This document shows, piece after piece, positions 1 to 64,000 of a stretch of 64,000 bases of DNA (positions are counted from its first letter, which is position 1; each line of letters begins with the position of its first letter). Made by a program: the position numbers and the translations under genes. The notes beneath the pieces are model-generated. The model searched no databases. It saw nothing but the letters and a program-made list of their open reading frames with translations, and was not told the origin of the DNA. The DNA is from Maridesulfovibrio sp. (lineage in GTDB: Bacteria > Desulfobacterota > Desulfovibrionia > Desulfovibrionales > Desulfovibrionaceae), in contig NZ_OY763930.1 of NCBI RefSeq assembly GCF_963667685.1, forward strand, positions 1,967,501 to 2,031,500, in the 5' to 3' direction.

Positions 1-2
1 CA

Positions 3-587
3 AACCTTGCCACAGATAAAGATGCCAACCCGATCACCCTAGATTTCGGGCTTACCAACGGTAGCAATCCGCCATCATGGTCATCGCCGACCCCTACGGA
101 TGCTTCGGCTATAGGCTCAAATTTATCAAGCATACCGAACTTTACCAATCCCAGACGCAGTGCGTCCTATTCTACATCATACGATACCGGAAACGCGCGC
201 AATTCCCAGTCTCAAGACGGTTATGGAGCAGGGTTCCTGCAGGCCGTGGAAGTGGACCGGGACGGTGTTGTCACCGGACGTTATTCCAACGGACAGGTCC
301 TTGATCTGTACGTGTTGACTCTTGCCAACTTCAATAACCAGTACGGACTGCGCCGCGAAGGGGGAAACCTGTTTTCCCAGACCCGCGATTCCGGCCCGGC
401 ATTGACCGGGCGCGCAGGAACCGGACCGCTAGGCTCCATCGCCTCCAACAAACTCGAACAGTCAAACGTTGATGTCGGAGATGAAATGGTGCGGATGATT
501 ACCACTCAGCGCGGGTTTCAGGCCAACAGTAAAGTCATCACTACAGCTGATCAGTTGCTCGGCGAACTTATTCAATTGAAGAGATAA
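3..587 (+). CDS. flgE: Flagellar hook protein FlgE, C-terminal part (5' end outside window)
   Basis: The reading frame is open from base 3 and ends at TAA 585-587, giving about 194 residues. The last 80 residues carry the flagellar rod/hook C-terminal signature: a G-x-L-x-S-N-xx-E-x-SNVD-like segment followed by MI-TQRGFQANSKVITTADQ, which packs in the hook core. FlgE polymerises into the extracellular hook joining the basal body to the filament. The low-complexity Ser/Thr/Asn stretch before it is probably the end of the variable surface domain. A GTG at 246 inside the frame is not a real start because the frame continues upstream. The next genes are flgK, flgL and fliD on the same strand, which supports the assignment. 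FlgE rather than FlgG or FlgF is inferred from neighbours and the long upstream frame. Confidence 0.88.
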   Translation, partial: NLATDKDANPITLDFGLTNGSNPPSWSSPTPTDASAIGSNLSSIPNFTNPRRSASYSTSYDTGNARNSQSQDGYGAGFLQAVEVDRDGVVTGRYSNGQVLDLYVLTLANFNNQYGLRREGGNLFSQTRDSGPALTGRAGTGPLGSIASNKLEQSNVDVGDEMVRMITTQRGFQANSKVITTADQLLGELIQLKR

Positions 588-590
588 TTT

Positions 591-663
591 GATGCGCTAT
601 GCGCGTTTGGATTGATTTGATTTCGCCTCCGGCGGCTTAAACCCTTTTGCAAAAGGGTTTAAG
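591..663. repeat. Dispersed intergenic repeat, copy A, with perfect hairpin
   Basis: This lies just after the flgE stop. A head segment (591-635, starting GATGCGCTATGCGCGTTTGG and ending CTCCGGCGGC) is followed by a perfect 28-base palindrome at 636-663. The head matches, with a few differences, a second copy at 62891-62932. The palindrome could serve as a terminator after flgE, although no run of T follows directly. Confidence 0.6.
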
Positions 664-724
664 AATCCCAAAATATTTTATTTGGGCTTCGCCGTACGCC
701 TGTTCAAAGACGTCTAAACGCGCT

Positions 725-756
725 GGAAGTGGAGCTTATTAAAAAGTTCCACTTCC
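725..756 (+). other. Hairpin just upstream of flgK ribosome binding site
   Basis: A nine-base inverted repeat (GGAAGTGGA at 725-733 and TCCACTTCC at 748-756) with a 14-base loop ends ten bases before the flgK Shine-Dalgarno. It may shape the leader of the flgK message. No T-run follows, so it is unlikely to be a simple terminator. Confidence 0.4.
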
Positions 757-778
757 CCAGCCGCTGGAGGCTTTGAAA

Positions 779-2863
779 ATGCTTGGTAATTTATTTTCAA
801 TAGGCCGTAGTGCCATGCAGAACGCCCAGACAGGGTTGTCTGTTCACGGCAACAACGTGTCCAATTTAAAGACCCCCGGTTACCGGCGCAGATCGGTAAT
901 TCAGGAAGAGAGCATGGTGATCAGGGATGGTCGCTGGTCCATCGGTACCGGGGCGTCTGTTGAGGGGATCAGGCGTAACTTAAGTATGTTTTTGGAGCGC
1001 GGTGTTCTGGACAAATCTCCGGAGTTTTCCCGCTGGAGCGCGGAAAGCGGTAACCTTTCCATGGTCGAACAATTCTTTGTGGAGAGTAAAAATTCCGGGA
1101 TCAGCAAATCAATGTCCGATATGTGGGCCGCTTGGCAGGCTCTGGCCAATAATCCACAGCTTGGTGCCAACCGGGTGGCTCTCGCAGGTGCTGCAGAGAG
1201 ATTTACATCCCAGATCAATTCGGTTGTAGACGACCTGCGCCGCCAGCAGGACCTGATTACTGCGCACCTGCAGCAGGAAGTCGGCAAAGCCAATGATGCC
1301 ATCAAGGAACTGGCGTTGTTGAACAAGAGGATTATCGCCAATCCTGGGGATAACAGTCTGCTTGACCGTCGGGATGTTGTGTTGCGTGGTCTGTCTTCAT
1401 TGGTGGACATCAGCGTGCAGGAAGAACCTTCCGGGCAGGTTATTGTTTCACTTGGCGAGGGACAGAAGCTGGTCGAGGGAGATAAGGCCTTTGAGTTGAA
1501 ATTTGAGCAGGGCGGGGTGCGTAATTCTCTGGTTCCCGGTTCGCAGTTCAAGGATGAACTTCATTTCAGTGGTCAGAGCGGAGAAGAATTGACCATTCAG
1601 GTGGTCAGCGGCGGCAACTCTTCCGGAACAGCGCCTGCTGCGCAGTACAAGGTGTCACGTGACGGTGGTAAAACCTGGATAACAAACCCGGATGGTAGCG
1701 AGAAGCTTTTCAAAGCCGGGGGAGAAAATGATTCAGTTACCATTGGCGGGGTAAAATTCTGGTTCGGCAAGGCAGGGAGCAGCGCGAGCGCGGCAACGTC
1801 CCAGCTTAAAGAAGGGGACCGCTTTACCCTTACGCCTAAAAGCGAAGTGCGGTGGTATCGTAACAGTTCCACCTCTGAATCAATCAGCCCGGTTCCGGGC
1901 AATGACGGGGCGCGCAGGTTGAAAGGCGGGTCCATTGCCGGACTGCTTCGGGCACGGGATGAAAAAATCGGGTCTTATATTGATAAGCTGAACGGATTTG
2001 CCAAGGCCATGGTCTGGGAAATTAACCGTGCCCATTCTCAGGGAGCTGGTCTTGTCAACAATGCCAATGTTCTTGGAACTTATGGCGTGCGCGACAGTTC
2101 CGTGCCGCTGGCAGGTAGCAACCTTCCTTATGCGGATAAGCTGAGCGAGGGTAGCTTCAGCATGGCGTTTTACAACGCCAAGACCGGAAAAAAAGATTCT
2201 GTTTCAGCTGTTGATTTTTCCTCTATTCCACCGGGGAAAAAGAATTTTGATCCGGCTGTTCATTCTCTCGAAGACGTTCGTGACGCCATTAACGCAAGTT
2301 TTGGCGGTAAAGCTCAGGCTGTGATTACCAACGGAAAACTCTCTATCAAAGGCGTGGGCGATAATCGTTTCCAGTTTTCAAATGACAGCAGCGGCGTGCT
2401 GGCCGGGTTAGGAATAAATACTTTCCTGGAAGGTTCAGACGCTGAGTCGATCAGGCTCCATTCAAGTATCAAAGCCGATCCTTCCAAAATAGCCGCAGCC
2501 CATGTGAACGGTGCCGGAGAAGTGAACAAAGGTGATAATTCAACCGCGCGGGCTTTAGCGGCACTGGCCGGTAAAAAGAACGTCTCTTTTCATTCCGGGG
2601 GAACGACCAGCGAAACCAGTTTCAATGATTTCTATTCTGCACTGGTAGCGACAGTCGGTTCCGATGCCGCAGATGCAAAGGCCAATATGGATATTTCCCA
2701 GACCGTGCTTAAAGGGCTGGTGGATAAGCAGGAATCCGTGGGCGGGGTCAACCTTGATGAAGAGATGCAGCACATCATGAGTTACCAGCAGTCCTACAAG
2801 TCCGCAGCTCAGCTGATCAAAACAGCCAATGAAATGTTCGAAGTACTGCTTGGTCTTAAATAG
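779..2863 (+). CDS. flgK: Flagellar hook-filament junction protein FlgK (HAP1)
   Basis: The N-terminal segment (residues 1-50, LFSIGRSAMQNAQTGLSVHG then NNVSN.KTPGYRRR) is the flagellar rod/hook N-terminal motif. The C-terminus has the typical GVNLDEEMQHIMSYQQSYKS helix, so this is the 694-residue HAP1 that joins hook to filament outside the cell. I start at ATG 779 because GGAGG at 766-770 is eight bases upstream; a TTG at 773 would be too close. The middle carries an insert with an Asp-box motif (SRDGGKTW, about residues 293-300) like the two in the next gene. flgL starts ten bases after the stop, so they are probably co-transcribed. The length is above the roughly 550 residues of enteric FlgK, explained by this surface insert. 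Confidence 0.96.
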   Translation: MLGNLFSIGRSAMQNAQTGLSVHGNNVSNLKTPGYRRRSVIQEESMVIRDGRWSIGTGASVEGIRRNLSMFLERGVLDKSPEFSRWSAESGNLSMVEQFFVESKNSGISKSMSDMWAAWQALANNPQLGANRVALAGAAERFTSQINSVVDDLRRQQDLITAHLQQEVGKANDAIKELALLNKRIIANPGDNSLLDRRDVVLRGLSSLVDISVQEEPSGQVIVSLGEGQKLVEGDKAFELKFEQGGVRNSLVPGSQFKDELHFSGQSGEELTIQVVSGGNSSGTAPAAQYKVSRDGGKTWITNPDGSEKLFKAGGENDSVTIGGVKFWFGKAGSSASAATSQLKEGDRFTLTPKSEVRWYRNSSTSESISPVPGNDGARRLKGGSIAGLLRARDEKIGSYIDKLNGFAKAMVWEINRAHSQGAGLVNNANVLGTYGVRDSSVPLAGSNLPYADKLSEGSFSMAFYNAKTGKKDSVSAVDFSSIPPGKKNFDPAVHSLEDVRDAINASFGGKAQAVITNGKLSIKGVGDNRFQFSNDSSGVLAGLGINTFLEGSDAESIRLHSSIKADPSKIAAAHVNGAGEVNKGDNSTARALAALAGKKNVSFHSGGTTSETSFNDFYSALVATVGSDAADAKANMDISQTVLKGLVDKQESVGGVNLDEEMQHIMSYQQSYKSAAQLIKTANEMFEVLLGLK

Positions 2864-2872
2864 GGGGCAGAA

Positions 2873-4363
2873 ATGAGAATATCTACCAACCAGATTTTTA
2901 ATATGTCGCTGAATAATTTGAATTCCGCCATGACCCGCATGGCGGAAGCATCCATGCGTAACTCAGCTCAGAAGCGGGTGCTGGTTCCTTCCGACGACCC
3001 GGCTGCAATGGGCGGAATTATTAATTGCCGTTCTTTCGAGCTGGAAACAGAACAGTTCATCAAGAATATTAAAACCGCATCCAGTTGGCTCAGCCTTGCT
3101 GACGGAGTGTTGCAGCAGACCAGTACTGATATCGGACGCATCAAGACTCTTGCTGAACAGGCCGCAACCGGAACCCTGACAGCTGAGCAGCGCCGTTCCA
3201 TTGGTGAGAACCTGCGTGGGATTTTGGGCAACCTCCTCAATAAAGCAAATACCGAATTCGGTGGTAAATCTATATTCGCGGGGCATAAGCTTGACGAAAA
3301 TGCTTATGAACAAACTCTGCATGCGACCACCACCGATCCGAATCTTCCGGCGGACAGCGTTGTGGCGGTGAAGGGGGCCTCGGAAACTTCAATTGATATA
3401 CGCTTCACCTCGGGCGGTACTGTGGGCACTGATGCCATTACCTATAAATACAGCTCGGACGGCGGGAAGACATGGAAAAACGGAACTCTTGCTCCCGGGA
3501 GTAACAAGCTTGATCTTGGGCCGGCCAGTTTGGAACTGAAAACCGGAACAGCTGTGACTGAACACACTGACACGGGCGGAACCAGACTCATCGTGCGTCC
3601 TGCCCTCGAATACAAGGGTGATGATAACGATGATCTGAATGTCATTAAATATGGAACCACGCAGGTGGACACCAAAGCAGATGGCCATTTCAACAGCGAT
3701 GTGCTGGTACGTATCGATAAAGACGGCGATGTTAGCTCTCCGCCAGTCACTTATTCGTACAGTTTGGATAACGGAAACACCTGGGTACACTCCAATGTTT
3801 CCGCAGATAACAGGATTGAAGTTCCCGGCGGCAGCCTGACCCTCTCTCCCGGAGCGGGGACTACTGTCAGCAAAGGGGATCAGTTCGTAATCCGGCCTAA
3901 TACCGCAGATCTGCGGCTGGATATTTCCCAAAGCCAGTCTATACGGGTCAATAACGTGGGTAAGGATCTTTTCGGCGGTATCTATACAAAACCCGGCGCA
4001 ACAAATCCGACTCCATCCCCTGATGATAAAAACAGCAACCTTTTTGAAACACTAGGACGTTTGATCGGCTTTGTGGAGACTAATGACAAGAAGGGCATCG
4101 GGGAGTGCGTTGCAGAACTGAAGAAGGTCCACGAGCACGTGGAGATGAAGGCCGCAGAAATCGGGGCGCGCATGAACCGAGCAGCCAGCGCAGAGAAGCT
4201 GGCAGAAATCCGTAAAGACAATAATACCGCGTTGATCAGCCGTCTAGAGGATGCCGATTTAGGGGAACTGCTCAGTGAGCTGAATCAGAGCAAATTGATT
4301 TATGAGGCCGTAGCCCGCAGTTCGCGGATGATTTCTGAAATGTCCTTCCTCAGTTTCATGTAA
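2873..4363 (+). CDS. flgL: Flagellar hook-filament junction protein FlgL (HAP3) with large inserted domain
   Basis: The first 140 residues match the flagellin-like N-terminal helices of FlgL (MRISTNQIFNMSLNNLNSAM, then a VPSDDPAA turn and GGKSIFAGHK). The last 110 residues give the returning helix (AEIGARMNRAASAEKL ... LSELNQSKLIYEAVARSS). FlgL sits between FlgK and the filament. At 496 residues it is far longer than the roughly 300 usual. The extra middle part (about 165-370) contains two similar beta-rich units, each with an Asp-box S-x-D-x-G-x-T-W (residues 194-201 and 297-304). The neighbours flgK and fliD are nine and eleven bases away, supporting one transcript. The insert is expected to face outward. 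Confidence 0.94.
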   Translation: MRISTNQIFNMSLNNLNSAMTRMAEASMRNSAQKRVLVPSDDPAAMGGIINCRSFELETEQFIKNIKTASSWLSLADGVLQQTSTDIGRIKTLAEQAATGTLTAEQRRSIGENLRGILGNLLNKANTEFGGKSIFAGHKLDENAYEQTLHATTTDPNLPADSVVAVKGASETSIDIRFTSGGTVGTDAITYKYSSDGGKTWKNGTLAPGSNKLDLGPASLELKTGTAVTEHTDTGGTRLIVRPALEYKGDDNDDLNVIKYGTTQVDTKADGHFNSDVLVRIDKDGDVSSPPVTYSYSLDNGNTWVHSNVSADNRIEVPGGSLTLSPGAGTTVSKGDQFVIRPNTADLRLDISQSQSIRVNNVGKDLFGGIYTKPGATNPTPSPDDKNSNLFETLGRLIGFVETNDKKGIGECVAELKKVHEHVEMKAAEIGARMNRAASAEKLAEIRKDNNTALISRLEDADLGELLSELNQSKLIYEAVARSSRMISEMSFLSFM

Positions 4364-4374
4364 GGAGCTCAAGC

Positions 4375-6114
4375 ATGTCAGATGTTGCAAAAGTCGGGGC
4401 ACAGGTATCTGTAGCCGGAACTTCATCCAGTTACTGGTCCGGCCAGACCAAGTTTGAAAAACTTGGTAACGGTACTGATTTTGGGCAGATTGTTGAGAAT
4501 ACCATTAAGCAGCAGGGATTCCACCAGCGCAGACTTAAAAATTGGAGAGCCCAGTGGGAGCAACGCAAAGAAAGCCTTAAAGAACTCAATACAAAAATGG
4601 GTGAATTAAGTACTGCGTTGAAGAAACTGGATACAATCGGTGAATTCATGGGGCGGATAACCACTTCCGCAAACCCTGAATTTGTAACGGCTACAGCTGA
4701 CAGCACTGCCGCGACATCTCCGTACAGGGTGGAGGTAAAACAACTTGCCTTTAATGACATCTGGACTTCCAAAACAGGTTTTGCTTCTGAAAAGGAAGTA
4801 ATAACAAATGTTGATAGTAAACTGAGTCTCAGTTGCGGCGGCAGTACCGCAAATGTGGATGTTCCGGCCGGGACCACCGTGCAGGGGCTGGTCAAGATGT
4901 TGAATGCGACAACTGAGCTTAAGGGTAAAGTCAGTGTTGAAGCCATCAAGACGGCTGGAGGTGAGTATCGGTTGAAATTCAGCAGTCTTAAGATGGGAGA
5001 GAATAACCGTATTGTTTTTAACCCTTCAACAACTTTGGCATGTCTTCAGACTTCCTCTATGACGCACCTGCAACAGGGGCAGAACTCCAAGATAAAAATC
5101 GACGGATTTCCCGAGGGGGAGGATAATTGGATTGAGCGCGAAAGTAATACTATTACAGATGCGGCCAAGGGTTTGACCCTGAACCTGAAGCTTCCCACTT
5201 CGCCTCAATGGGCAATGATCAATGTTACGACAGACTCTGAAAAAGTCATTGAAAATATTCGTGAATTTGTGAAGCAGGTCAATGTGGTGCGCAAGGCCCT
5301 GCGCGATATTTCCAAGGTTGATACTGATACCAATAAAGGATCTGTACTTACCGGTAACTATGGTGTGCAACTGGCTTCACACCGTTTTAAGGATATTACA
5401 GCAACCAAGGGACAGGGGTTCAATAATTATGACTTTTCGACCGGAGAGGGAGACAGGTACAATACTTTAAGGACTCTTGGTATTGAAACTGAAACGGATC
5501 AGGGCTCGCCAGATTTCGGCCTTTTAAAGATTGACGAAGAAAAATTTGAAAAGGCCATGAAGGATGATCCTGACGGAGTGGCTAAACTGTTTTCCGTGAA
5601 CTATGAAGCTTCAACCAGCTCGTCAAATTTTGCAGTCAAATCTTTAATTAAGGGTGTAACCAAGCCTGGAAGCCATGATGTTTCGTATACCATTTCCGGC
5701 GGAAAAATCACTTCCGCCACCATTAACGGCAAGGAGGCCAGGATCAGCGGTTGGGAAATTACTGCTGATGATATGGCCGGACTGGGAATGGCTATCAGGG
5801 TAGATAACCATGCAGATGGTACATATTCAGGAACTGCGGGAATTAAAAATGGTAAAATTGTGGAGATGATTGAAGCTCTTTCAGACATGACCAATGCTAA
5901 AACCGGTATCCTGAACATCATCAGTGAAAACTACGACGGCATTATCAAGAATATCGATAAAAAGCTTGATTATGAAAAGGAACGCCTTGATAGACTGGAG
6001 AAAACCCTTAAAGCTAAATACGCTCGCCTTGACGCTGTACTGGCAAAATACAGCGGGAAAATGCAGATGCTGCAGGGGCAGGTTGCAAAGCTTGGCGGTT
6101 CCAGTAAATCGTAG
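4375..6114 (+). CDS. fliD: Flagellar filament cap protein FliD (HAP2)
   Basis: This 579-residue protein has the HAP2 N-terminal region (VENTIKQQGFHQRRLKNWR, then KLDTIGEFMGRITTSANPEF), a central beta-rich region, and a C-terminal coiled segment (residues about 515-570) with the pattern NIDKKLDYEKERLDRLEKTL and a final LAKYSGKMQMLQGQVAKL. FliD forms the cap at the filament tip and helps flagellin fold on export. Its start, ATG 4375, follows an AAGGAG at 4362-4367 that overlaps the flgL stop. The N-terminus is longer than usual by about 25 residues before the helix. It is the last gene of the flagellar run in this window. Confidence 0.93.
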   Translation: MSDVAKVGAQVSVAGTSSSYWSGQTKFEKLGNGTDFGQIVENTIKQQGFHQRRLKNWRAQWEQRKESLKELNTKMGELSTALKKLDTIGEFMGRITTSANPEFVTATADSTAATSPYRVEVKQLAFNDIWTSKTGFASEKEVITNVDSKLSLSCGGSTANVDVPAGTTVQGLVKMLNATTELKGKVSVEAIKTAGGEYRLKFSSLKMGENNRIVFNPSTTLACLQTSSMTHLQQGQNSKIKIDGFPEGEDNWIERESNTITDAAKGLTLNLKLPTSPQWAMINVTTDSEKVIENIREFVKQVNVVRKALRDISKVDTDTNKGSVLTGNYGVQLASHRFKDITATKGQGFNNYDFSTGEGDRYNTLRTLGIETETDQGSPDFGLLKIDEEKFEKAMKDDPDGVAKLFSVNYEASTSSSNFAVKSLIKGVTKPGSHDVSYTISGGKITSATINGKEARISGWEITADDMAGLGMAIRVDNHADGTYSGTAGIKNGKIVEMIEALSDMTNAKTGILNIISENYDGIIKNIDKKLDYEKERLDRLEKTLKAKYARLDAVLAKYSGKMQMLQGQVAKLGGSSKS

Positions 6115-6318
6115 CACTTTTTACTGGATAGAGTCGTTCGCAGCTATTGACGGATTGCTGAGAGCTAAGGACATTGATTAAGTCTTCGAAGGCGTGCGTG
6201 GACTGGACCGGGCTGACATCACTTTGCTGTTGGAGGTCTTTTAAAACTTGAGTTGACTGTGGTGGGTATGGTAGCTGGTAGCTCTGTATCAGCACGCTGT
6301 TTTATTAAGAAGGATTTT

Positions 6319-7179
6319 ATGAACAAAGCCACAGTACAGTTTTTATGTAACCTGATCCCTTTCCCCAAACTGCGCAAGAAAACACGCCGCCGCATGTTTG
6401 CAAAGATGATGGATGATTGCGCTGACCGTATCAGGGAAGAAATCAGCACAAATAATGAAATTTTGAGCCTGCCCACAGAAAAGGCCCCGAAGATTATCTG
6501 GCAATGCTGGCTGCAGGGCGAGGAACATGCTCCTGAACTGGTGAAACGCTGCTTTGCCTCGGTTAAAAAGCATCATCCAGATTATGAAGTCCGAATCATC
6601 ACAGCGGAGAATTATTCCGATTACATTACTATTCCCGATTACATTATTGAGAAGCATAAAAAAGGGCTGATCAAGTTCGCTTTTTTCGCGGATATAATTC
6701 GTGTTTTTCTGCTTAGCCAGTATGGCGGAATCTGGATTGATTCCACTGTCTACTGCTCGGAGCGCATCCCGGATGAAATTTTGGAGCAGGAATTTTTTGT
6801 GCTGCAGCTTGCTGATTTCCCCAAGTATCTGATTGGCAACTGGTTCATTGTTTCAGACATACATCATCCGTTGATTGAGGTCATGAAGCAGATTGTGCTT
6901 CTCTATTGGAAGACCGAAAACAGGACAATCAGGTATCTTTTCTTTCATTATATTTTCGGCAATGTGGTCACTAAAAATCCGGTCTTCGCCGAAATGTACC
7001 AGAAGATACCATTTTATGCTGACGCACCGCCACACTATGTGCAGCGTTATCTGGGGCATGAATTCAATTTGCAGAATGGCCGCAAGCTTTTGGAGCAGTC
7101 TTTTCTCCATAAGCTCTGCCACAAGAAAAAGCTCCACGGCATCATGGAGCTTCTTGATGATTTTGAATCCCGCTCCTGA
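6319..7179 (+). CDS. Capsular polysaccharide synthesis-type glycosyltransferase (GT32-like)
   Basis: The 286-residue protein has the opening seen in the Caps_synth/GT32 group: KIIWQCWLQG near residue 55, then FFADIIRVFLLSQYGGIWID near 130-150, which holds the sugar-nucleotide and metal-binding region. It would move a sugar from an activated donor onto a glycan in the cytoplasm. I start at ATG 6319 because AGAAGGA lies just upstream; the longer frame back to a TTG at 6253 has no such site. It lies 205 bases after fliD on the same strand, so a role in glycosylating flagellar parts is possible, but this is inference only. A terminator follows at 7229. Donor and acceptor are unknown. Confidence 0.75.
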   Translation: MNKATVQFLCNLIPFPKLRKKTRRRMFAKMMDDCADRIREEISTNNEILSLPTEKAPKIIWQCWLQGEEHAPELVKRCFASVKKHHPDYEVRIITAENYSDYITIPDYIIEKHKKGLIKFAFFADIIRVFLLSQYGGIWIDSTVYCSERIPDEILEQEFFVLQLADFPKYLIGNWFIVSDIHHPLIEVMKQIVLLYWKTENRTIRYLFFHYIFGNVVTKNPVFAEMYQKIPFYADAPPHYVQRYLGHEFNLQNGRKLLEQSFLHKLCHKKKLHGIMELLDDFESRS

Positions 7180-7228
7180 TCAGCATCGGTTTCAGCGGAA
7201 GGTAAGTTTCAAACTGCCACTCAATCTG

Positions 7229-7258
7229 CCCGTCCCGTATTTCCGGGGCGGGTTTTTT
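7229..7258 (+). terminator. Rho-independent terminator after the glycosyltransferase
   Basis: CCCGTCCC at 7229-7236 pairs with GGGGCGGG at 7245-7252 (one G-U pair), followed directly by six T at 7253-7258. It sits 50 bases after the stop of the preceding gene and insulates nifA from it. Confidence 0.85.
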
Positions 7259-7524
7259 GTTGTACTTTGGGTTCTTAATCCAAGCTTAGGCTTTTATTGC
7301 CATTCCGGGAGGGGGCTGTCAGTCGTGCCAGCGGAATTCTATGCAGCGTTTTAGATATTCAGCTGCTCTTGTGCAGGGCGTGGTTACCAGTCTCACCGTA
7401 CATCTTCATGTGAGGAAATATCTCTAAATTCTTAAATATATAATGTTACGTAAAGCAGCGGCTACTTTTCCATTAATGTTCATTGTGTAGGGTTTGTTTA
7501 CATAAATGTGAATAAATGCAAAAA

Positions 7525-7540
7525 TGTAATTTAGTTAACA
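7525..7540. promoter_or_regulatory. Possible NifA upstream activator site (TGT-N10-ACA)
   Basis: TGT at 7525-7527 and ACA at 7538-7540 are separated by exactly ten bases, the NifA enhancer pattern. The centre is about 70 bases before the predicted transcription start, a little closer than usual. The region is AT-rich, so a chance match cannot be excluded. Confidence 0.45.
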
Positions 7541-7576
7541 TACTGTAATTAATTGATATAATTTTTTAAAGTATTG

Positions 7577-7592
7577 TGGCACTACCTTTGCT
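7577..7592 (+). promoter_or_regulatory. Sigma54 (RpoN) promoter of nifA
   Basis: TGGCACTACCTTTGCT matches the -24/-12 consensus TGGCAC-N5-TTGCW, and GG and GC are separated by ten bases. The predicted start of transcription falls at about 7602-7604, right at the nifA ATG. Confidence 0.8.
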
Positions 7593-7603
7593 AAGCTTCA
7601 AAT

Positions 7604-9196
7604 ATGTATCCTTCACTGCATGGACTAAAACTTTCAGCGCTACTCGCCATTTGCCAGGCCATTGAGCAGGCGCTTGATCTGGAGTCCGCCCTCGACGGAG
7701 TCCTCAGTATTCTCTCAGAGAATCTGAGTATGAAGCGGGCGACAGTGACTCTCTACGACCCTGAGACAAGACAGCTTTCAATTAATGCCTCCTACGGGCT
7801 TTCCCTCGAAGAAAAACAGCGTGGAGTCTACCGCCTTGATGAAGGAGTCACCGGACGTATTTTCCAGACCGGGGAACCTTACTACGTGCCGGACATCAGC
7901 AAGGAGCCTCTCTTTCTTGATAAAACCGGGGCTCGTAAGATTGAGCGGGCCACAACAGGCTTTATCGGAGTGCCGATCATCTTACATGGCGATCCCATAG
8001 GCGTGCTTAATGTAGACCGTATTTTCGGGGATGAGGTGGCGGCTGAAGAGGATATTGATTTTTTAAAAATCGTTGCCACTCTTATCGGCCAGTTCATCAG
8101 CCTGAACGAGAAAATACTTGAGCGTGAAGCTGCTCTAAAACGTGAGAATACGTCTCTCAAGTATCAGATTTCAAAGAAAAGCAAGGGCCTTTACATAGTC
8201 GGGCAGAGTTCTGCCATGGTTGAAGTTCAGCGGCAGCTGGAAAAGGTGGCGCCTACTAAGGCCACAGTCCTGCTGCTTGGTGAATCCGGTGTTGGTAAAA
8301 CTCTCATGGCCAAGATTATCCATGAACTGTCAGACCGGGCCAGACATCCTTTTATTAAAGTCAACTGTGCTTCGATTCCGGAGAATCTGCTTGAATCGGA
8401 GCTTTTCGGACATGAGAAAGGGTCATTCACCGGGGCTGCCTCTACCCGTCAGGGACGTTTTGAAGAGGCTGACGGGGGTACTATCTTTCTCGATGAGATC
8501 GGCGAATTTCCGATGTCCTTGCAGGCTAAGCTTTTGCGAGTATTGCAGGAAAAAGAGTTGGAGCGTATCGGTTCAAACAAGACCCGCAATATTGATGTTC
8601 GTATTCTTGCCGCCACTAACCGCGACTTGGGTGTGCTGGTGGAGCGCAATGAGTTTCGGCTTGATCTTTACTACCGCCTGAACATATTCCCGATCACCGT
8701 TCCGCCCTTGCGGGACCGCAAGGAGGATATTACCGGGCTGCTTAATTATTTCATTCAGAAAATGGCTGATGATTACGGCCGTAAAATGTTTTTTACTCCG
8801 GCGGCTCTTGATTCGCTTATGATTTATGACTGGCCGGGTAATGTGCGTGAAATGCAGAACCTGCTGGAGCGGCTGGTTATCATGTCCGACTCCGAATACA
8901 TTACATTGGAATTTTTAAAATCCTACCTCGCACCCGGGCAGCGTTGTGTTCCGGACAGTTCTACGGAACCGGGCAGTCCGGCATCGAATGACGAACTGCC
9001 TCATTGTACATCTCTGAAAGAAGTTGAGCGTAATGAAGTGGTCGCCGCGCTGGAACGCAGCGGGTGGATTCAGTACAAGGCTGCTGAAACTCTGGGTCTT
9101 TCCGCCCGGCAGATGGGCTACCGGGTTAAGAGATACGGATTGGAATCCATGATTGCGGAAGGTCGCGCACGGTTGCGGCGCATGAGAAAAAGTTAA
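7604..9196 (+). CDS. nifA: Nif-specific sigma54-dependent activator NifA
   Basis: The 530-residue protein has a GAF sensor domain (about 20-165), an AAA+ sigma54-interaction domain with Walker A GESGVGKT (226-233), loop GSFTGA (273-278, a Ser variant of GAFTGA) and Walker [11 protein letters not shown] (291-300), and a C-terminal Fis-type helix-turn-helix ([20 protein letters not shown]). It would switch on the sigma54 promoters of the nif genes nearby. The linker before the DNA-binding domain lacks the C-x4-C oxygen-sensing motif of rhizobial NifA, and no nifL gene is seen. ATG 7604 is the only start before the GAF domain and has no Shine-Dalgarno; together with the promoter position this suggests a leaderless message. 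NifA rather than another GAF activator is supported by the nif neighbourhood. Confidence 0.93.
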
Positions 9197-9244
9197 GAAA
9201 TTTCCTGACTGGCTTGCTGTTATCAACGTGATTTCAGCAAATAT

Positions 9245-9277
9245 AAAGGGCTTTCCACATTGGGTGGAAAGCCCTTT
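9245..9277. terminator. Strong hairpin terminator after nifA
   Basis: AAAGGGCTTTCCAC (9245-9258) pairs with a matching arm ending GGAAAGCCCTTT at 9277 around a four-to-five-base loop. It lies 48 bases after the nifA stop. No long T-run follows, and it may work on both strands between nifA and the convergent gene. Confidence 0.7.
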
Positions 9278-9373
9278 CAGGTTATTATAACCAGCTTGGA
9301 AAATTCCTAATGCAAGGCGTAAAAATCTGGAACGCAAAGGCCTGATGCTTGCGTAAGTTTCTGCCTTTTTAAC

Positions 9374-9394
9374 AGCAGCAACGTAGATGCTGCT
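9374..9394. terminator. Possible weak terminator hairpin
   Basis: AGCAGCA at 9374-9380 and TGCTGCT at 9388-9394 form a seven-base stem just after the stop of the minus-strand gene ending at 9405. Neither side has a clear T-run. Confidence 0.35.
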
Positions 9395-9404
9395 TTATAA
9401 CATT

Positions 9405-10265
9405 TTAATGATGGCAGGCTTTAAAAGCCTTTCCCTTGTAATTGTATTCCCATGAGTCGCGTAGCAGAATCTGTCTTGGTTCGGGGAATTCTTCCTGAAT
9501 AATCACATCGTGACGCCCCTCAGGATGTACCCAGATGGCACTTCCGCCGCCCCATTGGGCAGGAATCTCCATGACAATGGAATCTTTTTCATTAGGGCGC
9601 CAGTGCTTCATTATCTGACCGTCAAATATTGCTCGTCCATCAGGCAGGATAACCACGGAAGCTCCCGAAGGGGCTTTCCATAGTCCCCATGCCCAACAGC
9701 CGCCCACACTTTTGAAAGTGCCGGGAGTTCCTATATTTTTGGGAGAATCGTAGGGAGTGTCTTCCCTTACTGAATCTTCCGGGAAATTCCATGTTGCCAG
9801 AGAATGTCTGACCAACCGTTCGGCTTCACGATCATTATCGGGGTAACTTCCCTGAAAAATGTAGTTTATTCCGTTATGGCGACTTGCGGCCAGCAATGAT
9901 TCTTTTGTTTTGCCGTCATCCGGACCTTTATATTCTCGGAAAATTGCCGGGGCGCCTGAAATATGTCCGTCATGCTCAGTTACTAATCTTTGCAATGGAA
10001 AACCCTGCTGCTTCAAAGCAGTGATCCAATTGTTCAGCAACTTATCCAGAGGAATTTTTTTCCCGGGAGTGACGTATAGTTCTATACTGGATTCCAGAGA
10101 AGGGGAGATGCATTGTTTTACCCGGTTGTCTCCGCGCGCAGTCTGGTTATCGCTCCAGCCGGGAGGACAGTTGATTCCTTTGGTAACATCATTAGCAAAT
10201 GCAGCCGCTGCAGTGAAAAAAGTCAGTATAAAGAAGAGAAGTACGGTTTTGCTTATTCTTTTCAT
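9405..10265 (-). CDS. Secreted protein of unknown function
   Basis: I do not recognise this 286-residue protein. The start is taken at cat 10263-10265 because GGAG lies just upstream and the protein then begins with a clear signal peptide: MKRISK, a hydrophobic core LLFFILTFFTAAAAFA, and probable cleavage before NDV. The mature part has two regions. Residues about 30-160 resemble short stress or periplasmic proteins with a substrate-handling look, but no family was identified. Residues about 180-286 are rich in Trp and Gly (GGCWAWGLWK, WGGGSAIWVHPEGRHD), suggesting a beta-sheet fold. It is convergent with nifA and co-directional with the repeat protein gene upstream (122 bases apart). Location outside the cytoplasm is well supported; the function is unknown. 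Confidence 0.75.
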   Translation of the reverse strand: MKRISKTVLLFFILTFFTAAAAFANDVTKGINCPPGWSDNQTARGDNRVKQCISPSLESSIELYVTPGKKIPLDKLLNNWITALKQQGFPLQRLVTEHDGHISGAPAIFREYKGPDDGKTKESLLAASRHNGINYIFQGSYPDNDREAERLVRHSLATWNFPEDSVREDTPYDSPKNIGTPGTFKSVGGCWAWGLWKAPSGASVVILPDGRAIFDGQIMKHWRPNEKDSIVMEIPAQWGGGSAIWVHPEGRHDVIIQEEFPEPRQILLRDSWEYNYKGKAFKACHH

Positions 10266-10387
10266 TATTATGCTCCAGTTAGTCTTTCTCAAAACATAAT
10301 CGTTTTTGCAAAATATTGCTAGATGTTGGAGCATGTAGAAGTGTATTCAATATTTCGCCGGATACTGGCTATATTGTTAATTCTTCC

Positions 10388-12085
10388 TTAGGAAACATAG
10401 GTATCTATTTTGTTTTCCTTTTTATCGGTGTTTATATTTACCTGAGAGTTATCAATCAGGTATGTTTCCAGATGGTTAGCCTTTAAAAGATTATTTTCGC
10501 TTCCAGTGTTAATATTTATAAATGCGTTGTCTGATAGAAAGGTCCCAACCCAGCTGGCGTAGAAAGAGTCCTTTCCGCTGCCGGTATCGATATTGAGTTG
10601 TGAATTCCCTTTCATCTCGATTCCGGCCCATGAAAGAGTCAAGTCGTCATCATCACTGCCGGTACTGATGTTGACTTTTGCGTTGTCTCTTAAGTCTGCA
10701 CCTGACCATGAAATATTGACATCATCATCGCCCTTGCCTGTATTGAGGCTGGCTTGGGAATTTTCACTCGCCATGGCTCCAATCCATGAGATATCAACTT
10801 TGTCGTTATCATCTCCGGTACTGATATCCGAGCTGGCATTACCCCGCGCAGAGGCACCCATCCAGCTGACATCAACAGAATCCTGACCTTTACCTGTTGC
10901 GGCTTTTGTTTCGGAATTACCGGAACTCATCGCCCCCATCCAGCTGACGGTCATTTTGTCATCGCCATTTCCTGTATCTGTTTTAACGGTGGCGTTACCG
11001 CTGTTGAAACTGCCGACATACGATGCCTTGAACATGTCATCGCCATCTCCCATGTCTACTGAAACTGTTGCATTACCGCTCATACCAGAACCGAGAAAGC
11101 CTGAGTCCAGCTTATCATCACCGGCACCTGTACTTATTTTAACTGTCGAATTGCCACTATTCCCGTCAGCCAGCCTGTATGCGGAAATTGAGTCATCGCC
11201 ATTGCCGGTATCCACGGTAAGGTCGCCGCCATATCCCATTCCGCTTAAGGACTTTGTTTCTATGGTGTCATCCCCGTCTCCGGTCTCTATTCGGCGTGCA
11301 GATATGGAATCTGATTTGATGGTGTCATCACCGCTTCCTGTTGTGATTTTATCAATGAAAATTGAATCAGCCTGAATGTTATCGTCTCCGTCCCCGGTAT
11401 CAATTTTACCGCTCATGATTGAGTTCGCTATGATGGTATCATCCCCGTTTCCGGTTTTGATATCGGCGGTGGCGCGATCTTCAAGAATTACAATTGTGTC
11501 GTCCCCGTCGCCGCTGTCTACCGAGGCATAGAAGGAGCCTATGATAATGGTATCATTTCCTGAAGAGGATTTGCCGGGTGAGTAATTATCGACTTTCAGG
11601 TTTCCGTCTTCGTCTTCATTAACGATAGTATCGCCCTTGAGCACGTATTTACGGTCTTCCTCGCCTTCATGACCGGTAATGGAAAGCATATAGCCGGATG
11701 TTTCTGTGCCGTCTTCCGCAACAGAAGTATACGAACTGACATTAACCGTTCTGCCGGAATCGGTGACTGAACTTGAGATGGATTTTGTTAAGGAATATTC
11801 CATATCCTCTGCTACAGCCTGTACGGATGAAAACTGATTCTGAGGACTCTGTCCGGCTGGTTGCACGGAGTCAGCTCCGGCTGCGGGAGGATTCGCCGCC
11901 GCATTTTGCTCAGCTAAGGCCTTACCTTCCTCGGAAATATTTACAGTATCTTTATTTGCAGCATTATGTGGTGAGCCGCTCTTATTTTCTTGAGCTTTTT
12001 CAGAGGTGTTTTCCAGATGTTCGGTTTTGGTATAGTTCGCGGCGTCGGGCTGGTATTCACTGGTAAGTGCGTCTATGTGAGTCAT
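10388..12085 (-). CDS. Acidic RTX-like repeat protein (beta-solenoid), no signal peptide
   Basis: The 565-residue protein begins with about 95 residues of Asn/Gln/Ala-rich sequence including DTVNISEEGKALAEQ. From about residue 175 to the end it is a tandem array around the core (T/S)G-x-GDD, as in RTX calcium-binding nonapeptides. Five units of about 19-20 residues are followed by about ten units of 26 residues that start N-(A/S) and contain SW-(M/I/S/A)-G-A, for example a unit running NATVKTDTG...VSWMGAMSSG. The array degenerates at the C-terminus (NNLL, KENKI). This predicts a Ca-stabilised parallel beta-solenoid. No signal peptide is visible and no transporter genes adjoin, so export, if any, would be by an unlinked type I system. 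It sits between the nif operon and nifA but no nif role is implied. Function unknown. Confidence 0.8.
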   Translation of the reverse strand: MTHIDALTSEYQPDAANYTKTEHLENTSEKAQENKSGSPHNAANKDTVNISEEGKALAEQNAAANPPAAGADSVQPAGQSPQNQFSSVQAVAEDMEYSLTKSISSSVTDSGRTVNVSSYTSVAEDGTETSGYMLSITGHEGEEDRKYVLKGDTIVNEDEDGNLKVDNYSPGKSSSGNDTIIIGSFYASVDSGDGDDTIVILEDRATADIKTGNGDDTIIANSIMSGKIDTGDGDDNIQADSIFIDKITTGSGDDTIKSDSISARRIETGDGDDTIETKSLSGMGYGGDLTVDTGNGDDSISAYRLADGNSGNSTVKISTGAGDDKLDSGFLGSGMSGNATVSVDMGDGDDMFKASYVGSFNSGNATVKTDTGNGDDKMTVSWMGAMSSGNSETKAATGKGQDSVDVSWMGASARGNASSDISTGDDNDKVDISWIGAMASENSQASLNTGKGDDDVNISWSGADLRDNAKVNISTGSDDDDLTLSWAGIEMKGNSQLNIDTGSGKDSFYASWVGTFLSDNAFININTGSENNLLKANHLETYLIDNSQVNINTDKKENKIDTYVS

Positions 12086-12229
12086 TTTAAACCTCGCATC
12101 TTTCTTGCATGAAATATGAGATTAGGCGTAGTTGTTATATCGGACATAAACAGATAAACTTTAGGCTTAAAATAATATTAAATTTAAGACATAATAAATT
12201 TCGAGATTCTGATAACTTGAGAAATAGGT

Positions 12230-12263
12230 GAAGCCCCTATCTGAGCAACTAGATAGGGGCTTC
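12230..12263 (-). terminator. Terminator of the nif operon
   Basis: GAAGCCCCTATCT (12230-12242) pairs perfectly with AGATAGGGGCTTC (12251-12263) around an eight-base loop. It lies about 90 bases beyond the nifB stop on the minus strand. The T-run after it is poor (ACCTATTTC), but it is the only stable hairpin at the operon end. Confidence 0.65.
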
Positions 12264-12351
12264 GCAGTGAATTTATAGAAACGGAGCATTCCTATAAAAT
12301 ATAGAGCTAAATTATGTTTAAAGAGTAGTGGGAATCAGTGTTCTGTTTAAT

Positions 12352-13623
12352 TTAACCGCATTTTGTGCCGGTTCCGGTACAGCAGGCGTCTGCTATGGAG
12401 CCGCGACGGCCTTTGTGGATATCCATGTTACCGCCGCTGTAAACCGTGGATAATGCATCCTCGATAAATCCGCTGATGATGTACGGTTCAATTCCGTTTT
12501 CCTCCAGCAGCAGTTGCGGTGTTTCCCCCATGGCTGAGGCGAGAACAGCACGGCAGTCACTGAGGGTGGCCGAAAGATCTGCCCAACGCTGCGGGCCGCA
12601 TCCGGCTTTAGGAGCGGGACGCTTCTCGACCAGCTTGAAGCCGCCTGCCTCATCTTCAGTCCAGATGTGGAATTCTTTTGCTTCACCCAGATGCTGGTTG
12701 ATGAGCATACCTTCACGTGAAGCAACAGCCACATAGGGGCGCGGGCCTTTAACGTCTATTGGCTTCAGCTCGGAGCAGGCTTTCAGTGTTCCGCATAGTG
12801 CAATGGATTTATCATCACCAAGCAGACCAACGGCATCAGCCCGGCAGCGGCGACAGTGGGTCATCTGTTCGATGGTACCCTCCGCTTCTTTACGTAGTGA
12901 GTTAAGGAGTTCCCGTCCGGGTTCTTCCACGTCTGCAAAAGGAGTCTCCGCAGTGGGTTTGAGCGGGATCATGTTCTGGATATCCGCTCCCAGCTCCGCT
13001 GCCACGCGGGCCACTTCGGGAATGTGATGTTCGTTTATTCCGGGGATGACAATGGAGTTGACCTTCACAGTAATTCCGCGTTCCTTAAGCCCCTTGATTG
13101 CGGCAAGCTGGCGTTCGAGCAGTACTTTCGCACCTTTCTCGCCCCGATACACGATTTTTCCGTCCTTGACCCATGAATAAATCTTTGCGCCGATAGCAGG
13201 GTCAACCGCACTGATAGTGATGGTTACATGCGAAACTCCCAGTTCTTTCAGCTCATCCAGATAAGGCAGGATTCCCATGCCGTTGGATGATAGGCAGAAA
13301 ATCAAGTGCGGGTGCTTTTTGTTGAGCAGGCGCATGGTTTCCAATGTCTCTTCCGGGTTGGCAAAAGGATCGCCCGGACCGGCTATGCCGGCTACGGTAA
13401 TGCGTGGTTCCTTTTCCAGCACGGCGTCCATATATTCAGCGGCCTGAAAGGGTTTGAGCACCCCGCTGGTAACGCCGGGTCTTGATTCGTTCACACAGTC
13501 ATATTTGCGGTTGCAGTAGTTGCACTGGATGTTGCACTTGGGGGCTACCGGGAGATGTACACGTCCACAGGAGCCTGCGGTTTCTTTGTTAAAGCAAGGA
13601 TGTTTGGTGGTGTCTTTTTTCAT
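12352..13623 (-). CDS. nifB: Nitrogenase cofactor biosynthesis protein NifB (radical SAM + NifX-like domain)
   Basis: NifB uses S-adenosylmethionine and 4Fe4S clusters to build NifB-co, the 8Fe-9S-C precursor of FeMo-co. The 423-residue protein shows HPCF (C10), C19, the radical SAM motif C30-x3-C34-x2-C37, C43, and the later HCRRCRAD cluster ligands. The C-terminal third (about 297-405) is the NifX/NifY cofactor-binding domain (RPYVAVASREG ... INQHLGEAKEF). The start has a GGGAG site at good spacing. It is the last gene of the operon, 26 bases after nifN. The domain fusion is the usual bacterial form. A second, cysteine-poor copy lies upstream at 17219. Confidence 0.97.
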   Translation of the reverse strand: MKKDTTKHPCFNKETAGSCGRVHLPVAPKCNIQCNYCNRKYDCVNESRPGVTSGVLKPFQAAEYMDAVLEKEPRITVAGIAGPGDPFANPEETLETMRLLNKKHPHLIFCLSSNGMGILPYLDELKELGVSHVTITISAVDPAIGAKIYSWVKDGKIVYRGEKGAKVLLERQLAAIKGLKERGITVKVNSIVIPGINEHHIPEVARVAAELGADIQNMIPLKPTAETPFADVEEPGRELLNSLRKEAEGTIEQMTHCRRCRADAVGLLGDDKSIALCGTLKACSELKPIDVKGPRPYVAVASREGMLINQHLGEAKEFHIWTEDEAGGFKLVEKRPAPKAGCGPQRWADLSATLSDCRAVLASAMGETPQLLLEENGIEPYIISGFIEDALSTVYSGGNMDIHKGRRGSIADACCTGTGTKCG

Positions 13624-13649
13624 GATATATCTCCCTTAAAATTAGTGTC

Positions 13650-15008
13650 TTACATGTATCCATAACCGACGGGGCTATCGGCCTGTTTCTTTTCGAGCAT
13701 GGCATTGACGACGCGGTCAAAGAGATGCTGGGTTCCGCGGTATCCGAGTGTCGGGATGCGCTGTCCGCCGAAGCGGTCATGAACGGGGAAACCTACCCTG
13801 ATCAGAGGAACATTCCATTCTTTTGCGTAGCGGTAGCCTTTGGAGTGGCCGATCAGCAGATCAGGTTTAAGTTCTCCGGCACGTTCGGCGATGTCATGAA
13901 AGTCCACGCCTTCGTGAATCTCGGGGGTAGTTCGCCCCACACCTTCGGTCACGGCAGTAACTGCTTCGGCCATTCCTTTTTTCTTGGAGCCGGATCCGGC
14001 AAGGATAACATCAACGCCGATTTCAGCCAGGAATGCACATAGCCCGGTGACGAGGTCTTCTTCGCCGTAAACAACAGCACTTTTACCAAACACGTACTTG
14101 TGCCCGTCCACGTATGCGTCAATCAGCCTGCCTCTTTCACGCTCGTAGCGGGCGGGCATTGTTTTGCCGGAAACAGCTTCAAGGGTTTCAAAAAAAATGT
14201 CTGATTCACGGAGTCCCATAGGCAGTCCGATGCGGTGGTTGGCTACACCGAAACGTTCTGCAAGGCTGGCCCCGCCGCTCTTATCCGGAACACAGCGTCC
14301 AAGTTCAATGGTTGCCGCCGCACCGGACATCTTTTTTATATCCGCAACCGGAGTCCCGCCGACAGGGATCTTCATGTAATCTTCCAGAGCCGGACCATCG
14401 AGGGTTTCGGATATGTCTGGCAGGATGGTTGCCTTAATCCCGAAATCTTCACAGATATCGAAAAGGTGGCGCACGTCTTCGCAGGACACCATGTTAGGCA
14501 GAATGTTGATATGCCCGTCATCCTCAGCTTTTTCAGTGCAGAGCTGTTCGACCATGGAGCGTACTGCACCGTGCCAGCCGTCAACATGTGTTCCGTTATA
14601 ACTGGGTGTGGAGACCTGCACGATATCAGGAAGATCGAGATCGCCAAATTCCTTGTGGAACTCATGCAGATACATGGGCACATCATCACCGATGGTTTCG
14701 GTCAGACAGGTGGTAGCTATGCCGATAACTTTCGGTTCATATTTTTTCATAACATTGAGGATGCCCTTTTTCAGGTTGGGTGCTCCGCCATAGATAGCGT
14801 GTTTTTCACCCAGTGCAGAAGAAGCGATGTCTACAGGTTCACGAAAATGGCTGATCACGTAACGGCGCATGTAAGTGGCGCAGCCCTGCGAGCCGTGCAG
14901 GAAAGGAATGGAATCTTCAACGCCGCGAAAGGCCATTGCCGCGCCCAGGGGTGTGCAGAGTTTGCATGCGTTGGTGGTCGATGTGTAATTTTTGCTTTTA
15001 GTCGTCAT
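13650..15008 (-). CDS. nifN: FeMo-co assembly scaffold subunit NifN
   Basis: NifN pairs with NifE to form the scaffold on which NifB-co is matured before transfer to NifDK. The 452-residue protein has the NifK/NifN-type opening (NACKLCTPLGAAMAFRGVED, then FLHGSQGCATYMRRY) and the TTCLTETIGDD segment. It aligns with NifK but lacks several P-cluster features. Its ATG follows AAGGAG and it starts two bases after the nifE stop, so the two are translationally linked and likely made in equal amounts. It is not fused to NifB, unlike in some relatives. Confidence 0.95.
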   Translation of the reverse strand: MTTKSKNYTSTTNACKLCTPLGAAMAFRGVEDSIPFLHGSQGCATYMRRYVISHFREPVDIASSALGEKHAIYGGAPNLKKGILNVMKKYEPKVIGIATTCLTETIGDDVPMYLHEFHKEFGDLDLPDIVQVSTPSYNGTHVDGWHGAVRSMVEQLCTEKAEDDGHINILPNMVSCEDVRHLFDICEDFGIKATILPDISETLDGPALEDYMKIPVGGTPVADIKKMSGAAATIELGRCVPDKSGGASLAERFGVANHRIGLPMGLRESDIFFETLEAVSGKTMPARYERERGRLIDAYVDGHKYVFGKSAVVYGEEDLVTGLCAFLAEIGVDVILAGSGSKKKGMAEAVTAVTEGVGRTTPEIHEGVDFHDIAERAGELKPDLLIGHSKGYRYAKEWNVPLIRVGFPVHDRFGGQRIPTLGYRGTQHLFDRVVNAMLEKKQADSPVGYGYM

Positions 15009-15010
15009 GG

Positions 15011-16375
15011 CTATACTCCTTCCTTTTTTGCTCTGCGTGGTACAAAATTCCAGACCGGACTCATGGCTGAGGCATGGATTTCGCGGGCGAAATTGAGCAT
15101 GCCGACAAAGCCTTCGAGAGCTTCCTTGCGTTCGTGGTTGTGATCACAGAATCCGACTCCCATCTTGAAAGCGATAGGCCTTTCCTTGACTCCGCCGACA
15201 AATATATCCACGTCCTTTTCCTTGATGAATGCAGATAATTCCAGCGGGTTGGCATCATCTACGAGGATGGTGCCCGGGTCGGAGATGCGTTCCAGTTCAG
15301 CGTAATCTTCTTCGGTTCCGGTCTGGGAACCTACCATGACAACTTTCATGCCCAGATGGCGGAAAGCTTTGAGCAGCGAGAATGCCTTGAAGGAACCGCC
15401 CACGTACATGGCGACTTTTTTGCCTTCGAGATCTTTGCGCATGCGGGCCAGCTCGGGCATGAGCTTTGAGAGTTCTTCGCGGACGAGGTTTTCCGTGCGT
15501 TTGACAATGTCCGGGTCGACATCCTTGAAGAAATCAGCAACCTGATAGAGGGAATCAGCCATGTCTTCGATGCCGAGGTAGGAGACGCGCATAAAGGGTC
15601 TGCCGTATTCCTCTTTTATCATTTTTGCCAAATCCAATGTCGCACCCGAACACTGTACAAGGTTGAGAGCCGCCCCGTGGCTGCGCCCAATATCCTTCAC
15701 ACGTCCGTCGCCTGTGATGTTGGCGACGACTTCCACCCCCATCTTTTTGAAATATTCGCGGATGATCCAGATTTCCCCGGCAAGGTTGAAGTCGCCGAGA
15801 ATGTTCACTGAAAGCGGTGAGATGTCGGATACGTCTTCGGTCCCGACCAGTTTGAACATGGCTTTACAGGCCGCGAGGTAGCCTTCGCGCTTGCTCCCTT
15901 TGAAACCTTCGGACATGACCGGAAGTACTGGAATGCCTTTCTTCTCGCTCATCTTTCTACAGACGGCTTCAAGGTCATCACCTATTATGCCGACAATGCA
16001 TGTGGAGTATACGAAAGCGGCCTTGGGGCTGTGGCGGTCGATGAGCTCATCAAGAGCTGCTTCCAGTTTTTTTTCGCCACCGAAGATGACATCCGTTTCC
16101 TGAAGATCGGTGGAGAAGGAGAGGCGGTGCAGTTCCGGGCCGCTGGAAAGAGCCCCGCGGATATCCCAGGTATAGACCGCACAGCCGATAGGCCCGTGCA
16201 CCAGATGCAGGGCATCGGCTATGGGGTAGAGGACAACCCGTGAACCGCAGAAAACACAGGCTCTCTGGCTTACTGCACCGGCGAGTGATTCGCGGTTGCA
16301 GGCCATGTCCAGTGCTCCCTCGCCCGTGCGGTGAATCTGGTCCTTGCGTTCTTCTAAGATTGTATATTCATTCAT
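15011..16375 (-). CDS. nifE: FeMo-co assembly scaffold subunit NifE
   Basis: The 454-residue protein is a NifD-like subunit: RACVFCGSRVVLYPIADALH, then LVHGPIGCAVYTWDIRG, STDLQETDVIFGGEKKL and the YSTCIVGIIGDD segment. It lacks the FeMo-co ligand pattern of NifD and stands next to nifN, which separates NifE from NifD. NifEN receives NifB-co, where Mo and homocitrate are added. The start has GGAG eight bases upstream. The gene follows the GNAT gene by 14 bases in the operon. Confidence 0.96.
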   Translation of the reverse strand: MNEYTILEERKDQIHRTGEGALDMACNRESLAGAVSQRACVFCGSRVVLYPIADALHLVHGPIGCAVYTWDIRGALSSGPELHRLSFSTDLQETDVIFGGEKKLEAALDELIDRHSPKAAFVYSTCIVGIIGDDLEAVCRKMSEKKGIPVLPVMSEGFKGSKREGYLAACKAMFKLVGTEDVSDISPLSVNILGDFNLAGEIWIIREYFKKMGVEVVANITGDGRVKDIGRSHGAALNLVQCSGATLDLAKMIKEEYGRPFMRVSYLGIEDMADSLYQVADFFKDVDPDIVKRTENLVREELSKLMPELARMRKDLEGKKVAMYVGGSFKAFSLLKAFRHLGMKVVMVGSQTGTEEDYAELERISDPGTILVDDANPLELSAFIKEKDVDIFVGGVKERPIAFKMGVGFCDHNHERKEALEGFVGMLNFAREIHASAMSPVWNFVPRRAKKEGV

Positions 16376-16389
16376 GATATGCTCCGTTG

Positions 16390-16845
16390 CTATGCGTTCG
16401 TCTTGCGAAGGCAGATCAGGCTGGTCTTGTTCCAGCCTGTTTTATTGTAGAAATTCAGGGCCGGGGTGTTGTCGCAGTCTGCAAGTAATTGCAGCCTTGT
16501 TGCTCTGTTTTCATCTGCGAACCTGCGAACGGCCTCCATAAGCATGGTGCCGATTCCCTCCCCCTGCCGGTCGCTGCGGACAACCACGTCTTCCACAAGG
16601 ATGGAAGGGCCTCCTTCAGCGGTTGAGATTACAATCTGACCGGTGCACATGCCGACCACTTCACCCTGTTCTTCCGCTACCAGAATGCATGCCCGGGGAT
16701 TGCCTAACAGCATTCTTAAGCCCCGCATTTGCCTGTCCCCGTCTGCAGAAAAGTCCTTTTCGATGGAAAAGAGCGAATTCAGCAGACCGGTCATGGGAAC
16801 CAGATCAGCAGAGTTGGCGTTACGGATATGAACTGTGGTCGGCAT
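16390..16845 (-). CDS. GNAT family N-acetyltransferase within the nif operon
   Basis: The 151-residue protein has the GNAT fold: the acetyl-CoA binding motif A is RSDRQGEGIGTMLMEAVRRF (about residues 89-108), following the strand LVEDVVV, and a late ALNFYNKTGW motif. GNAT enzymes move an acetyl group from acetyl-CoA to an amine. The target is not predictable. It lies between the ferredoxin gene and nifE in the same direction (14 bases before nifE, 60 after the ferredoxin gene), so it is co-expressed with nitrogenase. An action on a nif protein or a small metabolite would be a guess. Confidence 0.85.
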   Translation of the reverse strand: MPTTVHIRNANSADLVPMTGLLNSLFSIEKDFSADGDRQMRGLRMLLGNPRACILVAEEQGEVVGMCTGQIVISTAEGGPSILVEDVVVRSDRQGEGIGTMLMEAVRRFADENRATRLQLLADCDNTPALNFYNKTGWNKTSLICLRKTNA

Positions 16846-16905
16846 ATGCTCCCTCTATGTTTTCCAAAATCCAGAAGCGTGAATCTTGAAATTTTGATGT
16901 TTTAA

Positions 16906-17208
16906 TTAGTCAAGCAGATGATCTGCGCAGGCTTCGCCGTCTTCCAGTCCGTCGAGTATCTCATCAATTTTTTCTTCTGAATCGACTCCCTTAAACCACC
17001 AGTTCTCAGGTTGGACTACAAGGACGGGGCCGTTGTCGCACTGCTTGAGACAGCTCGTGGCTACCACAAGTGCATCAATACCGCGGTCGATGATTTCTTC
17101 TTCGATATATTGCAGGAAACCGTCTGTCTGTTTGTGGCAGATGCCTTTAGGTTCGCCAGCAGCGCGGAAACTCTGACAACAGATGATCATTCTTTCAGGG
17201 GTAGCCAT
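16906..17208 (-). CDS. Thioredoxin-like [2Fe-2S] ferredoxin
   Basis: The 100-residue protein resembles the thioredoxin-fold 2Fe2S ferredoxins found near nif genes. Candidate ligands are C10 or C11, C24, C53 and C57 (motif CLKQC), in the arrangement of that family. The first strand MIICCQSFR and the SCLKQCDNGPVLVV segment fit. It probably carries electrons for cofactor assembly or for nitrogenase, but the partner is not shown by the sequence. The start has AGGAGAG just upstream. It is 10 bases after the NifB-like paralog gene, so the two may work together. Confidence 0.88.
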   Translation of the reverse strand: MATPERMIICCQSFRAAGEPKGICHKQTDGFLQYIEEEIIDRGIDALVVATSCLKQCDNGPVLVVQPENWWFKGVDSEEKIDEILDGLEDGEACADHLLD

Positions 17209-17218
17209 TTATTCTCTC

Positions 17219-18352
17219 CTATTTTTTACATTTGCCTTTTTTGCCGCCGCCGTAGAGCACATCCACTGTGCCTTCCACGTTTTCATCAGAGACAACTGTT
17301 CTGATTCCGTTGGCGGCCAAGATTTTCTTGGGGGTGTCCCCGGCTGCGGCGCAGAGCAGCACGAAACAGTCATTCAGAATTGCGGATAGTTTTTCCCAGC
17401 GGGACTCGCCGCCGCCCGGTTCAGGAGCCTGTCTTGTCTCCAGTAAACAGGCCAATCCATCTTCGCGCGGACCGTAGATCAGAATTTTACGGGCGTGGCC
17501 CAGATGCATATCGATATCCATACCGCTTGAACTGGCCACCGCTACATTGGGGCGGTTTTTACTCGGTTTAGGCAGGGAGCTTGATATGGGTGTTTCCGGC
17601 TCAATGGATGCTCCGCATTTGAGCCACGGGTCCATAAGCTTAATATGCTTTGCGGCAAGCTCGCGGGCTGTAGCCACGGCTTCATTGCCGACTTCTGAAA
17701 ATTCGCTTTCCTTTTCAGGAATGAAGAAAGGAAGCCCCATTATTTCAGCGCCCAGTGCTTTTACCGCAAGTGCAATGCTTTCAATCTGATCAACATTTTC
17801 AGAATATATTGTGGTGTTGACCTTCACGGTCAGCCCTGCTTTCGTAAAAGCCTTTATGGATGCAGCCTGTTCTTTCATGAGCATCTTGCAGGCTTCGGGC
17901 AGGGGGATGTTTTTGGTGGAAGGGCGAATCCATGCATAAATTTTTTCTGCGGTATCAGAATCCGCTGCATCCACCAGAACAGTAATGTGGGAAATATTGA
18001 GTTCTGCAAGTTTTTCAGCGTATTTTTCGCCGCCAATGCCCAAAGTAGTAAGGCAGAGAGTCATGCGGGGATATCTGTCCCTGACCATCTTGAGTGTTTT
18101 GTAGGTGGCGTCAAAATCCGCAAGAGGATCGCCAGGACCGGTAATACCGACAACTTTGATTTTCTGACCGGAATTGATCCGATCTTCAAGCATGGCAACC
18201 GCATCCTCAGGCATCATGGCTGCCGGAAGTTTGCTTTCAGGAGCGAATTTGGTTCTGGCAAAGGTCTTCGGAGCAACCGGAAGGTGAATCCGGCCAACGG
18301 AGGCGCGGGAGGACGGACCGAAACAGGGATGTGAAGAAGTTGAAGTAGTCAT
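17219..18352 (-). CDS. NifB-like protein lacking all radical SAM cluster cysteines, with NifX-like domain
   Basis: The 377-residue protein aligns without gaps with the NifB of this operon over the first 45 residues: HPCF and GRIHLPVAPK are kept, but NifB C19, C30, C34, C37 and C43 are V19, T30, T34, A37 and P43 here. The radical SAM barrel is still recognisable (VVGITGPGDPLADF, then LTVKVNTTIYSEN), and the HCRRC region keeps at most one Cys. The C-terminus (about 265-370) is a good NifX/NifB cofactor-binding domain (RPNVAVASSSG, MHLGHARK). It cannot bind the SAM cluster in the normal way, so it may be a carrier, chaperone or scaffold for NifB-co or FeMo-co. The frame is intact, with a good ribosome site, so it is not a decayed gene. 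It lies between nifK and the ferredoxin gene. Confidence 0.9.
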   Translation of the reverse strand: MTTSTSSHPCFGPSSRASVGRIHLPVAPKTFARTKFAPESKLPAAMMPEDAVAMLEDRINSGQKIKVVGITGPGDPLADFDATYKTLKMVRDRYPRMTLCLTTLGIGGEKYAEKLAELNISHITVLVDAADSDTAEKIYAWIRPSTKNIPLPEACKMLMKEQAASIKAFTKAGLTVKVNTTIYSENVDQIESIALAVKALGAEIMGLPFFIPEKESEFSEVGNEAVATARELAAKHIKLMDPWLKCGASIEPETPISSSLPKPSKNRPNVAVASSSGMDIDMHLGHARKILIYGPREDGLACLLETRQAPEPGGGESRWEKLSAILNDCFVLLCAAAGDTPKKILAANGIRTVVSDENVEGTVDVLYGGGKKGKCKK

Positions 18353-18410
18353 TTGGTGCTCCGTTATTTCCCCTGCGGCGGAGGAAAAGCCGCAGGGGAA
18401 ATCATAGTAA

Positions 18411-19784
18411 TTAAAGTACGAGTTCGAATGTTTCTTCGGGGGAGTCGCGGTCTTTGCGATCCAGCAACAGTCCGAGAATTTTTTCCAGCAACCTCAGGCC
18501 GCCTTTGTAACCCACGGTTGGGAAGTACTGGTGTCCCTGGCGGTCAGTGATGGGGAAGCCCCAGCGCAGGAACGGGATGTCTTCATCGCGGGCAATGTAC
18601 TTGCCGTATGAGTTACCTATAAGCAGGTCCACAGGCTCGTTTTTGATCCACTGATGCATGAGGAACATGTCGCCTTTCGCTTTGACCTTGCATTCGTAAG
18701 GCATATCGGCGGTGAGTTCCTTGATCCTTTTTTCGAACTTTTTGCCGGGGGTACCGGTAACTACGTAGACCGGGCACATATCGATGGAACGGAGGAACTC
18801 CACCATGGAGATGAGCTGGTCGGGATCACCGTAAATGGCGACCTTCTTGCCGTAGAAGTACTGGTGCATGTCAGAGATCATATCCACCAGCTGTCCACGC
18901 TCGTAGGAGATGGTGTCAGGTATGGAGGCCCCGGCCACGGTGCGCAGCACATCGAGGAAACGGTCAGTTGCCTGTAGTCCGAAGGGCATATCCATCACGG
19001 TGCAGGGCACCTTATGTTTGGAGTCTAACCAGCGGGCGCCGTCAGCGGAGCACCATTCGCCTAGTGCGATTGAACCGATCGCCTGTCCAGCTTCCCTGAG
19101 TTCTTTGATGGTTACGCCGCCGTCGGGGAACATCTTGTATTCGCCGCTTAGGGGACCGTTGAGAACACCGGAGGTATCCGGGAACATGGTGATATCTACG
19201 TCTATCATGGCGCAAATACGTTTGATTTCTTCCATGTCGCATGGTTCCACCCAGCCGGGGAGGATGTTGACTTTGCCGTTTTTCTTGGAAGTCGGCTCGG
19301 CCAATTGGGCCATGGCTTTAACCATGTTGGAGAAACCGGTTACGTGCGATCCGACGTAACTGGGGGTCGGGGCGCCGAAGACTGTCTTTCCTTCGGGAAT
19401 TTTCCCTTCCTTTGTCGCCTTGGTAATGATCTGGGTCAGGTCGTCACCGATGGTCTCTGAAAGGCAGGTTGTGTGCACGGCGATCACTTCCGGTTCATAA
19501 ACCGTGAAGATGTTGTTGATGGCCTGCAGCAGGTTGGCCTGTCCGCCGAAAACTGAAGCACCTTCGGTAAAGGAACTGGTTGCTGCGGAGATGGGTTCCT
19601 TATAATGTCTGGTCAGCATTGACCGGTGATATGCACAGCAGCCCTGTGAACCATGTGAGTGGGGCAGGCAGCCTTTGATACCCAGCGCAGCATACATGGC
19701 GCCGATGGGCTGACAGGTCTTGGCCGGGTTAACCACCAGTGATTTGCGTTCCTTAATTTCTGTGGGGGTGTGTCTTAGTAACAT
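18411..19784 (-). CDS. nifK: Nitrogenase MoFe protein beta chain NifK
   Basis: NifK carries half of the P-cluster and, with NifD, reduces N2. The 457-residue protein shows PAKTCQPIGAMYAALGIKGC, then HSHGSQGCCAYHRSMLTRH and VHTTCLSETIGDD, which hold the P-cluster cysteines. It lacks the roughly 50-residue N-terminal extension of Azotobacter NifK, as in clostridial and other anaerobe enzymes. The start has GGAGATTTAGAC before ATG. It follows nifD by 12 bases. Confidence 0.98.
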   Translation of the reverse strand: MLLRHTPTEIKERKSLVVNPAKTCQPIGAMYAALGIKGCLPHSHGSQGCCAYHRSMLTRHYKEPISAATSSFTEGASVFGGQANLLQAINNIFTVYEPEVIAVHTTCLSETIGDDLTQIITKATKEGKIPEGKTVFGAPTPSYVGSHVTGFSNMVKAMAQLAEPTSKKNGKVNILPGWVEPCDMEEIKRICAMIDVDITMFPDTSGVLNGPLSGEYKMFPDGGVTIKELREAGQAIGSIALGEWCSADGARWLDSKHKVPCTVMDMPFGLQATDRFLDVLRTVAGASIPDTISYERGQLVDMISDMHQYFYGKKVAIYGDPDQLISMVEFLRSIDMCPVYVVTGTPGKKFEKRIKELTADMPYECKVKAKGDMFLMHQWIKNEPVDLLIGNSYGKYIARDEDIPFLRWGFPITDRQGHQYFPTVGYKGGLRLLEKILGLLLDRKDRDSPEETFELVL

Positions 19785-19796
19785 GTCTAAATCTCC

Positions 19797-21431
19797 TTAT
19801 TCCCACACGAAAGTAGCGGTGAGCTCTGGGTTTTCCTGCCAGGGGGCCTTCATGTAGCTCCAGACTTTACTGCCCACGAGGCGGTCGATTTCAGTATAGA
19901 AGTTGATCGCGCCTTTGAATCCTGCGTATGGTCCGCCGGAGTCGTAGCTGTGCAGCTGTTTCATGGGTACACCAAGTTTCTGGATGGAGTATTTCTCCTT
20001 GATACCTGCGCAGAAAAGGTCCGGTTTGAGGAGTTCCACCAGCTTTTCAGCTTCATACTGGTTCAGGTCGTCGACAATGATGGTTCCTTTGTCCATATCC
20101 GGGTTGAGTCCTTCATAATGTTTGAACTCGTAACCTGCGTCTTCAAGGGCTTTGATTTCAGCCTCGGTTTTGCGTGGTTTATAAAGTTTAGGATCGGCTT
20201 CAACTTCGATTTCTTCGATGTTTCGTGAATCCGCATCCACTTTAATTTCCGGAATTACGCGGCGGCCTTCATAGTCATCACGGTGGCCGAATTCATAACC
20301 TGCAGAAAGGGTCTTCATGCCCATTTCATTGAACAGTTCCTGATAGTGGTGTGCACGGGATCCGCCTACGAAGAGCATTGCTGTTTTGCCTTCGGTACGG
20401 GAACGGACATCTTCGGCAACGGCCTTCACCTCTGGCATTTCCTCAGCGATAACTTCTTCGATTTTATCGATAAGTTTCTTGTCGCCAAAGTATTCGCCGA
20501 TTTTACGCAGGGATTTGGCGGTTGCTTCAGCACCGATAAAGTTAACCTTGATCCACGGGATGCCGTATTTAGTCTCCAGCATGTCAGCCACGTAGTTGAT
20601 GGAGCGGTGGCACATGACACAGCTCAGGTCCGCGTGCTGCGCAGATGCGAACTGGTCGTATGTTGAGTTGCCCGAGAATGTTGCGATGTTGGTAATGCCG
20701 CATTTCTTAAAGATACGGTCAATCTCGAAACCGTCACCGCCGATGTTATACTCACCGAGCAGGTTGATTTTATATTCCTCGGTGCGGGGTTCTTCGTTTT
20801 CACCAACCAGATGAGTGAAGACCTGGTTGTTGGCAATATGGTGACCTGCTGACTGGGAAACACCTTTATAACCTTCGCAGGAGAAGGCGAAGACGTTGCA
20901 GTCGCCGAGTTTAGCTTTCATTTTTCTTGCAACGGCGTGGACATCGTCACCGATCAGCCCTACCGGGCAGGTGGAGAAGACGCAGATACCTTTGGGGTGA
21001 AAAAGATCGTATGCTTCCTGAATAGCCGCTTCGAGTTTCTTTTCACCGCCGAAGATGATGTCCTGATCCTGCATATCTGTTGAAAAGCAGTAGGGCATGT
21101 AGTTCTCACCGTCCGGGCCGGCAGAGGTCTGGTTACGGCGGGTCAGCCAGGAATAGAATCCGCAGCCGATGGGGCCGTGGGTAATGTTCACGATGTCGCG
21201 GGTGGGGCCCATGATAACGCCCTTACAGCCTGCATAGGTACAGCCGCGCATGGTGATGATACCGGGAATGGTTCTTACGTTGGCGACGATTTCGGGCGGA
21301 GCCTCGCTTTCAGTCGCTTCATTGATCATTATCTGTTTGGCGCGCTTGCGGGCAACCTTGGGCGGATACTTCTTCAGAAGTTCTTCCTTGATGTCCGCCG
21401 GGTCCCACTGCACCACTTTTGTCTTACTCAT
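19797..21431 (-). CDS. nifD: Nitrogenase MoFe protein alpha chain NifD
   Basis: NifD holds FeMo-co, the site of N2 reduction. The 544-residue protein shows the P-cluster region (TMRGCTYAGCKGV, then ITHGPIGCGFYSW), the CPVGLIGDDV segment, the cofactor Cys region and the late His region. A charged insert at about residues 385-440 (KVDADSRNIEEIEVEADPKL onward) is the extra loop found in NifD of clostridia and other anaerobes and is absent from Azotobacter. This with the short NifK supports an anaerobe-type Mo nitrogenase. Vanadium or iron-only types are unlikely because no anfG/vnfG-type delta subunit gene lies between nifD and nifK. Confidence 0.98.
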   Translation of the reverse strand: MSKTKVVQWDPADIKEELLKKYPPKVARKRAKQIMINEATESEAPPEIVANVRTIPGIITMRGCTYAGCKGVIMGPTRDIVNITHGPIGCGFYSWLTRRNQTSAGPDGENYMPYCFSTDMQDQDIIFGGEKKLEAAIQEAYDLFHPKGICVFSTCPVGLIGDDVHAVARKMKAKLGDCNVFAFSCEGYKGVSQSAGHHIANNQVFTHLVGENEEPRTEEYKINLLGEYNIGGDGFEIDRIFKKCGITNIATFSGNSTYDQFASAQHADLSCVMCHRSINYVADMLETKYGIPWIKVNFIGAEATAKSLRKIGEYFGDKKLIDKIEEVIAEEMPEVKAVAEDVRSRTEGKTAMLFVGGSRAHHYQELFNEMGMKTLSAGYEFGHRDDYEGRRVIPEIKVDADSRNIEEIEVEADPKLYKPRKTEAEIKALEDAGYEFKHYEGLNPDMDKGTIIVDDLNQYEAEKLVELLKPDLFCAGIKEKYSIQKLGVPMKQLHSYDSGGPYAGFKGAINFYTEIDRLVGSKVWSYMKAPWQENPELTATFVWE

Positions 21432-21452
21432 GATTTCTCTCTCCTTCAGTGG

Positions 21453-21827
21453 TTAGGCGATGGACTTAGCGCCTGTTTCCCCAGTTCTGACTCTTACCGC
21501 ATCGCCTATGGGGCAGATGAAGATCTTTCCGTCACCGGGTTTACCGGTTCTGTTGACCTTGATAATTTCTTCGACGACTGCGTCCACTGATTCTTCAGGG
21601 ACAACTGCGGTGAGGATTCGTTTCGGGTAGAGCTTTCCTTTTTCTCCGAGAACTGCCGCGGCTTCTTCATAGCCTTCTTCTGCGCCTTCGAGGACTGCGG
21701 TGTTTACAAAACCTTTTCCCCGGCCCTGCGCTTCGTGGGCGAAGAAGGCGTCGATACCTGCTTCGGTGAGGGCTGCTTTGGTGCGGTTCATCATGTTCAT
21801 CCGCACAACTGCGATGACTTCTTTCAT
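21453..21827 (-). CDS. nifI2: Nitrogen-regulatory PII-like protein NifI2
   Basis: The 124-residue protein has the PII fold (MKEVIAVVRMNMMNRTKAAL, a T-loop region near 35-60, and a late KPGDGKIFICPI strand). In methanogens NifI1 and NifI2 together block nitrogenase when ammonium is present, relieved by 2-oxoglutarate and ATP. The placement between nifH and nifD is the mark of this system. I start at ATG 21827, with GAGGAGG just before it; the longer start at 21842 would lie upstream of that site. It begins right after the nifI1 stop (TAGC-ATG). Confidence 0.95.
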   Translation of the reverse strand: MKEVIAVVRMNMMNRTKAALTEAGIDAFFAHEAQGRGKGFVNTAVLEGAEEGYEEAAAVLGEKGKLYPKRILTAVVPEESVDAVVEEIIKVNRTGKPGDGKIFICPIGDAVRVRTGETGAKSIA

Positions 21828-21828
21828 G

Positions 21829-22176
21829 CTATGCCTCCTCAACCGGAGCCGCTTCGTTTATGCCGGAGCTGATGGTGTAGACATCTTCAACATCGGTTAC
21901 GAAAATTTTCCCGTCACCGAATGCGCCTTTAGTTCCTGAGCGGGCTGCATCCATTATGGTGCTGATTACAAAGTCTTTATCTTCAGCTTTGACCACGCTC
22001 ATGAGCATAGTCTTGGGAATTTCGTCGTAGGTTACTTCACCGATTTTGATGCCGCGCTGCTTACCACGGCCAGCCACGGAATATTTGGTTACTGCGGGGT
22101 ATCCGTTGTCCATAAGTGCGGCCAGTACGTCATCCGCTTTTTCCGGTCTTACGATTGCTCTCACCATGATCATCAT
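21829..22176 (-). CDS. nifI1: Nitrogen-regulatory PII-like protein NifI1
   Basis: The 115-residue protein starts MMIMVRAIVRPEKADDVLAA and contains VAGRGKQRGIKIG, a T-loop-like EVTYDEIPK, and the late FGDGKIFVTDVEDVYTISSG strand, as in NifI1. It works with NifI2 in post-translational nitrogenase switch-off. It lies 51 bases after nifH and overlaps closely with nifI2, so the pair are probably made in fixed ratio. The exact start among three clustered ATG codons (22165-22176) is unsure. Confidence 0.95.
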   Translation of the reverse strand: MMIMVRAIVRPEKADDVLAALMDNGYPAVTKYSVAGRGKQRGIKIGEVTYDEIPKTMLMSVVKAEDKDFVISTIMDAARSGTKGAFGDGKIFVTDVEDVYTISSGINEAAPVEEA

Positions 22177-22227
22177 TTTAGTTCTCTCCTTGCTCTGCTG
22201 TTTGGGATTCAGTGTGCTGCGTTGCTG

Positions 22228-23151
<924 letters not shown>

Positions 23152-23322
23152 TTATGAATATAAAATTTGGAAAACAAGAAAAAAACCAAACTGCGAAAAA
23201 TGTAGATTGCTACGAAATAAATATACAAATATGTCGCAAAATACATTTTTGAATGTTGTGCGTGGTCGGTAATATGAAGAGGATATTATATAAATTAAGG
23301 TAGATAACAGGCTGGTTCTCTT

Positions 23323-23338
23323 TGGCATCAAAAATGCT
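23323..23338 (+). promoter_or_regulatory. Sigma54 promoter of nifV
   Basis: TGGCATCAAAAATGCT has GG and GC ten bases apart and fits the -24/-12 consensus with small changes. The start would be near 23349, 29 bases before the nifV ATG, with CGGAG as ribosome site between. Confidence 0.75.
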
Positions 23339-23377
23339 CAGTGGATTCCATAAACTTAAATTTATCGGAGTATCACA

Positions 23378-24484
23378 ATGTTGATCGATACCACCCTGCG
23401 TGAAGGCGCACAGTTGTTCGGGGCATATTTCAATTTGGAAACCCGTAAGCGCATCGCATCCTCACTCATCGCCATGGGCGTGGATGAGATAGAGCTGGGC
23501 TGGGTCGGACAGGAAGACCTGCCTCATTTTGCAGAATATGCACTTAGGCTCGGCGGCTCCACCGCCCTGAGTGTCTGGTCCCCCTGCCGGGAAAAAGATA
23601 TCGAGTCCGCTGCAAGGCTGGGATTGAAACGAATAAATATTGGAGTCCCTGTCTCGGACCTGCATATTGAGAAAAGGCTTGATTCAGACCGTCAGGCCAT
23701 ATTGCGCAGGCTTGCTTCTGCCGTGCGTAAGGCCTCGGTTTGCGGGTTTGAATATATTTCCGTGGGGCTTGAGGATATATCCCGTGCAGATGGTGACTTC
23801 GCCCTTTCCATGGCATTGCATGCTGAGGTCTGCGGAGCATCCAGAGTCCGGCTGGCGGATTCATTGGGTCAACTTACTCCCCTTGCCATGGAAAAGCTGG
23901 TCAGAAGATTTAGAGAAAAAGTGAATATAGATATTGCCGTGCATTGCCATGATGATTTCGGTATGGCCACAGCCAATTCTTTTACCGCCCTTGAGTCCGG
24001 AGCAGAATACGCGGATTGCTCGGTAGTCGGTATCGGTGAGCGTTCTGGAATTGCTGCCACAGAGGAGCTGGTAGCCAGGCTGGCATTGCGCGAGGGTAAC
24101 ACCCGTTATTCAACCTGTGTTCTTAAGGATATCTGTATTCTGGTTGCCTCAGCCGCCAAAGTCGCTATTCCGCGCACCAAGGCCGTGGTCGGCACAGACA
24201 TATTTGCCTGCGAATCAGGGCTGCATTCTCATGCACTAAGCAAATCACCGGAGCTTTTCGAACCTTATGATCCCGACTCTGTTGGCACATCCCGCAAGGT
24301 GGCTGTGGGAGGCAAGAGCGGACGCGCCGCAGTGCGCAATGCCCTTAATGAATACGGTATAGACTGCGGTACGGACAATCTCACAACTCTTACCAAGGCC
24401 GTGCGGCAGCTTTCCCTGCGTCTTGAACGGCCGCTTACTCGTAGTGAATTTATTAAGCTTAATGACGGAGAAGTCTACTCATGA
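23378..24484 (+). CDS. nifV: Homocitrate synthase NifV
   Basis: NifV condenses acetyl-CoA with 2-oxoglutarate to homocitrate, the organic ligand of FeMo-co. The 368-residue protein starts with the DRE-TIM motif DTTLREGAQ and has the HCHDDFGMATAN metal-binding segment, ECADCSVVGIGERSG-like region and GLHSHA. A role in leucine or lysine synthesis is less likely because it is short, lacks a regulatory C-domain and is divergent from nifH with its own sigma54 promoter. It overlaps the next gene by four bases (ATGA). Confidence 0.94.
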   Translation: MLIDTTLREGAQLFGAYFNLETRKRIASSLIAMGVDEIELGWVGQEDLPHFAEYALRLGGSTALSVWSPCREKDIESAARLGLKRINIGVPVSDLHIEKRLDSDRQAILRRLASAVRKASVCGFEYISVGLEDISRADGDFALSMALHAEVCGASRVRLADSLGQLTPLAMEKLVRRFREKVNIDIAVHCHDDFGMATANSFTALESGAEYADCSVVGIGERSGIAATEELVARLALREGNTRYSTCVLKDICILVASAAKVAIPRTKAVVGTDIFACESGLHSHALSKSPELFEPYDPDSVGTSRKVAVGGKSGRAAVRNALNEYGIDCGTDNLTTLTKAVRQLSLRLERPLTRSEFIKLNDGEVYS

Positions 24485-25347
24485 ACACTTTAAGGCGGGT
24501 TTATTCAACTGAGGCAGGTGAGCTTGTGGCCCAGCATTCCACCGATGACCTGCGCCGTAAGACTCTTCAGCCGGTGCAGACATATGCCAACGGCACGGTG
24601 AAGTCCCTGCCGCTGGAAGAGCGTACTCCCATCTTCACTCCGCTGGGAATCATTGAGGCTGAGATGGTTACCTTTTATGAGTCCGGAAGGTTGAAGCGGG
24701 TTTTCCCGCTTAATGGTAAACTGTCAGGGTATTGGAGTCAGGAGGATGAGGGCAGATTGGCTGATGCGGTAACCATCGACACCCCGGCTGGAACTATTAA
24801 TGCGAAGGTGATCAGTCTTTGCTTCTTTGAGGACGGCAGTTTGCGTTCTTTGACCCTCTGGCCGGGAGAGACACTGAGTGTGGAAACCCCGGTAGGGCGC
24901 GTTGAGACCCGTGTAGGAATCAGTTTCAGCCCGACGGGACGAATTCGCTCTCTGGAACCGGCAGAACCGACTCCAGTGCAGACGCGAATCGGCATGGTTA
25001 CGGCCTTTGATCCCGATGCTGTTGGTATTACCGGAGATTTGAATTCGCTGGTATTTGATAACGAAGGTCAGGTTGCTGCTATAAGTACGACGTTGAGTAT
25101 GATCAGCGCACGCCATTCCTCAGGTGGGGAATTTATTTTTGCGCCTGAGTTCAGGGAGTCTCTGTGTTCGGAAAGTGAACGGGAAATTGTACCCATGCGC
25201 ATGCTTTTCGATGGACAGGGGGTCGAGATCGCCAAGAATCCGAAGTCGGAACCGGCATATGTGGCTTTTGCGGACTATGAGATCCGCAGCGCAGCCTTCC
25301 TGCCGCAATTGGATAATTTGTCGATGGGGTTGATGTGTTCTGTATAA
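24481..25347 (+). CDS. MORN-like repeat protein of unknown function, coupled to nifV
   Basis: I do not recognise a named family for this 288-residue protein. It has a repeated unit of about 35-48 residues that begins P-x-G-x-(I/V)-x-(A/T) (TPLG at 53, TPAG at 101, TPVG at 136, TRIG at 168) followed by F-x-x-x-G-x-(L/I)-x-(S/R)-(V/L), such as FYESGRLKRV, FFEDGSLRSL, FSPTGRIRSL and FDNEGQVAAI. This recalls MORN and YwqK-type repeats and predicts a beta-hairpin stack. There is no signal peptide. The start overlaps the nifV stop by ATGA, so it is made with homocitrate synthase. A nif role is inferred from context only. Confidence 0.75.
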   Translation: MNTLRRVYSTEAGELVAQHSTDDLRRKTLQPVQTYANGTVKSLPLEERTPIFTPLGIIEAEMVTFYESGRLKRVFPLNGKLSGYWSQEDEGRLADAVTIDTPAGTINAKVISLCFFEDGSLRSLTLWPGETLSVETPVGRVETRVGISFSPTGRIRSLEPAEPTPVQTRIGMVTAFDPDAVGITGDLNSLVFDNEGQVAAISTTLSMISARHSSGGEFIFAPEFRESLCSESEREIVPMRMLFDGQGVEIAKNPKSEPAYVAFADYEIRSAAFLPQLDNLSMGLMCSV

Positions 25348-25349
25348 AT

Positions 25350-26513
25350 TTACCAATCGTTAAGCTTGCCCATGTCTGAGGTGGGAAGCGAGGGACCGAA
25401 ATTATATTTACCTGGTTTTTCGTGACGGGAAAGTTTATCAATCACCAGATTACGCAGCTCTTTTTCAAGGGCTGCGTTTTCCATTTTGGAGTCGGGAACA
25501 ATGAATGCTTTCAGCCGTTCCCCTTCGTCCGGGCGCATGAGTCTGACCGAACATTCCCTCACTGCGGGATGTGCTTTAAGAACTTCTTCCACCCGTGCCG
25601 GGTAGACATTGATGCCCCCAACCTGCACAGCTTTATCTGAACGTTTAATCGGCCTGAAATTAATTGTTCCCTGCCATTCCAGATTATCCTGTAGTGTGTA
25701 CAATTGCTTGGAGCCGTCTGCTGAGGTCCGTTCAATGGCTGAAAATCCGGCCTGTTGCCAGTGGCCCAACAGTGTGTACATGTCCTCCGGTTTATGACGG
25801 TAGCCGATTCCTCCGGTTTCTGATGAACCGTAAACCTCGGTCATGCGGGTAAGCCCCAGTGTGCAGAGATTTTTAATTGTTTCAGGCGGGCACGGTCCGG
25901 TGGATGTAACCCCGTATACATTTTCGGGGAAACAGCAACGCAGCTTTTCCAGCTTTTTCCAGAGCAGTGGAAAGGCAATTATAAGATCACCGCTGCGCAT
26001 CCTTTGGACTTGTTTGGGACCGGGCATTGGCGGCCAGAATTCAACCGGGATTCTTAAAGCCTTGGGTAGCAGGACGGAAAACAGGAAACCGTAAATATGA
26101 TGACGGGGAACATAGCTTATAATCTGTTTGCGGTTCGCGAAAAGCTTTGCAAGTGAGCATATTTCCTGTTCAAGGTCGCGATACTTTGATCTTGCGGCAA
26201 CTGGTTTTCCAGTACTACCGGAAGTAAAGAAAGTCAGGTGTTGCGGTCTTCCGCCTGTCTCCGCGAAGATAAGCGCAGCCAGCTCGGTTAGGCTCCTGCC
26301 CGCTGGCAGGGGGGATTCTAGGTCGAATTGTACTGCGATTCGTTGGAGAAGTTCATTCTGATTTTGGAAAATTTTATCATCGGGAATGAAGCTGCCGGGC
26401 AGTGATTGATCCTTGCAGAATTCAAGTTTCTGGCTGTAATCCATTTCCGCCAGCACAGCTGAGGATATTATCTCCTCAATCTCCGAAGTGGTGAGAGTCA
26501 GCAGAGCAGACAT
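25350..26513 (-). CDS. AMP-dependent acyl/aryl-CoA or ACP ligase (ApeH-like)
   Basis: The 387-residue protein is a short member of the adenylate-forming enzymes: LTFFTSGSTGKPVAARSKY is the ATP-binding loop, YGSSETGGIG the second core motif, and GGINVYPARVEEVLKAH with a late Lys the C-terminal lid. It would activate a fatty or aromatic acid with ATP and load it on an ACP or CoA. In aryl polyene clusters the similar enzyme starts the chain on the ACP. It is the last gene of a 20-gene run on the minus strand. Its stop is two bases from that of the convergent MORN-like gene. The acid used is unknown. Confidence 0.85.
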   Translation of the reverse strand: MSALLTLTTSEIEEIISSAVLAEMDYSQKLEFCKDQSLPGSFIPDDKIFQNQNELLQRIAVQFDLESPLPAGRSLTELAALIFAETGGRPQHLTFFTSGSTGKPVAARSKYRDLEQEICSLAKLFANRKQIISYVPRHHIYGFLFSVLLPKALRIPVEFWPPMPGPKQVQRMRSGDLIIAFPLLWKKLEKLRCCFPENVYGVTSTGPCPPETIKNLCTLGLTRMTEVYGSSETGGIGYRHKPEDMYTLLGHWQQAGFSAIERTSADGSKQLYTLQDNLEWQGTINFRPIKRSDKAVQVGGINVYPARVEEVLKAHPAVRECSVRLMRPDEGERLKAFIVPDSKMENAALEKELRNLVIDKLSRHEKPGKYNFGPSLPTSDMGKLNDW

Positions 26514-26516
26514 AAT

Positions 26517-27407
26517 TTATTTCGCAGGGGTGATGGAGATCAGCCCGAAGTTTTTACCAACCGGTTCAATGCAGTTGCTCGGGCCAATATTTTTGAGCTT
26601 AATTGCTGCATGAGCCAGTTCTGCCCCGGCAGCACACGGCATGTCTTCCTGCCACGAGGCTGTGGCGGAGATTCCAAGTGCTGCCAATCCGGGAAGAGTA
26701 CGGGCCGGACTGAATACAGGGGCATGCGTCTTTTTTTCTTGCAGCTCCTGCGGGGTGAGTAATTCCAATTCAATTGTCCCGTATTTTGCGCCGTCTGATT
26801 CTTCCGCAGGGCCAAGCAGGAAGAAACAACATCCTTCACCTGTTTCGAGTTGTTTTCCTGAGAAATTCTTTGCCCGCAGCAAACGAAGTGTGTTGTCTTC
26901 TAACAGGGGTGTTTTTTCGTCGACAACTCCGAGGAGAACTTTATTGACCCGTCTCTCATTCAACCAGCATCCAGCGGTTTGCACTGCGGCCATTAGGGGA
27001 CCATGTAATTGGCAAATTGTTGTGCAGGGCTTGGGGTTGTCGAGGAAAACAGCCATGGTTGCAGCAGGGATATTATGCACAGAATGGGAGAAGGCCAGCG
27101 GTGAAGCGCATCCTGCTCCGTGGTCTATGATGGAATCCAGAAATTCGAAGGTGGTCTGCGACGGACCGTATCCGGTGCTGAGTACAATGCCCATATCCTC
27201 GGGCAGGGGTAGTGTTGTTTTCAGGTCTTTCTGTTCTGTCCCGGCTGCATCGTGCAGGGCGCGACATCCAGCCAGCATGGTCATGCGGGTGAAATGATCC
27301 ACTCTCCGTAGGCGGCGCGGCGCAAAATATGAATTAAGATCGGATGTATCAACACCGTTTCCGTTTTGAGAGAGGGCGGTTCCGACTCCATGCAGGGCTA
27401 ACCGCAT
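26517..27407 (-). CDS. Ketosynthase-like chain length factor (Gln in place of catalytic Cys)
   Basis: The 296-residue protein is a truncated ketosynthase-like protein of the type seen in aryl polyene clusters. The strand before the active site (PKPCTTICQLHGPLMAA) lines up with the usual NACSSG nucleophile elbow so that Q133 stands at the position of Cys, as in type II polyketide chain length factors. The second half lacks the His pair. It is coupled to the active ketosynthase upstream by TAATG, so the two probably form a heterodimer in which this partner sets chain length. It starts at ATG 27407 with GGGAG before it. Confidence 0.85.
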   Translation of the reverse strand: MRLALHGVGTALSQNGNGVDTSDLNSYFAPRRLRRVDHFTRMTMLAGCRALHDAAGTEQKDLKTTLPLPEDMGIVLSTGYGPSQTTFEFLDSIIDHGAGCASPLAFSHSVHNIPAATMAVFLDNPKPCTTICQLHGPLMAAVQTAGCWLNERRVNKVLLGVVDEKTPLLEDNTLRLLRAKNFSGKQLETGEGCCFFLLGPAEESDGAKYGTIELELLTPQELQEKKTHAPVFSPARTLPGLAALGISATASWQEDMPCAAGAELAHAAIKLKNIGPSNCIEPVGKNFGLISITPAK

Positions 27408-28609
27408 TACATAGCTCCCTTTTTGAAGACAAGGGCGGAGTTGTTTCCGCCGAAGGCCAGAGAATCGCTAAGCGCGTAATTGGCCTTGGTTCTGGTTCTG
27501 GTTCTGGTTCTGGATGTAATTGGCACAGTCCCCACTTCGGGATCGGCATTACAAAAGCCGTAAGTGGGCATCACTTCCCCTTTCTGCAGGGACATGACCG
27601 TCATGACCGCCTCAATAGCTCCGGCAGCACCAAGGGTGTGTCCGGTAAATCCCTTGATTCCGGTGAACGGGGTGGAAGGGAAGATTTCACTGATTACCTG
27701 TCCTTCGATGCGGTCATTGTTATCAGTTCCGGTTCCGTGCACATTGATGAATCCGATTTCCTGCGCGCTGATTCCACTGCGCTTAAGGGCTTCATTTATG
27801 GCCAGTTTCAGCCCTTTTCCTTCGGGGTGCGGTGCGGTCAGGTGGTGGGCGTCGCAGCATGTTCCGTAGCCCAGTACCTGGCCGATGGAGTCAAGCTTCA
27901 GATTCTGTATGACTGTTTCATCAGCCAGAATGAGAATTCCTGCGCCTTCACCCAAGTTGAGGCCCTGTCTGTCCTTATCAAAAGGTCGGCATCTTTCCGG
28001 GCTGGTTATCATCAGCCGCGAAAATCCGGTGTAGGAAATTCCGCTCAGAGCATCAGCTCCGCCAGCTATGACCAGATCACAGAGTCCCTGCCTGATCCAT
28101 GAGGCTGCAATGCCGATAGCGTCTGTGCCGGAAGAACAGGCGTTGGTTACGGTTTGCACCGGACCTGATAAATTGTATTTTTCAGCCACGGCAGCTGCAG
28201 GATTGCAATGCAGGTAGCTTTCGATGATTTCAAGGTCCGGTTGATCTTCCTCGCGCCATTGCTGGTAGAAAGATTTGAAGTTCAGGGATGCTCCGGTGGA
28301 TGAACCGATGCATGAACCGACCTTAACTCCCTGAAGTTTTTCAGGGGTGAGCGCGGCATGTGTCAATGCTTCTTCCACAGCGGGGAAAAGCAGCTTCATG
28401 GTATTGGTTAGCGGTGGATCTTGCTTTCCCTGATGCAGCCACTCTGTATTTACCGCAAAAACAGGGCTCTGCATGGGCTGGTCGTATGAAAATCCGGGGA
28501 TAGACGTTGGTTGGACATCTCCAGTCAGCATGGTTTCAAAGCATGCGCAGGTGTTTTTACCAGCGGCGCAGATGCAGCCGCAGGCACAGATGCTGACGGG
28601 ACTATCCAT
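27407..28609 (-). CDS. Beta-ketoacyl-ACP synthase (FabF-like, active)
   Basis: The 400-residue protein has the full ketosynthase set: VTNACSSGTDAIG with C158, VHGTGTDNND with the first His, and KGFTGHTLGAAGAIEA with the second His. It extends acyl-ACP by two carbons from malonyl-ACP. It is the probable partner of the chain length factor just downstream (one-base overlap). Oddities are six Cys between residues 8 and 23, where family members have a plain strand, and an RTRTRTRT stretch near residue 373 coded by a hexanucleotide repeat at 27488-27511. It starts three bases after the ACP gene stop. Confidence 0.93.
   Translation of the reverse strand: MDSPVSICACGCICAAGKNTCACFETMLTGDVQPTSIPGFSYDQPMQSPVFAVNTEWLHQGKQDPPLTNTMKLLFPAVEEALTHAALTPEKLQGVKVGSCIGSSTGASLNFKSFYQQWREEDQPDLEIIESYLHCNPAAAVAEKYNLSGPVQTVTNACSSGTDAIGIAASWIRQGLCDLVIAGGADALSGISYTGFSRLMITSPERCRPFDKDRQGLNLGEGAGILILADETVIQNLKLDSIGQVLGYGTCCDAHHLTAPHPEGKGLKLAINEALKRSGISAQEIGFINVHGTGTDNNDRIEGQVISEIFPSTPFTGIKGFTGHTLGAAGAIEAVMTVMSLQKGEVMPTYGFCNADPEVGTVPITSRTRTRTRTKANYALSDSLAFGGNNSALVFKKGAM
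27488..27511. repeat. Hexanucleotide repeat GGTTCT x4 inside a ketosynthase gene
   Basis: Four tandem GGTTCT units lie within the 3' part of the ketosynthase gene. On the coding strand they give alternating Arg-Thr in a loop near the C-terminus. Unit gain or loss keeps the frame. Confidence 0.8.
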
Positions 28610-28612
28610 GCT

Positions 28613-28858
28613 CTAATCCTGTTTTTCCTTAATGAAATTTACGAGAGAATTAACGGATTGGAAAGCTGCTTTGCCTTCTTCCATGTTCTTGATTTCAACA
28701 TTGAAATTTTTCTGAACCAGCACCACGATTTCAACCGCGTCAAGTGAATCAAGGCCGAGGCCTTCACCGAATAGGGGGGCGTCATCTTCAATTTCATCCA
28801 CAGTTACATCAATGAGGTTCAACTCTTCGATGAGCAGCTCTTTAAGTTTGGTATGCAT
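28613..28858 (-). CDS. Acyl carrier protein
   Basis: The 81-residue protein carries the phosphopantetheine site GLDSLDAVEIVV with the attachment Ser, and the normal four-helix acidic ACP pattern (MHTKLKELLIEELNLIDVTV at the start). It would carry the growing chain of this cluster. A second ACP is coded at 38560, so the cluster has two dedicated carriers, as in aryl polyene systems. It is followed three bases later by the ketosynthase gene. Confidence 0.95.
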   Translation of the reverse strand: MHTKLKELLIEELNLIDVTVDEIEDDAPLFGEGLGLDSLDAVEIVVLVQKNFNVEIKNMEEGKAAFQSVNSLVNFIKEKQD

Positions 28859-28878
28859 TTGGCCTCGTTATAAATTTT

Positions 28879-29811
28879 TTATATCCACATGTTATAAAAA
28901 TTGTAGAATTGGTACGGGGTTTCCTGACAATACCTTTCCAATTCGTCCGAAAATTTCTGCGCAAAGGGGGTAAATGCCGCTGATCCGCGTATTTCTCCTT
29001 TGTCGGCATCGGCGGGTATGTGGAGCACCCGCGCAATTTTAAAATTACCTTCTCCGGCCTTCCGGCGTTCGGAAAAGACAATGGCTATCGGAGTCCTAGT
29101 TGCTGCCGCGACCTTAAATGGGGTGGACGGGATTTCTATTTTCCCACCCAGAAAGTCCACCTGCACATTATGCCTGCTCTCAGTCATGGTCCGGTCTCCG
29201 TTTATACAGAGCACAGAATTTTCGCGCAGAGCGGTTAGCATTTCAAGGGTTCCGCCCAGCGGTGCAGCCGGGTTGATAACCGTGATTTCTTCTTTTCCGT
29301 CCTTGTTACCGCCGGGCTTTCTCCATTTGAAGGAACGCTTGTCCACGTCCTTTTGGTCCATGAGCATGACCACTGCTTTGGGGGCATCCAGAAAATCGAG
29401 GTAGGAGATTCCCATCTGCCAGCAGCCCACATGTCCGGTAAGCAGGATCAGTCGGTTATGCTCGGCGTAAAGCTCTTGCAGTCTTTGAATATCTTCTTTC
29501 AGTCCGGCAGCTTTGAAGTCGCCAAGTATGCGCAGCACAGCCCGGTCGACAAGCATTTTTCCGAAATTCCAATAGAGCAGAAATGTATGGCCCTTCATGC
29601 TCAAACCGCTTTGCGGACCGAATCTGCGGCGGATGTATTCGGCAGGACGTCTACTGACTCCTGGGAGCAGCGTATAGAAACCGACAACAAAAAAGAGCAG
29701 GAAGTATGCACTGTGCCTGCCCAGCAGCCGAATTATCCCATAGAAAATATTGTGGTAAAATTCCGGGGCCAGACTTTTGCTGGACCATTTCCTCTTGCGC
29801 GTCATTTGCAT
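28879..29811 (-). CDS. Lipid A/LpxL-type lysophospholipid acyltransferase (ApeD-like)
   Basis: The 310-residue protein resembles the HtrB/LpxL acyltransferases. A membrane segment lies near residues 30-50 (HSAYFLLFFVVGFYTLLPGV). The H-x4-E motif of the family appears as LTGHVGCWQMG, with Gln in place of the acid; later NGDRTMTESRHNVQVDFLGG and PTPFKVA-like segments fit. It would move an acyl chain from ACP to a lipid or sugar at the inner membrane. It lies 20 bases before the ACP gene and 9 after the GT2 gene. The changed acid could affect activity or could be normal for this subgroup. Confidence 0.82.
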   Translation of the reverse strand: MQMTRKRKWSSKSLAPEFYHNIFYGIIRLLGRHSAYFLLFFVVGFYTLLPGVSRRPAEYIRRRFGPQSGLSMKGHTFLLYWNFGKMLVDRAVLRILGDFKAAGLKEDIQRLQELYAEHNRLILLTGHVGCWQMGISYLDFLDAPKAVVMLMDQKDVDKRSFKWRKPGGNKDGKEEITVINPAAPLGGTLEMLTALRENSVLCINGDRTMTESRHNVQVDFLGGKIEIPSTPFKVAAATRTPIAIVFSERRKAGEGNFKIARVLHIPADADKGEIRGSAAFTPFAQKFSDELERYCQETPYQFYNFYNMWI

Positions 29812-29820
29812 ATCCCCGGA

Positions 29821-30975
29821 CTACTGCGGTTTCATATCTAAAAACCGCTTGATGGTAAACGCCATGACGTAAATCACAATGCCTATAATTATGGCAAATA
29901 ACGGTCCAAGCACCAGTGAACCAAGCACCCATTCATAAAAGCGGTCTACTGCTTCATAGCCAAGTGTTTGCAATGATATTTCGGTCAGGAATTTGTCGTA
30001 ACGCAGGTAATGTCCGGCTTCGATGCACAGGGCAGGAACCAGTGGCGGGATGCATAACTGGCTGACGGCCAGTCCGGTAATCTTGCTCAGCCTAAAAAAG
30101 CTGCAAAAGATGATAATGGCAATGGAGTGCATGGCAATAAGCGGCAACGTGCCAAGCAGCATGCCCACAGCTCCGGCAATGGCCAGTCGGGATGGGGTTT
30201 CGTCTTTTGCAAGCAGGATGCGCAATGACCGCATAGGGTGGATAGGTGTGATCCTGCCTTCCGCATCCTTATCGTACTGGCGGTGCGGCAGAGGGAGAAA
30301 AGCGCGCATGGTCAGTCTGGTGTTGAGCAGAGAGATACGCAGGTTGTCCTTGAGGGCATTAAAATGCGATACCCGCTCTTCCGGTTCTGGGTAGAAAACT
30401 TTGATGGGCAGATCCTTCAGTTCATATCCGGCCCATGCGGCTTTGACCAGAATCTCAACCTCAAAGGCGTAACGAGGCTCGGAAGTCTTGACCACTGTGA
30501 AAATTTCCAGCGGATAGGCCCGAAACCCGCTCTGCACATCACTTAATTTGATTCCGGTCTGAACCCGCAGCCAGAAATTGGAAAAGCTGCGCCCGAATTT
30601 TGAAGAGCCGGGGATATTCTGCCCCGTGAAATCTCTGCTTCCCACGAATATCGCTTCCGGGCTTTGGCTGATCGCTTCGATGAAATTCGGTATCTCTTCA
30701 GGAAAATGCTGGCCGTCGGCATCAATGGTGATGATGTGTGTTTTGCCCATTTTGCGGGCTTTTTCCACAGCTGTGAGGATGGCTTGCCCCTTACCGAGGT
30801 TCTCATCATGGCAGATCAAATTCAGTTCAAGATCGCTGATTTCCGCAACTCCGCTATCAGTGCTGCCGTCATCCACAACTAGAACGTCTCCATATTTTAT
30901 GGCCTGTTTGGCAACATCGCGCAAACTGGCTCCATGGTTGAAAACCGGAATAACTATGAGTGGATTAACCGGCAT
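29821..30975 (-). CDS. Glycosyltransferase family 2 with C-terminal DUF2062 domain
   Basis: Residues 1-230 are a GT-A domain (PLIVIPVFNHGASLRDV, DDGSTDSG, then IDADGQHFPEEI with the metal-binding DAD). The rest holds several membrane segments and the DUF2062 domain (MLLGTLPLIAMHSIAIIIFC, ending VLGSLVLGPLFAIIIGIV). It may move a sugar onto a lipid carrier or onto the product of this cluster. I use ATG 30975, which overlaps the upstream gene stop by eleven bases; an ATG at 31023 is also possible and would add 16 polar residues. Similar fusions are found in aryl polyene clusters (inference from memory of the family). Confidence 0.85.
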   Translation of the reverse strand: MPVNPLIVIPVFNHGASLRDVAKQAIKYGDVLVVDDGSTDSGVAEISDLELNLICHDENLGKGQAILTAVEKARKMGKTHIITIDADGQHFPEEIPNFIEAISQSPEAIFVGSRDFTGQNIPGSSKFGRSFSNFWLRVQTGIKLSDVQSGFRAYPLEIFTVVKTSEPRYAFEVEILVKAAWAGYELKDLPIKVFYPEPEERVSHFNALKDNLRISLLNTRLTMRAFLPLPHRQYDKDAEGRITPIHPMRSLRILLAKDETPSRLAIAGAVGMLLGTLPLIAMHSIAIIIFCSFFRLSKITGLAVSQLCIPPLVPALCIEAGHYLRYDKFLTEISLQTLGYEAVDRFYEWVLGSLVLGPLFAIIIGIVIYVMAFTIKRFLDMKPQ

Positions 30976-32356
30976 AAGTTGAATCCGTGGTTGTTTTGTC
31001 TGCTGAGTCTGCGGGCTGGTCATCGAATTTTATCAACTGGTCCCAGAGAATGCCCCTGAAACCGAATTTTTTCATAATATTAATACGTTGCTGTCCCTCG
31101 TCCGGTGGGAAGAGGCGGTCTCTACGTTTTTTGAATCCTTGGATCAAGGCTGCATTCATTTCCTCTCTATCAAGTGCAGGGGAGAAATAATAAAATGGTT
31201 CCAGCAGTGATTGATCGGGCGGGATTAGACCTTCTTTGACTGCTCTTGTAAAGAGCGGTGTTCCGGCATGTAGTCTGATCCCGGAAAAAGGGAATACCAC
31301 ACAATTTTGCAGGGAATTTATGTTCTTTATCCCTTCATGAACAGTATCCATGGTTTCGCCTGGACCTCCGAAAATTACAAAATGGGCACAGGGTATGCGT
31401 TGCGCTACGCATTTTTTATTGAATTCCATGACTGTGTTAAAATCAAAACTCTTGTGCAGCTCTCTGAGGGTGGTATCTGAGGTGGCGTCAGTGCCTACTT
31501 CCATGGCCTGCAGTCCTGAACGTTTGAGCATGGCCAGCTCGTCATGTTCAATTGGGCCGGGCTGGAAAAAACCGCACCAGCTGATTTTAACTTCCCGGCG
31601 GATGATTTCTTCGGCCAGTTGCAGGTAATGCCCGCCCCGGTCGTTGAGTACTGAATCGGTGAAAAAAATATTATCAGCTCCGAATGACACAAGCATCTCT
31701 ATTTCATCCACCACTTCATGCACCGGGCGGACCCGCATTCTATGTCCTTCCAGAAAGGGATAGGTGCAGTATGCGCAACGGTGTTCACAGCCGCGTTTGG
31801 TCTGTACATTGATCACGCCGCTTTGGTTGAGGTAATAGCGGAGCAGTTCAGGCTCCCAGCGTGGAACCGGGATTTCATTACCGGGAATACCTTCTTCTTT
31901 ACCGTAAATCTGTTGAACCGGAATTCCTTGTTCGAGCCGTGCGATCAAGTGGGTCATTTTGCGCTCACCTTCACCTACAATGCCATAATCCGCGCCTATG
32001 TATGTGAGAATTTCCTCAGGCAGCAGTGAGAATCCGGCTCCTCCGGCAATGACCGGAATTCCGGTCTCTTTGAGCACATCGACAACCAGCTTTGCCTTAT
32101 GGATGTATTTATTGGTGTGTGAAGTGAAGGAATCTACATTATCCACATTGCGGATGGATATTCCCGCGTAATCAGGGGCGGCTTCGGCCAATGCGCTGCG
32201 CAGATGTTCGAGTGAATTTCCAGTGGCCAACATGTCGTATTGTATAACTTTATGTCCTGCGTTTTCAAGGCTCCCGGCGATAACCGACATGCCTATCGGA
32301 TAGACCGGATAAGGTTCTACATTTGTGTTGGTTGAAATGAGAAAGATTGAGGCCAT
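30965..32356 (-). CDS. B12-binding domain radical SAM protein
   Basis: The 463-residue protein has an N-terminal cobalamin-binding domain (YPVYPIGMSVIAGSLENAGH, VIAGGAGFSLLPEE, GADYGIVGEGE) and a radical SAM domain with C190-x3-C194-x2-C197 (CEHRCAYCTYP). Class B enzymes of this kind do methylations and ring or bond-forming reactions at unreactive carbons. In this lipid cluster it probably changes the acyl chain, for instance by methylation, cyclisation or desaturation. It lies between a thioesterase gene and the GT2 gene (14 bases from the former). The reaction cannot be told from the sequence. Confidence 0.9.
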   Translation of the reverse strand: MASIFLISTNTNVEPYPVYPIGMSVIAGSLENAGHKVIQYDMLATGNSLEHLRSALAEAAPDYAGISIRNVDNVDSFTSHTNKYIHKAKLVVDVLKETGIPVIAGGAGFSLLPEEILTYIGADYGIVGEGERKMTHLIARLEQGIPVQQIYGKEEGIPGNEIPVPRWEPELLRYYLNQSGVINVQTKRGCEHRCAYCTYPFLEGHRMRVRPVHEVVDEIEMLVSFGADNIFFTDSVLNDRGGHYLQLAEEIIRREVKISWCGFFQPGPIEHDELAMLKRSGLQAMEVGTDATSDTTLRELHKSFDFNTVMEFNKKCVAQRIPCAHFVIFGGPGETMDTVHEGIKNINSLQNCVVFPFSGIRLHAGTPLFTRAVKEGLIPPDQSLLEPFYYFSPALDREEMNAALIQGFKKRRDRLFPPDEGQQRINIMKKFGFRGILWDQLIKFDDQPADSADKTTTDSTYAG

Positions 32357-32370
32357 GGGGTCCTGTAGTT

Positions 32371-32841
32371 TTATCTAACGGGAGTAAGTGTTCCGTTCTT
32401 CCATTTTTCGCAAAGTCCGGCAAAGAAATCAGGCTGGAACATCAGCAGTTCGTCGTTCTGCACAAATAGTTGGACCGTACATCCGGTGGTGGCTTTTTCA
32501 CCGGAAGCATCGCGGATGATGAATTCGTAATTCATGCGTGCGGCTTCAGTCCAGTGCAGCAGTGTTTCAATGCTGAATGTTTCGCCGAAGCGCAACGGCT
32601 TAATGTAATCGACCTGCATTTTTTTGATCGGCGCGGCTACCTGATAGCGGAACAGGTCCATGTAGCCGATACCGTACAAATCGCCCAGCGCAGTGCGTCC
32701 GTCCTCAAAATAGCTGGGGTAGCGGCCGTGCCAGACAATATTCATGGGGTCCACCTCTTCAAAGCGGACTGTGCGCTGGACAACATGGCGCAGTGGGGCA
32801 GGAGCACCTTTTATATGTGGAAAATATGATTTGCGGGCCAT
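32371..32841 (-). CDS. Hot-dog fold acyl thioesterase (ApeK-like)
   Basis: The 156-residue protein is a 4-hydroxybenzoyl-CoA/YbgC-type thioesterase: RFEEVDPMNIVWHGRYPSYF has the conserved Asp and the WHGRY helix start, followed by LRFGETFSIETLLHWTEAAR. It would release a chain from ACP or CoA, or proofread. I start at ATG 32841 with AAGGA upstream; it overlaps the dehydratase stop (TAATG). The 23 extra residues of the longer frame overlap that gene and have no ribosome site. Confidence 0.88.
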   Translation of the reverse strand: MARKSYFPHIKGAPAPLRHVVQRTVRFEEVDPMNIVWHGRYPSYFEDGRTALGDLYGIGYMDLFRYQVAAPIKKMQVDYIKPLRFGETFSIETLLHWTEAARMNYEFIIRDASGEKATTGCTVQLFVQNDELLMFQPDFFAGLCEKWKNGTLTPVR

Positions 32842-33227
32842 TACATTCCTTTCGTTGTGAAAATGAGCTGATAGGTTGCGGCGGTTTCCCCGGCTACGCT
32901 GAGGGAGCATATTGCAATATGATTCACTGCCTTGGTCTTTAGGGAAACATTCAGCTCCAGTTTTTCCATTGGCTTTACAGGACGCAGAAATTTGCAGCGG
33001 GTCACTGATTGCAGCACAGGATTTTCCGCCGGGTATTCAATAGCCAGCGCTTCCAGTGCACTGATCTGGCCGAGCATGGTCTGGATCACTCCGGGCAGGA
33101 TGGGGTTGCCGGGAAAGTGGCCATCAAAACCGGGGAAAGATTCCTTGAAAATATAGGAGCGGCTGTAACCTGTCGCTGTTTTTTCAAGAGAACCGCCGGA
33201 GTTCGAAATATGGGTGCTGAGATCCAT
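32841..33227 (-). CDS. FabZ-like 3-hydroxyacyl-ACP dehydratase subunit (ApeI-like)
   Basis: The 128-residue hot-dog protein has the FabZ active-site strand GHFPGNPILPGVIQTMLGQ with its His. At the place of the FabZ Glu (or FabA Asp) stands Met. The partner coded at 36763 has a Glu at the equal place (YIELVAQT), so the two may form a heterodimer that completes one dehydratase site, as reported for ApeI/ApeP. It would make the double bonds of the product. It lies two bases after the lipoprotein gene stop. Confidence 0.87.
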   Translation of the reverse strand: MDLSTHISNSGGSLEKTATGYSRSYIFKESFPGFDGHFPGNPILPGVIQTMLGQISALEALAIEYPAENPVLQSVTRCKFLRPVKPMEKLELNVSLKTKAVNHIAICSLSVAGETAATYQLIFTTKGM

Positions 33228-33229
33228 GG

Positions 33230-33757
33230 TCAGGAATCCTTTTCTGAGCCTGATGTAAGGAAAAGTTCCATAGTGTAGCTGGATTGTGAGCCTTTGATGA
33301 TAGTATGGACCGCAAATTCCCGGCTGCCGATTTGCTTGGTTCCATCTGTGGTGACTGTCAACGCAGATGTACCGGGGTTCGGGGCTAGAAACATTTCATA
33401 AATACAGTGCATGGATTCAGCATAAAATGACGGTATCATGCGCAGGAACGGGGATGCGAAAATTTTATGTGATTCATATCCTTCGTAGCCGTCAGCTATG
33501 ATCTCAGCAACCAGCAGTTTCATGCCCATGTCGTTCATTATTACTACCCGCGCATTTCTTTGTGCCGGATTGAGCTTGATTACTCCACGCAGGGCAATAC
33601 GTTTTTCCGCAATGGAGAGCACCCCGGAATGTTGCAGCAGGTAGCTGGGTGAAGTCTGATGCGTGGCTGTAGATTCAGTGTTGCGGGTTGCGCAGCCTGT
33701 AACACCCAGCAGACAGAACAGCAGCGGCAGAACAAGCAAGACCCTGAAGTTACGCAT
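33230..33757 (-). CDS. Outer-membrane-type lipoprotein (DUF3261/ApeN-like)
   Basis: The 175-residue protein has a lipoprotein signal: MRNFRVLLVLPLLFCLLG, then VTGC as lipobox. The mature part (residues 40-175) is beta-rich, with repeated strands such as ISIAEKRIALRGVIKLNP and KLLVAEIIADGYEG, and fits the small lipoproteins found next to MMPL exporters and LolA in aryl polyene clusters. I use ATG 33757, six bases after GGAG; the ATG at 33763 is too close to it. It overlaps the MMPL gene by eight bases. Its task may be to hand the lipid to the outer membrane. Confidence 0.8.
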   Translation of the reverse strand: MRNFRVLLVLPLLFCLLGVTGCATRNTESTATHQTSPSYLLQHSGVLSIAEKRIALRGVIKLNPAQRNARVVIMNDMGMKLLVAEIIADGYEGYESHKIFASPFLRMIPSFYAESMHCIYEMFLAPNPGTSALTVTTDGTKQIGSREFAVHTIIKGSQSSYTMELFLTSGSEKDS

Positions 33758-36140
33758 GGTCATCTCCTTTCAAACGCAGCAGGTGCGGGAGCACGAAGAC
33801 AGCACAGCAGAGAGCAGAGCTTATTCCGATGGAGACCGTAGCGCCCAGCGAAGACATTGCGGGATGTTTGGCAAAGACCAAAACCCCGAATCCTGCCAGT
33901 GTGGTCAGGCCGGAGATTTTGACTGCTTTCACGGTCCATGGGGACGGCGTTCTTATTTCCTGAAAAACCATGAAGATTCCGTAATCTGCTCCAAGGCCGA
34001 TGACAAGAGGTAATGCCACTATGTGGAAGATATTGAGCGGGATTCGCAACATTCCCAGCAGACCGAAGGTCAGTGCCACCCCGAAAACGGCCGGGAAAAC
34101 AGCCAGTGCCGCACGGCGCAGATCGCGGAACAGGGCAAAGATGAGCACTGCAACCAGCAATCCTGAGATACTGATGAACTTGATGATGTCCCGTTTCATC
34201 TCCTGCTCCAGCTGGGCTTTGAAACGGGACTGTGCAACAAGGCGGACTCCAAGCTCTTTTTCCTTCTGTGGAGTATAGTAATCGGTGATCTTTTTATTGT
34301 CCGGAAGCATGGTAATGACCTGCCTCGTAGCACCGGAATTGTCCACTGGGATAAACATTTTAGCCAGCGGTGCCAGCGGGCCGCAAAGGAGAACTTCAGC
34401 ATTAAGCGGAGGAATCTGCGCGGAAAGACGGTCCATTGCAGGCTTGAAAGCTTGAGCGGTGAAACCAAGCTGCATGGATTCCTGGATGACCGTCTGTGTG
34501 GCATTAACTTTATTTTCATTCCAGAAGTTGAGCCAGCGGGCATTGTTTTCCTGCCTGACGCTGGAGCTGGGCAGCATGGGCGCAATGCTCACGGCCTTAG
34601 TATCTTTTAAATTAATCTGGATATCTGACCATGCGTTCTCGTTTATGTGCAGGGCTTCATCCATGGTTTCAGCTTGGGAAAAGAGTATGGAACGGGCGCG
34701 CATTTCTCCCCATTTTTCATGAAAATGTTTTTCTACGCGCGATAAGCTACTGGAAATGTATCCCAGATTTTTTAATTCAGAGTCAAAGTTATTGTTGAAT
34801 GCGAAGCCGATTGAACAGCCCATGATGATAAATGTGGACCAAATTATTGCTTTTTTGTTGCCTCTTACACTGAAAATGGAGAGTCCATTTTGCCCTGAAG
34901 GTAATGAACCGCAGAACCGGGGTACAAAGAACAGGGCGTAGCCGCAGGCCGCGATTATGCCCGCAACCGCGAAAACAGAAAGCTGACGGATGCCCGCAAT
35001 GCCTGAGATATAAAGGGCGGTAAACGAGACACAGGATGTAGCGGCACCGAAAAGCATGGGCTTGCTGATTTCGCGTAGAGCCGCGTTTTTATCCCCCGGA
35101 TTTTCAGCCAGAGCAAAATAGGTATGTACCGCGAAATCAATGGAGATCCCCATCAGGACTGCGCCGAAGCCGATCACAATAGCTGACATGTCGCGATAGA
35201 AGAAGGCGCAGCACCCCATCCCGGCAATGATCGCCACACCCGGAGCAAGGAATATGGACAGCGCGCCACGGCTGCGGAAGGCCAGAAAAAAGAGCAGTGC
35301 AAGCGCGCAAATGGAAATGATTGAGACTGTGTAGATGTCCCTTTTGATTATGGAGCTGTTGGCGGCGGTGTACCTGTGCCCGCTTAAAATATCGATGGAA
35401 ATGTCAGCTTCTGTGAGATTGTTCTCAGCCAAGGTTGTTTGTTTTATCTTCTTAAAGAGATTTAAAAGTTTTTGCCCGTTTTGTACGTCTGTCATGGGAA
35501 CGTTGGTTCCGGCAACTATGAGCAGGGCGTTCTTTCCGGCAATAAAATATTGACCGGAGCTGATTTTAAGGCGTGGAAGGTTTTGGAGAGAGCTGAGTTT
35601 CCGTAAGTATATGGAGCGTAAATTCAGTGGGTCGGCGGCTAAAATATTGCGCATTCCCATGCCGGCTGGTGATATTAACTGTTTTTTTGTTTCAGCTAAA
35701 TTGCGCCTAATCATTTCAGTTGAGGTCAGTTCTTGTAGCTTTTTGACGTCGCTTTTTGTTGTCAGGTTAGGGGCTTGCCGAAGCAGAAAATCAACGACAG
35801 CTTGCGGGTTGACGCCGGAATTATCCTCAATAAAGAGTAAAGGGCTGCTCAACTTCCGGGCCAAATCTTCAGCCACTTTGCTGAGATTTTCTTCCGTTAG
35901 AGTCTCGCTTGAAATTGAAATCAGCACTTTTCCGGCAAATGGAACTTTTTGCAGCAGGGCGAAGTCTTTGCTGATTACTTCGTTCTCACCGCTGGGAAGC
36001 ATGGTTGAAATGTCTTCAGTAAAAGAAACCGAGCGTAGAGGGAGAGCACAGCAGAGCAGGAAAATAAGCAGGATCAATAGGTATTTTAATTGTGTTTTCC
36101 AATCCGATGCTGAGTGGTTATTTGCTTTACGGGAGAACAT
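33750..36140 (-). CDS. MMPL/RND-superfamily lipid exporter (ApeM-like)
   Basis: The 796-residue protein has an N-terminal membrane anchor (LKYLLILLIFLLCCALPL), a periplasmic domain, five to six membrane helices (about 265-430, including GFGAVLMGISIDFAVHTYFA), a second periplasmic domain and a second set of helices (about 655-790, LVIGLGADYGIFMVFQE). The two SD/AD-containing helices fit proton-driven MMPL exporters. It likely moves the finished lipid from the inner membrane. It is coupled to the lipoprotein gene after it (8-base overlap) and lies two bases after the LolA gene. Confidence 0.92.
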   Translation of the reverse strand: MFSRKANNHSASDWKTQLKYLLILLIFLLCCALPLRSVSFTEDISTMLPSGENEVISKDFALLQKVPFAGKVLISISSETLTEENLSKVAEDLARKLSSPLLFIEDNSGVNPQAVVDFLLRQAPNLTTKSDVKKLQELTSTEMIRRNLAETKKQLISPAGMGMRNILAADPLNLRSIYLRKLSSLQNLPRLKISSGQYFIAGKNALLIVAGTNVPMTDVQNGQKLLNLFKKIKQTTLAENNLTEADISIDILSGHRYTAANSSIIKRDIYTVSIISICALALLFFLAFRSRGALSIFLAPGVAIIAGMGCCAFFYRDMSAIVIGFGAVLMGISIDFAVHTYFALAENPGDKNAALREISKPMLFGAATSCVSFTALYISGIAGIRQLSVFAVAGIIAACGYALFFVPRFCGSLPSGQNGLSIFSVRGNKKAIIWSTFIIMGCSIGFAFNNNFDSELKNLGYISSSLSRVEKHFHEKWGEMRARSILFSQAETMDEALHINENAWSDIQINLKDTKAVSIAPMLPSSSVRQENNARWLNFWNENKVNATQTVIQESMQLGFTAQAFKPAMDRLSAQIPPLNAEVLLCGPLAPLAKMFIPVDNSGATRQVITMLPDNKKITDYYTPQKEKELGVRLVAQSRFKAQLEQEMKRDIIKFISISGLLVAVLIFALFRDLRRAALAVFPAVFGVALTFGLLGMLRIPLNIFHIVALPLVIGLGADYGIFMVFQEIRTPSPWTVKAVKISGLTTLAGFGVLVFAKHPAMSSLGATVSIGISSALCCAVFVLPHLLRLKGDDHA

Positions 36141-36142
36141 TT

Positions 36143-36775
36143 TTACTCTTTCAGGAAGGTGTTCTGTGGAAGTTTCTGATTCAGCTTTACGTTTGAAAAT
36201 ATGATTTTTGTATAATCTCCACCCGGTTCGTGGAGTTCTATGCTCTTGAGATGGGTAGCCTGCGGAGCAAAATATATACGGATCAGGTTCATAAACTCTC
36301 TGGTTTTACTTGATTTGGGGGTAAGTTCCATTACCGCCGGGGAGTAATCCGTGATTTTGAGGGTGTAGATTTTTTCAATCCACGGGATGTTCATTGTTGT
36401 CCAAGCCAGAATTTGTTCAGAAATTATAGCCATTTCCGGAGAAGTTTCTGTGTTGAATTCAGTTGTTTGGTCTGTCGCTCCATCCCATTTTAATCCGCTT
36501 TCGCCTTTAATCAGGAAGCCGGAAATAAAAGGAGATTTGTATTCCCAGCGCAGATTATTCGGGCGGGCAAAGTAGAATTTACCAGTTGATTCGACGGCTT
36601 CGGCAAAGAGGGCGATGTGGCTTTGCTGGGTAAATTCGCTACTTATGGAAGATATAGACTTTGAGCGTTCTTGCAGATCCTTCAGGAAATCAGTCTGCTT
36701 ATCCGCAAGAACATTTCCACAGGATATTCCCAGCAACAGTAATGTGATAAGTAGCGCTTTTCTTATAGCTGCCAT
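36143..36775 (-). CDS. LolA-like outer membrane lipoprotein carrier (ApeL-like)
   Basis: The 210-residue protein has a signal peptide (MAAIRKALLITLLLLGISCG then NVLA) and the LolA fold: SISSISSEFTQQSHIALFAE, GKFYFARPNNLRWEYKSPF, and a late strand set. LolA carries lipids or lipoproteins across the periplasm. Here it is likely dedicated to the cluster product, since it lies between the exporter and the dehydratase. It overlaps the upstream gene by 13 bases. Confidence 0.9.
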   Translation of the reverse strand: MAAIRKALLITLLLLGISCGNVLADKQTDFLKDLQERSKSISSISSEFTQQSHIALFAEAVESTGKFYFARPNNLRWEYKSPFISGFLIKGESGLKWDGATDQTTEFNTETSPEMAIISEQILAWTTMNIPWIEKIYTLKITDYSPAVMELTPKSSKTREFMNLIRIYFAPQATHLKSIELHEPGGDYTKIIFSNVKLNQKLPQNTFLKE

Positions 36776-37260
36776 GTAGCTGTGCTTTCTCCTGTTTTTT
36801 GCAGACCTATGAGTTCGGCCATGCTTTCGTCCTGCGGAACAAAAAGTTTGATTCTGCCTTCAGCCATAATTATATCTTCCCTGCTGACTTTTCCCTCCAC
36901 AACGGCGAATCCGTCAAAATTGCCTACAGTCCGGACCTTGATGAGCAATTCGGAGCTGCTGAAATTAATGTTCGAAAATGACTGGTTTATCTGGAATTTC
37001 TGCACACCGACGAGGTATCCATCTGGAATGGGCTGTCCTGTCTTTCGCAGGTGGTAGCCGCAGACGGCAGCATAGGTCTGAGCCACCAGTTCAATGTAGA
37101 ACGGAGGCAGCATATTGCCGTCATGACCAAGACTGATTGATTGTGATGAAAGGTCGGCAAGCGCTGTTCCGCCTTCTTCGTCTGCGCTGAGCACACTGTC
37201 GAGGAGTAACATTTGCCCCCGGTGCGGCAGTAATTTTCGGGCTTCCATGGGAAGGGGCAT
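36763..37260 (-). CDS. Hot-dog dehydratase partner subunit (ApeP-like)
   Basis: The 165-residue protein is related to 3-hydroxyacyl-ACP dehydratases: KLLPHRGQMLLLDSVLSADE is the family opening and PPFYIELVAQTYAAVCGYHL the central helix with a Glu at the FabZ acid place. It lacks the full HFPGxP motif. It may pair with the FabZ-like protein at 32841. I start at ATG 37260, with GGAG before it; the longer frame adds 22 residues without a ribosome site. It overlaps the LolA gene, so it is in the same transcript. Confidence 0.85.
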   Translation of the reverse strand: MPLPMEARKLLPHRGQMLLLDSVLSADEEGGTALADLSSQSISLGHDGNMLPPFYIELVAQTYAAVCGYHLRKTGQPIPDGYLVGVQKFQINQSFSNINFSSSELLIKVRTVGNFDGFAVVEGKVSREDIIMAEGRIKLFVPQDESMAELIGLQKTGESTATWQL

Positions 37261-37326
37261 AACAAGTCTCCGGCTGGAACAAAAGACCGGAGCCGGATAG
37301 GGTTCCCAGCTCCGGTTATAATTCAA

Positions 37327-37731
37327 TTATTTTACGTCCAGATAGCTGAGTTCACGGTTGATGGCATTGGAAAGGTTTTGAATCCATGCGTTGTAGTTGC
37401 TGTGGATCATATTGCCTTTGTGTTTCAGGTTGGTGCTGTCTTTGTAATTGATGCTGTAGTTTTCCGGTGTGTAGGTGATGTCTACAACGGCCTGGTGTGA
37501 GCGGATATTCAGAGTTCCGACGAGGTGTCCGGGCGCAGCGTCGGTAATCTGCCAACCGAGGCTGTATCCTGCTTTGATGATACTGTTTTTTACTTTTTCC
37601 ATGGAGCGTTGCTGACCGCTGCTGGAAACAATCGGTGCCAGTTCAATATTCTGGATGGGAGCGGTTCTGCAACCGCCGAGAAAAAGTGCGCAGGCAACCA
37701 GAACAAAAGCAACAATTCTAAGTTTTTTCAT
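37327..37731 (-). CDS. Small lipoprotein of unknown function
   Basis: The 134-residue protein has a lipoprotein signal (MKKLRIVAFVLVACALF then LGGC). The mature part has about 110 residues with a mixed alpha/beta pattern (MEKVKNSIIKAGYSLGWQIT, then strands HLVGTLNIRSHQAVVDITY). I know no named family. It lies inside the lipid cluster between the ApeP-like and PlsC-like genes, 45 bases from the latter. It may help export or anchoring. Confidence 0.78.
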   Translation of the reverse strand: MKKLRIVAFVLVACALFLGGCRTAPIQNIELAPIVSSSGQQRSMEKVKNSIIKAGYSLGWQITDAAPGHLVGTLNIRSHQAVVDITYTPENYSINYKDSTNLKHKGNMIHSNYNAWIQNLSNAINRELSYLDVK

Positions 37732-37776
37732 CTGTAACTTCCTTGTCTTGATAGTTAAAAATAGTGAAAGTAGCTG

Positions 37777-38529
37777 TTACACTTGCTGATTCAATTCCTG
37801 AATACAGGCAACCATAGTTGTTTTGACTGAACGGCGCAATTCAATATGTGGATTTTGAGTGCTCAGAAATTGTTCCGGGTAGATAGGAGCAAGGATGCGT
37901 CCCCGGACTTTTGCAGGACGGATGAGCATATGCCCGCGTGGCAACATGCGGAAAGATCCGCTGATGCATAATGGTACAACAGGTAGTCCGGTCTGAACGG
38001 AAAGACGGAATGGCCCGGAGTGAAACCGGTTCAGTCTGCCGTCTTTACTGCGGGTTCCTTCCGGGAAAAACATTAATGTAGCCTGTTGTTCCACAGCTGT
38101 TTGCGCCTGTTTTAAGATCGTATCCAGATCGTCTGTCTCCACATTGATGTATCCCGCAAGTTTCATGTAAAATCCGTAAAATGGAATTTTGAACGGCCAG
38201 TCACGAACCGCCATACAGATATTGCGTTGCGGTTGGAATGAAACAAGGTAGGGATCGAAAAATGATTCATGGTTGGCGACGATGATGCACGGCGAAGGCA
38301 GTTCCTGTTGCTCGGGCCATTTAATGTCAACGAATAGACTCATCAGCTTTGAACTGGTCCAGCCGTAGTACCAGATCATTTTTCGCAGGGTTTCCGGCTT
38401 TTTCCATAGTAGTATGCGGGTAAAAAACAGGTAGCAAAGCGGTGAAATGATGACCCCGGTCAGGGTCCAGAGGATTATACTGAGGTATATCCCGGCGTTG
38501 ATCCAGATTAGTTTCAGGTAATGAGCCAT
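37777..38529 (-). CDS. 1-acyl-glycerol-3-phosphate acyltransferase-like protein (PlsC family)
   Basis: The 250-residue protein has a membrane segment near the start and the PlsC motifs VANHESFFDPYL (H-x4-D) and FFPEGTRSKDGRLNRF. These enzymes move an acyl chain to a lysolipid. It is the second acyltransferase of the cluster and may place the special acyl chain in a phospholipid or on a sugar lipid. It is 30 bases after the second ACP gene. Confidence 0.9.
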   Translation of the reverse strand: MAHYLKLIWINAGIYLSIILWTLTGVIISPLCYLFFTRILLWKKPETLRKMIWYYGWTSSKLMSLFVDIKWPEQQELPSPCIIVANHESFFDPYLVSFQPQRNICMAVRDWPFKIPFYGFYMKLAGYINVETDDLDTILKQAQTAVEQQATLMFFPEGTRSKDGRLNRFHSGPFRLSVQTGLPVVPLCISGSFRMLPRGHMLIRPAKVRGRILAPIYPEQFLSTQNPHIELRRSVKTTMVACIQELNQQV

Positions 38530-38559
38530 GGGATAGGGGTAGACAGCAAAGCCGTTTGA

Positions 38560-38814
38560 TTAAACGGCTTCGTCTTTTTTGTTCAAAATAAATTTATGCA
38601 GGTCTCCAAGGGTACGTATGGACTTGAACGCTTCGTCTTTCTTAATCTTGATGTCGAACTCCTGTTCCAGCACAATAACCATATCCACGGCATCAAGGCT
38701 GTCGAGATCAAGGTCGTCTTTGAATGCCGCTTCCGGCACCAGCTCATCAAGCTCCAGTTCAAATTCTTCTGCTAAAGCGGAGTTGATTCTTTTAATTATC
38801 TCTTCGTCTGTCAT
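38560..38814 (-). CDS. Acyl carrier protein (second copy)
   Basis: The 84-residue acidic protein has DLDSLDAVDMVI with the phosphopantetheine Ser and the helix pattern of ACP. It begins one base into the stop of the ketosynthase upstream (TAATG), so the two are tightly coupled. With the ACP at 28613 the cluster has two carriers. It differs enough from that copy to suggest different partners. Confidence 0.95.
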   Translation of the reverse strand: MTDEEIIKRINSALAEEFELELDELVPEAAFKDDLDLDSLDAVDMVIVLEQEFDIKIKKDEAFKSIRTLGDLHKFILNKKDEAV

Positions 38815-40040
38815 TATGCTCTCCTCAAAACAAGCGCTGTATTTATACCGCCGAGGGCGAAGTTATTTTTCAGCGCATATGTAATTGGTCTTTCCTGCAA
38901 ATGCAAGACGTTGTTTATTGCAGAGCATTCTTGAGCGGGAACGGTCAGGTTTGCAGTAGGAATTATTGTACTTTCCTGCATCATACATATAGTTGCGATG
39001 GTCTCGATAGCTCCGCTGGCAGCCATGGTATGACCAAGATGCCCTTTCAGGCTGCTGACCGGGGCAGAAGAGCCGAGCAGACCTGCAACGGCCTGTGCTT
39101 CGGAGGCGTCGCCTTGCAGAGTTCCGGTGGCGTGGGCGTTTACATAATCTATTTCAGATGCGGAAATTCCGGCATCGTTCAGCGCGGCATTCATGCAGCG
39201 TCTGATAGCTTCAGAACTGGGCGATGCCATATTGCTGCTGTCGCAAAGGGAGGAGAAACCTGCTATCTCACCTAGAATCTTTGCCCCCCGCGCTTCGGCC
39301 TGTTCGTAGTTTTCCAGCACCAGCATACCTGCACCTTCAGCACAGACTATGCCGTCCCGTGCGGCGTCAAAAGGTCTGGAAGCTTTAGTAGGGTCTTCGG
39401 CACCGGAGTTGGAAGCTGCTTCTATGATATCGAAAATTCCCACGGTCAGGGGATGCAGTTCGTCAGTACCACCGCAGAGCATAATGTCCTGTTTACCTGT
39501 GGCAATGGCCTCCGCGGCAAGCCCGATGTTCTGGCATCCGGTGGAGCAGGCAGCCGAGGCCGCAATTACCCGCCCGGTGATACCGAAAAACTGGGACAGG
39601 TTGGCGGCAGCACTGTGGTTCATGATTTTGAAAAATTCGGTACTGCGGATAGCTTCAAGGGAATTTTCCGGCAGGTAAAGCTTGAAGAATTGTTCGAGAG
39701 CCTGCGAGCTTCCTGTCGTCGAGCCGACGGAAAGCCCGGTCCGTCCCCCGCTTATTGTCTGTTCATCAAGCCCGGCCTGCGCCACCGCTTCAAGTGCAGC
39801 AATCGCTGCAAAAATTGAAAAGTTGGACATGGTCCTGCGGAATTTACGGGGGATTGCCTTCGCATTCACTTCCGTCACCCGTCCAGCAACCCGCGGACGC
39901 AATCCTTTAACCAGCTCCAGTTCATCCATGCGGCTGATGCCGGACCGACCAGAGACCAGTCCGGTCCAGAGTTCTTCAACTCCGCTGCCCAGTGGGGAAA
40001 CCGAACCCATTCCGGTTATGGCTACGCGTTGTATATGCAT
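38814..40040 (-). CDS. Beta-ketoacyl-ACP synthase (FabF-like)
   Basis: The 408-residue protein has ASAACSTGCQNIG with C165, NAHATGTLQGDA with the first His and LKGHLGHTMAASGAIE with the second, so it should be active. It is one of three active ketosynthases in the cluster. It overlaps the flavoenzyme gene by 19 bases and the ACP gene by one, so it may use that ACP. Role in starting or extending the chain is not clear from sequence. Confidence 0.93.
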   Translation of the reverse strand: MHIQRVAITGMGSVSPLGSGVEELWTGLVSGRSGISRMDELELVKGLRPRVAGRVTEVNAKAIPRKFRRTMSNFSIFAAIAALEAVAQAGLDEQTISGGRTGLSVGSTTGSSQALEQFFKLYLPENSLEAIRSTEFFKIMNHSAAANLSQFFGITGRVIAASAACSTGCQNIGLAAEAIATGKQDIMLCGGTDELHPLTVGIFDIIEAASNSGAEDPTKASRPFDAARDGIVCAEGAGMLVLENYEQAEARGAKILGEIAGFSSLCDSSNMASPSSEAIRRCMNAALNDAGISASEIDYVNAHATGTLQGDASEAQAVAGLLGSSAPVSSLKGHLGHTMAASGAIETIATICMMQESTIIPTANLTVPAQECSAINNVLHLQERPITYALKNNFALGGINTALVLRRA

Positions 40041-41518
40041 TGTAATTCCTTATGAATTTTTTCGTGTCCATAGATGAAACCACAGGTCAGGTATGCGGAA
40101 ACCACCGCGCCCATGACACCCGGAGCGATGATGGATTGTCCGGCCAGCAGCAGACCTTTGATCTTGGTTGCCGGTAACGGATTATATTGCGAAACAGTGT
40201 GCGCAGCCCCGTAAAGGCTTCCGTAAGGAGAGTGGCAGTAGTCGCGCAGGGTCAGCGGGGTTGCCGCATCGATAAATTCTACTTTATTGCGCAGTTCCGG
40301 GCATCGAGCAAAGACCTGTTTTTCAAATTCAGCCATGACTTCAGCTTTGAAGTCGAGGTACTCCTGCGGCCTGTTATTTAGCCCGGAGTCCTGCCATCTG
40401 CTGAATTTCTCGATGCTGCATGGCATTATGGCGGTAATGCTTTGTTCCCCTTTACGGCCAAGGGTTTGTCCGGCGGAGAGGAAAACAGCATTGTCGTCCA
40501 TTCCGGTTTTTCCTGAAAGAACTTGGCTGTAATCTGATTCAGGCCATAGGTAGATGCTGCGGCCCTGCAAGGATTTGACCGGTGCTTCGGCAATGCCGAA
40601 AAGAATCAGTGCGGAGACTGTTTCCTGCAATTCATTGATCCTGCGCTTGAAGACCGGGCGGAAAGCCCCGTCTTCTACACAGCGGATCATGGCTGCCGGG
40701 TGCGCGGACCAGATACATATTTGACCCCGCAATTCAGTTCCATCATCCAGCAGCAGGCTTTTGAAATTTTTGTTCTCGTCGTGCGTTATGCGGACCGCTT
40801 TTCTGGAGCAGTAGATATCAACACCGTGTTCTTTGAGCTGTTTCTGGTAAATATCAGCCAAGGCCTTACCGCCCCCTTCGATGGTATGCGAAGAGCGGAA
40901 ATATGAACCGGCTACAAGGGCATGGGTGGAAAGCATGGCTTCATGCGGCGGGGTTCCGTAAAGCAGGGAATGGCAGCTGAGCAGGTCCTTGATATTTTGA
41001 TCTGCGGTTATGGAATTCAGATAGTCGCTTAAGGATTCCGTCTCATCATGGGCCAGTGAATCCAGATTGAAATCCAGATTGAAATTCAGAAAGGATGAAG
41101 AATCGAAAATGGTTTGCAACCGTTGCAGGTATTTATCAATGGCCTGTTTTTCAGCAGGAAAGGCTTCGTGCAAACTATTGCGGACTCGTTCATAGCCGTA
41201 GGGCAGACAGATTTCCCTGCCCTGTTTTTCAAAGCGGAAACAATCGCAGCCATGGCGGTCAAAGGGGATTTTGCGCAGCTTTTCGGCAATGCCCAAATGT
41301 TTGAAATAAGTATCCAGCGGGTCGCCGTCACCCATCCCGCCAATGAGGTGGATTCCGGTTTCGAAATGCACTCCGTACTTGTTGAAGCCGCGTACTGTCG
41401 GTCCAAGCAGGGGAAATGCCTCAACTAGTGCGACCTTGAATCCCTGTTTTGCCAGCAGCAGAGCAGAGGTCATACCGGAGATTCCGGCTCCCACAATTAT
41501 CTGATTATAGGCAGGCAT
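40022..41518 (-). CDS. Phytoene desaturase-like FAD flavoenzyme
   Basis: The 498-residue protein begins with the dinucleotide site IIVGAGISGMTSALLLAKQG and has the CrtI-type second motif and the C-terminal LPATKIKGLLLAGQSIIAPG with GVMGAV. It is related to carotenoid desaturases, isomerases and FAD-dependent saturases. In this cluster it may desaturate or isomerise the polyene chain. A short internal duplication (NLDFNLD near residue 180) is seen. It overlaps both neighbours, a ketosynthase on each side. Confidence 0.88.
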   Translation of the reverse strand: MPAYNQIIVGAGISGMTSALLLAKQGFKVALVEAFPLLGPTVRGFNKYGVHFETGIHLIGGMGDGDPLDTYFKHLGIAEKLRKIPFDRHGCDCFRFEKQGREICLPYGYERVRNSLHEAFPAEKQAIDKYLQRLQTIFDSSSFLNFNLDFNLDSLAHDETESLSDYLNSITADQNIKDLLSCHSLLYGTPPHEAMLSTHALVAGSYFRSSHTIEGGGKALADIYQKQLKEHGVDIYCSRKAVRITHDENKNFKSLLLDDGTELRGQICIWSAHPAAMIRCVEDGAFRPVFKRRINELQETVSALILFGIAEAPVKSLQGRSIYLWPESDYSQVLSGKTGMDDNAVFLSAGQTLGRKGEQSITAIMPCSIEKFSRWQDSGLNNRPQEYLDFKAEVMAEFEKQVFARCPELRNKVEFIDAATPLTLRDYCHSPYGSLYGAAHTVSQYNPLPATKIKGLLLAGQSIIAPGVMGAVVSAYLTCGFIYGHEKIHKELQCIYNA

Positions 41519-42732
41519 TAGAATTCAAGGACGAGGCAGGAGTTGGTTCCGCCGAATCCGGCAGAGTTGAGCAGGGCTTTTTGCGGCGGAAGGATGTCAG
41601 TTTCAGTGAGGATATTCAGACCCGCACTGTCTTCATCCCCGGCATTGAAATTGATATTAGCTGCTGTGAATCCGTGGCGGTTCATGAGTGTTGTGTATAC
41701 CACCTGACTGGCTCCGGACATCCACAGTTCGTGTCCGGTCATGGATTTGGTGGATGAAATGCGTGGACGGTTCTCACCGAAAAGTTTTTTGATATTTGCG
41801 GCTTCAGCTCCGTCCCCGGCCGGGGTGGAGGTGGCGTGGGCGCAGATATAATCGATATCCGCCGGGATCAATCCGGCTTGTTTCAGTGCTTTTGCACCTG
41901 CCCTCGCCAGACCGTCTCTGCCGGGAACTGAGATATGCTCGCCGTCTGAAGAAAATCCGTATCCGCTGATCGTTCCGAGAATTTCGGCCCCGCGTGCTTT
42001 GGCCAGTTCATAGCGTTCAAGCATGATAGCAGCGGCCCCGCCGCTTGGGATCAGACCGTCGCGATCCTTATCAAAAGGACGGCTGGCCTGTGCCGGATTA
42101 TCGGTGTGGTTGGAGAAAGCCCCCAGTCCGTCAAAGCTGCACATGGACTGCCAGTTCAGCTCCTGTGCCCCGCCGCAGATAATTCTGTCCTGCTGTCCTG
42201 AAGCAATTAGATTCATTGCCTGACCTACCGCATGTCCACCGCTTGAACAGGCTGAGCTGATGGTCCAAGCAGCGCCTTTTGTTTTGAAAAGCGTGTTCAG
42301 GTTCATGGTAATGCAGGAAGTCATGGAGCGGAAAACAGCGCCGCTTCCAATTAGTGAAGTCTCGCCCCGCTCTTTGAGAATTTCAACCTGATCAAGAGCG
42401 GCAATGCAGCTGGAATCACAACCGAAAATCAATCCGCTGTCATCATTTTGCAGGTCTTCTTCGCAAAGCCCTGATTGGTCAAGGGCCTGTTTAGCCGCAG
42501 CGTATGCTTGAACCGCAAAGTCGGGCATGGTTTTGCGTTGCTTGCGGCCCAGCCATTCCTTTGGATTGAAGTCTTTGATGACGCCGGTAAGCGGGCTTTC
42601 GAAGCCGAGCTTGAGCCTTTCTGCATCAACATCAATTCCGGAATATCCGTTTTTCAAGGCATCCGTTATGCTCCGATGGTCAGACCCCAGAACAGAGACT
42701 GCTCCTATTCCGGTAATTGCCACTTTGTACAA
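41518..42732 (-). CDS. Beta-ketoacyl-ACP synthase (FabF-like)
   Basis: The 404-residue protein has TISSACSSGGHAVG with C162, CAHATSTPAGD with the first His and SSTKSMTGHELWMSGASQ with the second. It starts at TTG 42732 with GGGGAG well placed. It follows fabG by 12 bases. In aryl polyene clusters three active ketosynthases with separate steps are known; this one may have the same place. C-terminal residues SAGFGGTNSCLVLEF fit the family. Confidence 0.92.
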   Translation of the reverse strand: MYKVAITGIGAVSVLGSDHRSITDALKNGYSGIDVDAERLKLGFESPLTGVIKDFNPKEWLGRKQRKTMPDFAVQAYAAAKQALDQSGLCEEDLQNDDSGLIFGCDSSCIAALDQVEILKERGETSLIGSGAVFRSMTSCITMNLNTLFKTKGAAWTISSACSSGGHAVGQAMNLIASGQQDRIICGGAQELNWQSMCSFDGLGAFSNHTDNPAQASRPFDKDRDGLIPSGGAAAIMLERYELAKARGAEILGTISGYGFSSDGEHISVPGRDGLARAGAKALKQAGLIPADIDYICAHATSTPAGDGAEAANIKKLFGENRPRISSTKSMTGHELWMSGASQVVYTTLMNRHGFTAANINFNAGDEDSAGLNILTETDILPPQKALLNSAGFGGTNSCLVLEF

Positions 42733-42744
42733 GGAATACTCCCC

Positions 42745-43467
42745 TTAAGTATGGATGCCGCCGTTAACAGCGATAGTTTGTCCGGTGATGTAGGTGGCCT
42801 TGTCAGAACAGAGAAAGGAGACGACCCCGGCTACTTCTTGCGGTGTGCCTAAGCGTTTCAGCGGAATATGTTCTTTAATCTGGTCCAGAGGGAGTTCCGC
42901 AACCATGTCCGTTGCAATAAAACCGGGAGTGACTGCGTTGACCAGAATATTGCGTTTGGCGACTTCCATCGCAAGCGAGCGGGTGGCTCCAATGAGACCT
43001 GCTTTGGCCGCGGAATAATTTGTCTGTCCGGCAACTCCTGTTTCGCCAGAAGTTGAGGCTATATTAATGATACGTCCGGTTCTTTTACGCAGCATGCGCG
43101 AGACAACTGGTTTGGTTACATTGAAAAAACCGCTAAGATGGACTTGCAGAACCTTGTTCCAGTCATCTGAAGACATCATCATCATGATTGAATCCCGGGC
43201 AAATCCGGCATTATTGACCACAATGTAGGGCACTTCTTTCTCCAGCAGTGGGGAAAGGGTGTTTTCTACTGCGTCTTCGTCTGTGACATCGAATTTAAGC
43301 AGTGTGCACTGGCGTCCTTGTTCGCGGATAGCAGCGGCAGCTTTTTCGGCCCCGGTGTCATCACTGCGGTAGTTTAGCCATATATCGTAGCCGTCTTCGG
43401 CCAGTTGAATAGCAATGGCCGCGCCGATTCCTTTGCTTGCACCAGTAACTAGAGCTATTTGTGACAT
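42745..43467 (-). CDS. 3-oxoacyl-ACP reductase (FabG-like, ApeQ-like)
   Basis: The 240-residue short-chain reductase has the NADPH site VTGASKGIGAAIA, NNAG, Ser in IASTSGETG and the YSAAK active site, ending with a typical GQTIAVNGG. It would reduce the beta-keto group after each extension. It is the first gene of the 20-gene run. Only 25 bases upstream stands a strong terminator of the gene before, so the operon promoter must be tucked in or overlap that gene. Confidence 0.94.
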   Translation of the reverse strand: MSQIALVTGASKGIGAAIAIQLAEDGYDIWLNYRSDDTGAEKAAAAIREQGRQCTLLKFDVTDEDAVENTLSPLLEKEVPYIVVNNAGFARDSIMMMMSSDDWNKVLQVHLSGFFNVTKPVVSRMLRKRTGRIINIASTSGETGVAGQTNYSAAKAGLIGATRSLAMEVAKRNILVNAVTPGFIATDMVAELPLDQIKEHIPLKRLGTPQEVAGVVSFLCSDKATYITGQTIAVNGGIHT

Positions 43468-43492
43468 GATGGGTCCATCAATATTTGTTGGG

Positions 43493-43516
43493 TAAAAAAG
43501 GGGCTTGAGGCCCCTT
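43493..43516 (-). terminator. Rho-independent terminator between the small lipoprotein gene and fabG
   Basis: On the minus strand AAGGGGC-CTCAA-GCCCCTT is followed by six T in all (TTTTTT at 43493-43498 read backwards). It stands just 26 bases before the fabG start codon. Confidence 0.85.
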
Positions 43517-43522
43517 CCTTAT

Positions 43523-43696
43523 CTATATGGCGTCTTCTTTGGTGTTTCTGCCCTGTTTGTAGCCGTCTTTGAATTCTCCAGGCATTTCTTTAACTTCTTT
43601 TACAGCCTGTCCTGTTGCTTTGCCAATTTTCGCACAGCCAAGTGAAGTGGCCATGACTGCTGCAATGATCAGTGCAGCTGCTATTCTAGTGACCAT
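43523..43696 (-). CDS. Tiny lipoprotein (57 residues)
   Basis: The frame from ATG 43696 codes for MVTRIAAALIIAAVMATS then LGCAKIGKATGQ, a lipoprotein signal with Cys 21, and a short charged tail (KEVKEMPGEFKDGYKQGRN). A strong GGAGGAAAC ribosome site precedes it and a terminator follows the stop, so it is real although too short for usual gene calls. The function is unknown. It lies 69 bases after the GGDEF gene and may be co-transcribed with it. Confidence 0.8.
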   Translation of the reverse strand: MVTRIAAALIIAAVMATSLGCAKIGKATGQAVKEVKEMPGEFKDGYKQGRNTKEDAI

Positions 43697-43765
43697 GTTT
43701 CCTCCAGCATGTTTTTATTTAGTTGTCTTAAGTAATCCGGACTCTTGGGAAAAGTCAATTCAGCA

Positions 43766-45250
43766 TCAGAGAGGGCATTCGGTGAATACTGCCAGTCTGT
43801 TGCGACCATGCTGTTTTGCTTCATAAAGGGCGGCGTCAGCAGTTTCGATCATCCGGGACGGAGAAGTCAGGTCTCCGACATTTGCGGCAACACCTATGCT
43901 TATTGTCAGGCGGTGCTCAATTCCGTCATACTCAAACGGGGTGGACTCCACTTTTCGAAGCATTCTTTCGCCGATGGCGGCGGCTGTTTTCTGGGTAGTG
44001 TCAGGCAGGATCAATGCGAATTCATCACCGCCGATTCGGGCCAGCAGATCGTTGCTTCGCAGCTGGGCCTCGCATATCTCGGTCAGGTGGCATAGTCCTT
44101 TGTCGCCGACAGGGTGACCGAAGGTATCGTTCAATTCCTTGAAGTAGTCGATGTCGAAAAAGAGCAGGGACAAGGTTTTGCGCGCACTAAATGAATAGTC
44201 AATAAATTCCTGGAGGCGGTGTTCGAACAGACGGCGGTTGGTAACTCCGGTAAGCGGGTCGGTAACCGCTTCTTCACGCAGTCGCTGTTCTTCTCGTTTG
44301 CGTTTACGGATATCGATCAGGATTCCGGCCAGCTGTTCCGGGTTTCCATTTTCACTGCTGCGCATGTTTCCGATCAGTTCAACCCAGCGCATGTCGCCGC
44401 AGTCAGTGAACAGGCGCAGATCAAAACGGAAAACACCTTCCTTTTCAATAGTCATGTATTTTCTGGCCGCTTTCAGCATGGGGAGCCGATCTTCAGGATG
44501 GATCATGCGCAGGGCTTTATGTAATGAGAATCGCATGTTGTCTGTCGGGACGGGAACAGAATGTAGCAGTTCCGGGGAGCACCAGATCTGCCATGTTTTG
44601 AAATCAAACTCCCATACACTGCTGTCCGTCAGCTGCTTGAGGATGCTGAACTGGCGTCTTTTTGCACTCAGTCTGTCCCGGAGAACGGCATTTGAAATCA
44701 GGTATCCGGCAGTCTTGAGCAGGGCGATCTCTACATCAGACCAGTCATAAGCCCTGCTGCAATCATCAAATCCCAGAGTTCCCCACCACTGGTCTTCCAC
44801 CATTACGGGGATGGTCAGCATGGATTTAATTTTCTGGACTTCAAGGTTGTCCCGCAGCCAGCCGGGTTTGAGCTTGTCCGTGACTATTTTTTGCCATTCT
44901 CCCCGCAGTCTGCTCTGGATGGTTTCCCGGTATCCTTCACGCTCAATTTTATTGGTGAACATACTGAACATGGGCATTCCAAGTTGTTTATAGCGCGGCG
45001 AGGATGCCCATTCGAAAGTATAATTCTGGGTGATATGGGTATCGGTCACTTCGATTGTTTGAAAAATCCAGACGCGGCTGACACCGGTGGCTCTGCCAAG
45101 GGCTTTCAGCAGGTCATTGACTCCGTCTGGCCAGCCTTTACCTGCCGTGAGCTCCTCGGCACTGCGGGCGATAGCCGAGAGTACTGCTGCATTGCTTCCC
45201 TCTTCATAAGAATTGCCTAAATTATCAAAATTTCCGGTTTGAATAGCCAT
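43766..45250 (-). CDS. GAF-PAS-GGDEF diguanylate cyclase
   Basis: The 494-residue protein has a GAF domain (about 25-195, ending LKTAGYLISNAVLRDRL), a PAS domain (about 200-325, with RFDLRLFTDCGDMRWVELIG) and a GGDEF domain (about 330-490) with the DxD segment FFDIDYFKELNDTFGHPVGD and the active site GGDEF. An inhibitory site RSND stands five residues before GGDEF, so feedback by c-di-GMP is likely. No membrane segment is seen, so it should sense a small molecule in the cytoplasm. It makes c-di-GMP from two GTP. Confidence 0.93.
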   Translation of the reverse strand: MAIQTGNFDNLGNSYEEGSNAAVLSAIARSAEELTAGKGWPDGVNDLLKALGRATGVSRVWIFQTIEVTDTHITQNYTFEWASSPRYKQLGMPMFSMFTNKIEREGYRETIQSRLRGEWQKIVTDKLKPGWLRDNLEVQKIKSMLTIPVMVEDQWWGTLGFDDCSRAYDWSDVEIALLKTAGYLISNAVLRDRLSAKRRQFSILKQLTDSSVWEFDFKTWQIWCSPELLHSVPVPTDNMRFSLHKALRMIHPEDRLPMLKAARKYMTIEKEGVFRFDLRLFTDCGDMRWVELIGNMRSSENGNPEQLAGILIDIRKRKREEQRLREEAVTDPLTGVTNRRLFEHRLQEFIDYSFSARKTLSLLFFDIDYFKELNDTFGHPVGDKGLCHLTEICEAQLRSNDLLARIGGDEFALILPDTTQKTAAAIGERMLRKVESTPFEYDGIEHRLTISIGVAANVGDLTSPSRMIETADAALYEAKQHGRNRLAVFTECPL

Positions 45251-45304
45251 CGTTAACTGTGCTTGGTGATTTGTTGTTACAGTTGTCCGAGAAAAAAATT
45301 ATTT

Positions 45305-47620
45305 TTAGGAAACTTTTAAAGTCTTCAAGATTACTTTTTTCAATTCCTCTTCCTCTACAGGTTTCGCGATATAGTCGTCCATACCTTTTTCAATGAACTG
45401 ATCCCGGTCACCTTGCATGGCATATGCTGTAATGGCTACTATGGGAATTCTTTTATTGTGTGCCCCTGCTTCGCCCATCCTGATTGCTTTTGTTGCTTCA
45501 ATACCATTCATCACGGGCATCTGGACATCCATAAGCACCAGATCGAAGTCTTCATATAAGAGTTTCTCTAGCGCCTGATGTCCGTTCCTGACGGTTTCCA
45601 CTGTGAACCCGAGTTGTCTGAGAAATCGCTTGGTGTAAAGCCTGTTAACCTTTTCATCTTCGGCAACAAGTATGCGGTACGTGGTTAATGAAGAATCCAT
45701 ATCCGGCGATGGTTCTTTCGGTTCTTCCGGCGATTCTTCTGCCTCGGGAATTTCAAAAGGTATTGAAATAAAAAAAGTGGTTGTTTTTCCGGGGGTGCTG
45801 TCTACGGCGATATTGCCGCGCATAAGGGTACATAGTCTTTTACAGATGGAAAGCCCCAGCCCGGCTCCTTGATACTGGCGGGTATATCCTTCGCTCGCTT
45901 GTGTAAAAGAGTCGAAGAGAGTGTGAATTTTGTTTTCCGGGATGCCTATTCCGGTATCTTCAACTGAAAAAAGTAATGACTGTTCACCGGGACGGGAGTA
46001 CGGCAGCAAGCTTACTTCGACGATAACGTGTCCTTGGTTGGTGAATTTCAATGCGTTCCCGATAATGTTAGTAAGGATCTGTTGCATCCGGGAAGCATCT
46101 CCTATGAGAGTTCGGGGAAGATCCGGAGCCAGCCTCAGTTCGAGATTGACTCCTGAGTGCCGGGAATTTATTTCAAAAAGTTCAAAGACCTGTTTTACCG
46201 CTTCCGCCGTGCAGAATTCTTCGTGATTAAGGCTGAGCTTGCCTGCCTCGACCCGGGCAATATCAAGAATATCTGAAAGAACGTTATTCAGTCTGCGGGA
46301 AGCCTGTATGGCCGCGTTAATATATTTTTCCTGTCTTTCAACAGGTCTTTCCGTATCCATTAATTGCAGCATGCCCATGATGCCGTTTAGCGGGGTGCGG
46401 ATTTCATGGCTCATATTTGCCAGAAATTCGGATTTGGCCCTGCTTGCTGATTCAGCCTTTTCCCTTTCCTCTTCAACTTTTTCGAGGGCTTCTTTCAGTT
46501 CAGTAACATCACGGACGATGCCTTCCACTGTTACCGGACTGCCGTTGTCATCATAGAAAGGAACGTTACTCTGTTGCAGCCATTTGGTTTGACCGTAGCG
46601 GTCAATGATCTGGTACTCTACCAGAGGAGCCATTTTTCCGTAAGCCATTCCCGTCCATTGCCGCTTCATGTCTTTTTGCCAGTCGGGGTGGATCAGGTCA
46701 AAAAAGAATTGGGAGTTATCATAGAAGTTTCCAGGAGGAAATCCGGTAATTTCCAGACAAGCGGGGCTGATATATTCAAATTGTTTATCCTGAACTGAAA
46801 AGCGGTAAATTATGTCTTTTGTATTTTCCGCCATGATTTTAAAGCGGGCTTCGGTCTTGGTCAGCGCTTTTTCCATTTTTCTGCGCTCTGTAATGTCCTC
46901 AAGGGATGCGATTACTTCTGTTGGGGATTTTCCCTTTTCCACCGGGTTAAAAACCACGCGGAGGTAACTGGTTTTATTGCCGGTTATAGAGGTGTAGAAA
47001 TCTTCGTATTCGGAAGTTTCTCCCGCCAGTGCGTGGCGAAGTGCCGCTTTCATTTTGGCGTTGCTTTGACGACCTGTGTTAAATCCGATCAGTTCTTCTT
47101 TGGTGGCCCCCATAAGTTCAATAAACTTTTTATTGCAATTAATTATGGTCCCGTTTTTGTCGAAATGAAGCATTCCGTGGGGGGAGTGTTCGAAGATAAG
47201 TCTGTGGTGGCGTTCGCTGTCCCTTAACTGTTTTTCGGCGGCCTTGCGGGCGCTGATGTCCCTAAGCGCGGTAACACGAAGTATTCTTCCGTTTTCGGTT
47301 ATGGTTCTTCCCTGAATTTCGCATGGGAACGTTGTCCCGTCCTTTCTTAGAGCGGTGACTTCGTATGGTTCTTCATAATTTGATAAAATGTTATTGATTA
47401 CAGTTTTTCTGTCTTCCGGGATGATCCATTCTGTTCCGAGCCGGCCTACGGCTTCCTCGGAGGAATATCCGAACATGCGTTCTGCGGTGAGATTCTGCTC
47501 CAGGCAAATTCCTTTGTCGGAAATGAAAATAGATTCGAATGTAGCGTCAGATAATCGGCGATAGCGTTCTTCACTGTCTTTGAGATCTTTAGTGTTTTTT
47601 CCCATTTCCCCGGTGATCAT
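45305..47620 (-). CDS. Hybrid histidine kinase with three PAS domains and a receiver
   Basis: The 771-residue protein has PAS domains at about 17-130, 140-255 and 262-385, a coiled linker, the H-box FLANMSHEIRTPLNGIMGML (about 400-420), the ATP-binding domain with NALKFTN, DTGIGIPENK and GAGLGLSICKRL, and a receiver domain (about 650-768) with acid pair AEDE, phosphate site VLMDVQMP and Lys in IAKPVEE. There is no membrane segment. A response partner is not next to it. The start has GGAG before ATG. The signal is unknown. Confidence 0.94.
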   Translation of the reverse strand: MITGEMGKNTKDLKDSEERYRRLSDATFESIFISDKGICLEQNLTAERMFGYSSEEAVGRLGTEWIIPEDRKTVINNILSNYEEPYEVTALRKDGTTFPCEIQGRTITENGRILRVTALRDISARKAAEKQLRDSERHHRLIFEHSPHGMLHFDKNGTIINCNKKFIELMGATKEELIGFNTGRQSNAKMKAALRHALAGETSEYEDFYTSITGNKTSYLRVVFNPVEKGKSPTEVIASLEDITERRKMEKALTKTEARFKIMAENTKDIIYRFSVQDKQFEYISPACLEITGFPPGNFYDNSQFFFDLIHPDWQKDMKRQWTGMAYGKMAPLVEYQIIDRYGQTKWLQQSNVPFYDDNGSPVTVEGIVRDVTELKEALEKVEEEREKAESASRAKSEFLANMSHEIRTPLNGIMGMLQLMDTERPVERQEKYINAAIQASRRLNNVLSDILDIARVEAGKLSLNHEEFCTAEAVKQVFELFEINSRHSGVNLELRLAPDLPRTLIGDASRMQQILTNIIGNALKFTNQGHVIVEVSLLPYSRPGEQSLLFSVEDTGIGIPENKIHTLFDSFTQASEGYTRQYQGAGLGLSICKRLCTLMRGNIAVDSTPGKTTTFFISIPFEIPEAEESPEEPKEPSPDMDSSLTTYRILVAEDEKVNRLYTKRFLRQLGFTVETVRNGHQALEKLLYEDFDLVLMDVQMPVMNGIEATKAIRMGEAGAHNKRIPIVAITAYAMQGDRDQFIEKGMDDYIAKPVEEEELKKVILKTLKVS

Positions 47621-47884
47621 CTATTCTCCAAAAGTATATTGTTGAAAATATGATTGATGATAGTAGATGTACGATACAAAAAAAATTAAGTATTGTGAAT
47701 TGGTTGTGAATTGATTTTATGAAACATGGTTTGAGTTTTCGACGTCTTTTTGTTTTCGTTATAAATGATTGTAATTGATACAGTTGCTTAGTGATTGTAT
47801 ATGGTTAGTAAAGGTGGTTATATTATTTGTGTTTAAAGATATTCCGCTTTGCCTGTGAAGCCATTTTTAATATTGGAGATTGTA
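47621..47884. other. AT-rich gap between divergent kinase and efflux genes
   Basis: This 264-base gap must contain promoters for both directions, but I see no clear known box. No gene or RNA was recognised in it. Confidence 0.5.
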
Positions 47885-49039
47885 ATGACTAAAAAATGTA
47901 TTCTAGTAGCTATGCTCGGTGCTGTAATAATGTTTCTGCTGCTGTGGGCAAGCGGTTATTTCAAGTCTGGAATTATTGAAAATGGCAGGATTGTTTCTTC
48001 TCGCGGAGCAGAAGATCCTGCGCGGACAGCACAGGCTGAAGTTGTTTCCGTGCCGGTAGTTTATGAAGCGGTCGGGACTGTTCGTCCGGAGACGGAAGCA
48101 TCCATTGAAGCACAGGTTACCGGAAAAGTGCTTAAAGTGATGGTCCGTTCCGGGCAGAAGGTTGCCAAAGGTGATCCCCTGATTGTGATGGACAGCCGTG
48201 AATTTGAAACCAGACTGGAGAGTGCCCGGCAGGGGTTGAAATCAGCACAGGCTTCCGAGCGGCAGGCGCGTGAGGCTATCAATGCAGCAAGGGCTGATGC
48301 CGATACAACAACAGCCACATGGAAGAGGATGAAAAAACTGTTTGCAAACAAGGTCGCCACTAAGGATGAGCTGGAACGTGTTGAGGGCGCATATCTCAAA
48401 GCCAGGGCAGCCCTGGCTCAGGCAGAGGACGGGCTGGACGCCGCTGACGCAAGGGTGCGTCAGGCCCGCAAGGGTGTTGAAGAAGCCGAAATCGGACTTG
48501 GGTATACAACTATCAAGGCTCCGGCTGATGGTGAGGTTTCCAAGCGTATGGTTGAAGCGGGGGACCTTGCTTTTCCCGGCAAGTCCCTTCTCCTGATTCA
48601 GACCGGTGGAGTGCTGCGTCTGGAAGCACTTGTCCGGGAAGGGGTCATCGGGAAGGTCCGCATCGGGCAGAAGCTGGATGTTGATATTCAGGCCCTCGGC
48701 GAACGGGCAGAAGCTGTGGTTGAGGAGGTTGTTCCTTCTGCCGACCCCCTGACCAGAACCTTTCTTGTCAAGGCTGGGTTGGAGCCGTTACCGGGACTTT
48801 ACCCAGGAATGTTCGGCAGGTTGCTTATCCCGGTGGGAGAAAAAGAGGTGGTTCTTGTTCCGGCAAGGGCCGTTTTCCGCGTGGGACAGCTTGAAACAGT
48901 TCTGACCAGCATCAATGGTAAATGGGAACCGATTTATGTGCGCAGTGGAGCGAAGCATGGTCAAAAGCTTGAAATTCTTTCAGGACTTGGCGGCAATGAA
49001 ACAGTGGGATTCAACCCTGCTGCGGAGGGTGGTCTGTAA
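47885..49039 (+). CDS. RND efflux periplasmic adaptor (membrane fusion protein)
   Basis: The 384-residue protein has an N-terminal membrane anchor (MTKKCILVAMLGAVIMFLLL), a lipoyl half domain (TVRPETEASIEAQVTGKVLK), a long coiled region (about 95-180, rich in Ala, Glu, Arg) and the beta barrel part (ADGEVSKRMVEAGDLAFPGK). I start at ATG 47885 with GGAG before it. It overlaps the transporter gene by one base, so the pair is one unit. No outer membrane channel gene is near, so it would borrow one. Confidence 0.93.
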   Translation: MTKKCILVAMLGAVIMFLLLWASGYFKSGIIENGRIVSSRGAEDPARTAQAEVVSVPVVYEAVGTVRPETEASIEAQVTGKVLKVMVRSGQKVAKGDPLIVMDSREFETRLESARQGLKSAQASERQAREAINAARADADTTTATWKRMKKLFANKVATKDELERVEGAYLKARAALAQAEDGLDAADARVRQARKGVEEAEIGLGYTTIKAPADGEVSKRMVEAGDLAFPGKSLLLIQTGGVLRLEALVREGVIGKVRIGQKLDVDIQALGERAEAVVEEVVPSADPLTRTFLVKAGLEPLPGLYPGMFGRLLIPVGEKEVVLVPARAVFRVGQLETVLTSINGKWEPIYVRSGAKHGQKLEILSGLGGNETVGFNPAAEGGL

Positions 49040-52000
49040 TGCCTTCTTCGTTAAATCCTGAAAAGACACAGGGGCTGATAGCTTCTGCGGTTCGCTTTTT
49101 CCTGCATTCGAAGCTGACCGTGATTCTGGTTATCGCTGCGCTCATTCTAGGGATGGCTGCTGTGCAGCTGACTCCGCGAGAGGAAGAACCGCAGATTGTT
49201 GTACCAATGGCCGATATTATTGTGCAGGTTCCCGGAGCGGGTGTTGAAGAAGTTGAAAAGCTGATTACAACCCCTCTGGAGCGTATTCTGTGGCAGATCG
49301 ATGGTGTGGAATATGTGTATTCAATTTCGCGGCGTGATTCATCCATGGTTACGGTACGTTTCTTTGTCGGTGAGGACCGTGAGGAGTCCCTGATAAAACT
49401 GCACAATGCCATAGCCAAAAACAGCGATATTGCACCGAATATAGCTTCCGGATGGGTAGTCAAACCAGTTGAAATTGATGACGTTCCCATTGTCGCTTTG
49501 ACTCTTTACCCGTCACCGGAGGCTGGACGGACTGATATTTCCGATTTTGAATTGCGCAGGGTTGCTGAAGAATTGGCGTCACGGTTGGCTGAGGTAGAAG
49601 ACTTGTCCCATGTTTCATTGGTTTCGGGGCGCTCCCGTGAGGTTCGGGTGGAGCTTTTGCCCGAACGTATGGCCGGACTTAATATTTCTCCCCTTGAGAT
49701 AGCTTCGGCTCTCAAGGGAGCGGACCAGTCGGCGGTTGCCGGAGCGGTCCTTTCCGGCAATCGGGAAGTCACTGTGTCCGCCAATTCCTTTTTGAATGAT
49801 GCTGCTGAAGTTCGTAATCTGGTGGTGGGGGTATTCAATTCCCGCCCGGTATATCTGGGAGATGTGGCCGAAGTTCATGACGGTCCGCAGGAAGCGGTTT
49901 CCTATTCCCGGATCGGATTTTCCCGCATGTATCTGAGCAGAACCGGAAATGACCCGGAACAGGATTCCCGGCCGGCGGTGACAATTGCTTTTTCCAAGAA
50001 AAAAGGAACAAATGCGGTCAAGGTGGCCGAGGATGTGCTGAAGCGGGCGGAGCAATTGAAAAAGGCGATACTCCCCGCCGGGATAAAGATGGAAGTTACC
50101 CGCGATTACGGAAAAACAGCAGATGCTAAAGTTGATGAACTCCTCGGTTCGCTTGGGTTCGCAGTAATTACAGTAATTATCCTGCTGGCCCTGACCCTTG
50201 GCTGGCGTGAGGCCTCTGTTGTCGCCCTCGCCGTGCCGATCAGTTTTTCACTGGCTCTATTTGTCAATTATCTGTTTGGCTACACTATCAACCGGGTAAC
50301 TCTTTTCGCATTAATCCTCTCTCTAGGGCTGGTAGTGGATGATCCGATCACTAATGTGGACAATATTCAGCGTCATATTCTTATGAAAAAGAAGAAAGCT
50401 TCCGAGGCTACCCTTGATGCTGTTTCCGAAGTTCTTCCGCCGGTAATAATGTCAACGCTGGCGATTATTGTTTCATTTGTTCCACTGTTTTTTATCACCG
50501 GGATGATGGGGCCGTACATGGCTCCCATGGCAGCCAATGTTCCGCTGACCGTTACGTTTTCAACTTTCTGTGCTTTGACAATTGTACCGTGGATGGCCTT
50601 TCGCCTGCTTAAGGATTTGAAACCCGCGGCTGTGTCCGGTGATGCCGGTCCGGGGAGAATAGAAAGGGTCTATAAACGCATAGTCTCACCATTTCTTGAA
50701 TCCAGTTTACGGCGCTGGCTGCTGCTAGTGGTAATTCTGGTCGGGCTGGTCTTTTCCATGGCGCTGGCCGGACTCAGGATGGTTCCGTTGAAGATGTTAC
50801 CCTTCGATAATAAAAATGAATTCCAGATCGTCATTGATATGGATGAAGGAACACCTCTTGAACAGACAGACCGTGTAGTCCGGGAGATGGAACAGGTGCT
50901 TAAAACAGTCCCTGAAGTGACTAATTTCGTTACCTATGCAGGAGAGCCTTCGCCCATGGATTTTAATGGTCTTGTGCGGCATTACTATTGGCGTGAAGGT
51001 GGGCATATGGCCGATATCCGGGTCAACCTGGCGGATAAATCCATGCGTAAAGAACAAAGTCACGCCATTGTGCTCCGCTTGCGCAATGAATTGGAGCAGG
51101 TTGCGAAGCGTAATGATGCGAATATAAAAATTGTTGAATCTCCGCCCGGACCACCGGTGATATCCACCATCACAACGGAAGTCTACGGAGCCGAAGGCCG
51201 CCCTTATTCTGCACTTATTGAAGGCGCGAAGCAGATTGAGGGAATAATGAAAGGGGAGCCCGGGGTGGTGGATATTGATACTTCTACTGAAGCGGACCAA
51301 ACGATGATCGACTTTGTGCTCGATAAGGAAAAAGCGGCATTACACGGCGTAAGTGCCCGGGATGTAGTAGCTACTCTGCAAATGGCCCTTTCCGGTATGG
51401 TCCCGGCCACTGTCCATGAGCATGGTGAGCGCACTCCGCTTCCCGTACGTCTTATCCTGCCGCTTCTGCGCCGGGCGGATGTTTCTTCTCTTGAACAGCT
51501 AAAAGTGCGTACTGCCGAAGGTAGAAGTGTTCCTCTGGCCGAGCTTGGCAGATTGGTCAGAATAAGCAGGGAGCAGCCTGTTTATCATAAAAATCTCAAA
51601 CGGGTGGTTTATGTGTTCGCGGAAATGGCCGGACGCGCCCCGGGTGAGGCTATCCTTGATATGCAGGCTGAACTCAAAAATGATCCGCTGCCGCCTTTCA
51701 TATGGTCCGATTGGGCCGGGGAAGGAGAATGGCAGATTACACTGGATGTCTTTCGTGATCTGGGTATCGCTTTCGGTGCGGCTCTTCTGGGCATTTACAT
51801 TCTGCTTATTGTGGAAACGGGCTCATTTGGGATGCCGCTTCTGATCATGAGTGCCATTCCGCTGACGCTGCTGGGGATCATGCCGGGATTCTGGCTTCTT
51901 AACCTGATCAGTGCCGGAACGGTGCAGGGAATAATTGGTGAAGCTTTTGCCGATCCGGTTTTTTTCACCGCCACAGGTATGATCGGCATGATCGCGCTGG

Positions 52001-52281
52001 GTGGGATTGTAATTCGTAACTCACTTGTACTCATTGATTTTATCCGTCAGTCCGTTGCGGGCGGCATGGCGCTTAAGGATGCGATTATCCAGTCAGGGTC
52101 TGTGCGCTTGCGGCCGATTGCCTTGACTGCGGCAACAACCGCTCTCGGAGCATGGCCTATCACTCTTGACCCGATTTTTTCCGGTCTTGCGTGGGCACTT
52201 ATTTTCGGTCTGTTTGCTTCAACCTTGTTTACCCTGCTGGTTATTCCTGTGGGTTATTATGTTTTCGAGAAAGATAAATAA
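49039..52281 (+). CDS. RND efflux transporter, inner membrane pump
   Basis: The 1080-residue protein has the first helix (FFLHSKLTVILVIAALILGM), a large periplasmic porter domain, helices with the proton relay (LGLVVDDPITNVDNIQRH, aspartates in helix 4), a second porter domain and six last helices. It uses the proton gradient to pump drugs, metals or lipids. The substrate is not clear; the sequence is nearer to the multidrug (HAE-1/AcrB-like) group than to the heavy-metal group. The start overlaps the adaptor stop (TAATG). Confidence 0.94.
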   Translation: MPSSLNPEKTQGLIASAVRFFLHSKLTVILVIAALILGMAAVQLTPREEEPQIVVPMADIIVQVPGAGVEEVEKLITTPLERILWQIDGVEYVYSISRRDSSMVTVRFFVGEDREESLIKLHNAIAKNSDIAPNIASGWVVKPVEIDDVPIVALTLYPSPEAGRTDISDFELRRVAEELASRLAEVEDLSHVSLVSGRSREVRVELLPERMAGLNISPLEIASALKGADQSAVAGAVLSGNREVTVSANSFLNDAAEVRNLVVGVFNSRPVYLGDVAEVHDGPQEAVSYSRIGFSRMYLSRTGNDPEQDSRPAVTIAFSKKKGTNAVKVAEDVLKRAEQLKKAILPAGIKMEVTRDYGKTADAKVDELLGSLGFAVITVIILLALTLGWREASVVALAVPISFSLALFVNYLFGYTINRVTLFALILSLGLVVDDPITNVDNIQRHILMKKKKASEATLDAVSEVLPPVIMSTLAIIVSFVPLFFITGMMGPYMAPMAANVPLTVTFSTFCALTIVPWMAFRLLKDLKPAAVSGDAGPGRIERVYKRIVSPFLESSLRRWLLLVVILVGLVFSMALAGLRMVPLKMLPFDNKNEFQIVIDMDEGTPLEQTDRVVREMEQVLKTVPEVTNFVTYAGEPSPMDFNGLVRHYYWREGGHMADIRVNLADKSMRKEQSHAIVLRLRNELEQVAKRNDANIKIVESPPGPPVISTITTEVYGAEGRPYSALIEGAKQIEGIMKGEPGVVDIDTSTEADQTMIDFVLDKEKAALHGVSARDVVATLQMALSGMVPATVHEHGERTPLPVRLILPLLRRADVSSLEQLKVRTAEGRSVPLAELGRLVRISREQPVYHKNLKRVVYVFAEMAGRAPGEAILDMQAELKNDPLPPFIWSDWAGEGEWQITLDVFRDLGIAFGAALLGIYILLIVETGSFGMPLLIMSAIPLTLLGIMPGFWLLNLISAGTVQGIIGEAFADPVFFTATGMIGMIALGGIVIRNSLVLIDFIRQSVAGGMALKDAIIQSGSVRLRPIALTAATTALGAWPITLDPIFSGLAWALIFGLFASTLFTLLVIPVGYYVFEKDK

Positions 52282-52392
52282 GCAGAGTTGACTTACATCA
52301 TATTAGATCAACTCTATATGTGTGAAAAGGGAGCCGTGGTGGTTGAGAAATCAACCGGAACAATAAAACCGACCAATTGTATGGAGGTCGAT

Positions 52393-52755
52393 ATGGCTGA
52401 CTTAGAACTCAAGGATCTTAAAAACGTAACCATAAAGAATATTGATCATAACAAGGTGTTGAACCTTACTGATCTGGTTAGTTACCAGGAAGGTCAGGTC
52501 GTCAGCAGAACACTTTCACAGGTCAAGCAGATCTCCCTGACCCTGTTCGCATTTGATACCGGGGAAGGGATAAGCACACACAGCGCGCCGGGGGATGCCA
52601 TGGTGCAGGTACTGGACGGAGTTGCGGAAGTTACCATCGGTGATGAAGTCTTCAACGTAGGTGCAGGGGAATCGATTGTGATGCCCGCTAACATTCCGCA
52701 CGGCCTTGAAGCGCGTGAGCGGTTCAAGATGCTGCTGACCCTGATCAAGCAATAG
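52393..52755 (+). CDS. Small cupin domain protein
   Basis: The 120-residue protein is one cupin domain: GEGISTHSAPGDAMVQVLDG carries the first His and acid residues and GAGESIVMPANIPHGLEA the second set. It may bind a metal or small ligand. I start at ATG 52393, five bases after GGAGG; the frame upstream to 52288 has no ribosome site. It stands 111 bases after the efflux gene and ends before a strong terminator, so it may belong to the same transcript. Confidence 0.88.
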   Translation: MADLELKDLKNVTIKNIDHNKVLNLTDLVSYQEGQVVSRTLSQVKQISLTLFAFDTGEGISTHSAPGDAMVQVLDGVAEVTIGDEVFNVGAGESIVMPANIPHGLEARERFKMLLTLIKQ

Positions 52756-52760
52756 AAATT

Positions 52761-52790
52761 AAAAAAGTCCGCCACGTGGCGGACTTTTTT
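52761..52790. terminator. Perfect two-way terminator
   Basis: AAAAAAGTCCGCCAC pairs fully with GTGGCGGACTTTTTT with no loop break, flanked by A and T runs on both sides. It lies between the cupin gene (+) and the kinase gene (-) and can stop both. Confidence 0.92.
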
Positions 52791-52791
52791 C

Positions 52792-54174
52792 TTAATTATC
52801 ACATAAGTCTTTTGGTAGCCTGATGGTAAACTTGGTTCCGTTACCGAGGCTGCTGCGGACATTTATAGTTCCCTTATGCTTTTCGGTAATGATGAAGTAT
52901 GAAATTGACAACCCCAGTCCTGTCCCCATTCCGACTTCTTTGGAAGTATAAAAAGGTTCGAATATTTTTTTGAGTCTTTTTTGGGGGATTCCGGGACCAT
53001 TATCCTCTATCTCAATGAGAATTCCGGTCGGATTGTTTTTTGTCCGAACTGTTAATTCCGGATAGACTCCGTATGGATAATTCTTTTCTGCCATTGCTTC
53101 GCTGGCATTTTTAATGAGATTCATTATTACCTGCTGAGTTTCGCTGCGCAGACAGCATACGTGCAGCTGATTTTCCGTGTGTTCTTTTTTTATTTTTATC
53201 TGGTTGAACCGGGAGTTTGTGTAAAAACTCAAATCCGAGGCAAGGAGTTTAAGGCTTTCATCCACCAGCTTGACTACGTCGCATTTATGAAATTTACGCG
53301 GACCGCTGTGGCTGAAACTAAGCATGCTGGAGATGATCTGAGATGCCCTGCTACCTGCTTCGGAAATGGTGGACAGCATGTTTGCAATTTCCTGTTTGCG
53401 CAGATATTCCCGCATAGCCTCTAAATCAACTGAGCACTCCTCTGCGACTCGGAGGTTTTTGGGTGTGTCTTTGAAAATTCTGTTGTTGATATTCTGGCTG
53501 GATCCCATGATTGCCGCCAGCGGGTTATTTATTTCATGCGCAATACCAGCCGCCATCCCACCAAGCGAACTCATTTTTTCATGCTGCACAAGCAGTTCCA
53601 GTGTCTGAACACGTTGAGTAATGTCGCGTGCTACCCCAAGATAATATCTGCGGTCATCTTCCTGGAAAATACAGGCAACTACTTCCACAGGATAGTTTTC
53701 GCCGTCTTTACGCCTGTGGTTGCTTTCAAATACAAATCGCTGGTCAGGTGCGGCCACGCTCATCGTTTTCAGCCATTCTTCAAGATTGGTTTTGGGGGCA
53801 ATATCGGGAATGCTGAGTTTCAGTAGTTCTTCCCTGCTGTATCCAAGGGTTTCTACAGCAGCACCATTGATATCAACGATGTTTCCCAGAGAATCTACCA
53901 GATAGATGGGGTCAGCAATGTTTTCGAGCAATCGCCGGTAATCATTTTGGTTTTTTTGTACTGAACGGTAATATCTGTCCACTAAGACGTATATTATCAC
54001 AGATGTGATCAATACATATAACCAGCCTTTGAGGGTTTGGATTCTCTGGATCATGCCGGCGTCATGTATCATAAAATGAAGCAGCTTATCGGAAAGAAGA
54101 ATCCATAAAAACCCGAAAATGGCATATATAACGGCTATTTTAAGAGCTATAAAAGGGGACTTTTCCTGTTTCAC
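52792..54174 (-). CDS. Membrane PAS sensor histidine kinase
   Basis: The 460-residue protein has two N-terminal membrane helices (about 10-28 and 48-66), a PAS domain (about 75-195), an H-box LGGMAAGIAHEINNPLAAIM with a phospho-His, and an ATP domain with NLIKNASEAM, EDNGPGIPQ and GTGLGLSISYFI. The N-box form is like NtrB/HPK4-type kinases. It starts at GTG 54174 with AGGA before it. No response regulator is adjacent. The signal is unknown. Confidence 0.92.
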   Translation of the reverse strand: MKQEKSPFIALKIAVIYAIFGFLWILLSDKLLHFMIHDAGMIQRIQTLKGWLYVLITSVIIYVLVDRYYRSVQKNQNDYRRLLENIADPIYLVDSLGNIVDINGAAVETLGYSREELLKLSIPDIAPKTNLEEWLKTMSVAAPDQRFVFESNHRRKDGENYPVEVVACIFQEDDRRYYLGVARDITQRVQTLELLVQHEKMSSLGGMAAGIAHEINNPLAAIMGSSQNINNRIFKDTPKNLRVAEECSVDLEAMREYLRKQEIANMLSTISEAGSRASQIISSMLSFSHSGPRKFHKCDVVKLVDESLKLLASDLSFYTNSRFNQIKIKKEHTENQLHVCCLRSETQQVIMNLIKNASEAMAEKNYPYGVYPELTVRTKNNPTGILIEIEDNGPGIPQKRLKKIFEPFYTSKEVGMGTGLGLSISYFIITEKHKGTINVRSSLGNGTKFTIRLPKDLCDN

Positions 54175-54328
54175 ATTTCATCCTGTATAATAAAATTTTC
54201 TATTGTCTATCTGTGCGGCAGAATAGAAATCATTAGTATACAAAGCATATCATAGACCTTTTTTTAAGTACAGGTGTTGCAGAGAAGTTAAGAAAAGTCC
54301 CCGGTAATAACTGGTGCAGGTTCTTCTT

Positions 54329-55321
54329 TTAAACGTTGACTCCTTTCATTCCTTCCTCAGTGTAACGGTTTCCCCTGACTTTGTTGGTGGACAGGATTTT
54401 TTCAATGTCCGCCAGCTCTTCAGCGCTCAGAGTAATAGAGGCAGCTGCTATGTTGGAGTCGAGGTTTTTAATTTTAGTAGTCCCGGGAATGGGGATGATG
54501 TTGTCCCTTTGTGCGCAGACCCATGCCAGAGAAAGCTGGGCCAGTGAGCATCCTTTGTTGGTAGCTATCACGGCCAGTTTATCAGCTATGGACTTATTTC
54601 TGGTATATGAGTCGCCCTGAAAACGGGGTAGGTTATTCCTTAAATCGTCATTGTCCGAAGAAGGTTTCCAGTTACTAAGCAAGCCCCTGCAGATAGGGCT
54701 GTAGGGAACAAAGCTGATTCCAAGTTCGCGGGTAAGGCCCAGTATTTCGCCTTCAGGGTCACGGGTCAGCATGGAGTATTCAGATTGCAGGGCAGAGAGA
54801 GGATGCACCGCATGTGCTTTGCGTAGAGTTTCTGCGGATGCTTCAGATATGCCGATAGCCCTGATCTTACCTTCATCTGCAAGTCGAGACATTTCTCCTA
54901 TGGTATCTTCGATGGGCGTATCACCATCAACCCTGTGGATGTAGTAAAGGTCAATGTAATCGGTGCCCAGACGGCGCAGACTGTCATGGCAGGCTTTGCG
55001 AACATATTCCGGTTTGCCGCTGATGGTCCGGGCGTATTCACCTTTTTCGCGCACAATGCCGAATTTGGTTGCTATTACTGCTTCTTCCCTGCGTCCCTTT
55101 AAACCTTTGGCCAGTAGTTTCTCATTATGACCGTTTCCGTACATGTCGGCGGTATCAAAGAAGTTTATCCCGTTATCCAATGCGTGGAGAATGAGCTCGC
55201 ATCCCTGTTTGTCCGAGGTGGCTTCTCCATAAAATTCACTCAAGCCCATGCAGCCGAGGCCGATGGATGAAATTTTGATCTCGCTGTTACCAAGTGTTTT
55301 CATACTGATTTTTGTAGACAT
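54329..55321 (-). CDS. Aldo/keto reductase
   Basis: The 330-residue protein has the family signature: FFDTADMYGNGHNEKLLAKG with the active Asp and Tyr, the TKFG Lys strand, DLYYIHRVDGDTPIEDTIG with His and IPIPGTTKIKNLDSN for NADPH. It reduces aldehydes or ketones. It is close to the YakC/auxin-induced AKR group. The start has GGAG before it. It is divergent from a LysR gene 109 bases away, so it is probably its target. Confidence 0.93.
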   Translation of the reverse strand: MSTKISMKTLGNSEIKISSIGLGCMGLSEFYGEATSDKQGCELILHALDNGINFFDTADMYGNGHNEKLLAKGLKGRREEAVIATKFGIVREKGEYARTISGKPEYVRKACHDSLRRLGTDYIDLYYIHRVDGDTPIEDTIGEMSRLADEGKIRAIGISEASAETLRKAHAVHPLSALQSEYSMLTRDPEGEILGLTRELGISFVPYSPICRGLLSNWKPSSDNDDLRNNLPRFQGDSYTRNKSIADKLAVIATNKGCSLAQLSLAWVCAQRDNIIPIPGTTKIKNLDSNIAAASITLSAEELADIEKILSTNKVRGNRYTEEGMKGVNV

Positions 55322-55408
55322 AGTTATCTCCGTTTGTTTGGCGTTAATGGATGAGCATATGAATATTGCCAGACAATAAATATGTCGAATATATCTTTTG
55401 AATCAAAG

Positions 55409-55427
55409 TAATATCTGATAGATATTA
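55409..55427. promoter_or_regulatory. LysR-type operator (perfect palindrome)
   Basis: TAATATC-TGATA-GATATTA is a perfect inverted repeat with T-N11-A at its core, the LysR box. It ends three bases before the LysR ATG, so binding would block its own message, and it faces the divergent reductase gene. Confidence 0.75.
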
Positions 55428-55430
55428 CTC

Positions 55431-56324
55431 ATGGAAACACGACAGCTGAAATATTTTCTGGCCGTTGCTGAAGAGCTGCATTTCGGGCGCGCCGCTAAGC
55501 GTTTGCATATATCACAGCCACCACTCAGCCAGCAGATAATGAAATTTGAAGAGGAGCTGGGGGTTAAACTCTTTCAGCGTAACAAACGCTCTGTATCACT
55601 CACTGCGGCGGGAGTGTCATTACTCCGTGATGCACCGTCCATTCTACAGGCAATAGAGCGGGCTGAAATCAACCTGCTTGACGCAGCAGGCGGACAGAGA
55701 GGCCAGTTCTCCCTAGGATACATAGGACCAGCCCTTGATACGTTACTTCCGGAATGTATCCGTGAGTACAAGGAGAACTATCCCGCTGTGCGCTTAAGTT
55801 TACGGGAAATGTTTACAGGCGATCAGCTTGAGGCCGTGCGGAAAGGCGAACTTGATGCAGGAATAGTGCGTTTGTTTCGCCATGATGTTTCTGATCTTGA
55901 GAGTGCGGCTTTCCACCGTGAACCCTACTCCTTGGTCATTCCAGAAGGGCATAGACTCTGCTCAGGCGGTCCGGTTGCAATTTCTGAACTGGCAGGTGAG
56001 AAGTTCGTATTCTCTCCACGCGATGCTCAACCGCGGCTTTATGATGAATGGATGAGCGTTTTTTCTCACTATGGATTCGTGCCAGAAGTAACGCAGGAAG
56101 CGGCGCGGAAGAGTGCAATTGTGGCTTTGGTTGCTGCTGGTATAGGTATTGGTATAGTCCCGCAAAGTATGGCCGGGCGGAAGCATAAGGGTGTGGTATT
56201 TAAAGAACTGACAGGGAATTGCCCTTACATTGAAATGCAGATTGTTTATAAAAAGAGAGAAGAGTTTCCGGCAGTACTAAATTTTGTCAATCTTCTTAAA
56301 GGGAAATTAGCTGTAAATTTTTGA
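55431..56324 (+). CDS. LysR-family transcription regulator
   Basis: The 297-residue protein begins METRQLKYFLAVAEELHFGR with the winged helix (AAKRLHISQPPLSQQIMKFE) and has the two-lobed effector domain (about 90-295). It is divergent from the aldo/keto reductase and a palindrome lies at its start codon. It probably controls that gene and its own. The ligand is unknown. No ribosome site is visible before the ATG because the palindrome fills that place. Confidence 0.93.
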   Translation: METRQLKYFLAVAEELHFGRAAKRLHISQPPLSQQIMKFEEELGVKLFQRNKRSVSLTAAGVSLLRDAPSILQAIERAEINLLDAAGGQRGQFSLGYIGPALDTLLPECIREYKENYPAVRLSLREMFTGDQLEAVRKGELDAGIVRLFRHDVSDLESAAFHREPYSLVIPEGHRLCSGGPVAISELAGEKFVFSPRDAQPRLYDEWMSVFSHYGFVPEVTQEAARKSAIVALVAAGIGIGIVPQSMAGRKHKGVVFKELTGNCPYIEMQIVYKKREEFPAVLNFVNLLKGKLAVNF

Positions 56325-56405
56325 GAGTGATATTTGTCTTCAGGCTTTGCGTCCTTTTTACAGGGGGTATAATCTGGGCTTAAACGCAAGCCAAAGGAGG
56401 TTTAT

Positions 56406-56660
56406 ATGTCTCTTGGAAGAATAGTTATATTTGCTGCCGGTGCTGCTGTCGGAGTTCTCGGCTGTTACGCGCTTAAATCTGAAAAAGTAAGACCTGCTGC
56501 TGTTTGTGCGGTAAAAGCCGGAATCAAGGCCAAAGACTGGTACGTGAAGCAGTATGAAAGCATGAAGGAAGATGTTAAGTCGTTGGCTGATCAGGCACGG
56601 GAAAAAGGCAGTTCCATTGTAAACAAGGAAGCTGATGAAGCCGCGGAGGAAAGCGCATGA
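56406..56660 (+). CDS. Small single-span membrane protein
   Basis: The 84-residue protein has one membrane helix at residues 5-24 (RIVIFAAGAAVGVLGCYALK) and a charged tail with a helix (AKDWYVKQYESMKEDVKSLA). A strong AAAGGAGG stands before the ATG. I know no named function; it is similar to small anchored proteins near transport or stress genes. It overlaps the next small gene by ATGA. Confidence 0.78.
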   Translation: MSLGRIVIFAAGAAVGVLGCYALKSEKVRPAAVCAVKAGIKAKDWYVKQYESMKEDVKSLADQAREKGSSIVNKEADEAAEESA

Positions 56661-56815
56661 GTACATTAGCCAGACTTGCTCTTTTCGGCGCTATCGGCAC
56701 TCTGCTGTTTCTGCCGCTCGTATTAAAGCGCAAACACCGTCATCGTCACCGCCACGGCGTTCCTGTGTTGGTTCGCACCGGTTCAGGGGGCGGAGGCCGA
56801 AAAGGACGCAGGTAG
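56657..56815 (+). CDS. Tiny His/Gly-rich membrane protein (52 residues)
   Basis: The frame starts at ATG 56657, in the ATGA overlap with the gene before, and ends at TAG 56815. It codes a helix (LARLALFGAIGTLLFLPLVL), a KHRHRHRHG stretch that could bind metal, and a Gly/Arg tail (GSGGGGRKGRR). The coupling to its neighbour makes it likely a real gene. A terminator follows. Function unknown. Confidence 0.7.
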   Translation: MSTLARLALFGAIGTLLFLPLVLKRKHRHRHRHGVPVLVRTGSGGGGRKGRR

Positions 56816-56847
56816 ACTTTGCGCTGTTGGTATTAATTAACATCAGG

Positions 56848-56877
56848 ATCTGCTTCAATTTGAAGCAGGTCTTTTTT
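56848..56877 (+). terminator. Terminator after the two small genes
   Basis: GATCTGCTTCAA pairs with TTGAAGCAGGTC (one G-U pair) and six T follow. It overlaps the 3' end of the minus-strand gene at 56855. Confidence 0.85.
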
Positions 56878-59158
56878 CTGTGGTCCTGCTGGCTCGGATC
56901 ATGTTTGCAACTGTCCGTTTCAGGTCTCGCAGCGGGGCTATGGGAGCCAGCTGACAGCGGTTGCAGTCGGCATCGGTGATATTTCCGGTAATGAGCTGGC
57001 GGCGCAAATCGGTGAAGTCCGCACTGTGCATGGCTTTCCTCAGCGAGGTGTTTTCATCCATCCGGGCCTGACTTCGGTTGCGTACAGGGCATGAGTGGAT
57101 ATCCCTATCAGAATGAATGTGCGGGGAATTCCACGGCCGAAGGCAGAATCTGGTCTGGGCGTCAGCGGGACCTTTTCGCCATTCACGTAATCCCGGCTGA
57201 ATCGGGATGATCGCTATATCAAGTTTTACCCCGTACTTTTCCTGTGCCTTGTCAGATTCAAGTCTGCTGCCCACCATTCCGTCCCAAGCCGGGGGAAGAT
57301 TCAGTTTAATTCCCACTGATTCTGCCAGTTCACGCAAATTATCAATTTGGGTAATTGTTTTTCGGAATTCGGTGCCGCAAAGTTGGAATAAGTTTTCGTC
57401 AGGTCCACTTAAATCTAGTTGCTGCACTCCATTTTCGGCTGCCAGCTTTGCCAGTTTAGCCAGATGCGCAATGGTCTGTTTGCTTAGATTGCAGCACCAG
57501 CTGAATGCGGTCTCTGTTCCCGGTGAAGCTGTCCGTATCTTTTGCATGTTGACAAGCAGCCCTTCCTGCATGGCGGGGTAATCTTCTCTTTCCGTGACAA
57601 GTTGCAGTCGGGAGTATTTGCTAAACTCGGCACATGCTTCGGCGGTCAGTTTCCGGTCACAATTGATGCTTGCCGTATCGATACTCAGCGGCGGAAAGCG
57701 CAGGTCATAATCCGCCAGCACTTCGGGGAAGAAGTGTTCTTCTCCATTGTTTGAGTAGTTGTTGATCGCATCCACGGTTTCAAGAGCCTGTTGCGCTGTC
57801 TTTTCCCAGAGGGGTCCGCATTTGCCGTTATGGGCTCGTATTTCATGGCCCATGAAATAGCGGTGGAATTCATCGGCATAATCTTCAACCCAAGCGGCAA
57901 CGTACTCCACGCTGAACGCCTCCTGTAGCTCAATTGTCCGTACATCCCGTTTACTCATGTCAAAGCCGATCATTTCATCGGAATCCGGGACAATGTACGC
58001 GCTTTCAATATCTTCACAAATCTTACGTACGCAGTCTTCATCAATGGTCCCGTTGAAGTCGTTGAGAATCTCCGGGTGGATCATTATCGGGTGCAGATGA
58101 AAGTTGTGGGCCAGTATGCCTTCGCCGGGAATCTCCCAGAGCAACTGTGAGGGCCAGCCGTTATATTTTTCCGCTCCCATGATGGCATTGCGCACATCGG
58201 GATGCAGGTTGGAGATGGCCATGTCGACCATTTCACGCGCTTCAATGGGAACCTCCACTTTACCTTCGGCGAAATGGCGTTCACGCATCAGCGGCTGGAA
58301 ATCTTCTTTGGTTACCCGCATGGTCCCGATCATGATTGCTTTGTAACCTTCCTTGGCCCGCTGGTAGAGGTTGCGGAAGGTGGACTCGGAAAAGACCGCA
58401 TCAGGCGCGAGAACCACAGCTCTTGCGCCTTCCTCATGAGCTTTGCGCAGGGCGTGCTTGTGGCTTTGGATCATGTAGTCATACTTGTTGGCCCCATCCA
58501 TGAGGTCGAAGTCAACTGTGTAGAGCCGCACATCCATGAGCTTGGTCAGGTGTGCGAAGGCCGCTGATTTCTTGATGGTCCGCACATCTTCGGGGGTGGT
58601 GTAGATAATATAAACCGAGCGGGCCTCGGTGTTGAGGCTTTCAATATTGCCGGGGCCGAACTGCGTTGGCAGAACATCATCCACGAAAACTGAGGTAAAC
58701 TCTTCGCCAAAAACGGTGATAACTACATGAAAATAAATTTGGTCCGCTGAACGTTCGAAGCTGCTCTTCACAAATTCTTCATAGGGAAAAGCATCCATAT
58801 CAGAAGTGTTATAGGCGTGTTGCAGGTATTGCTTATTAGCTTCAGCATTATGGGCATCAAGTTCAAGGGCATGGGTAAGCAGCTTTCCGGCTTGATGCGG
58901 CATATTCTGGCGGTTGAAAATTTCGGCAATTGATAGAGACGTTTCAATATCCGGTTCAACTCTTTTAATGTAACGTTCAAAATATTCCACCGCTATTTCC
59001 GGGCGGTCACATTCAAGGGCCAGCTCTGCCGCCATCTTAAGCGCTTGGGTATTGTTCGCTTCCTGTTGGAAAATTTGTTTGATAGCGATTTCAGCTTTAA
59101 TATATTTTTCGTCAGCCATTGCTGCGGCTGCGTGCCTAAGAAGTTCGGCAATGTCCAT
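56855..59158 (-). CDS. TPR protein with SPASM-like cysteine tail, no radical SAM core
   Basis: Residues about 15-120 are three TPR units (DEKYIKAEIAIKQIFQQE, then CDRPEIAVEYFERYIKRVEP). The middle (about 145-430) is an alpha/beta domain with a VVITVFGEEFTSVFVDDVLP opening and an AVVLAPDAVFSE strand that could be glycosyltransferase-like. The last 150 residues hold CLRPWNSPHIHSDRDIHSCP and DADCNRCQLAP, like the SPASM Fe-S region of radical SAM enzymes, but no C-x3-C-x2-C is found. I start at ATG 59158 with GGAG before it; a GTG at 59182 is possible. It is the last gene of the minus run. Function not known. Confidence 0.75.
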   Translation of the reverse strand: MDIAELLRHAAAAMADEKYIKAEIAIKQIFQQEANNTQALKMAAELALECDRPEIAVEYFERYIKRVEPDIETSLSIAEIFNRQNMPHQAGKLLTHALELDAHNAEANKQYLQHAYNTSDMDAFPYEEFVKSSFERSADQIYFHVVITVFGEEFTSVFVDDVLPTQFGPGNIESLNTEARSVYIIYTTPEDVRTIKKSAAFAHLTKLMDVRLYTVDFDLMDGANKYDYMIQSHKHALRKAHEEGARAVVLAPDAVFSESTFRNLYQRAKEGYKAIMIGTMRVTKEDFQPLMRERHFAEGKVEVPIEAREMVDMAISNLHPDVRNAIMGAEKYNGWPSQLLWEIPGEGILAHNFHLHPIMIHPEILNDFNGTIDEDCVRKICEDIESAYIVPDSDEMIGFDMSKRDVRTIELQEAFSVEYVAAWVEDYADEFHRYFMGHEIRAHNGKCGPLWEKTAQQALETVDAINNYSNNGEEHFFPEVLADYDLRFPPLSIDTASINCDRKLTAEACAEFSKYSRLQLVTEREDYPAMQEGLLVNMQKIRTASPGTETAFSWCCNLSKQTIAHLAKLAKLAAENGVQQLDLSGPDENLFQLCGTEFRKTITQIDNLRELAESVGIKLNLPPAWDGMVGSRLESDKAQEKYGVKLDIAIIPIQPGLREWRKGPADAQTRFCLRPWNSPHIHSDRDIHSCPVRNRSQARMDENTSLRKAMHSADFTDLRRQLITGNITDADCNRCQLAPIAPLRDLKRTVANMIRASRTTEKRPASN

Positions 59159-59185
59159 TTTTTGCTCCGTGGCGTTGTTCACTGA

Positions 59186-61129
59186 TTAATTATCGGGAAT
59201 AATGAAGTTTATTCCGGGATGAAAGCTGTTAATTCTTGCAGCGATACGTGTTGCCAGTTTGTTGTTGAAGCCCATGATCACAGCTGCATTATGCGGGGCG
59301 CTGGCCGGGCCGATGATAGGCAGGCCCATGTGGGTTCGTCCTTGCTTTGAGGAATCTTCATCAATGAAAAAAGTTGCTTCCGCCAGCGATGCAGCCAGCC
59401 ATGTCCCAGCCACGGCTGTGCCGAATATTCCGATTTCATGACCGGTTGCGGCCCGTCTTGCTTTGCTGGTTAGCTGCTCCAGCCATTCAAGTGACTGCCG
59501 CAAAGTATCCCGTGGGGCTTTATTATGCGGAAGTTCCACGCTGAAAGTTGTTTTGCGGGCGCTGAATCCGATTTCTTTTGCCAGCCATTGATCGGTTCGA
59601 GTGGTGATGAACAGTCCTGCTTCAGTGGCCAGAAATTCCAGAGTCTGCGGAGTGAAGTGCGAGCAGTGGTCACAGACCATGAGGTCGAATGGATTGCTCT
59701 CAAAAGAAGAAGTGTGAATTATGATTTGTCCGTCTTTATTCAGCAACGCAGCCAGTTGTTTAAGCGTTCCTAACGGATCAGTCAGATGTTCAATAACGTA
59801 AGTAAGTGTGATCAGGTCGAATTTGTCTTCAATTTCTTTAAACTCGCCGGAGAAGAACCCCTCGACTCCGGGGAGGTGCAGTATCTCTTCCCTTTGGGCT
59901 GACTGCTCATGGCCGAACAATTTCCAGTGTGGCAGGCGTTCATGAAATTGTTGCAGCAGGCTGCCATTGCCGCAGCCGACATCCAGCAGGGAACCTTCTT
60001 CCGGCAGGGAAAGTGCGGGGATAAGTTTATCCAGCAACACGCCACTGCGGGGCTTGCTGTTGCCTTGTTCATCGAAAATGAGCGGTTCACTGCCATTGCT
60101 CAGCGGATACATTTCATAGCCGGAATATATTTCGTTGATGTCCTCGAACCACTGTGCGGAAAGTTTTTTCTGGGCATGTCCGCATTCTTTGCAGAGCATG
60201 AATTTCCCTGATCGGGGCCACGGCTTGCAGTCCGAAGTGATGCCGGGGAAGTCCTTGAATTGATCAAAAGAGTGCAATTCCTTACTACCGCAGAGCAGAC
60301 AGCGTGGTTGCAGGATTTTTGTAATGAGTTGGTCCACTGCCGGGAAATTGAATTCCACGAATTTTTCTGTAGTCCCTGCGTCCAATGTTGAATATTTCGG
60401 GCAGTAATTAAGAATTTTTTTGCAACTGGCGGGGCTGATGAGTTCTAGCTCAAAGTCTGCTTGTGTGCAGATTTTTAGGGCGAATTCAAGATAGCTAACT
60501 TCCTGTGGAGCAGAGCATTGAAAAATACCGCTGCCATCCTTTTCCATAATCGTGCAGCAGGCTCGGGCTGCGTCTTCAAACAGGACCGGAGCCATGGTCA
60601 GGTCTTCAAAGGGGGTGATCTTTTTGCCTGCCGCAAGGTCTTTTAGCCAGTTATGAATAAGCGGAGTTTCACGATCCAGAATTTTTGACAGCCGCACGAT
60701 AGCCGCGCGTCCGAATTGCTGGCGCAGGAAATTTTCAACTTCAACCTTTTGCTTACCGTATTCCGTTACCGGGCTGGTGGGGGACTCTGGAGCGGGAAAG
60801 GGGGCCTCGCCGTCAAAAACAGCAGTGCTGGAGGGGAAAAGTATTTTTACTCCCCGGTCTAACAAAGTACGGCACAATTCTATTGTTCGCGTCACGTTCA
60901 CTCTGTATGCGTCTGGGTCCTGATCGCACTCTTTATATCCGGAAATTCCGGCAGCTATCGCAGCCCAGTCGGCTTCAGGAATATTAGTGAACTTTTGTTC
61001 ACTTTTCAAATCAAGGTGAAACAGACGCTGATTTTTCCGTGAAGTCTGCACAACCTCATGCCCGGATTTACGAGCCTGCATGGCAATGGCATTGCCAAGA
61101 CTTCCATCACCTATAATCAGAATTTTCAT
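59186..61129 (-). CDS. Fusion: SDR sugar epimerase/reductase plus zinc-binding C-methyltransferase
   Basis: The first 280 residues are an SDR like RmlD (MKILIIGDGSLGNAIAMQ, FPSSTAVFDGEAPFPAPESP, YGKQKVE with the active Tyr and Lys). Residues about 285-330 hold two CxxC pairs (RCLLCGSKELHS, LCKECGHAQ) like the zinc site of sugar C-methyltransferases. Residues 365-500 are a SAM methyltransferase (LLDVGCGNGSLLQQF), and the end (about 570-645) is a nucleotide-binding domain (GIFGTAVAGTWLAASL). Such proteins modify nucleotide sugars; the fusion joins two steps. It lies between the radical SAM gene and the TPR gene. Confidence 0.85.
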   Translation of the reverse strand: MKILIIGDGSLGNAIAMQARKSGHEVVQTSRKNQRLFHLDLKSEQKFTNIPEADWAAIAAGISGYKECDQDPDAYRVNVTRTIELCRTLLDRGVKILFPSSTAVFDGEAPFPAPESPTSPVTEYGKQKVEVENFLRQQFGRAAIVRLSKILDRETPLIHNWLKDLAAGKKITPFEDLTMAPVLFEDAARACCTIMEKDGSGIFQCSAPQEVSYLEFALKICTQADFELELISPASCKKILNYCPKYSTLDAGTTEKFVEFNFPAVDQLITKILQPRCLLCGSKELHSFDQFKDFPGITSDCKPWPRSGKFMLCKECGHAQKKLSAQWFEDINEIYSGYEMYPLSNGSEPLIFDEQGNSKPRSGVLLDKLIPALSLPEEGSLLDVGCGNGSLLQQFHERLPHWKLFGHEQSAQREEILHLPGVEGFFSGEFKEIEDKFDLITLTYVIEHLTDPLGTLKQLAALLNKDGQIIIHTSSFESNPFDLMVCDHCSHFTPQTLEFLATEAGLFITTRTDQWLAKEIGFSARKTTFSVELPHNKAPRDTLRQSLEWLEQLTSKARRAATGHEIGIFGTAVAGTWLAASLAEATFFIDEDSSKQGRTHMGLPIIGPASAPHNAAVIMGFNNKLATRIAARINSFHPGINFIIPDN

Positions 61130-61141
61130 GCTTAGAACCTA

Positions 61142-62209
61142 CTAAACAAAGGGCAGGTGGTCGGGATTGGCGTTCAGATAATCGTGGATAAGCATATTTT
61201 TGCTGTTGGAAATGCAGTGATGGCTGCAATGTTTTGCGGGGTTGATCTGGAAAAATTTTTCCCTGTTGTTGAACCAGAAATCCTTGAAGCGCACATCTTT
61301 TATTGATCCAAGAACGCCGCAATCAAGGTTGTAGGCTTTATCCTGACAGGAGTAGACACGCTGGTCGGCTCCGATTATCGGAAGAATCTGCTGGTAGGGG
61401 CACCATTCGTAGGGCTTATCAAATTTTTCATCCAACTCGTGATAGGAATCGAAGACCTCAAATCCGGAATCCTCGAGTTCTTCCTTGGCCTGCTGAGTCT
61501 GGTCTTTGATTCTGCCGAATACGGGAGCGTGGTAACGGTTGTTTTCCTGTCCGTCATTGCTGACTACACAAGGTGAGAATTTTATGCTGTCCACCCCGGC
61601 GTCTTTGAGCTTGCAGGCCATATCAAAAACATGTTCGGCATTGTCCCTGCTGATGACATAGCTAACGCCCAGAAAACATTTGCCGCCAAGTTTTTTGAAA
61701 TTCTTAATGTTGGTCATGATGTTGGAAAATTCATCTTCACCCACCGAGCGGAAGCGGGAGTAGCTTGGGCCGTCCCATCCGTCCATGGAAATCCTGATCC
61801 ACGTACCCATTGAAGAGAAAACATCGGCAATTTCACCTTGCAGCAGTCCGCCGTTGGTCAGGGTGGCGATGCTGACGCCCCCTTCGGCCAGCGTTCGGGC
61901 AGTGGTTGCCAGTTGCGGATAGCAGAGCGGTTCACCTCCTCCGCTGAAAGTCACCGCCTTAACACCCATTTCAATACAGTCGGCAACGATTTCCTTCATT
62001 TTCAGTGCCGGAATGCGGTCGGCAATAGACATATCCTGTCCTAGTTGCAGATTTGGGTTGCGGTAGGCGCAATAGCTGCAACTATGGTTGCAGGCGTTGG
62101 TCGGTTTGATACGGATGTGGATAGGTGCTTCTGTGCGTTGGGATTCCGGGGGCAATGAGTCCAGTTTATGCTGGTAGTGAAATATTTTCAGATTGGTATA
62201 GAGCTGCAT
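61142..62209 (-). CDS. Radical SAM protein with SPASM-type tail
   Basis: The 355-residue protein has the radical SAM motif CNHSCSYCAY (C-x3-C-x2-C) near residue 37, GGGEPLCYP, and a C-terminal Fe-S region with CPYQQILPIIGADQRVYSCQ, LDCGVLG and a final CSHHCI. The substrate may be a sugar, peptide or a small acid. The opening (PIHIRIKPTNACNHSCSYC) is like group proteins in surface sugar clusters. It lies 12 bases before the fusion gene and 12 after the methyltransferase gene, so it is part of one operon. Confidence 0.88.
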   Translation of the reverse strand: MQLYTNLKIFHYQHKLDSLPPESQRTEAPIHIRIKPTNACNHSCSYCAYRNPNLQLGQDMSIADRIPALKMKEIVADCIEMGVKAVTFSGGGEPLCYPQLATTARTLAEGGVSIATLTNGGLLQGEIADVFSSMGTWIRISMDGWDGPSYSRFRSVGEDEFSNIMTNIKNFKKLGGKCFLGVSYVISRDNAEHVFDMACKLKDAGVDSIKFSPCVVSNDGQENNRYHAPVFGRIKDQTQQAKEELEDSGFEVFDSYHELDEKFDKPYEWCPYQQILPIIGADQRVYSCQDKAYNLDCGVLGSIKDVRFKDFWFNNREKFFQINPAKHCSHHCISNSKNMLIHDYLNANPDHLPFV

Positions 62210-62221
62210 GGTATCCCCCGT

Positions 62222-62881
62222 TTATTCGAAGTAGATGAATTCATAGTCGCCGGAAAAATGAAATTCTTCAAAGAGCCATTCCCATTCTTCTTTACTGAAA
62301 AAAGACTCGCAGGTCAGTGCCCAGCATTGGAGATTAAACAATTCCTGCTCGTTACGGAAACTTTCCACACAAAGATATTTATTTTTTCCTACCCGCTCCA
62401 TTTCAGCCAAGGCTTTTTTGAGGTTGAAAACGGGCAGGTTGTGCAGGGAATTTATGGATATGACCAGATCAAATTCACCGTCCGTACAGGGGAGCGGCTC
62501 TTCTGCGCGGTGCAGGAACAGTTTTTCTTTAATTTCATCTTTGGCTTCATTCAGCCCGTGGCGCGAGATATCGAAACCGTGGACCTCCATGCCAAGCTTA
62601 TGCAGCTCGTATAGCAGGAAAGCCTTGCCGCAGCCCATGTCCAGAATACGTGAGCCTTTTCGCAGTTCGTAGGTTTCGATCAACCCTTTCGCCATTGGAG
62701 TCCAGTAGCCCTCAAGGTAGCGGTAGCCGCCGTAGCCGTAACGGCGGTCGCCGTCCCAGTAATCGAATTCGTATTCCTTGGCCTTGAGCATGCACTGCAC
62801 CTTGTTGTCCACCATACGCGGCAGATATTCGCGCTTGGTGGATGTGTGCAGAGGAGTAATTAAATTGAGCAGTTTTCCCAT
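62222..62881 (-). CDS. Class I SAM-dependent methyltransferase
   Basis: The 219-residue protein has the SAM site RILDMGCGKAFLLYELHKLG (about 78-97), an acid in GFDIS and the post-strand DLVISINSLHNL. It transfers a methyl group to an unknown target; the neighbours suggest a sugar or surface polymer. The start has a weak ribosome site. The gene is the first after the repeat copy B, so a terminator or promoter may lie in that gap. Confidence 0.86.
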   Translation of the reverse strand: MGKLLNLITPLHTSTKREYLPRMVDNKVQCMLKAKEYEFDYWDGDRRYGYGGYRYLEGYWTPMAKGLIETYELRKGSRILDMGCGKAFLLYELHKLGMEVHGFDISRHGLNEAKDEIKEKLFLHRAEEPLPCTDGEFDLVISINSLHNLPVFNLKKALAEMERVGKNKYLCVESFRNEQELFNLQCWALTCESFFSKEEWEWLFEEFHFSGDYEFIYFE

Positions 62882-62890
62882 TTTTTATCT

Positions 62891-63020
62891 GATGCGCTTC
62901 GCGGTTTGGATGAAATGATTTTGCCTTCGGCGGCCCTTCGGGGAGCCTCCCGGCGGGCTCTCCGAGGGCCAAAGAAACTTTTTGAAAAAAGTTTCTCTGG
63001 ACTCTTCAAAAACTTTTATT
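62891..63020. repeat. Dispersed intergenic repeat, copy B, with two hairpins
   Basis: The head (62891-62934) matches copy A at 591-635 (GATGCGCTTCGCGGTTTGG, ending TTCGGCGGC). Two inverted repeats follow: one built from GGCCCTTCGGGGAGCC with GGCTCTCCGAGGGCC, and one from AGAAACTTTTT with AAAAAGTTTCT. It fills the gap between the transketolase and methyltransferase genes. The second hairpin could end transcription. Confidence 0.65.
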
Positions 63021-63052
63021 AGATCTTCGCCGAAAATTAATGAATTTTTAGA

Positions 63053-63973
63053 TTATTTTAATAGCTTGCTGGTTTCTTTTACTATGTTTTCGGCGGTCAA
63101 CCCGTTGTGGGCGAAGTGCTCCAGCTGTGAGCCGTAGTTTTCGCTGAAATTATCCGCCAGCCCCAGCCTTTTCATGCGTAGTGGATTGGGCAGGCAGGCT
63201 TCAGCCAGAATTTCTGCTACTGCGCTGCCGAGGCCGCCGAGGATGGTGTTTTCCTCCAAGGTGATTACCGCCCGCGCTTTTCGCGCCCGTGAAATTATGG
63301 CTTCGCTGTCCAGTGGTTTGATTGTAGGCAGGTGCAGGATTCCGGATTTGATGCCTGATTCAGCCAGCAGCTCTGCCCCCTGTTTCATAACTCCGAGCAT
63401 AACTCCGCAGCCGATGAGCAGCACTTCCTCTCCTTCGCCATAGGAGTAGGCCCTGCCGATTTCAAAGGTTTCTTCCTCGGTGACGATGGGATCGTAGCCC
63501 TTTGCCAAGCGTATGAAGATCGGCCCTTGGTGATCGAGGGTCTGCGGCATGAGCCTGTTCATCTCCTCGGCATCCGCCGGACAAAGCACGGTAAGGTTGG
63601 GAATAACCCGCAGGATGGAAAGATCTTCGGTTGCCCAGTGGGTCGGGCCGAGCGGAGCATAGACCAGTCCGCCGCCGTTACCGATGAAGCGCACATTCAG
63701 GTTGTGCATGCAGGCATCGAGCAGAACCTGCTCGTAACAACGACGCGTCAGAAAACTTTGGATGGTGTTAACGTAGACGATTTTACCTTCATGGGCCATT
63801 CCACAGGCCATGCCCACTGCGTTGGCTTCAGCGATGCCTTCCATGAAAAAGCGGTCCGGCATTTCTTCTTTAAAATGGGAGAGGGTTCCTGCACCGAGGT
63901 CGGAGCCTACAAATACAACCCGCTCGTCATTCTTAGCCAGTTGATATACCTGTTCCAGACAAGCTTTACGCAT
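63053..63973 (-). CDS. Transketolase family C-terminal subunit
   Basis: The 306-residue protein has the pyrimidine-binding domain (MRKACLEQVYQLAKNDERVV, FMEGIAEANAVGMACG with the catalytic Glu, RFIGNGGGLVYAPLGPTHWA) and the C-terminal domain (GEGEEVLLIGCGV). It is half of a split transketolase or DXP-synthase-like enzyme; the N-terminal half should be the gene upstream. In sugar clusters these pairs make unusual sugars or aromatic starters. It overlaps that gene by eight bases. Confidence 0.92.
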   Translation of the reverse strand: MRKACLEQVYQLAKNDERVVFVGSDLGAGTLSHFKEEMPDRFFMEGIAEANAVGMACGMAHEGKIVYVNTIQSFLTRRCYEQVLLDACMHNLNVRFIGNGGGLVYAPLGPTHWATEDLSILRVIPNLTVLCPADAEEMNRLMPQTLDHQGPIFIRLAKGYDPIVTEEETFEIGRAYSYGEGEEVLLIGCGVMLGVMKQGAELLAESGIKSGILHLPTIKPLDSEAIISRARKARAVITLEENTILGGLGSAVAEILAEACLPNPLRMKRLGLADNFSENYGSQLEHFAHNGLTAENIVKETSKLLK

Positions 63974-63998
63974 GGTAATCCTCGATACTCTTGATGAT
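63966..63998 (-). CDS. 3' end of the upstream gene, probably transketolase N-terminal subunit (partial)
   Basis: The minus strand keeps an open frame of 10 codons (IIKSIEDYHA) ending at TAA 63966-63968, which overlaps the start of the C-terminal subunit gene by eight bases. Position and overlap suggest the thiamine-binding N-terminal half of the split transketolase, but too little is present to show it. Confidence 0.55.
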   Translation of the reverse strand: MIKSIEDYHA

Positions 63999-64000
63999 AC

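Follow-up and report, generated by a model that had tools for sequence, protein, structure and literature searches.

A compact operon in Maridesulfovibrio sp. probably directs the synthesis and export of an outer-membrane lipid bearing a polyene chain, using an aryl polyene (APE)-type route, that is, a highly reducing type II PKS. The operon lies in the window, the stretch of 64,000 nucleotides that was analysed (contig NZ_OY763930.1, positions 1,967,501 to 2,031,500), and embedded in it are a CrtI-like FAD enzyme (g3) and a B12-binding radical SAM enzyme (g14); the product is probably methylated and desaturated or isomerised. A preliminary description of this DNA had called the product not yet described, which can hold for the product only, as in silico work had already drawn attention to such clusters in 2009, according to passages of PMC2649909.

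Layout and conservation of the operon

The run comprises 20 genes on the minus strand, between positions 25350 and 43467 of the window, with every ORF located where the preliminary description had placed it (Table 1). The distances at its 19 junctions range from -70 to +45 bp, with no gap exceeding 45 bp. The overlaps of -70 bp (g12/g13) and -59 bp (g14/g15) depend on the longest-ORF starts, and an alternative ATG of g13 overlaps the stop codon of g12 as TAATG. A scan for promoters and terminators gave counts no higher than shuffles (18 versus a mean of 18.6; 18 versus a mean of 22.7). Pfam and NCBIfam domains, together with motif reading, agree with the gene inventory drawn up earlier, including both embedded redox enzymes: three ketosynthases retain Cys-His-His, the chain length factor is without Cys, two ACPs carry DSL, and two proteins have lipoprotein-like starts. 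The split dehydratase was likewise confirmed, with g12 retaining the ApeI-type GHF...PLLPGV His and g8 the ApeP-type Glu. Directly upstream of g1, a small lipoprotein-like ORF may be a 21st member; in tblastn it has a counterpart upstream of the ketoreductase gene at loci L137 and L138, a weak one at L144, and no match at L139.

Table 1. Genes of the operon and the ORF upstream of it (positions in the window)
Feature	Position	Strand	Remark
Small lipoprotein-like ORF, 57 aa, LGC; possible 21st member	43523..43696	-	directly upstream of g1
g1 ketoreductase, ApeQ-like	42745..43467	-	47% identity
g2 extra ketosynthase, FabB-type, Cys-His-His intact	41518..42732	-	matches ApeR; not ApeR's best hit
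g3 CrtI/CrtD-like FAD oxidoreductase	40022..41518	-	without APE counterpart; under listed NCBIfam carotenoid-model cut-offs
g4 ketosynthase, ApeR-like	38814..40040	-	BLAST, ketosynthase tree, PDB matches
g5 ACP, ApeF-like	38560..38814	-	one-way best hit
g6 PlsC-type lysophospholipid acyltransferase, ApeD-like	37777..38529	-	domain and Ape comparison
g7 lipoprotein, ApeA-like	37327..37731	-	E 5e-24
g8 dehydratase half, catalytic Glu, ApeP-like	36763..37326	-	TTG start; in-frame ATG further in
g9 LolA-like periplasmic carrier, ApeL-like	36143..36775	-	domain and Ape comparison
g10 MMPL/RND-type exporter, ApeM-like	33750..36140	-	domain and Ape comparison
g11 LolB-fold lipoprotein, ApeN position	33230..33763	-	fold; no BLAST match to ApeN
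g12 dehydratase half, catalytic His, ApeI-like	32841..33227	-	domain, motif, Ape comparison
g13 4HBT thioesterase, ApeK-like	32371..32841	-	start set at TAATG overlap; longest ORF to 32910
g14 B12-binding radical SAM enzyme, TIGR04072	30965..32356	-	without APE counterpart
g15 GT2-DUF2062 glycosyltransferase	29821..31023	-	ApeJ's best match
g16 lipid A-type acyltransferase	28879..29811	-	ApeJ's second-best match
g17 ACP, ApeE-like	28613..28858	-	domain, motif, Ape comparison
g18 ketosynthase alpha, ApeO-like	27407..28609	-	BLAST, PDB, ketosynthase tree
g19 ApeC-like chain length factor lacking the catalytic Cys	26517..27407	-	motif and profile
g20 adenylate-forming acid ligase, ApeH-like	25350..26513	-	21% identity

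The operon is not a chance run of genes, since six of nine other loci in the genus keep all 20 genes in identical order (two of them with an incomplete ketoreductase gene). At L131 and L133 only this gene is missing, as it falls outside the fetched stretch, and L132 is interrupted by a contig end. Close relatives of the radical SAM enzyme, the CrtI-like enzyme and the chain length factor co-occur in 10 of 17 genus genomes, while seven have none, and the first two are retained together in all 10 cluster-bearing genomes. Across 44 loci of g14 relatives having 9 kb upstream, APE-type neighbours are frequent: relatives of g15 are found at 35, of ACP g17 at 34, of ketosynthase g18 at 33 and of the MMPL exporter at 29. 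At least two radical SAM genes lie within the stretch in 34 of 44 named relatives, whereas the window operon is compact and has one. By coordinates alone, 31 of 50 genomes have their best CrtI relative at most 30 kb from the radical SAM gene and in the same orientation; the remaining 19 have no nearby CrtI relative. The g14 family, TIGR04072, scores over its cut-off in 84 of the 395 genomes sampled in the phylum, and named relatives occur in many other phyla.

Correspondence with the aryl polyene machinery

The run was compared protein by protein with the 18 Ape proteins (apeA-R) of the E. coli CFT073 cluster APE_Ec, with a partner threshold of E<=1e-5. At this threshold, 15 of the 20 genes have an Ape partner by BLAST, and reciprocal best hits cover 13 of the 18 Ape proteins. 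The own best match of ApeF is g17 rather than g5, narrowly (29.6 versus 28.1 bits). The match is clearest for g4, which is the reciprocal best hit of ApeR (E 2e-98), clusters with it in the ketosynthase tree (SH-aLRT 99) and has as its two top PDB matches 4EWG and 7F27, both named ApeR in the relevant part of PMC8358021; g2 has a match to ApeR too, but a poorer one than that of g4. Ketosynthase g18 is reciprocal with ApeO (E 6e-57) and clusters with it in the tree (support 90, not starred). Two further counterparts were recognised by other means: the chain length factor g19 is not matched to E. coli ApeC by BLAST, and its profile matches the ApeC chain 7F28_A at E 2.4e-13, with FabF-type chains ranking above, whereas g11, without a BLAST match to ApeN, is assigned to it by fold and position only, LolB being named by all of the first seven matches at TM-scores of only 0.4-0.5.

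These Ape partners and the profile and fold matches for ApeC and ApeN identify the run as a system for APE-type polyene-lipid synthesis and export, which substantiates both the closeness to APE clusters and the membrane-lipid export module proposed earlier. In common with APE_Ec are the ketosynthase-chain length factor pair, ApeR, the ketoreductase, the split dehydratase, two ACPs, the acid ligase ApeH (at 21% identity), the thioesterase, two acyltransferases with a glycosyltransferase, and the export module of LolA, the MMPL exporter and lipoproteins (ApeA, L, M and N). Unlike APE_Ec, the run divides the ApeJ counterpart between two genes, adds a FabB-type ketosynthase, a CrtI-like enzyme and a B12 radical SAM enzyme, and has no match to ApeG or the methyltransferase ApeB among its 20 genes. 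The latter two are not treated as APE core because an apeB mutant still yields APE carboxylic acids, as described in part of PMC8253772.

An ordinary aryl polyene lipid, with g3 and g14 as minor tailoring or dispensable genes and the aromatic acid supplied by an unrecognised enzyme or the medium, is the nearest alternative, yet an unlikely one. The Ape set is near-complete, and in g4 the two aryl-stacking residues of ApeR, Tyr135 and Phe202, are both Phe, with Phe118 retained, whereas position 135 is Val in FabB, FabF and g2; among the g4-type sequences of relatives, this position is Phe in 17 of 21 and Tyr in one. However, Phe/Phe might equally line a plain-polyene pocket. As the preliminary description had it, the aromatic ammonia-lyase (HAL/TAL, PF00221) is absent, here genome-wide, and UbiC (PF04345) was not found in the genome either, so with no known aromatic-starter supply recognised, a further difference from APE_Ec, the "aryl" part of the reading is unproven. 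ApeB is lacking as well, and the joint retention of g3 and g14 throughout the cluster-bearing genus genomes, and often beyond, is unlike that of dispensable genes. The FkbO/Hyg5-family (PF21168) search carries no information on the starter source, as its controls gave no match. The genome contains two PPTase-type genes.

A pathway to polyunsaturated hydrocarbons or PUFAs, of the kind proposed for C31:8/C31:9 of Desulfotalea psychrophila, is improbable. Part of PMC2649909 does report that a bacterium carrying related genes contains C31 polyunsaturated hydrocarbons. However, the enzyme set is of the conjugated-polyene type (ketosynthase-chain length factor pair, ketoreductase and split dehydratase, and among the 20 genes no recognised separate enoyl reductase), and together with the dedicated lipid attachment and export module it fits a conjugated outer-membrane lipid better. 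Membership in flexirubin systems was rejected. FlxB and LolA2_flexi of flexirubin systems are the top-scoring NCBIfam matches of the ketoreductase and LolA, yet both fall below cut-off (314.6 against 340 and 117.4 against 125, respectively). The celluxanthene pathway was set aside, as it uses an iterative type I PKS according to the abstract of PMC12144888.

The radical SAM and CrtI-like enzymes and the ladderane comparison

The radical SAM enzyme g14 scores 687.3 bits against TIGR04072 (rSAM_ladder_B12; curated cut-off 360), and CxxxCxxC is conserved in 21 of 21 aligned radical SAM sequences. Among solved structures, its best sequence match is the tryptophan 2-C-methyltransferase TsrM (PDB 6WTE, E 2.8e-32), although the substrate of TsrM is unrelated and g14 scores 139 against the cut-off of 500 for the TsrM NCBIfam family. 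No methyltransferase domain occurs among the 20 genes by Pfam and NCBIfam, as noted previously. The likeliest reaction of g14 is C-methylation at an unactivated carbon; this is the majority guess, because B12 radical SAM enzymes can perform non-methylating chemistry too, e.g., BchE. The CrtI superfamily spans many reactions. Membership of g3 among the carotenoid desaturases was rejected, its scores against CrtD (92.4; cut-off 549.7) and crtI_fam (65.2; cut-off 238.1) being under the curated NCBIfam cut-offs. The structural comparison assigns no reaction to g3, since the predicted model is of low confidence (pLDDT 68) and its top Foldseek match, a gamma-carotene desaturase, reaches a TM-score of about 0.5, followed closely by amine oxidases.

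The preliminary description had also likened the gene combination to ladderane candidate genes, a link anticipated in part by Rattray 2009 and by the name of TIGR04072. The Kuenenia and related deltaproteobacterial clusters of Rattray 2009 share a radical SAM enzyme, a CrtI-like enzyme and an extra ketosynthase, as well as membrane-protein, glycosyltransferase and ligase genes. In a presumptive Kuenenia locus (L166), a TIGR04072 radical SAM gene over the cut-off, as in the window operon, accompanies ketosynthase, ketosynthase-like, ketoreductase, ACP, dehydratase, MMPL, CrtI-like and glycosyltransferase genes, in an order that fits kuste3335-3349 as tabulated in PMC4790861. The membership of g14 in TIGR04072 upholds the resemblance, but the anammox proteins branch apart. 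In quick trees, neither g14 nor g3 groups with anammox proteins: the anammox CrtI-like proteins form a separate clade (support 100, with a long-branch warning), and a branch with support 98 separates the anammox radical SAM proteins, along with Bacteroidetes and a few further sequences, from g14. The anammox ketosynthases are likewise placed in neither the ApeO nor the ApeR group, the deep branches being weak. Moreover, TIGR04072 is over its cut-off in only five of 25 presumptive anammox genomes and absent at that level from G623, G718 and G749, each nearly all one contig, although all anammox bacteria are generally considered to make ladderanes. These trees and this distribution, together with D. 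psychrophila, for which passages of PMC2649909 report a related cluster and no detectable ladderanes, make it highly improbable that the operon encodes a ladderane or ladderane-like pathway, in which CrtI-type desaturation would precede cyclisation of a polyunsaturated acyl-ACP by the radical SAM enzyme, as proposed for Kuenenia.

Proposed pathway and implications

The analysis establishes which genes are present, their homologies, the integrity of the catalytic motifs and the joint inheritance of the genes. For the APE-type polyene lipid, we infer the starter, the order of steps, the reactions of g2, g3 and g14 and the product as follows. The ligase g20 would load a carboxylic-acid starter onto ACP g17, and g18/g19, assisted by the ApeR-type g4, would add malonyl units from ACP g5, each of which g1 and the split dehydratase (g8 and g12) would convert to a conjugated double bond; the thioesterase g13 may serve in proofreading or release. 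The three non-APE enzymes would then act: g2 in an extra condensation or on a second chain, g3 by desaturating, isomerising or reducing the conjugated chain, and g14, most likely, by C-methylation of an unactivated carbon. Finally, the acyltransferases g6 and g16 and the GT2 enzyme g15 would join the chain to a lipid anchor, and MMPL g10, LolA g9 and the lipoproteins would carry the lipid to the outer membrane.

TIGR04072 genes are common, yet the literature found, as far as its excerpts extend, gives no product for such a cluster. Cultured members for learning the product of the class may exist, as single-contig genomes bear the cluster in the genus besides that of the window (G004, G015 and G016). 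Tentatively, and with considerable doubt, the operon may belong to a large class of modified-polyene membrane lipid systems, mostly in anaerobe lineages, that combine an APE-type PKS with a TIGR04072 radical SAM enzyme and a CrtI-like enzyme, with the Kuenenia locus as a diverged relative. If the ladderane-candidate locus of Kuenenia is such a relative of the same machinery, ladderane synthesis may derive from a polyene-lipid pathway, a testable idea that recasts the ladderane-candidate genes as relatives of aryl polyene synthesis.

Operon layout and relation to aryl polyene clusters

The 20 genes, numbered from the ketoreductase (KR, g1) to the AMP ligase (g20), run along the minus strand where the preliminary description had placed them (see table). 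Because the 19 junctions span only -70 to +45 bp, the genes likely form a single transcription unit; promoter and terminator scans of the operon region gave counts at chance level. On the left, the operon converges on a plus-strand gene that ends at 25347 and adjoins homocitrate-synthase-like and nitrogenase genes. On the right, genes for a GGDEF protein and a histidine kinase are found along with a 57-aa lipoprotein-like ORF. This ORF has a counterpart upstream of the KR in the fetched loci L137 and L138 and none there in L139; between it and g1, about 30 nt before the latter, are a hairpin and a T-run. These features possibly represent an attenuator or an additional operon member.

Features in and around the operon
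Feature	Coordinates	Strand	Remark
20-gene operon	25350-43467	-	g1-g20
57-aa lipoprotein-like ORF	43523-43696	-	just upstream of g1
Nitrogen-fixation region	13650-24484		beside the operon; nitrogenase component 1 type genes, NifH, radical SAM/FeMo-co-domain protein, homocitrate-synthase-like gene
Gene with RmlD-like and methyltransferase domains	59186-62209		adjoins another radical SAM gene; no visible operon link
Second, distant CrtI-like gene	G000:C2:1184570-1186000 (window's own genome)		23% identity; counterpart in genome G001

The 20 proteins were compared in both directions with the 18 aryl polyene (Ape) proteins of E. coli CFT073, translated from locus L153. An Ape partner at E ≤ 1e-5 was found for 15 of the 20 genes, and 13 of the 18 Ape proteins (Q, R, E, D, A, P, L, M, I, K, J, O and H) gave reciprocal best hits, which bears out the earlier placement of the operon near aryl polyene clusters. 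ApeJ has two matches, g15 and g16, and the match of g5 to ApeF is one-directional only. ApeR is also matched by the ketosynthase (KS) g2 (3e-61), but its preference is g4. BLAST of the chain length factor (CLF) g19 against E. coli ApeC gave no match; the g19 family profile reached the ApeC chain 7F28_A at 2.4e-13, with FabF-type chains ranking ahead (up to 5.8e-26). PMC8358021 identifies 7F27 as ApeR, 7F28 as ApeO-ApeC and 4EWG as an ApeR. The lipoprotein g11 had no match to ApeN in the CFT073 comparison; the first seven Foldseek hits of its predicted model (pLDDT 83) are all titled LolB (best E 2.2e-5, TM about 0.4-0.5). Unlike APE_Ec, the operon has no counterpart of ApeB or ApeG among its 20 genes, and its CrtI-like g3 and B12 radical SAM (rSAM) g14 match no Ape protein of the CFT073 set.

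A quick-method KS tree used 44 of the 45 rows supplied, one anammox row being dropped for too few filled columns. It groups g4 with ApeR (support 99), g18 with ApeO (90, no star) and g2 with FabB (99); anammox ketosynthases lie outside the ApeR, ApeO and FabB groups, the deep branches being weak.

Catalytic motifs and starter unit

Pfam and NCBIfam agree with the preliminary gene labels for all but g7 and g11, which have no family match and were read as lipoproteins. By alignment motif reading, Cys-His-His is retained in g2, g4 and g18, g19 lacks the Cys, and both ACPs keep DSL. The split dehydratase, too, was correctly recognized: the His of ApeI type is present in g12 and the Glu of ApeP type in g8, which is the arrangement of APE systems. 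The CxxxCxxC motif of g14 is conserved in 21 of 21 aligned relatives, and the DxHxxG site, read by eye in the same alignment, has no His. Among the matches listed, the closest named relative of g14 is 'Desulfovibrio sp. UBA2564' (82%).

The reported lack of an aromatic-starter ammonia-lyase extends to the whole genome, where none was found (family positive in 5 of 14 control genomes); UbiC likewise gave no match in this genome (positive in 1 of 14). According to PMC8358021, the aryl-stacking residues of ApeR are Tyr135 and Phe202, with Phe118. At positions 135, 202 and 118, g4 has Phe, Phe and Phe. Position 135 is Val in FabB, FabF and g2; of the 21 KS4-type rows from relatives, 17 have Phe there and one has Tyr. 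This residue pattern is compatible with an aromatic or planar starter and is proof of neither.

Distribution in the genus and phylum

Close relatives of the rSAM (E ≤ 3e-213), CrtI (E ≤ 1e-188) and CLF (E ≤ 4e-83) occur in the same 10 of 17 genus genomes; the remaining seven gave distant rSAM or FAD-enzyme matches only and no CLF match. Nine further genus loci comprise six with all 20 genes, two missing only the KR, which lies off the stretch, and one cut by a contig end. In a phylum sample of 395 genomes, the curated cut-off (360 bits) of TIGR04072 (rSAM_ladder_B12) is exceeded by 84, and 22 of the 395, the window's own included, score at least 567 bits.

The named rSAM relatives analysed are the best 80 of at least 569 confirmed, with titles that include Desulfobacterota-type names, Lentisphaerae, Nitrospirae, Omnitrophota and Bacteroidetes. 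Neighbours were counted, at author-set score thresholds, for the 44 with at least 9 kb upstream. Relatives of the same-numbered operon genes were common (AT16 37, GT15 35, ACP17 34, KS18 33, DH8 and TE13 32 each, LolA 31, MMPL and CLF 29 each), and others less so (KR 10, KS2 6, CrtI 5, LIG20 3, LP7 1). Whereas the window-type operon has a single rSAM, as do 10 of the 44 stretches, the other 34 have two or more. Around the TIGR04072 gene, many of the related loci L053-L066 and L140-L148 have radical SAM genes in tandem, two or three of them, together with a second KS/CLF-like pair. Whole-genome searches in the hosts of 50 of the best 80 found a CrtI relative of at least 190 bits in 42; by coordinates alone, with contig identity unconfirmed, 31 of the 50 have their best match on the rSAM's strand and no more than 30 kb away (25 upstream, 6 downstream).

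Relation to the ladderane genes

Among the matches listed, at least 76 of 392 planctomycete genomes are HZS_alpha-positive. From these, 25 presumptive anammox genomes were hand-picked for a reading frame some 715-844 aa long; a few genomes whose frames were comparable but which had additional, larger matches were left out. TIGR04072 exceeds its cut-off in 5 of the 25, and 13, including four of those five, have a match at 305-339 bits. CrtI relatives in the sample reach at most 198 bits (at least 140 in 19 of 25), whereas 40 of the 50 hosts of rSAM relatives score at least 266.

One genome (G589, 4.41 Mb) we infer from its size and gene order to be Kuenenia; the arrangement of genes in its loci L166 and L168 agrees with that of kuste3335-3349 and kuste3603-3608 in the PMC4790861 listing. 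L166 is APE-like too, since it matches six Ape proteins (ApeE, J, M, O, R and Q), two of them on one ORF. L171, like L166 a Kuenenia-like ladderane-candidate locus, matches ApeE, J, M, O and R plus ApeD.

Rattray 2009 (PMC2649909) described the gene combination from Kuenenia, D. psychrophila, Geobacter and Pelobacter, detected no ladderanes in D. psychrophila and proposed PUFA synthesis. No title found in the open-licence PMC literature names a product for such a cluster. Within the proposed mechanism, polyene assembly and export is the strongest inferred step, and the reactions of g2, g3 and g14 the weakest.

A branch with support 98 in the rSAM tree sets the anammox rows apart, along with those of Bacteroidetes and a few others; in the CrtI tree the anammox rows form a clade with support 100, with a long-branch warning. 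Because the anammox rSAM and CrtI branch apart from those of the window, and given the distribution in anammox genomes, the operon is a relative of the ladderane set rather than an established member of it.
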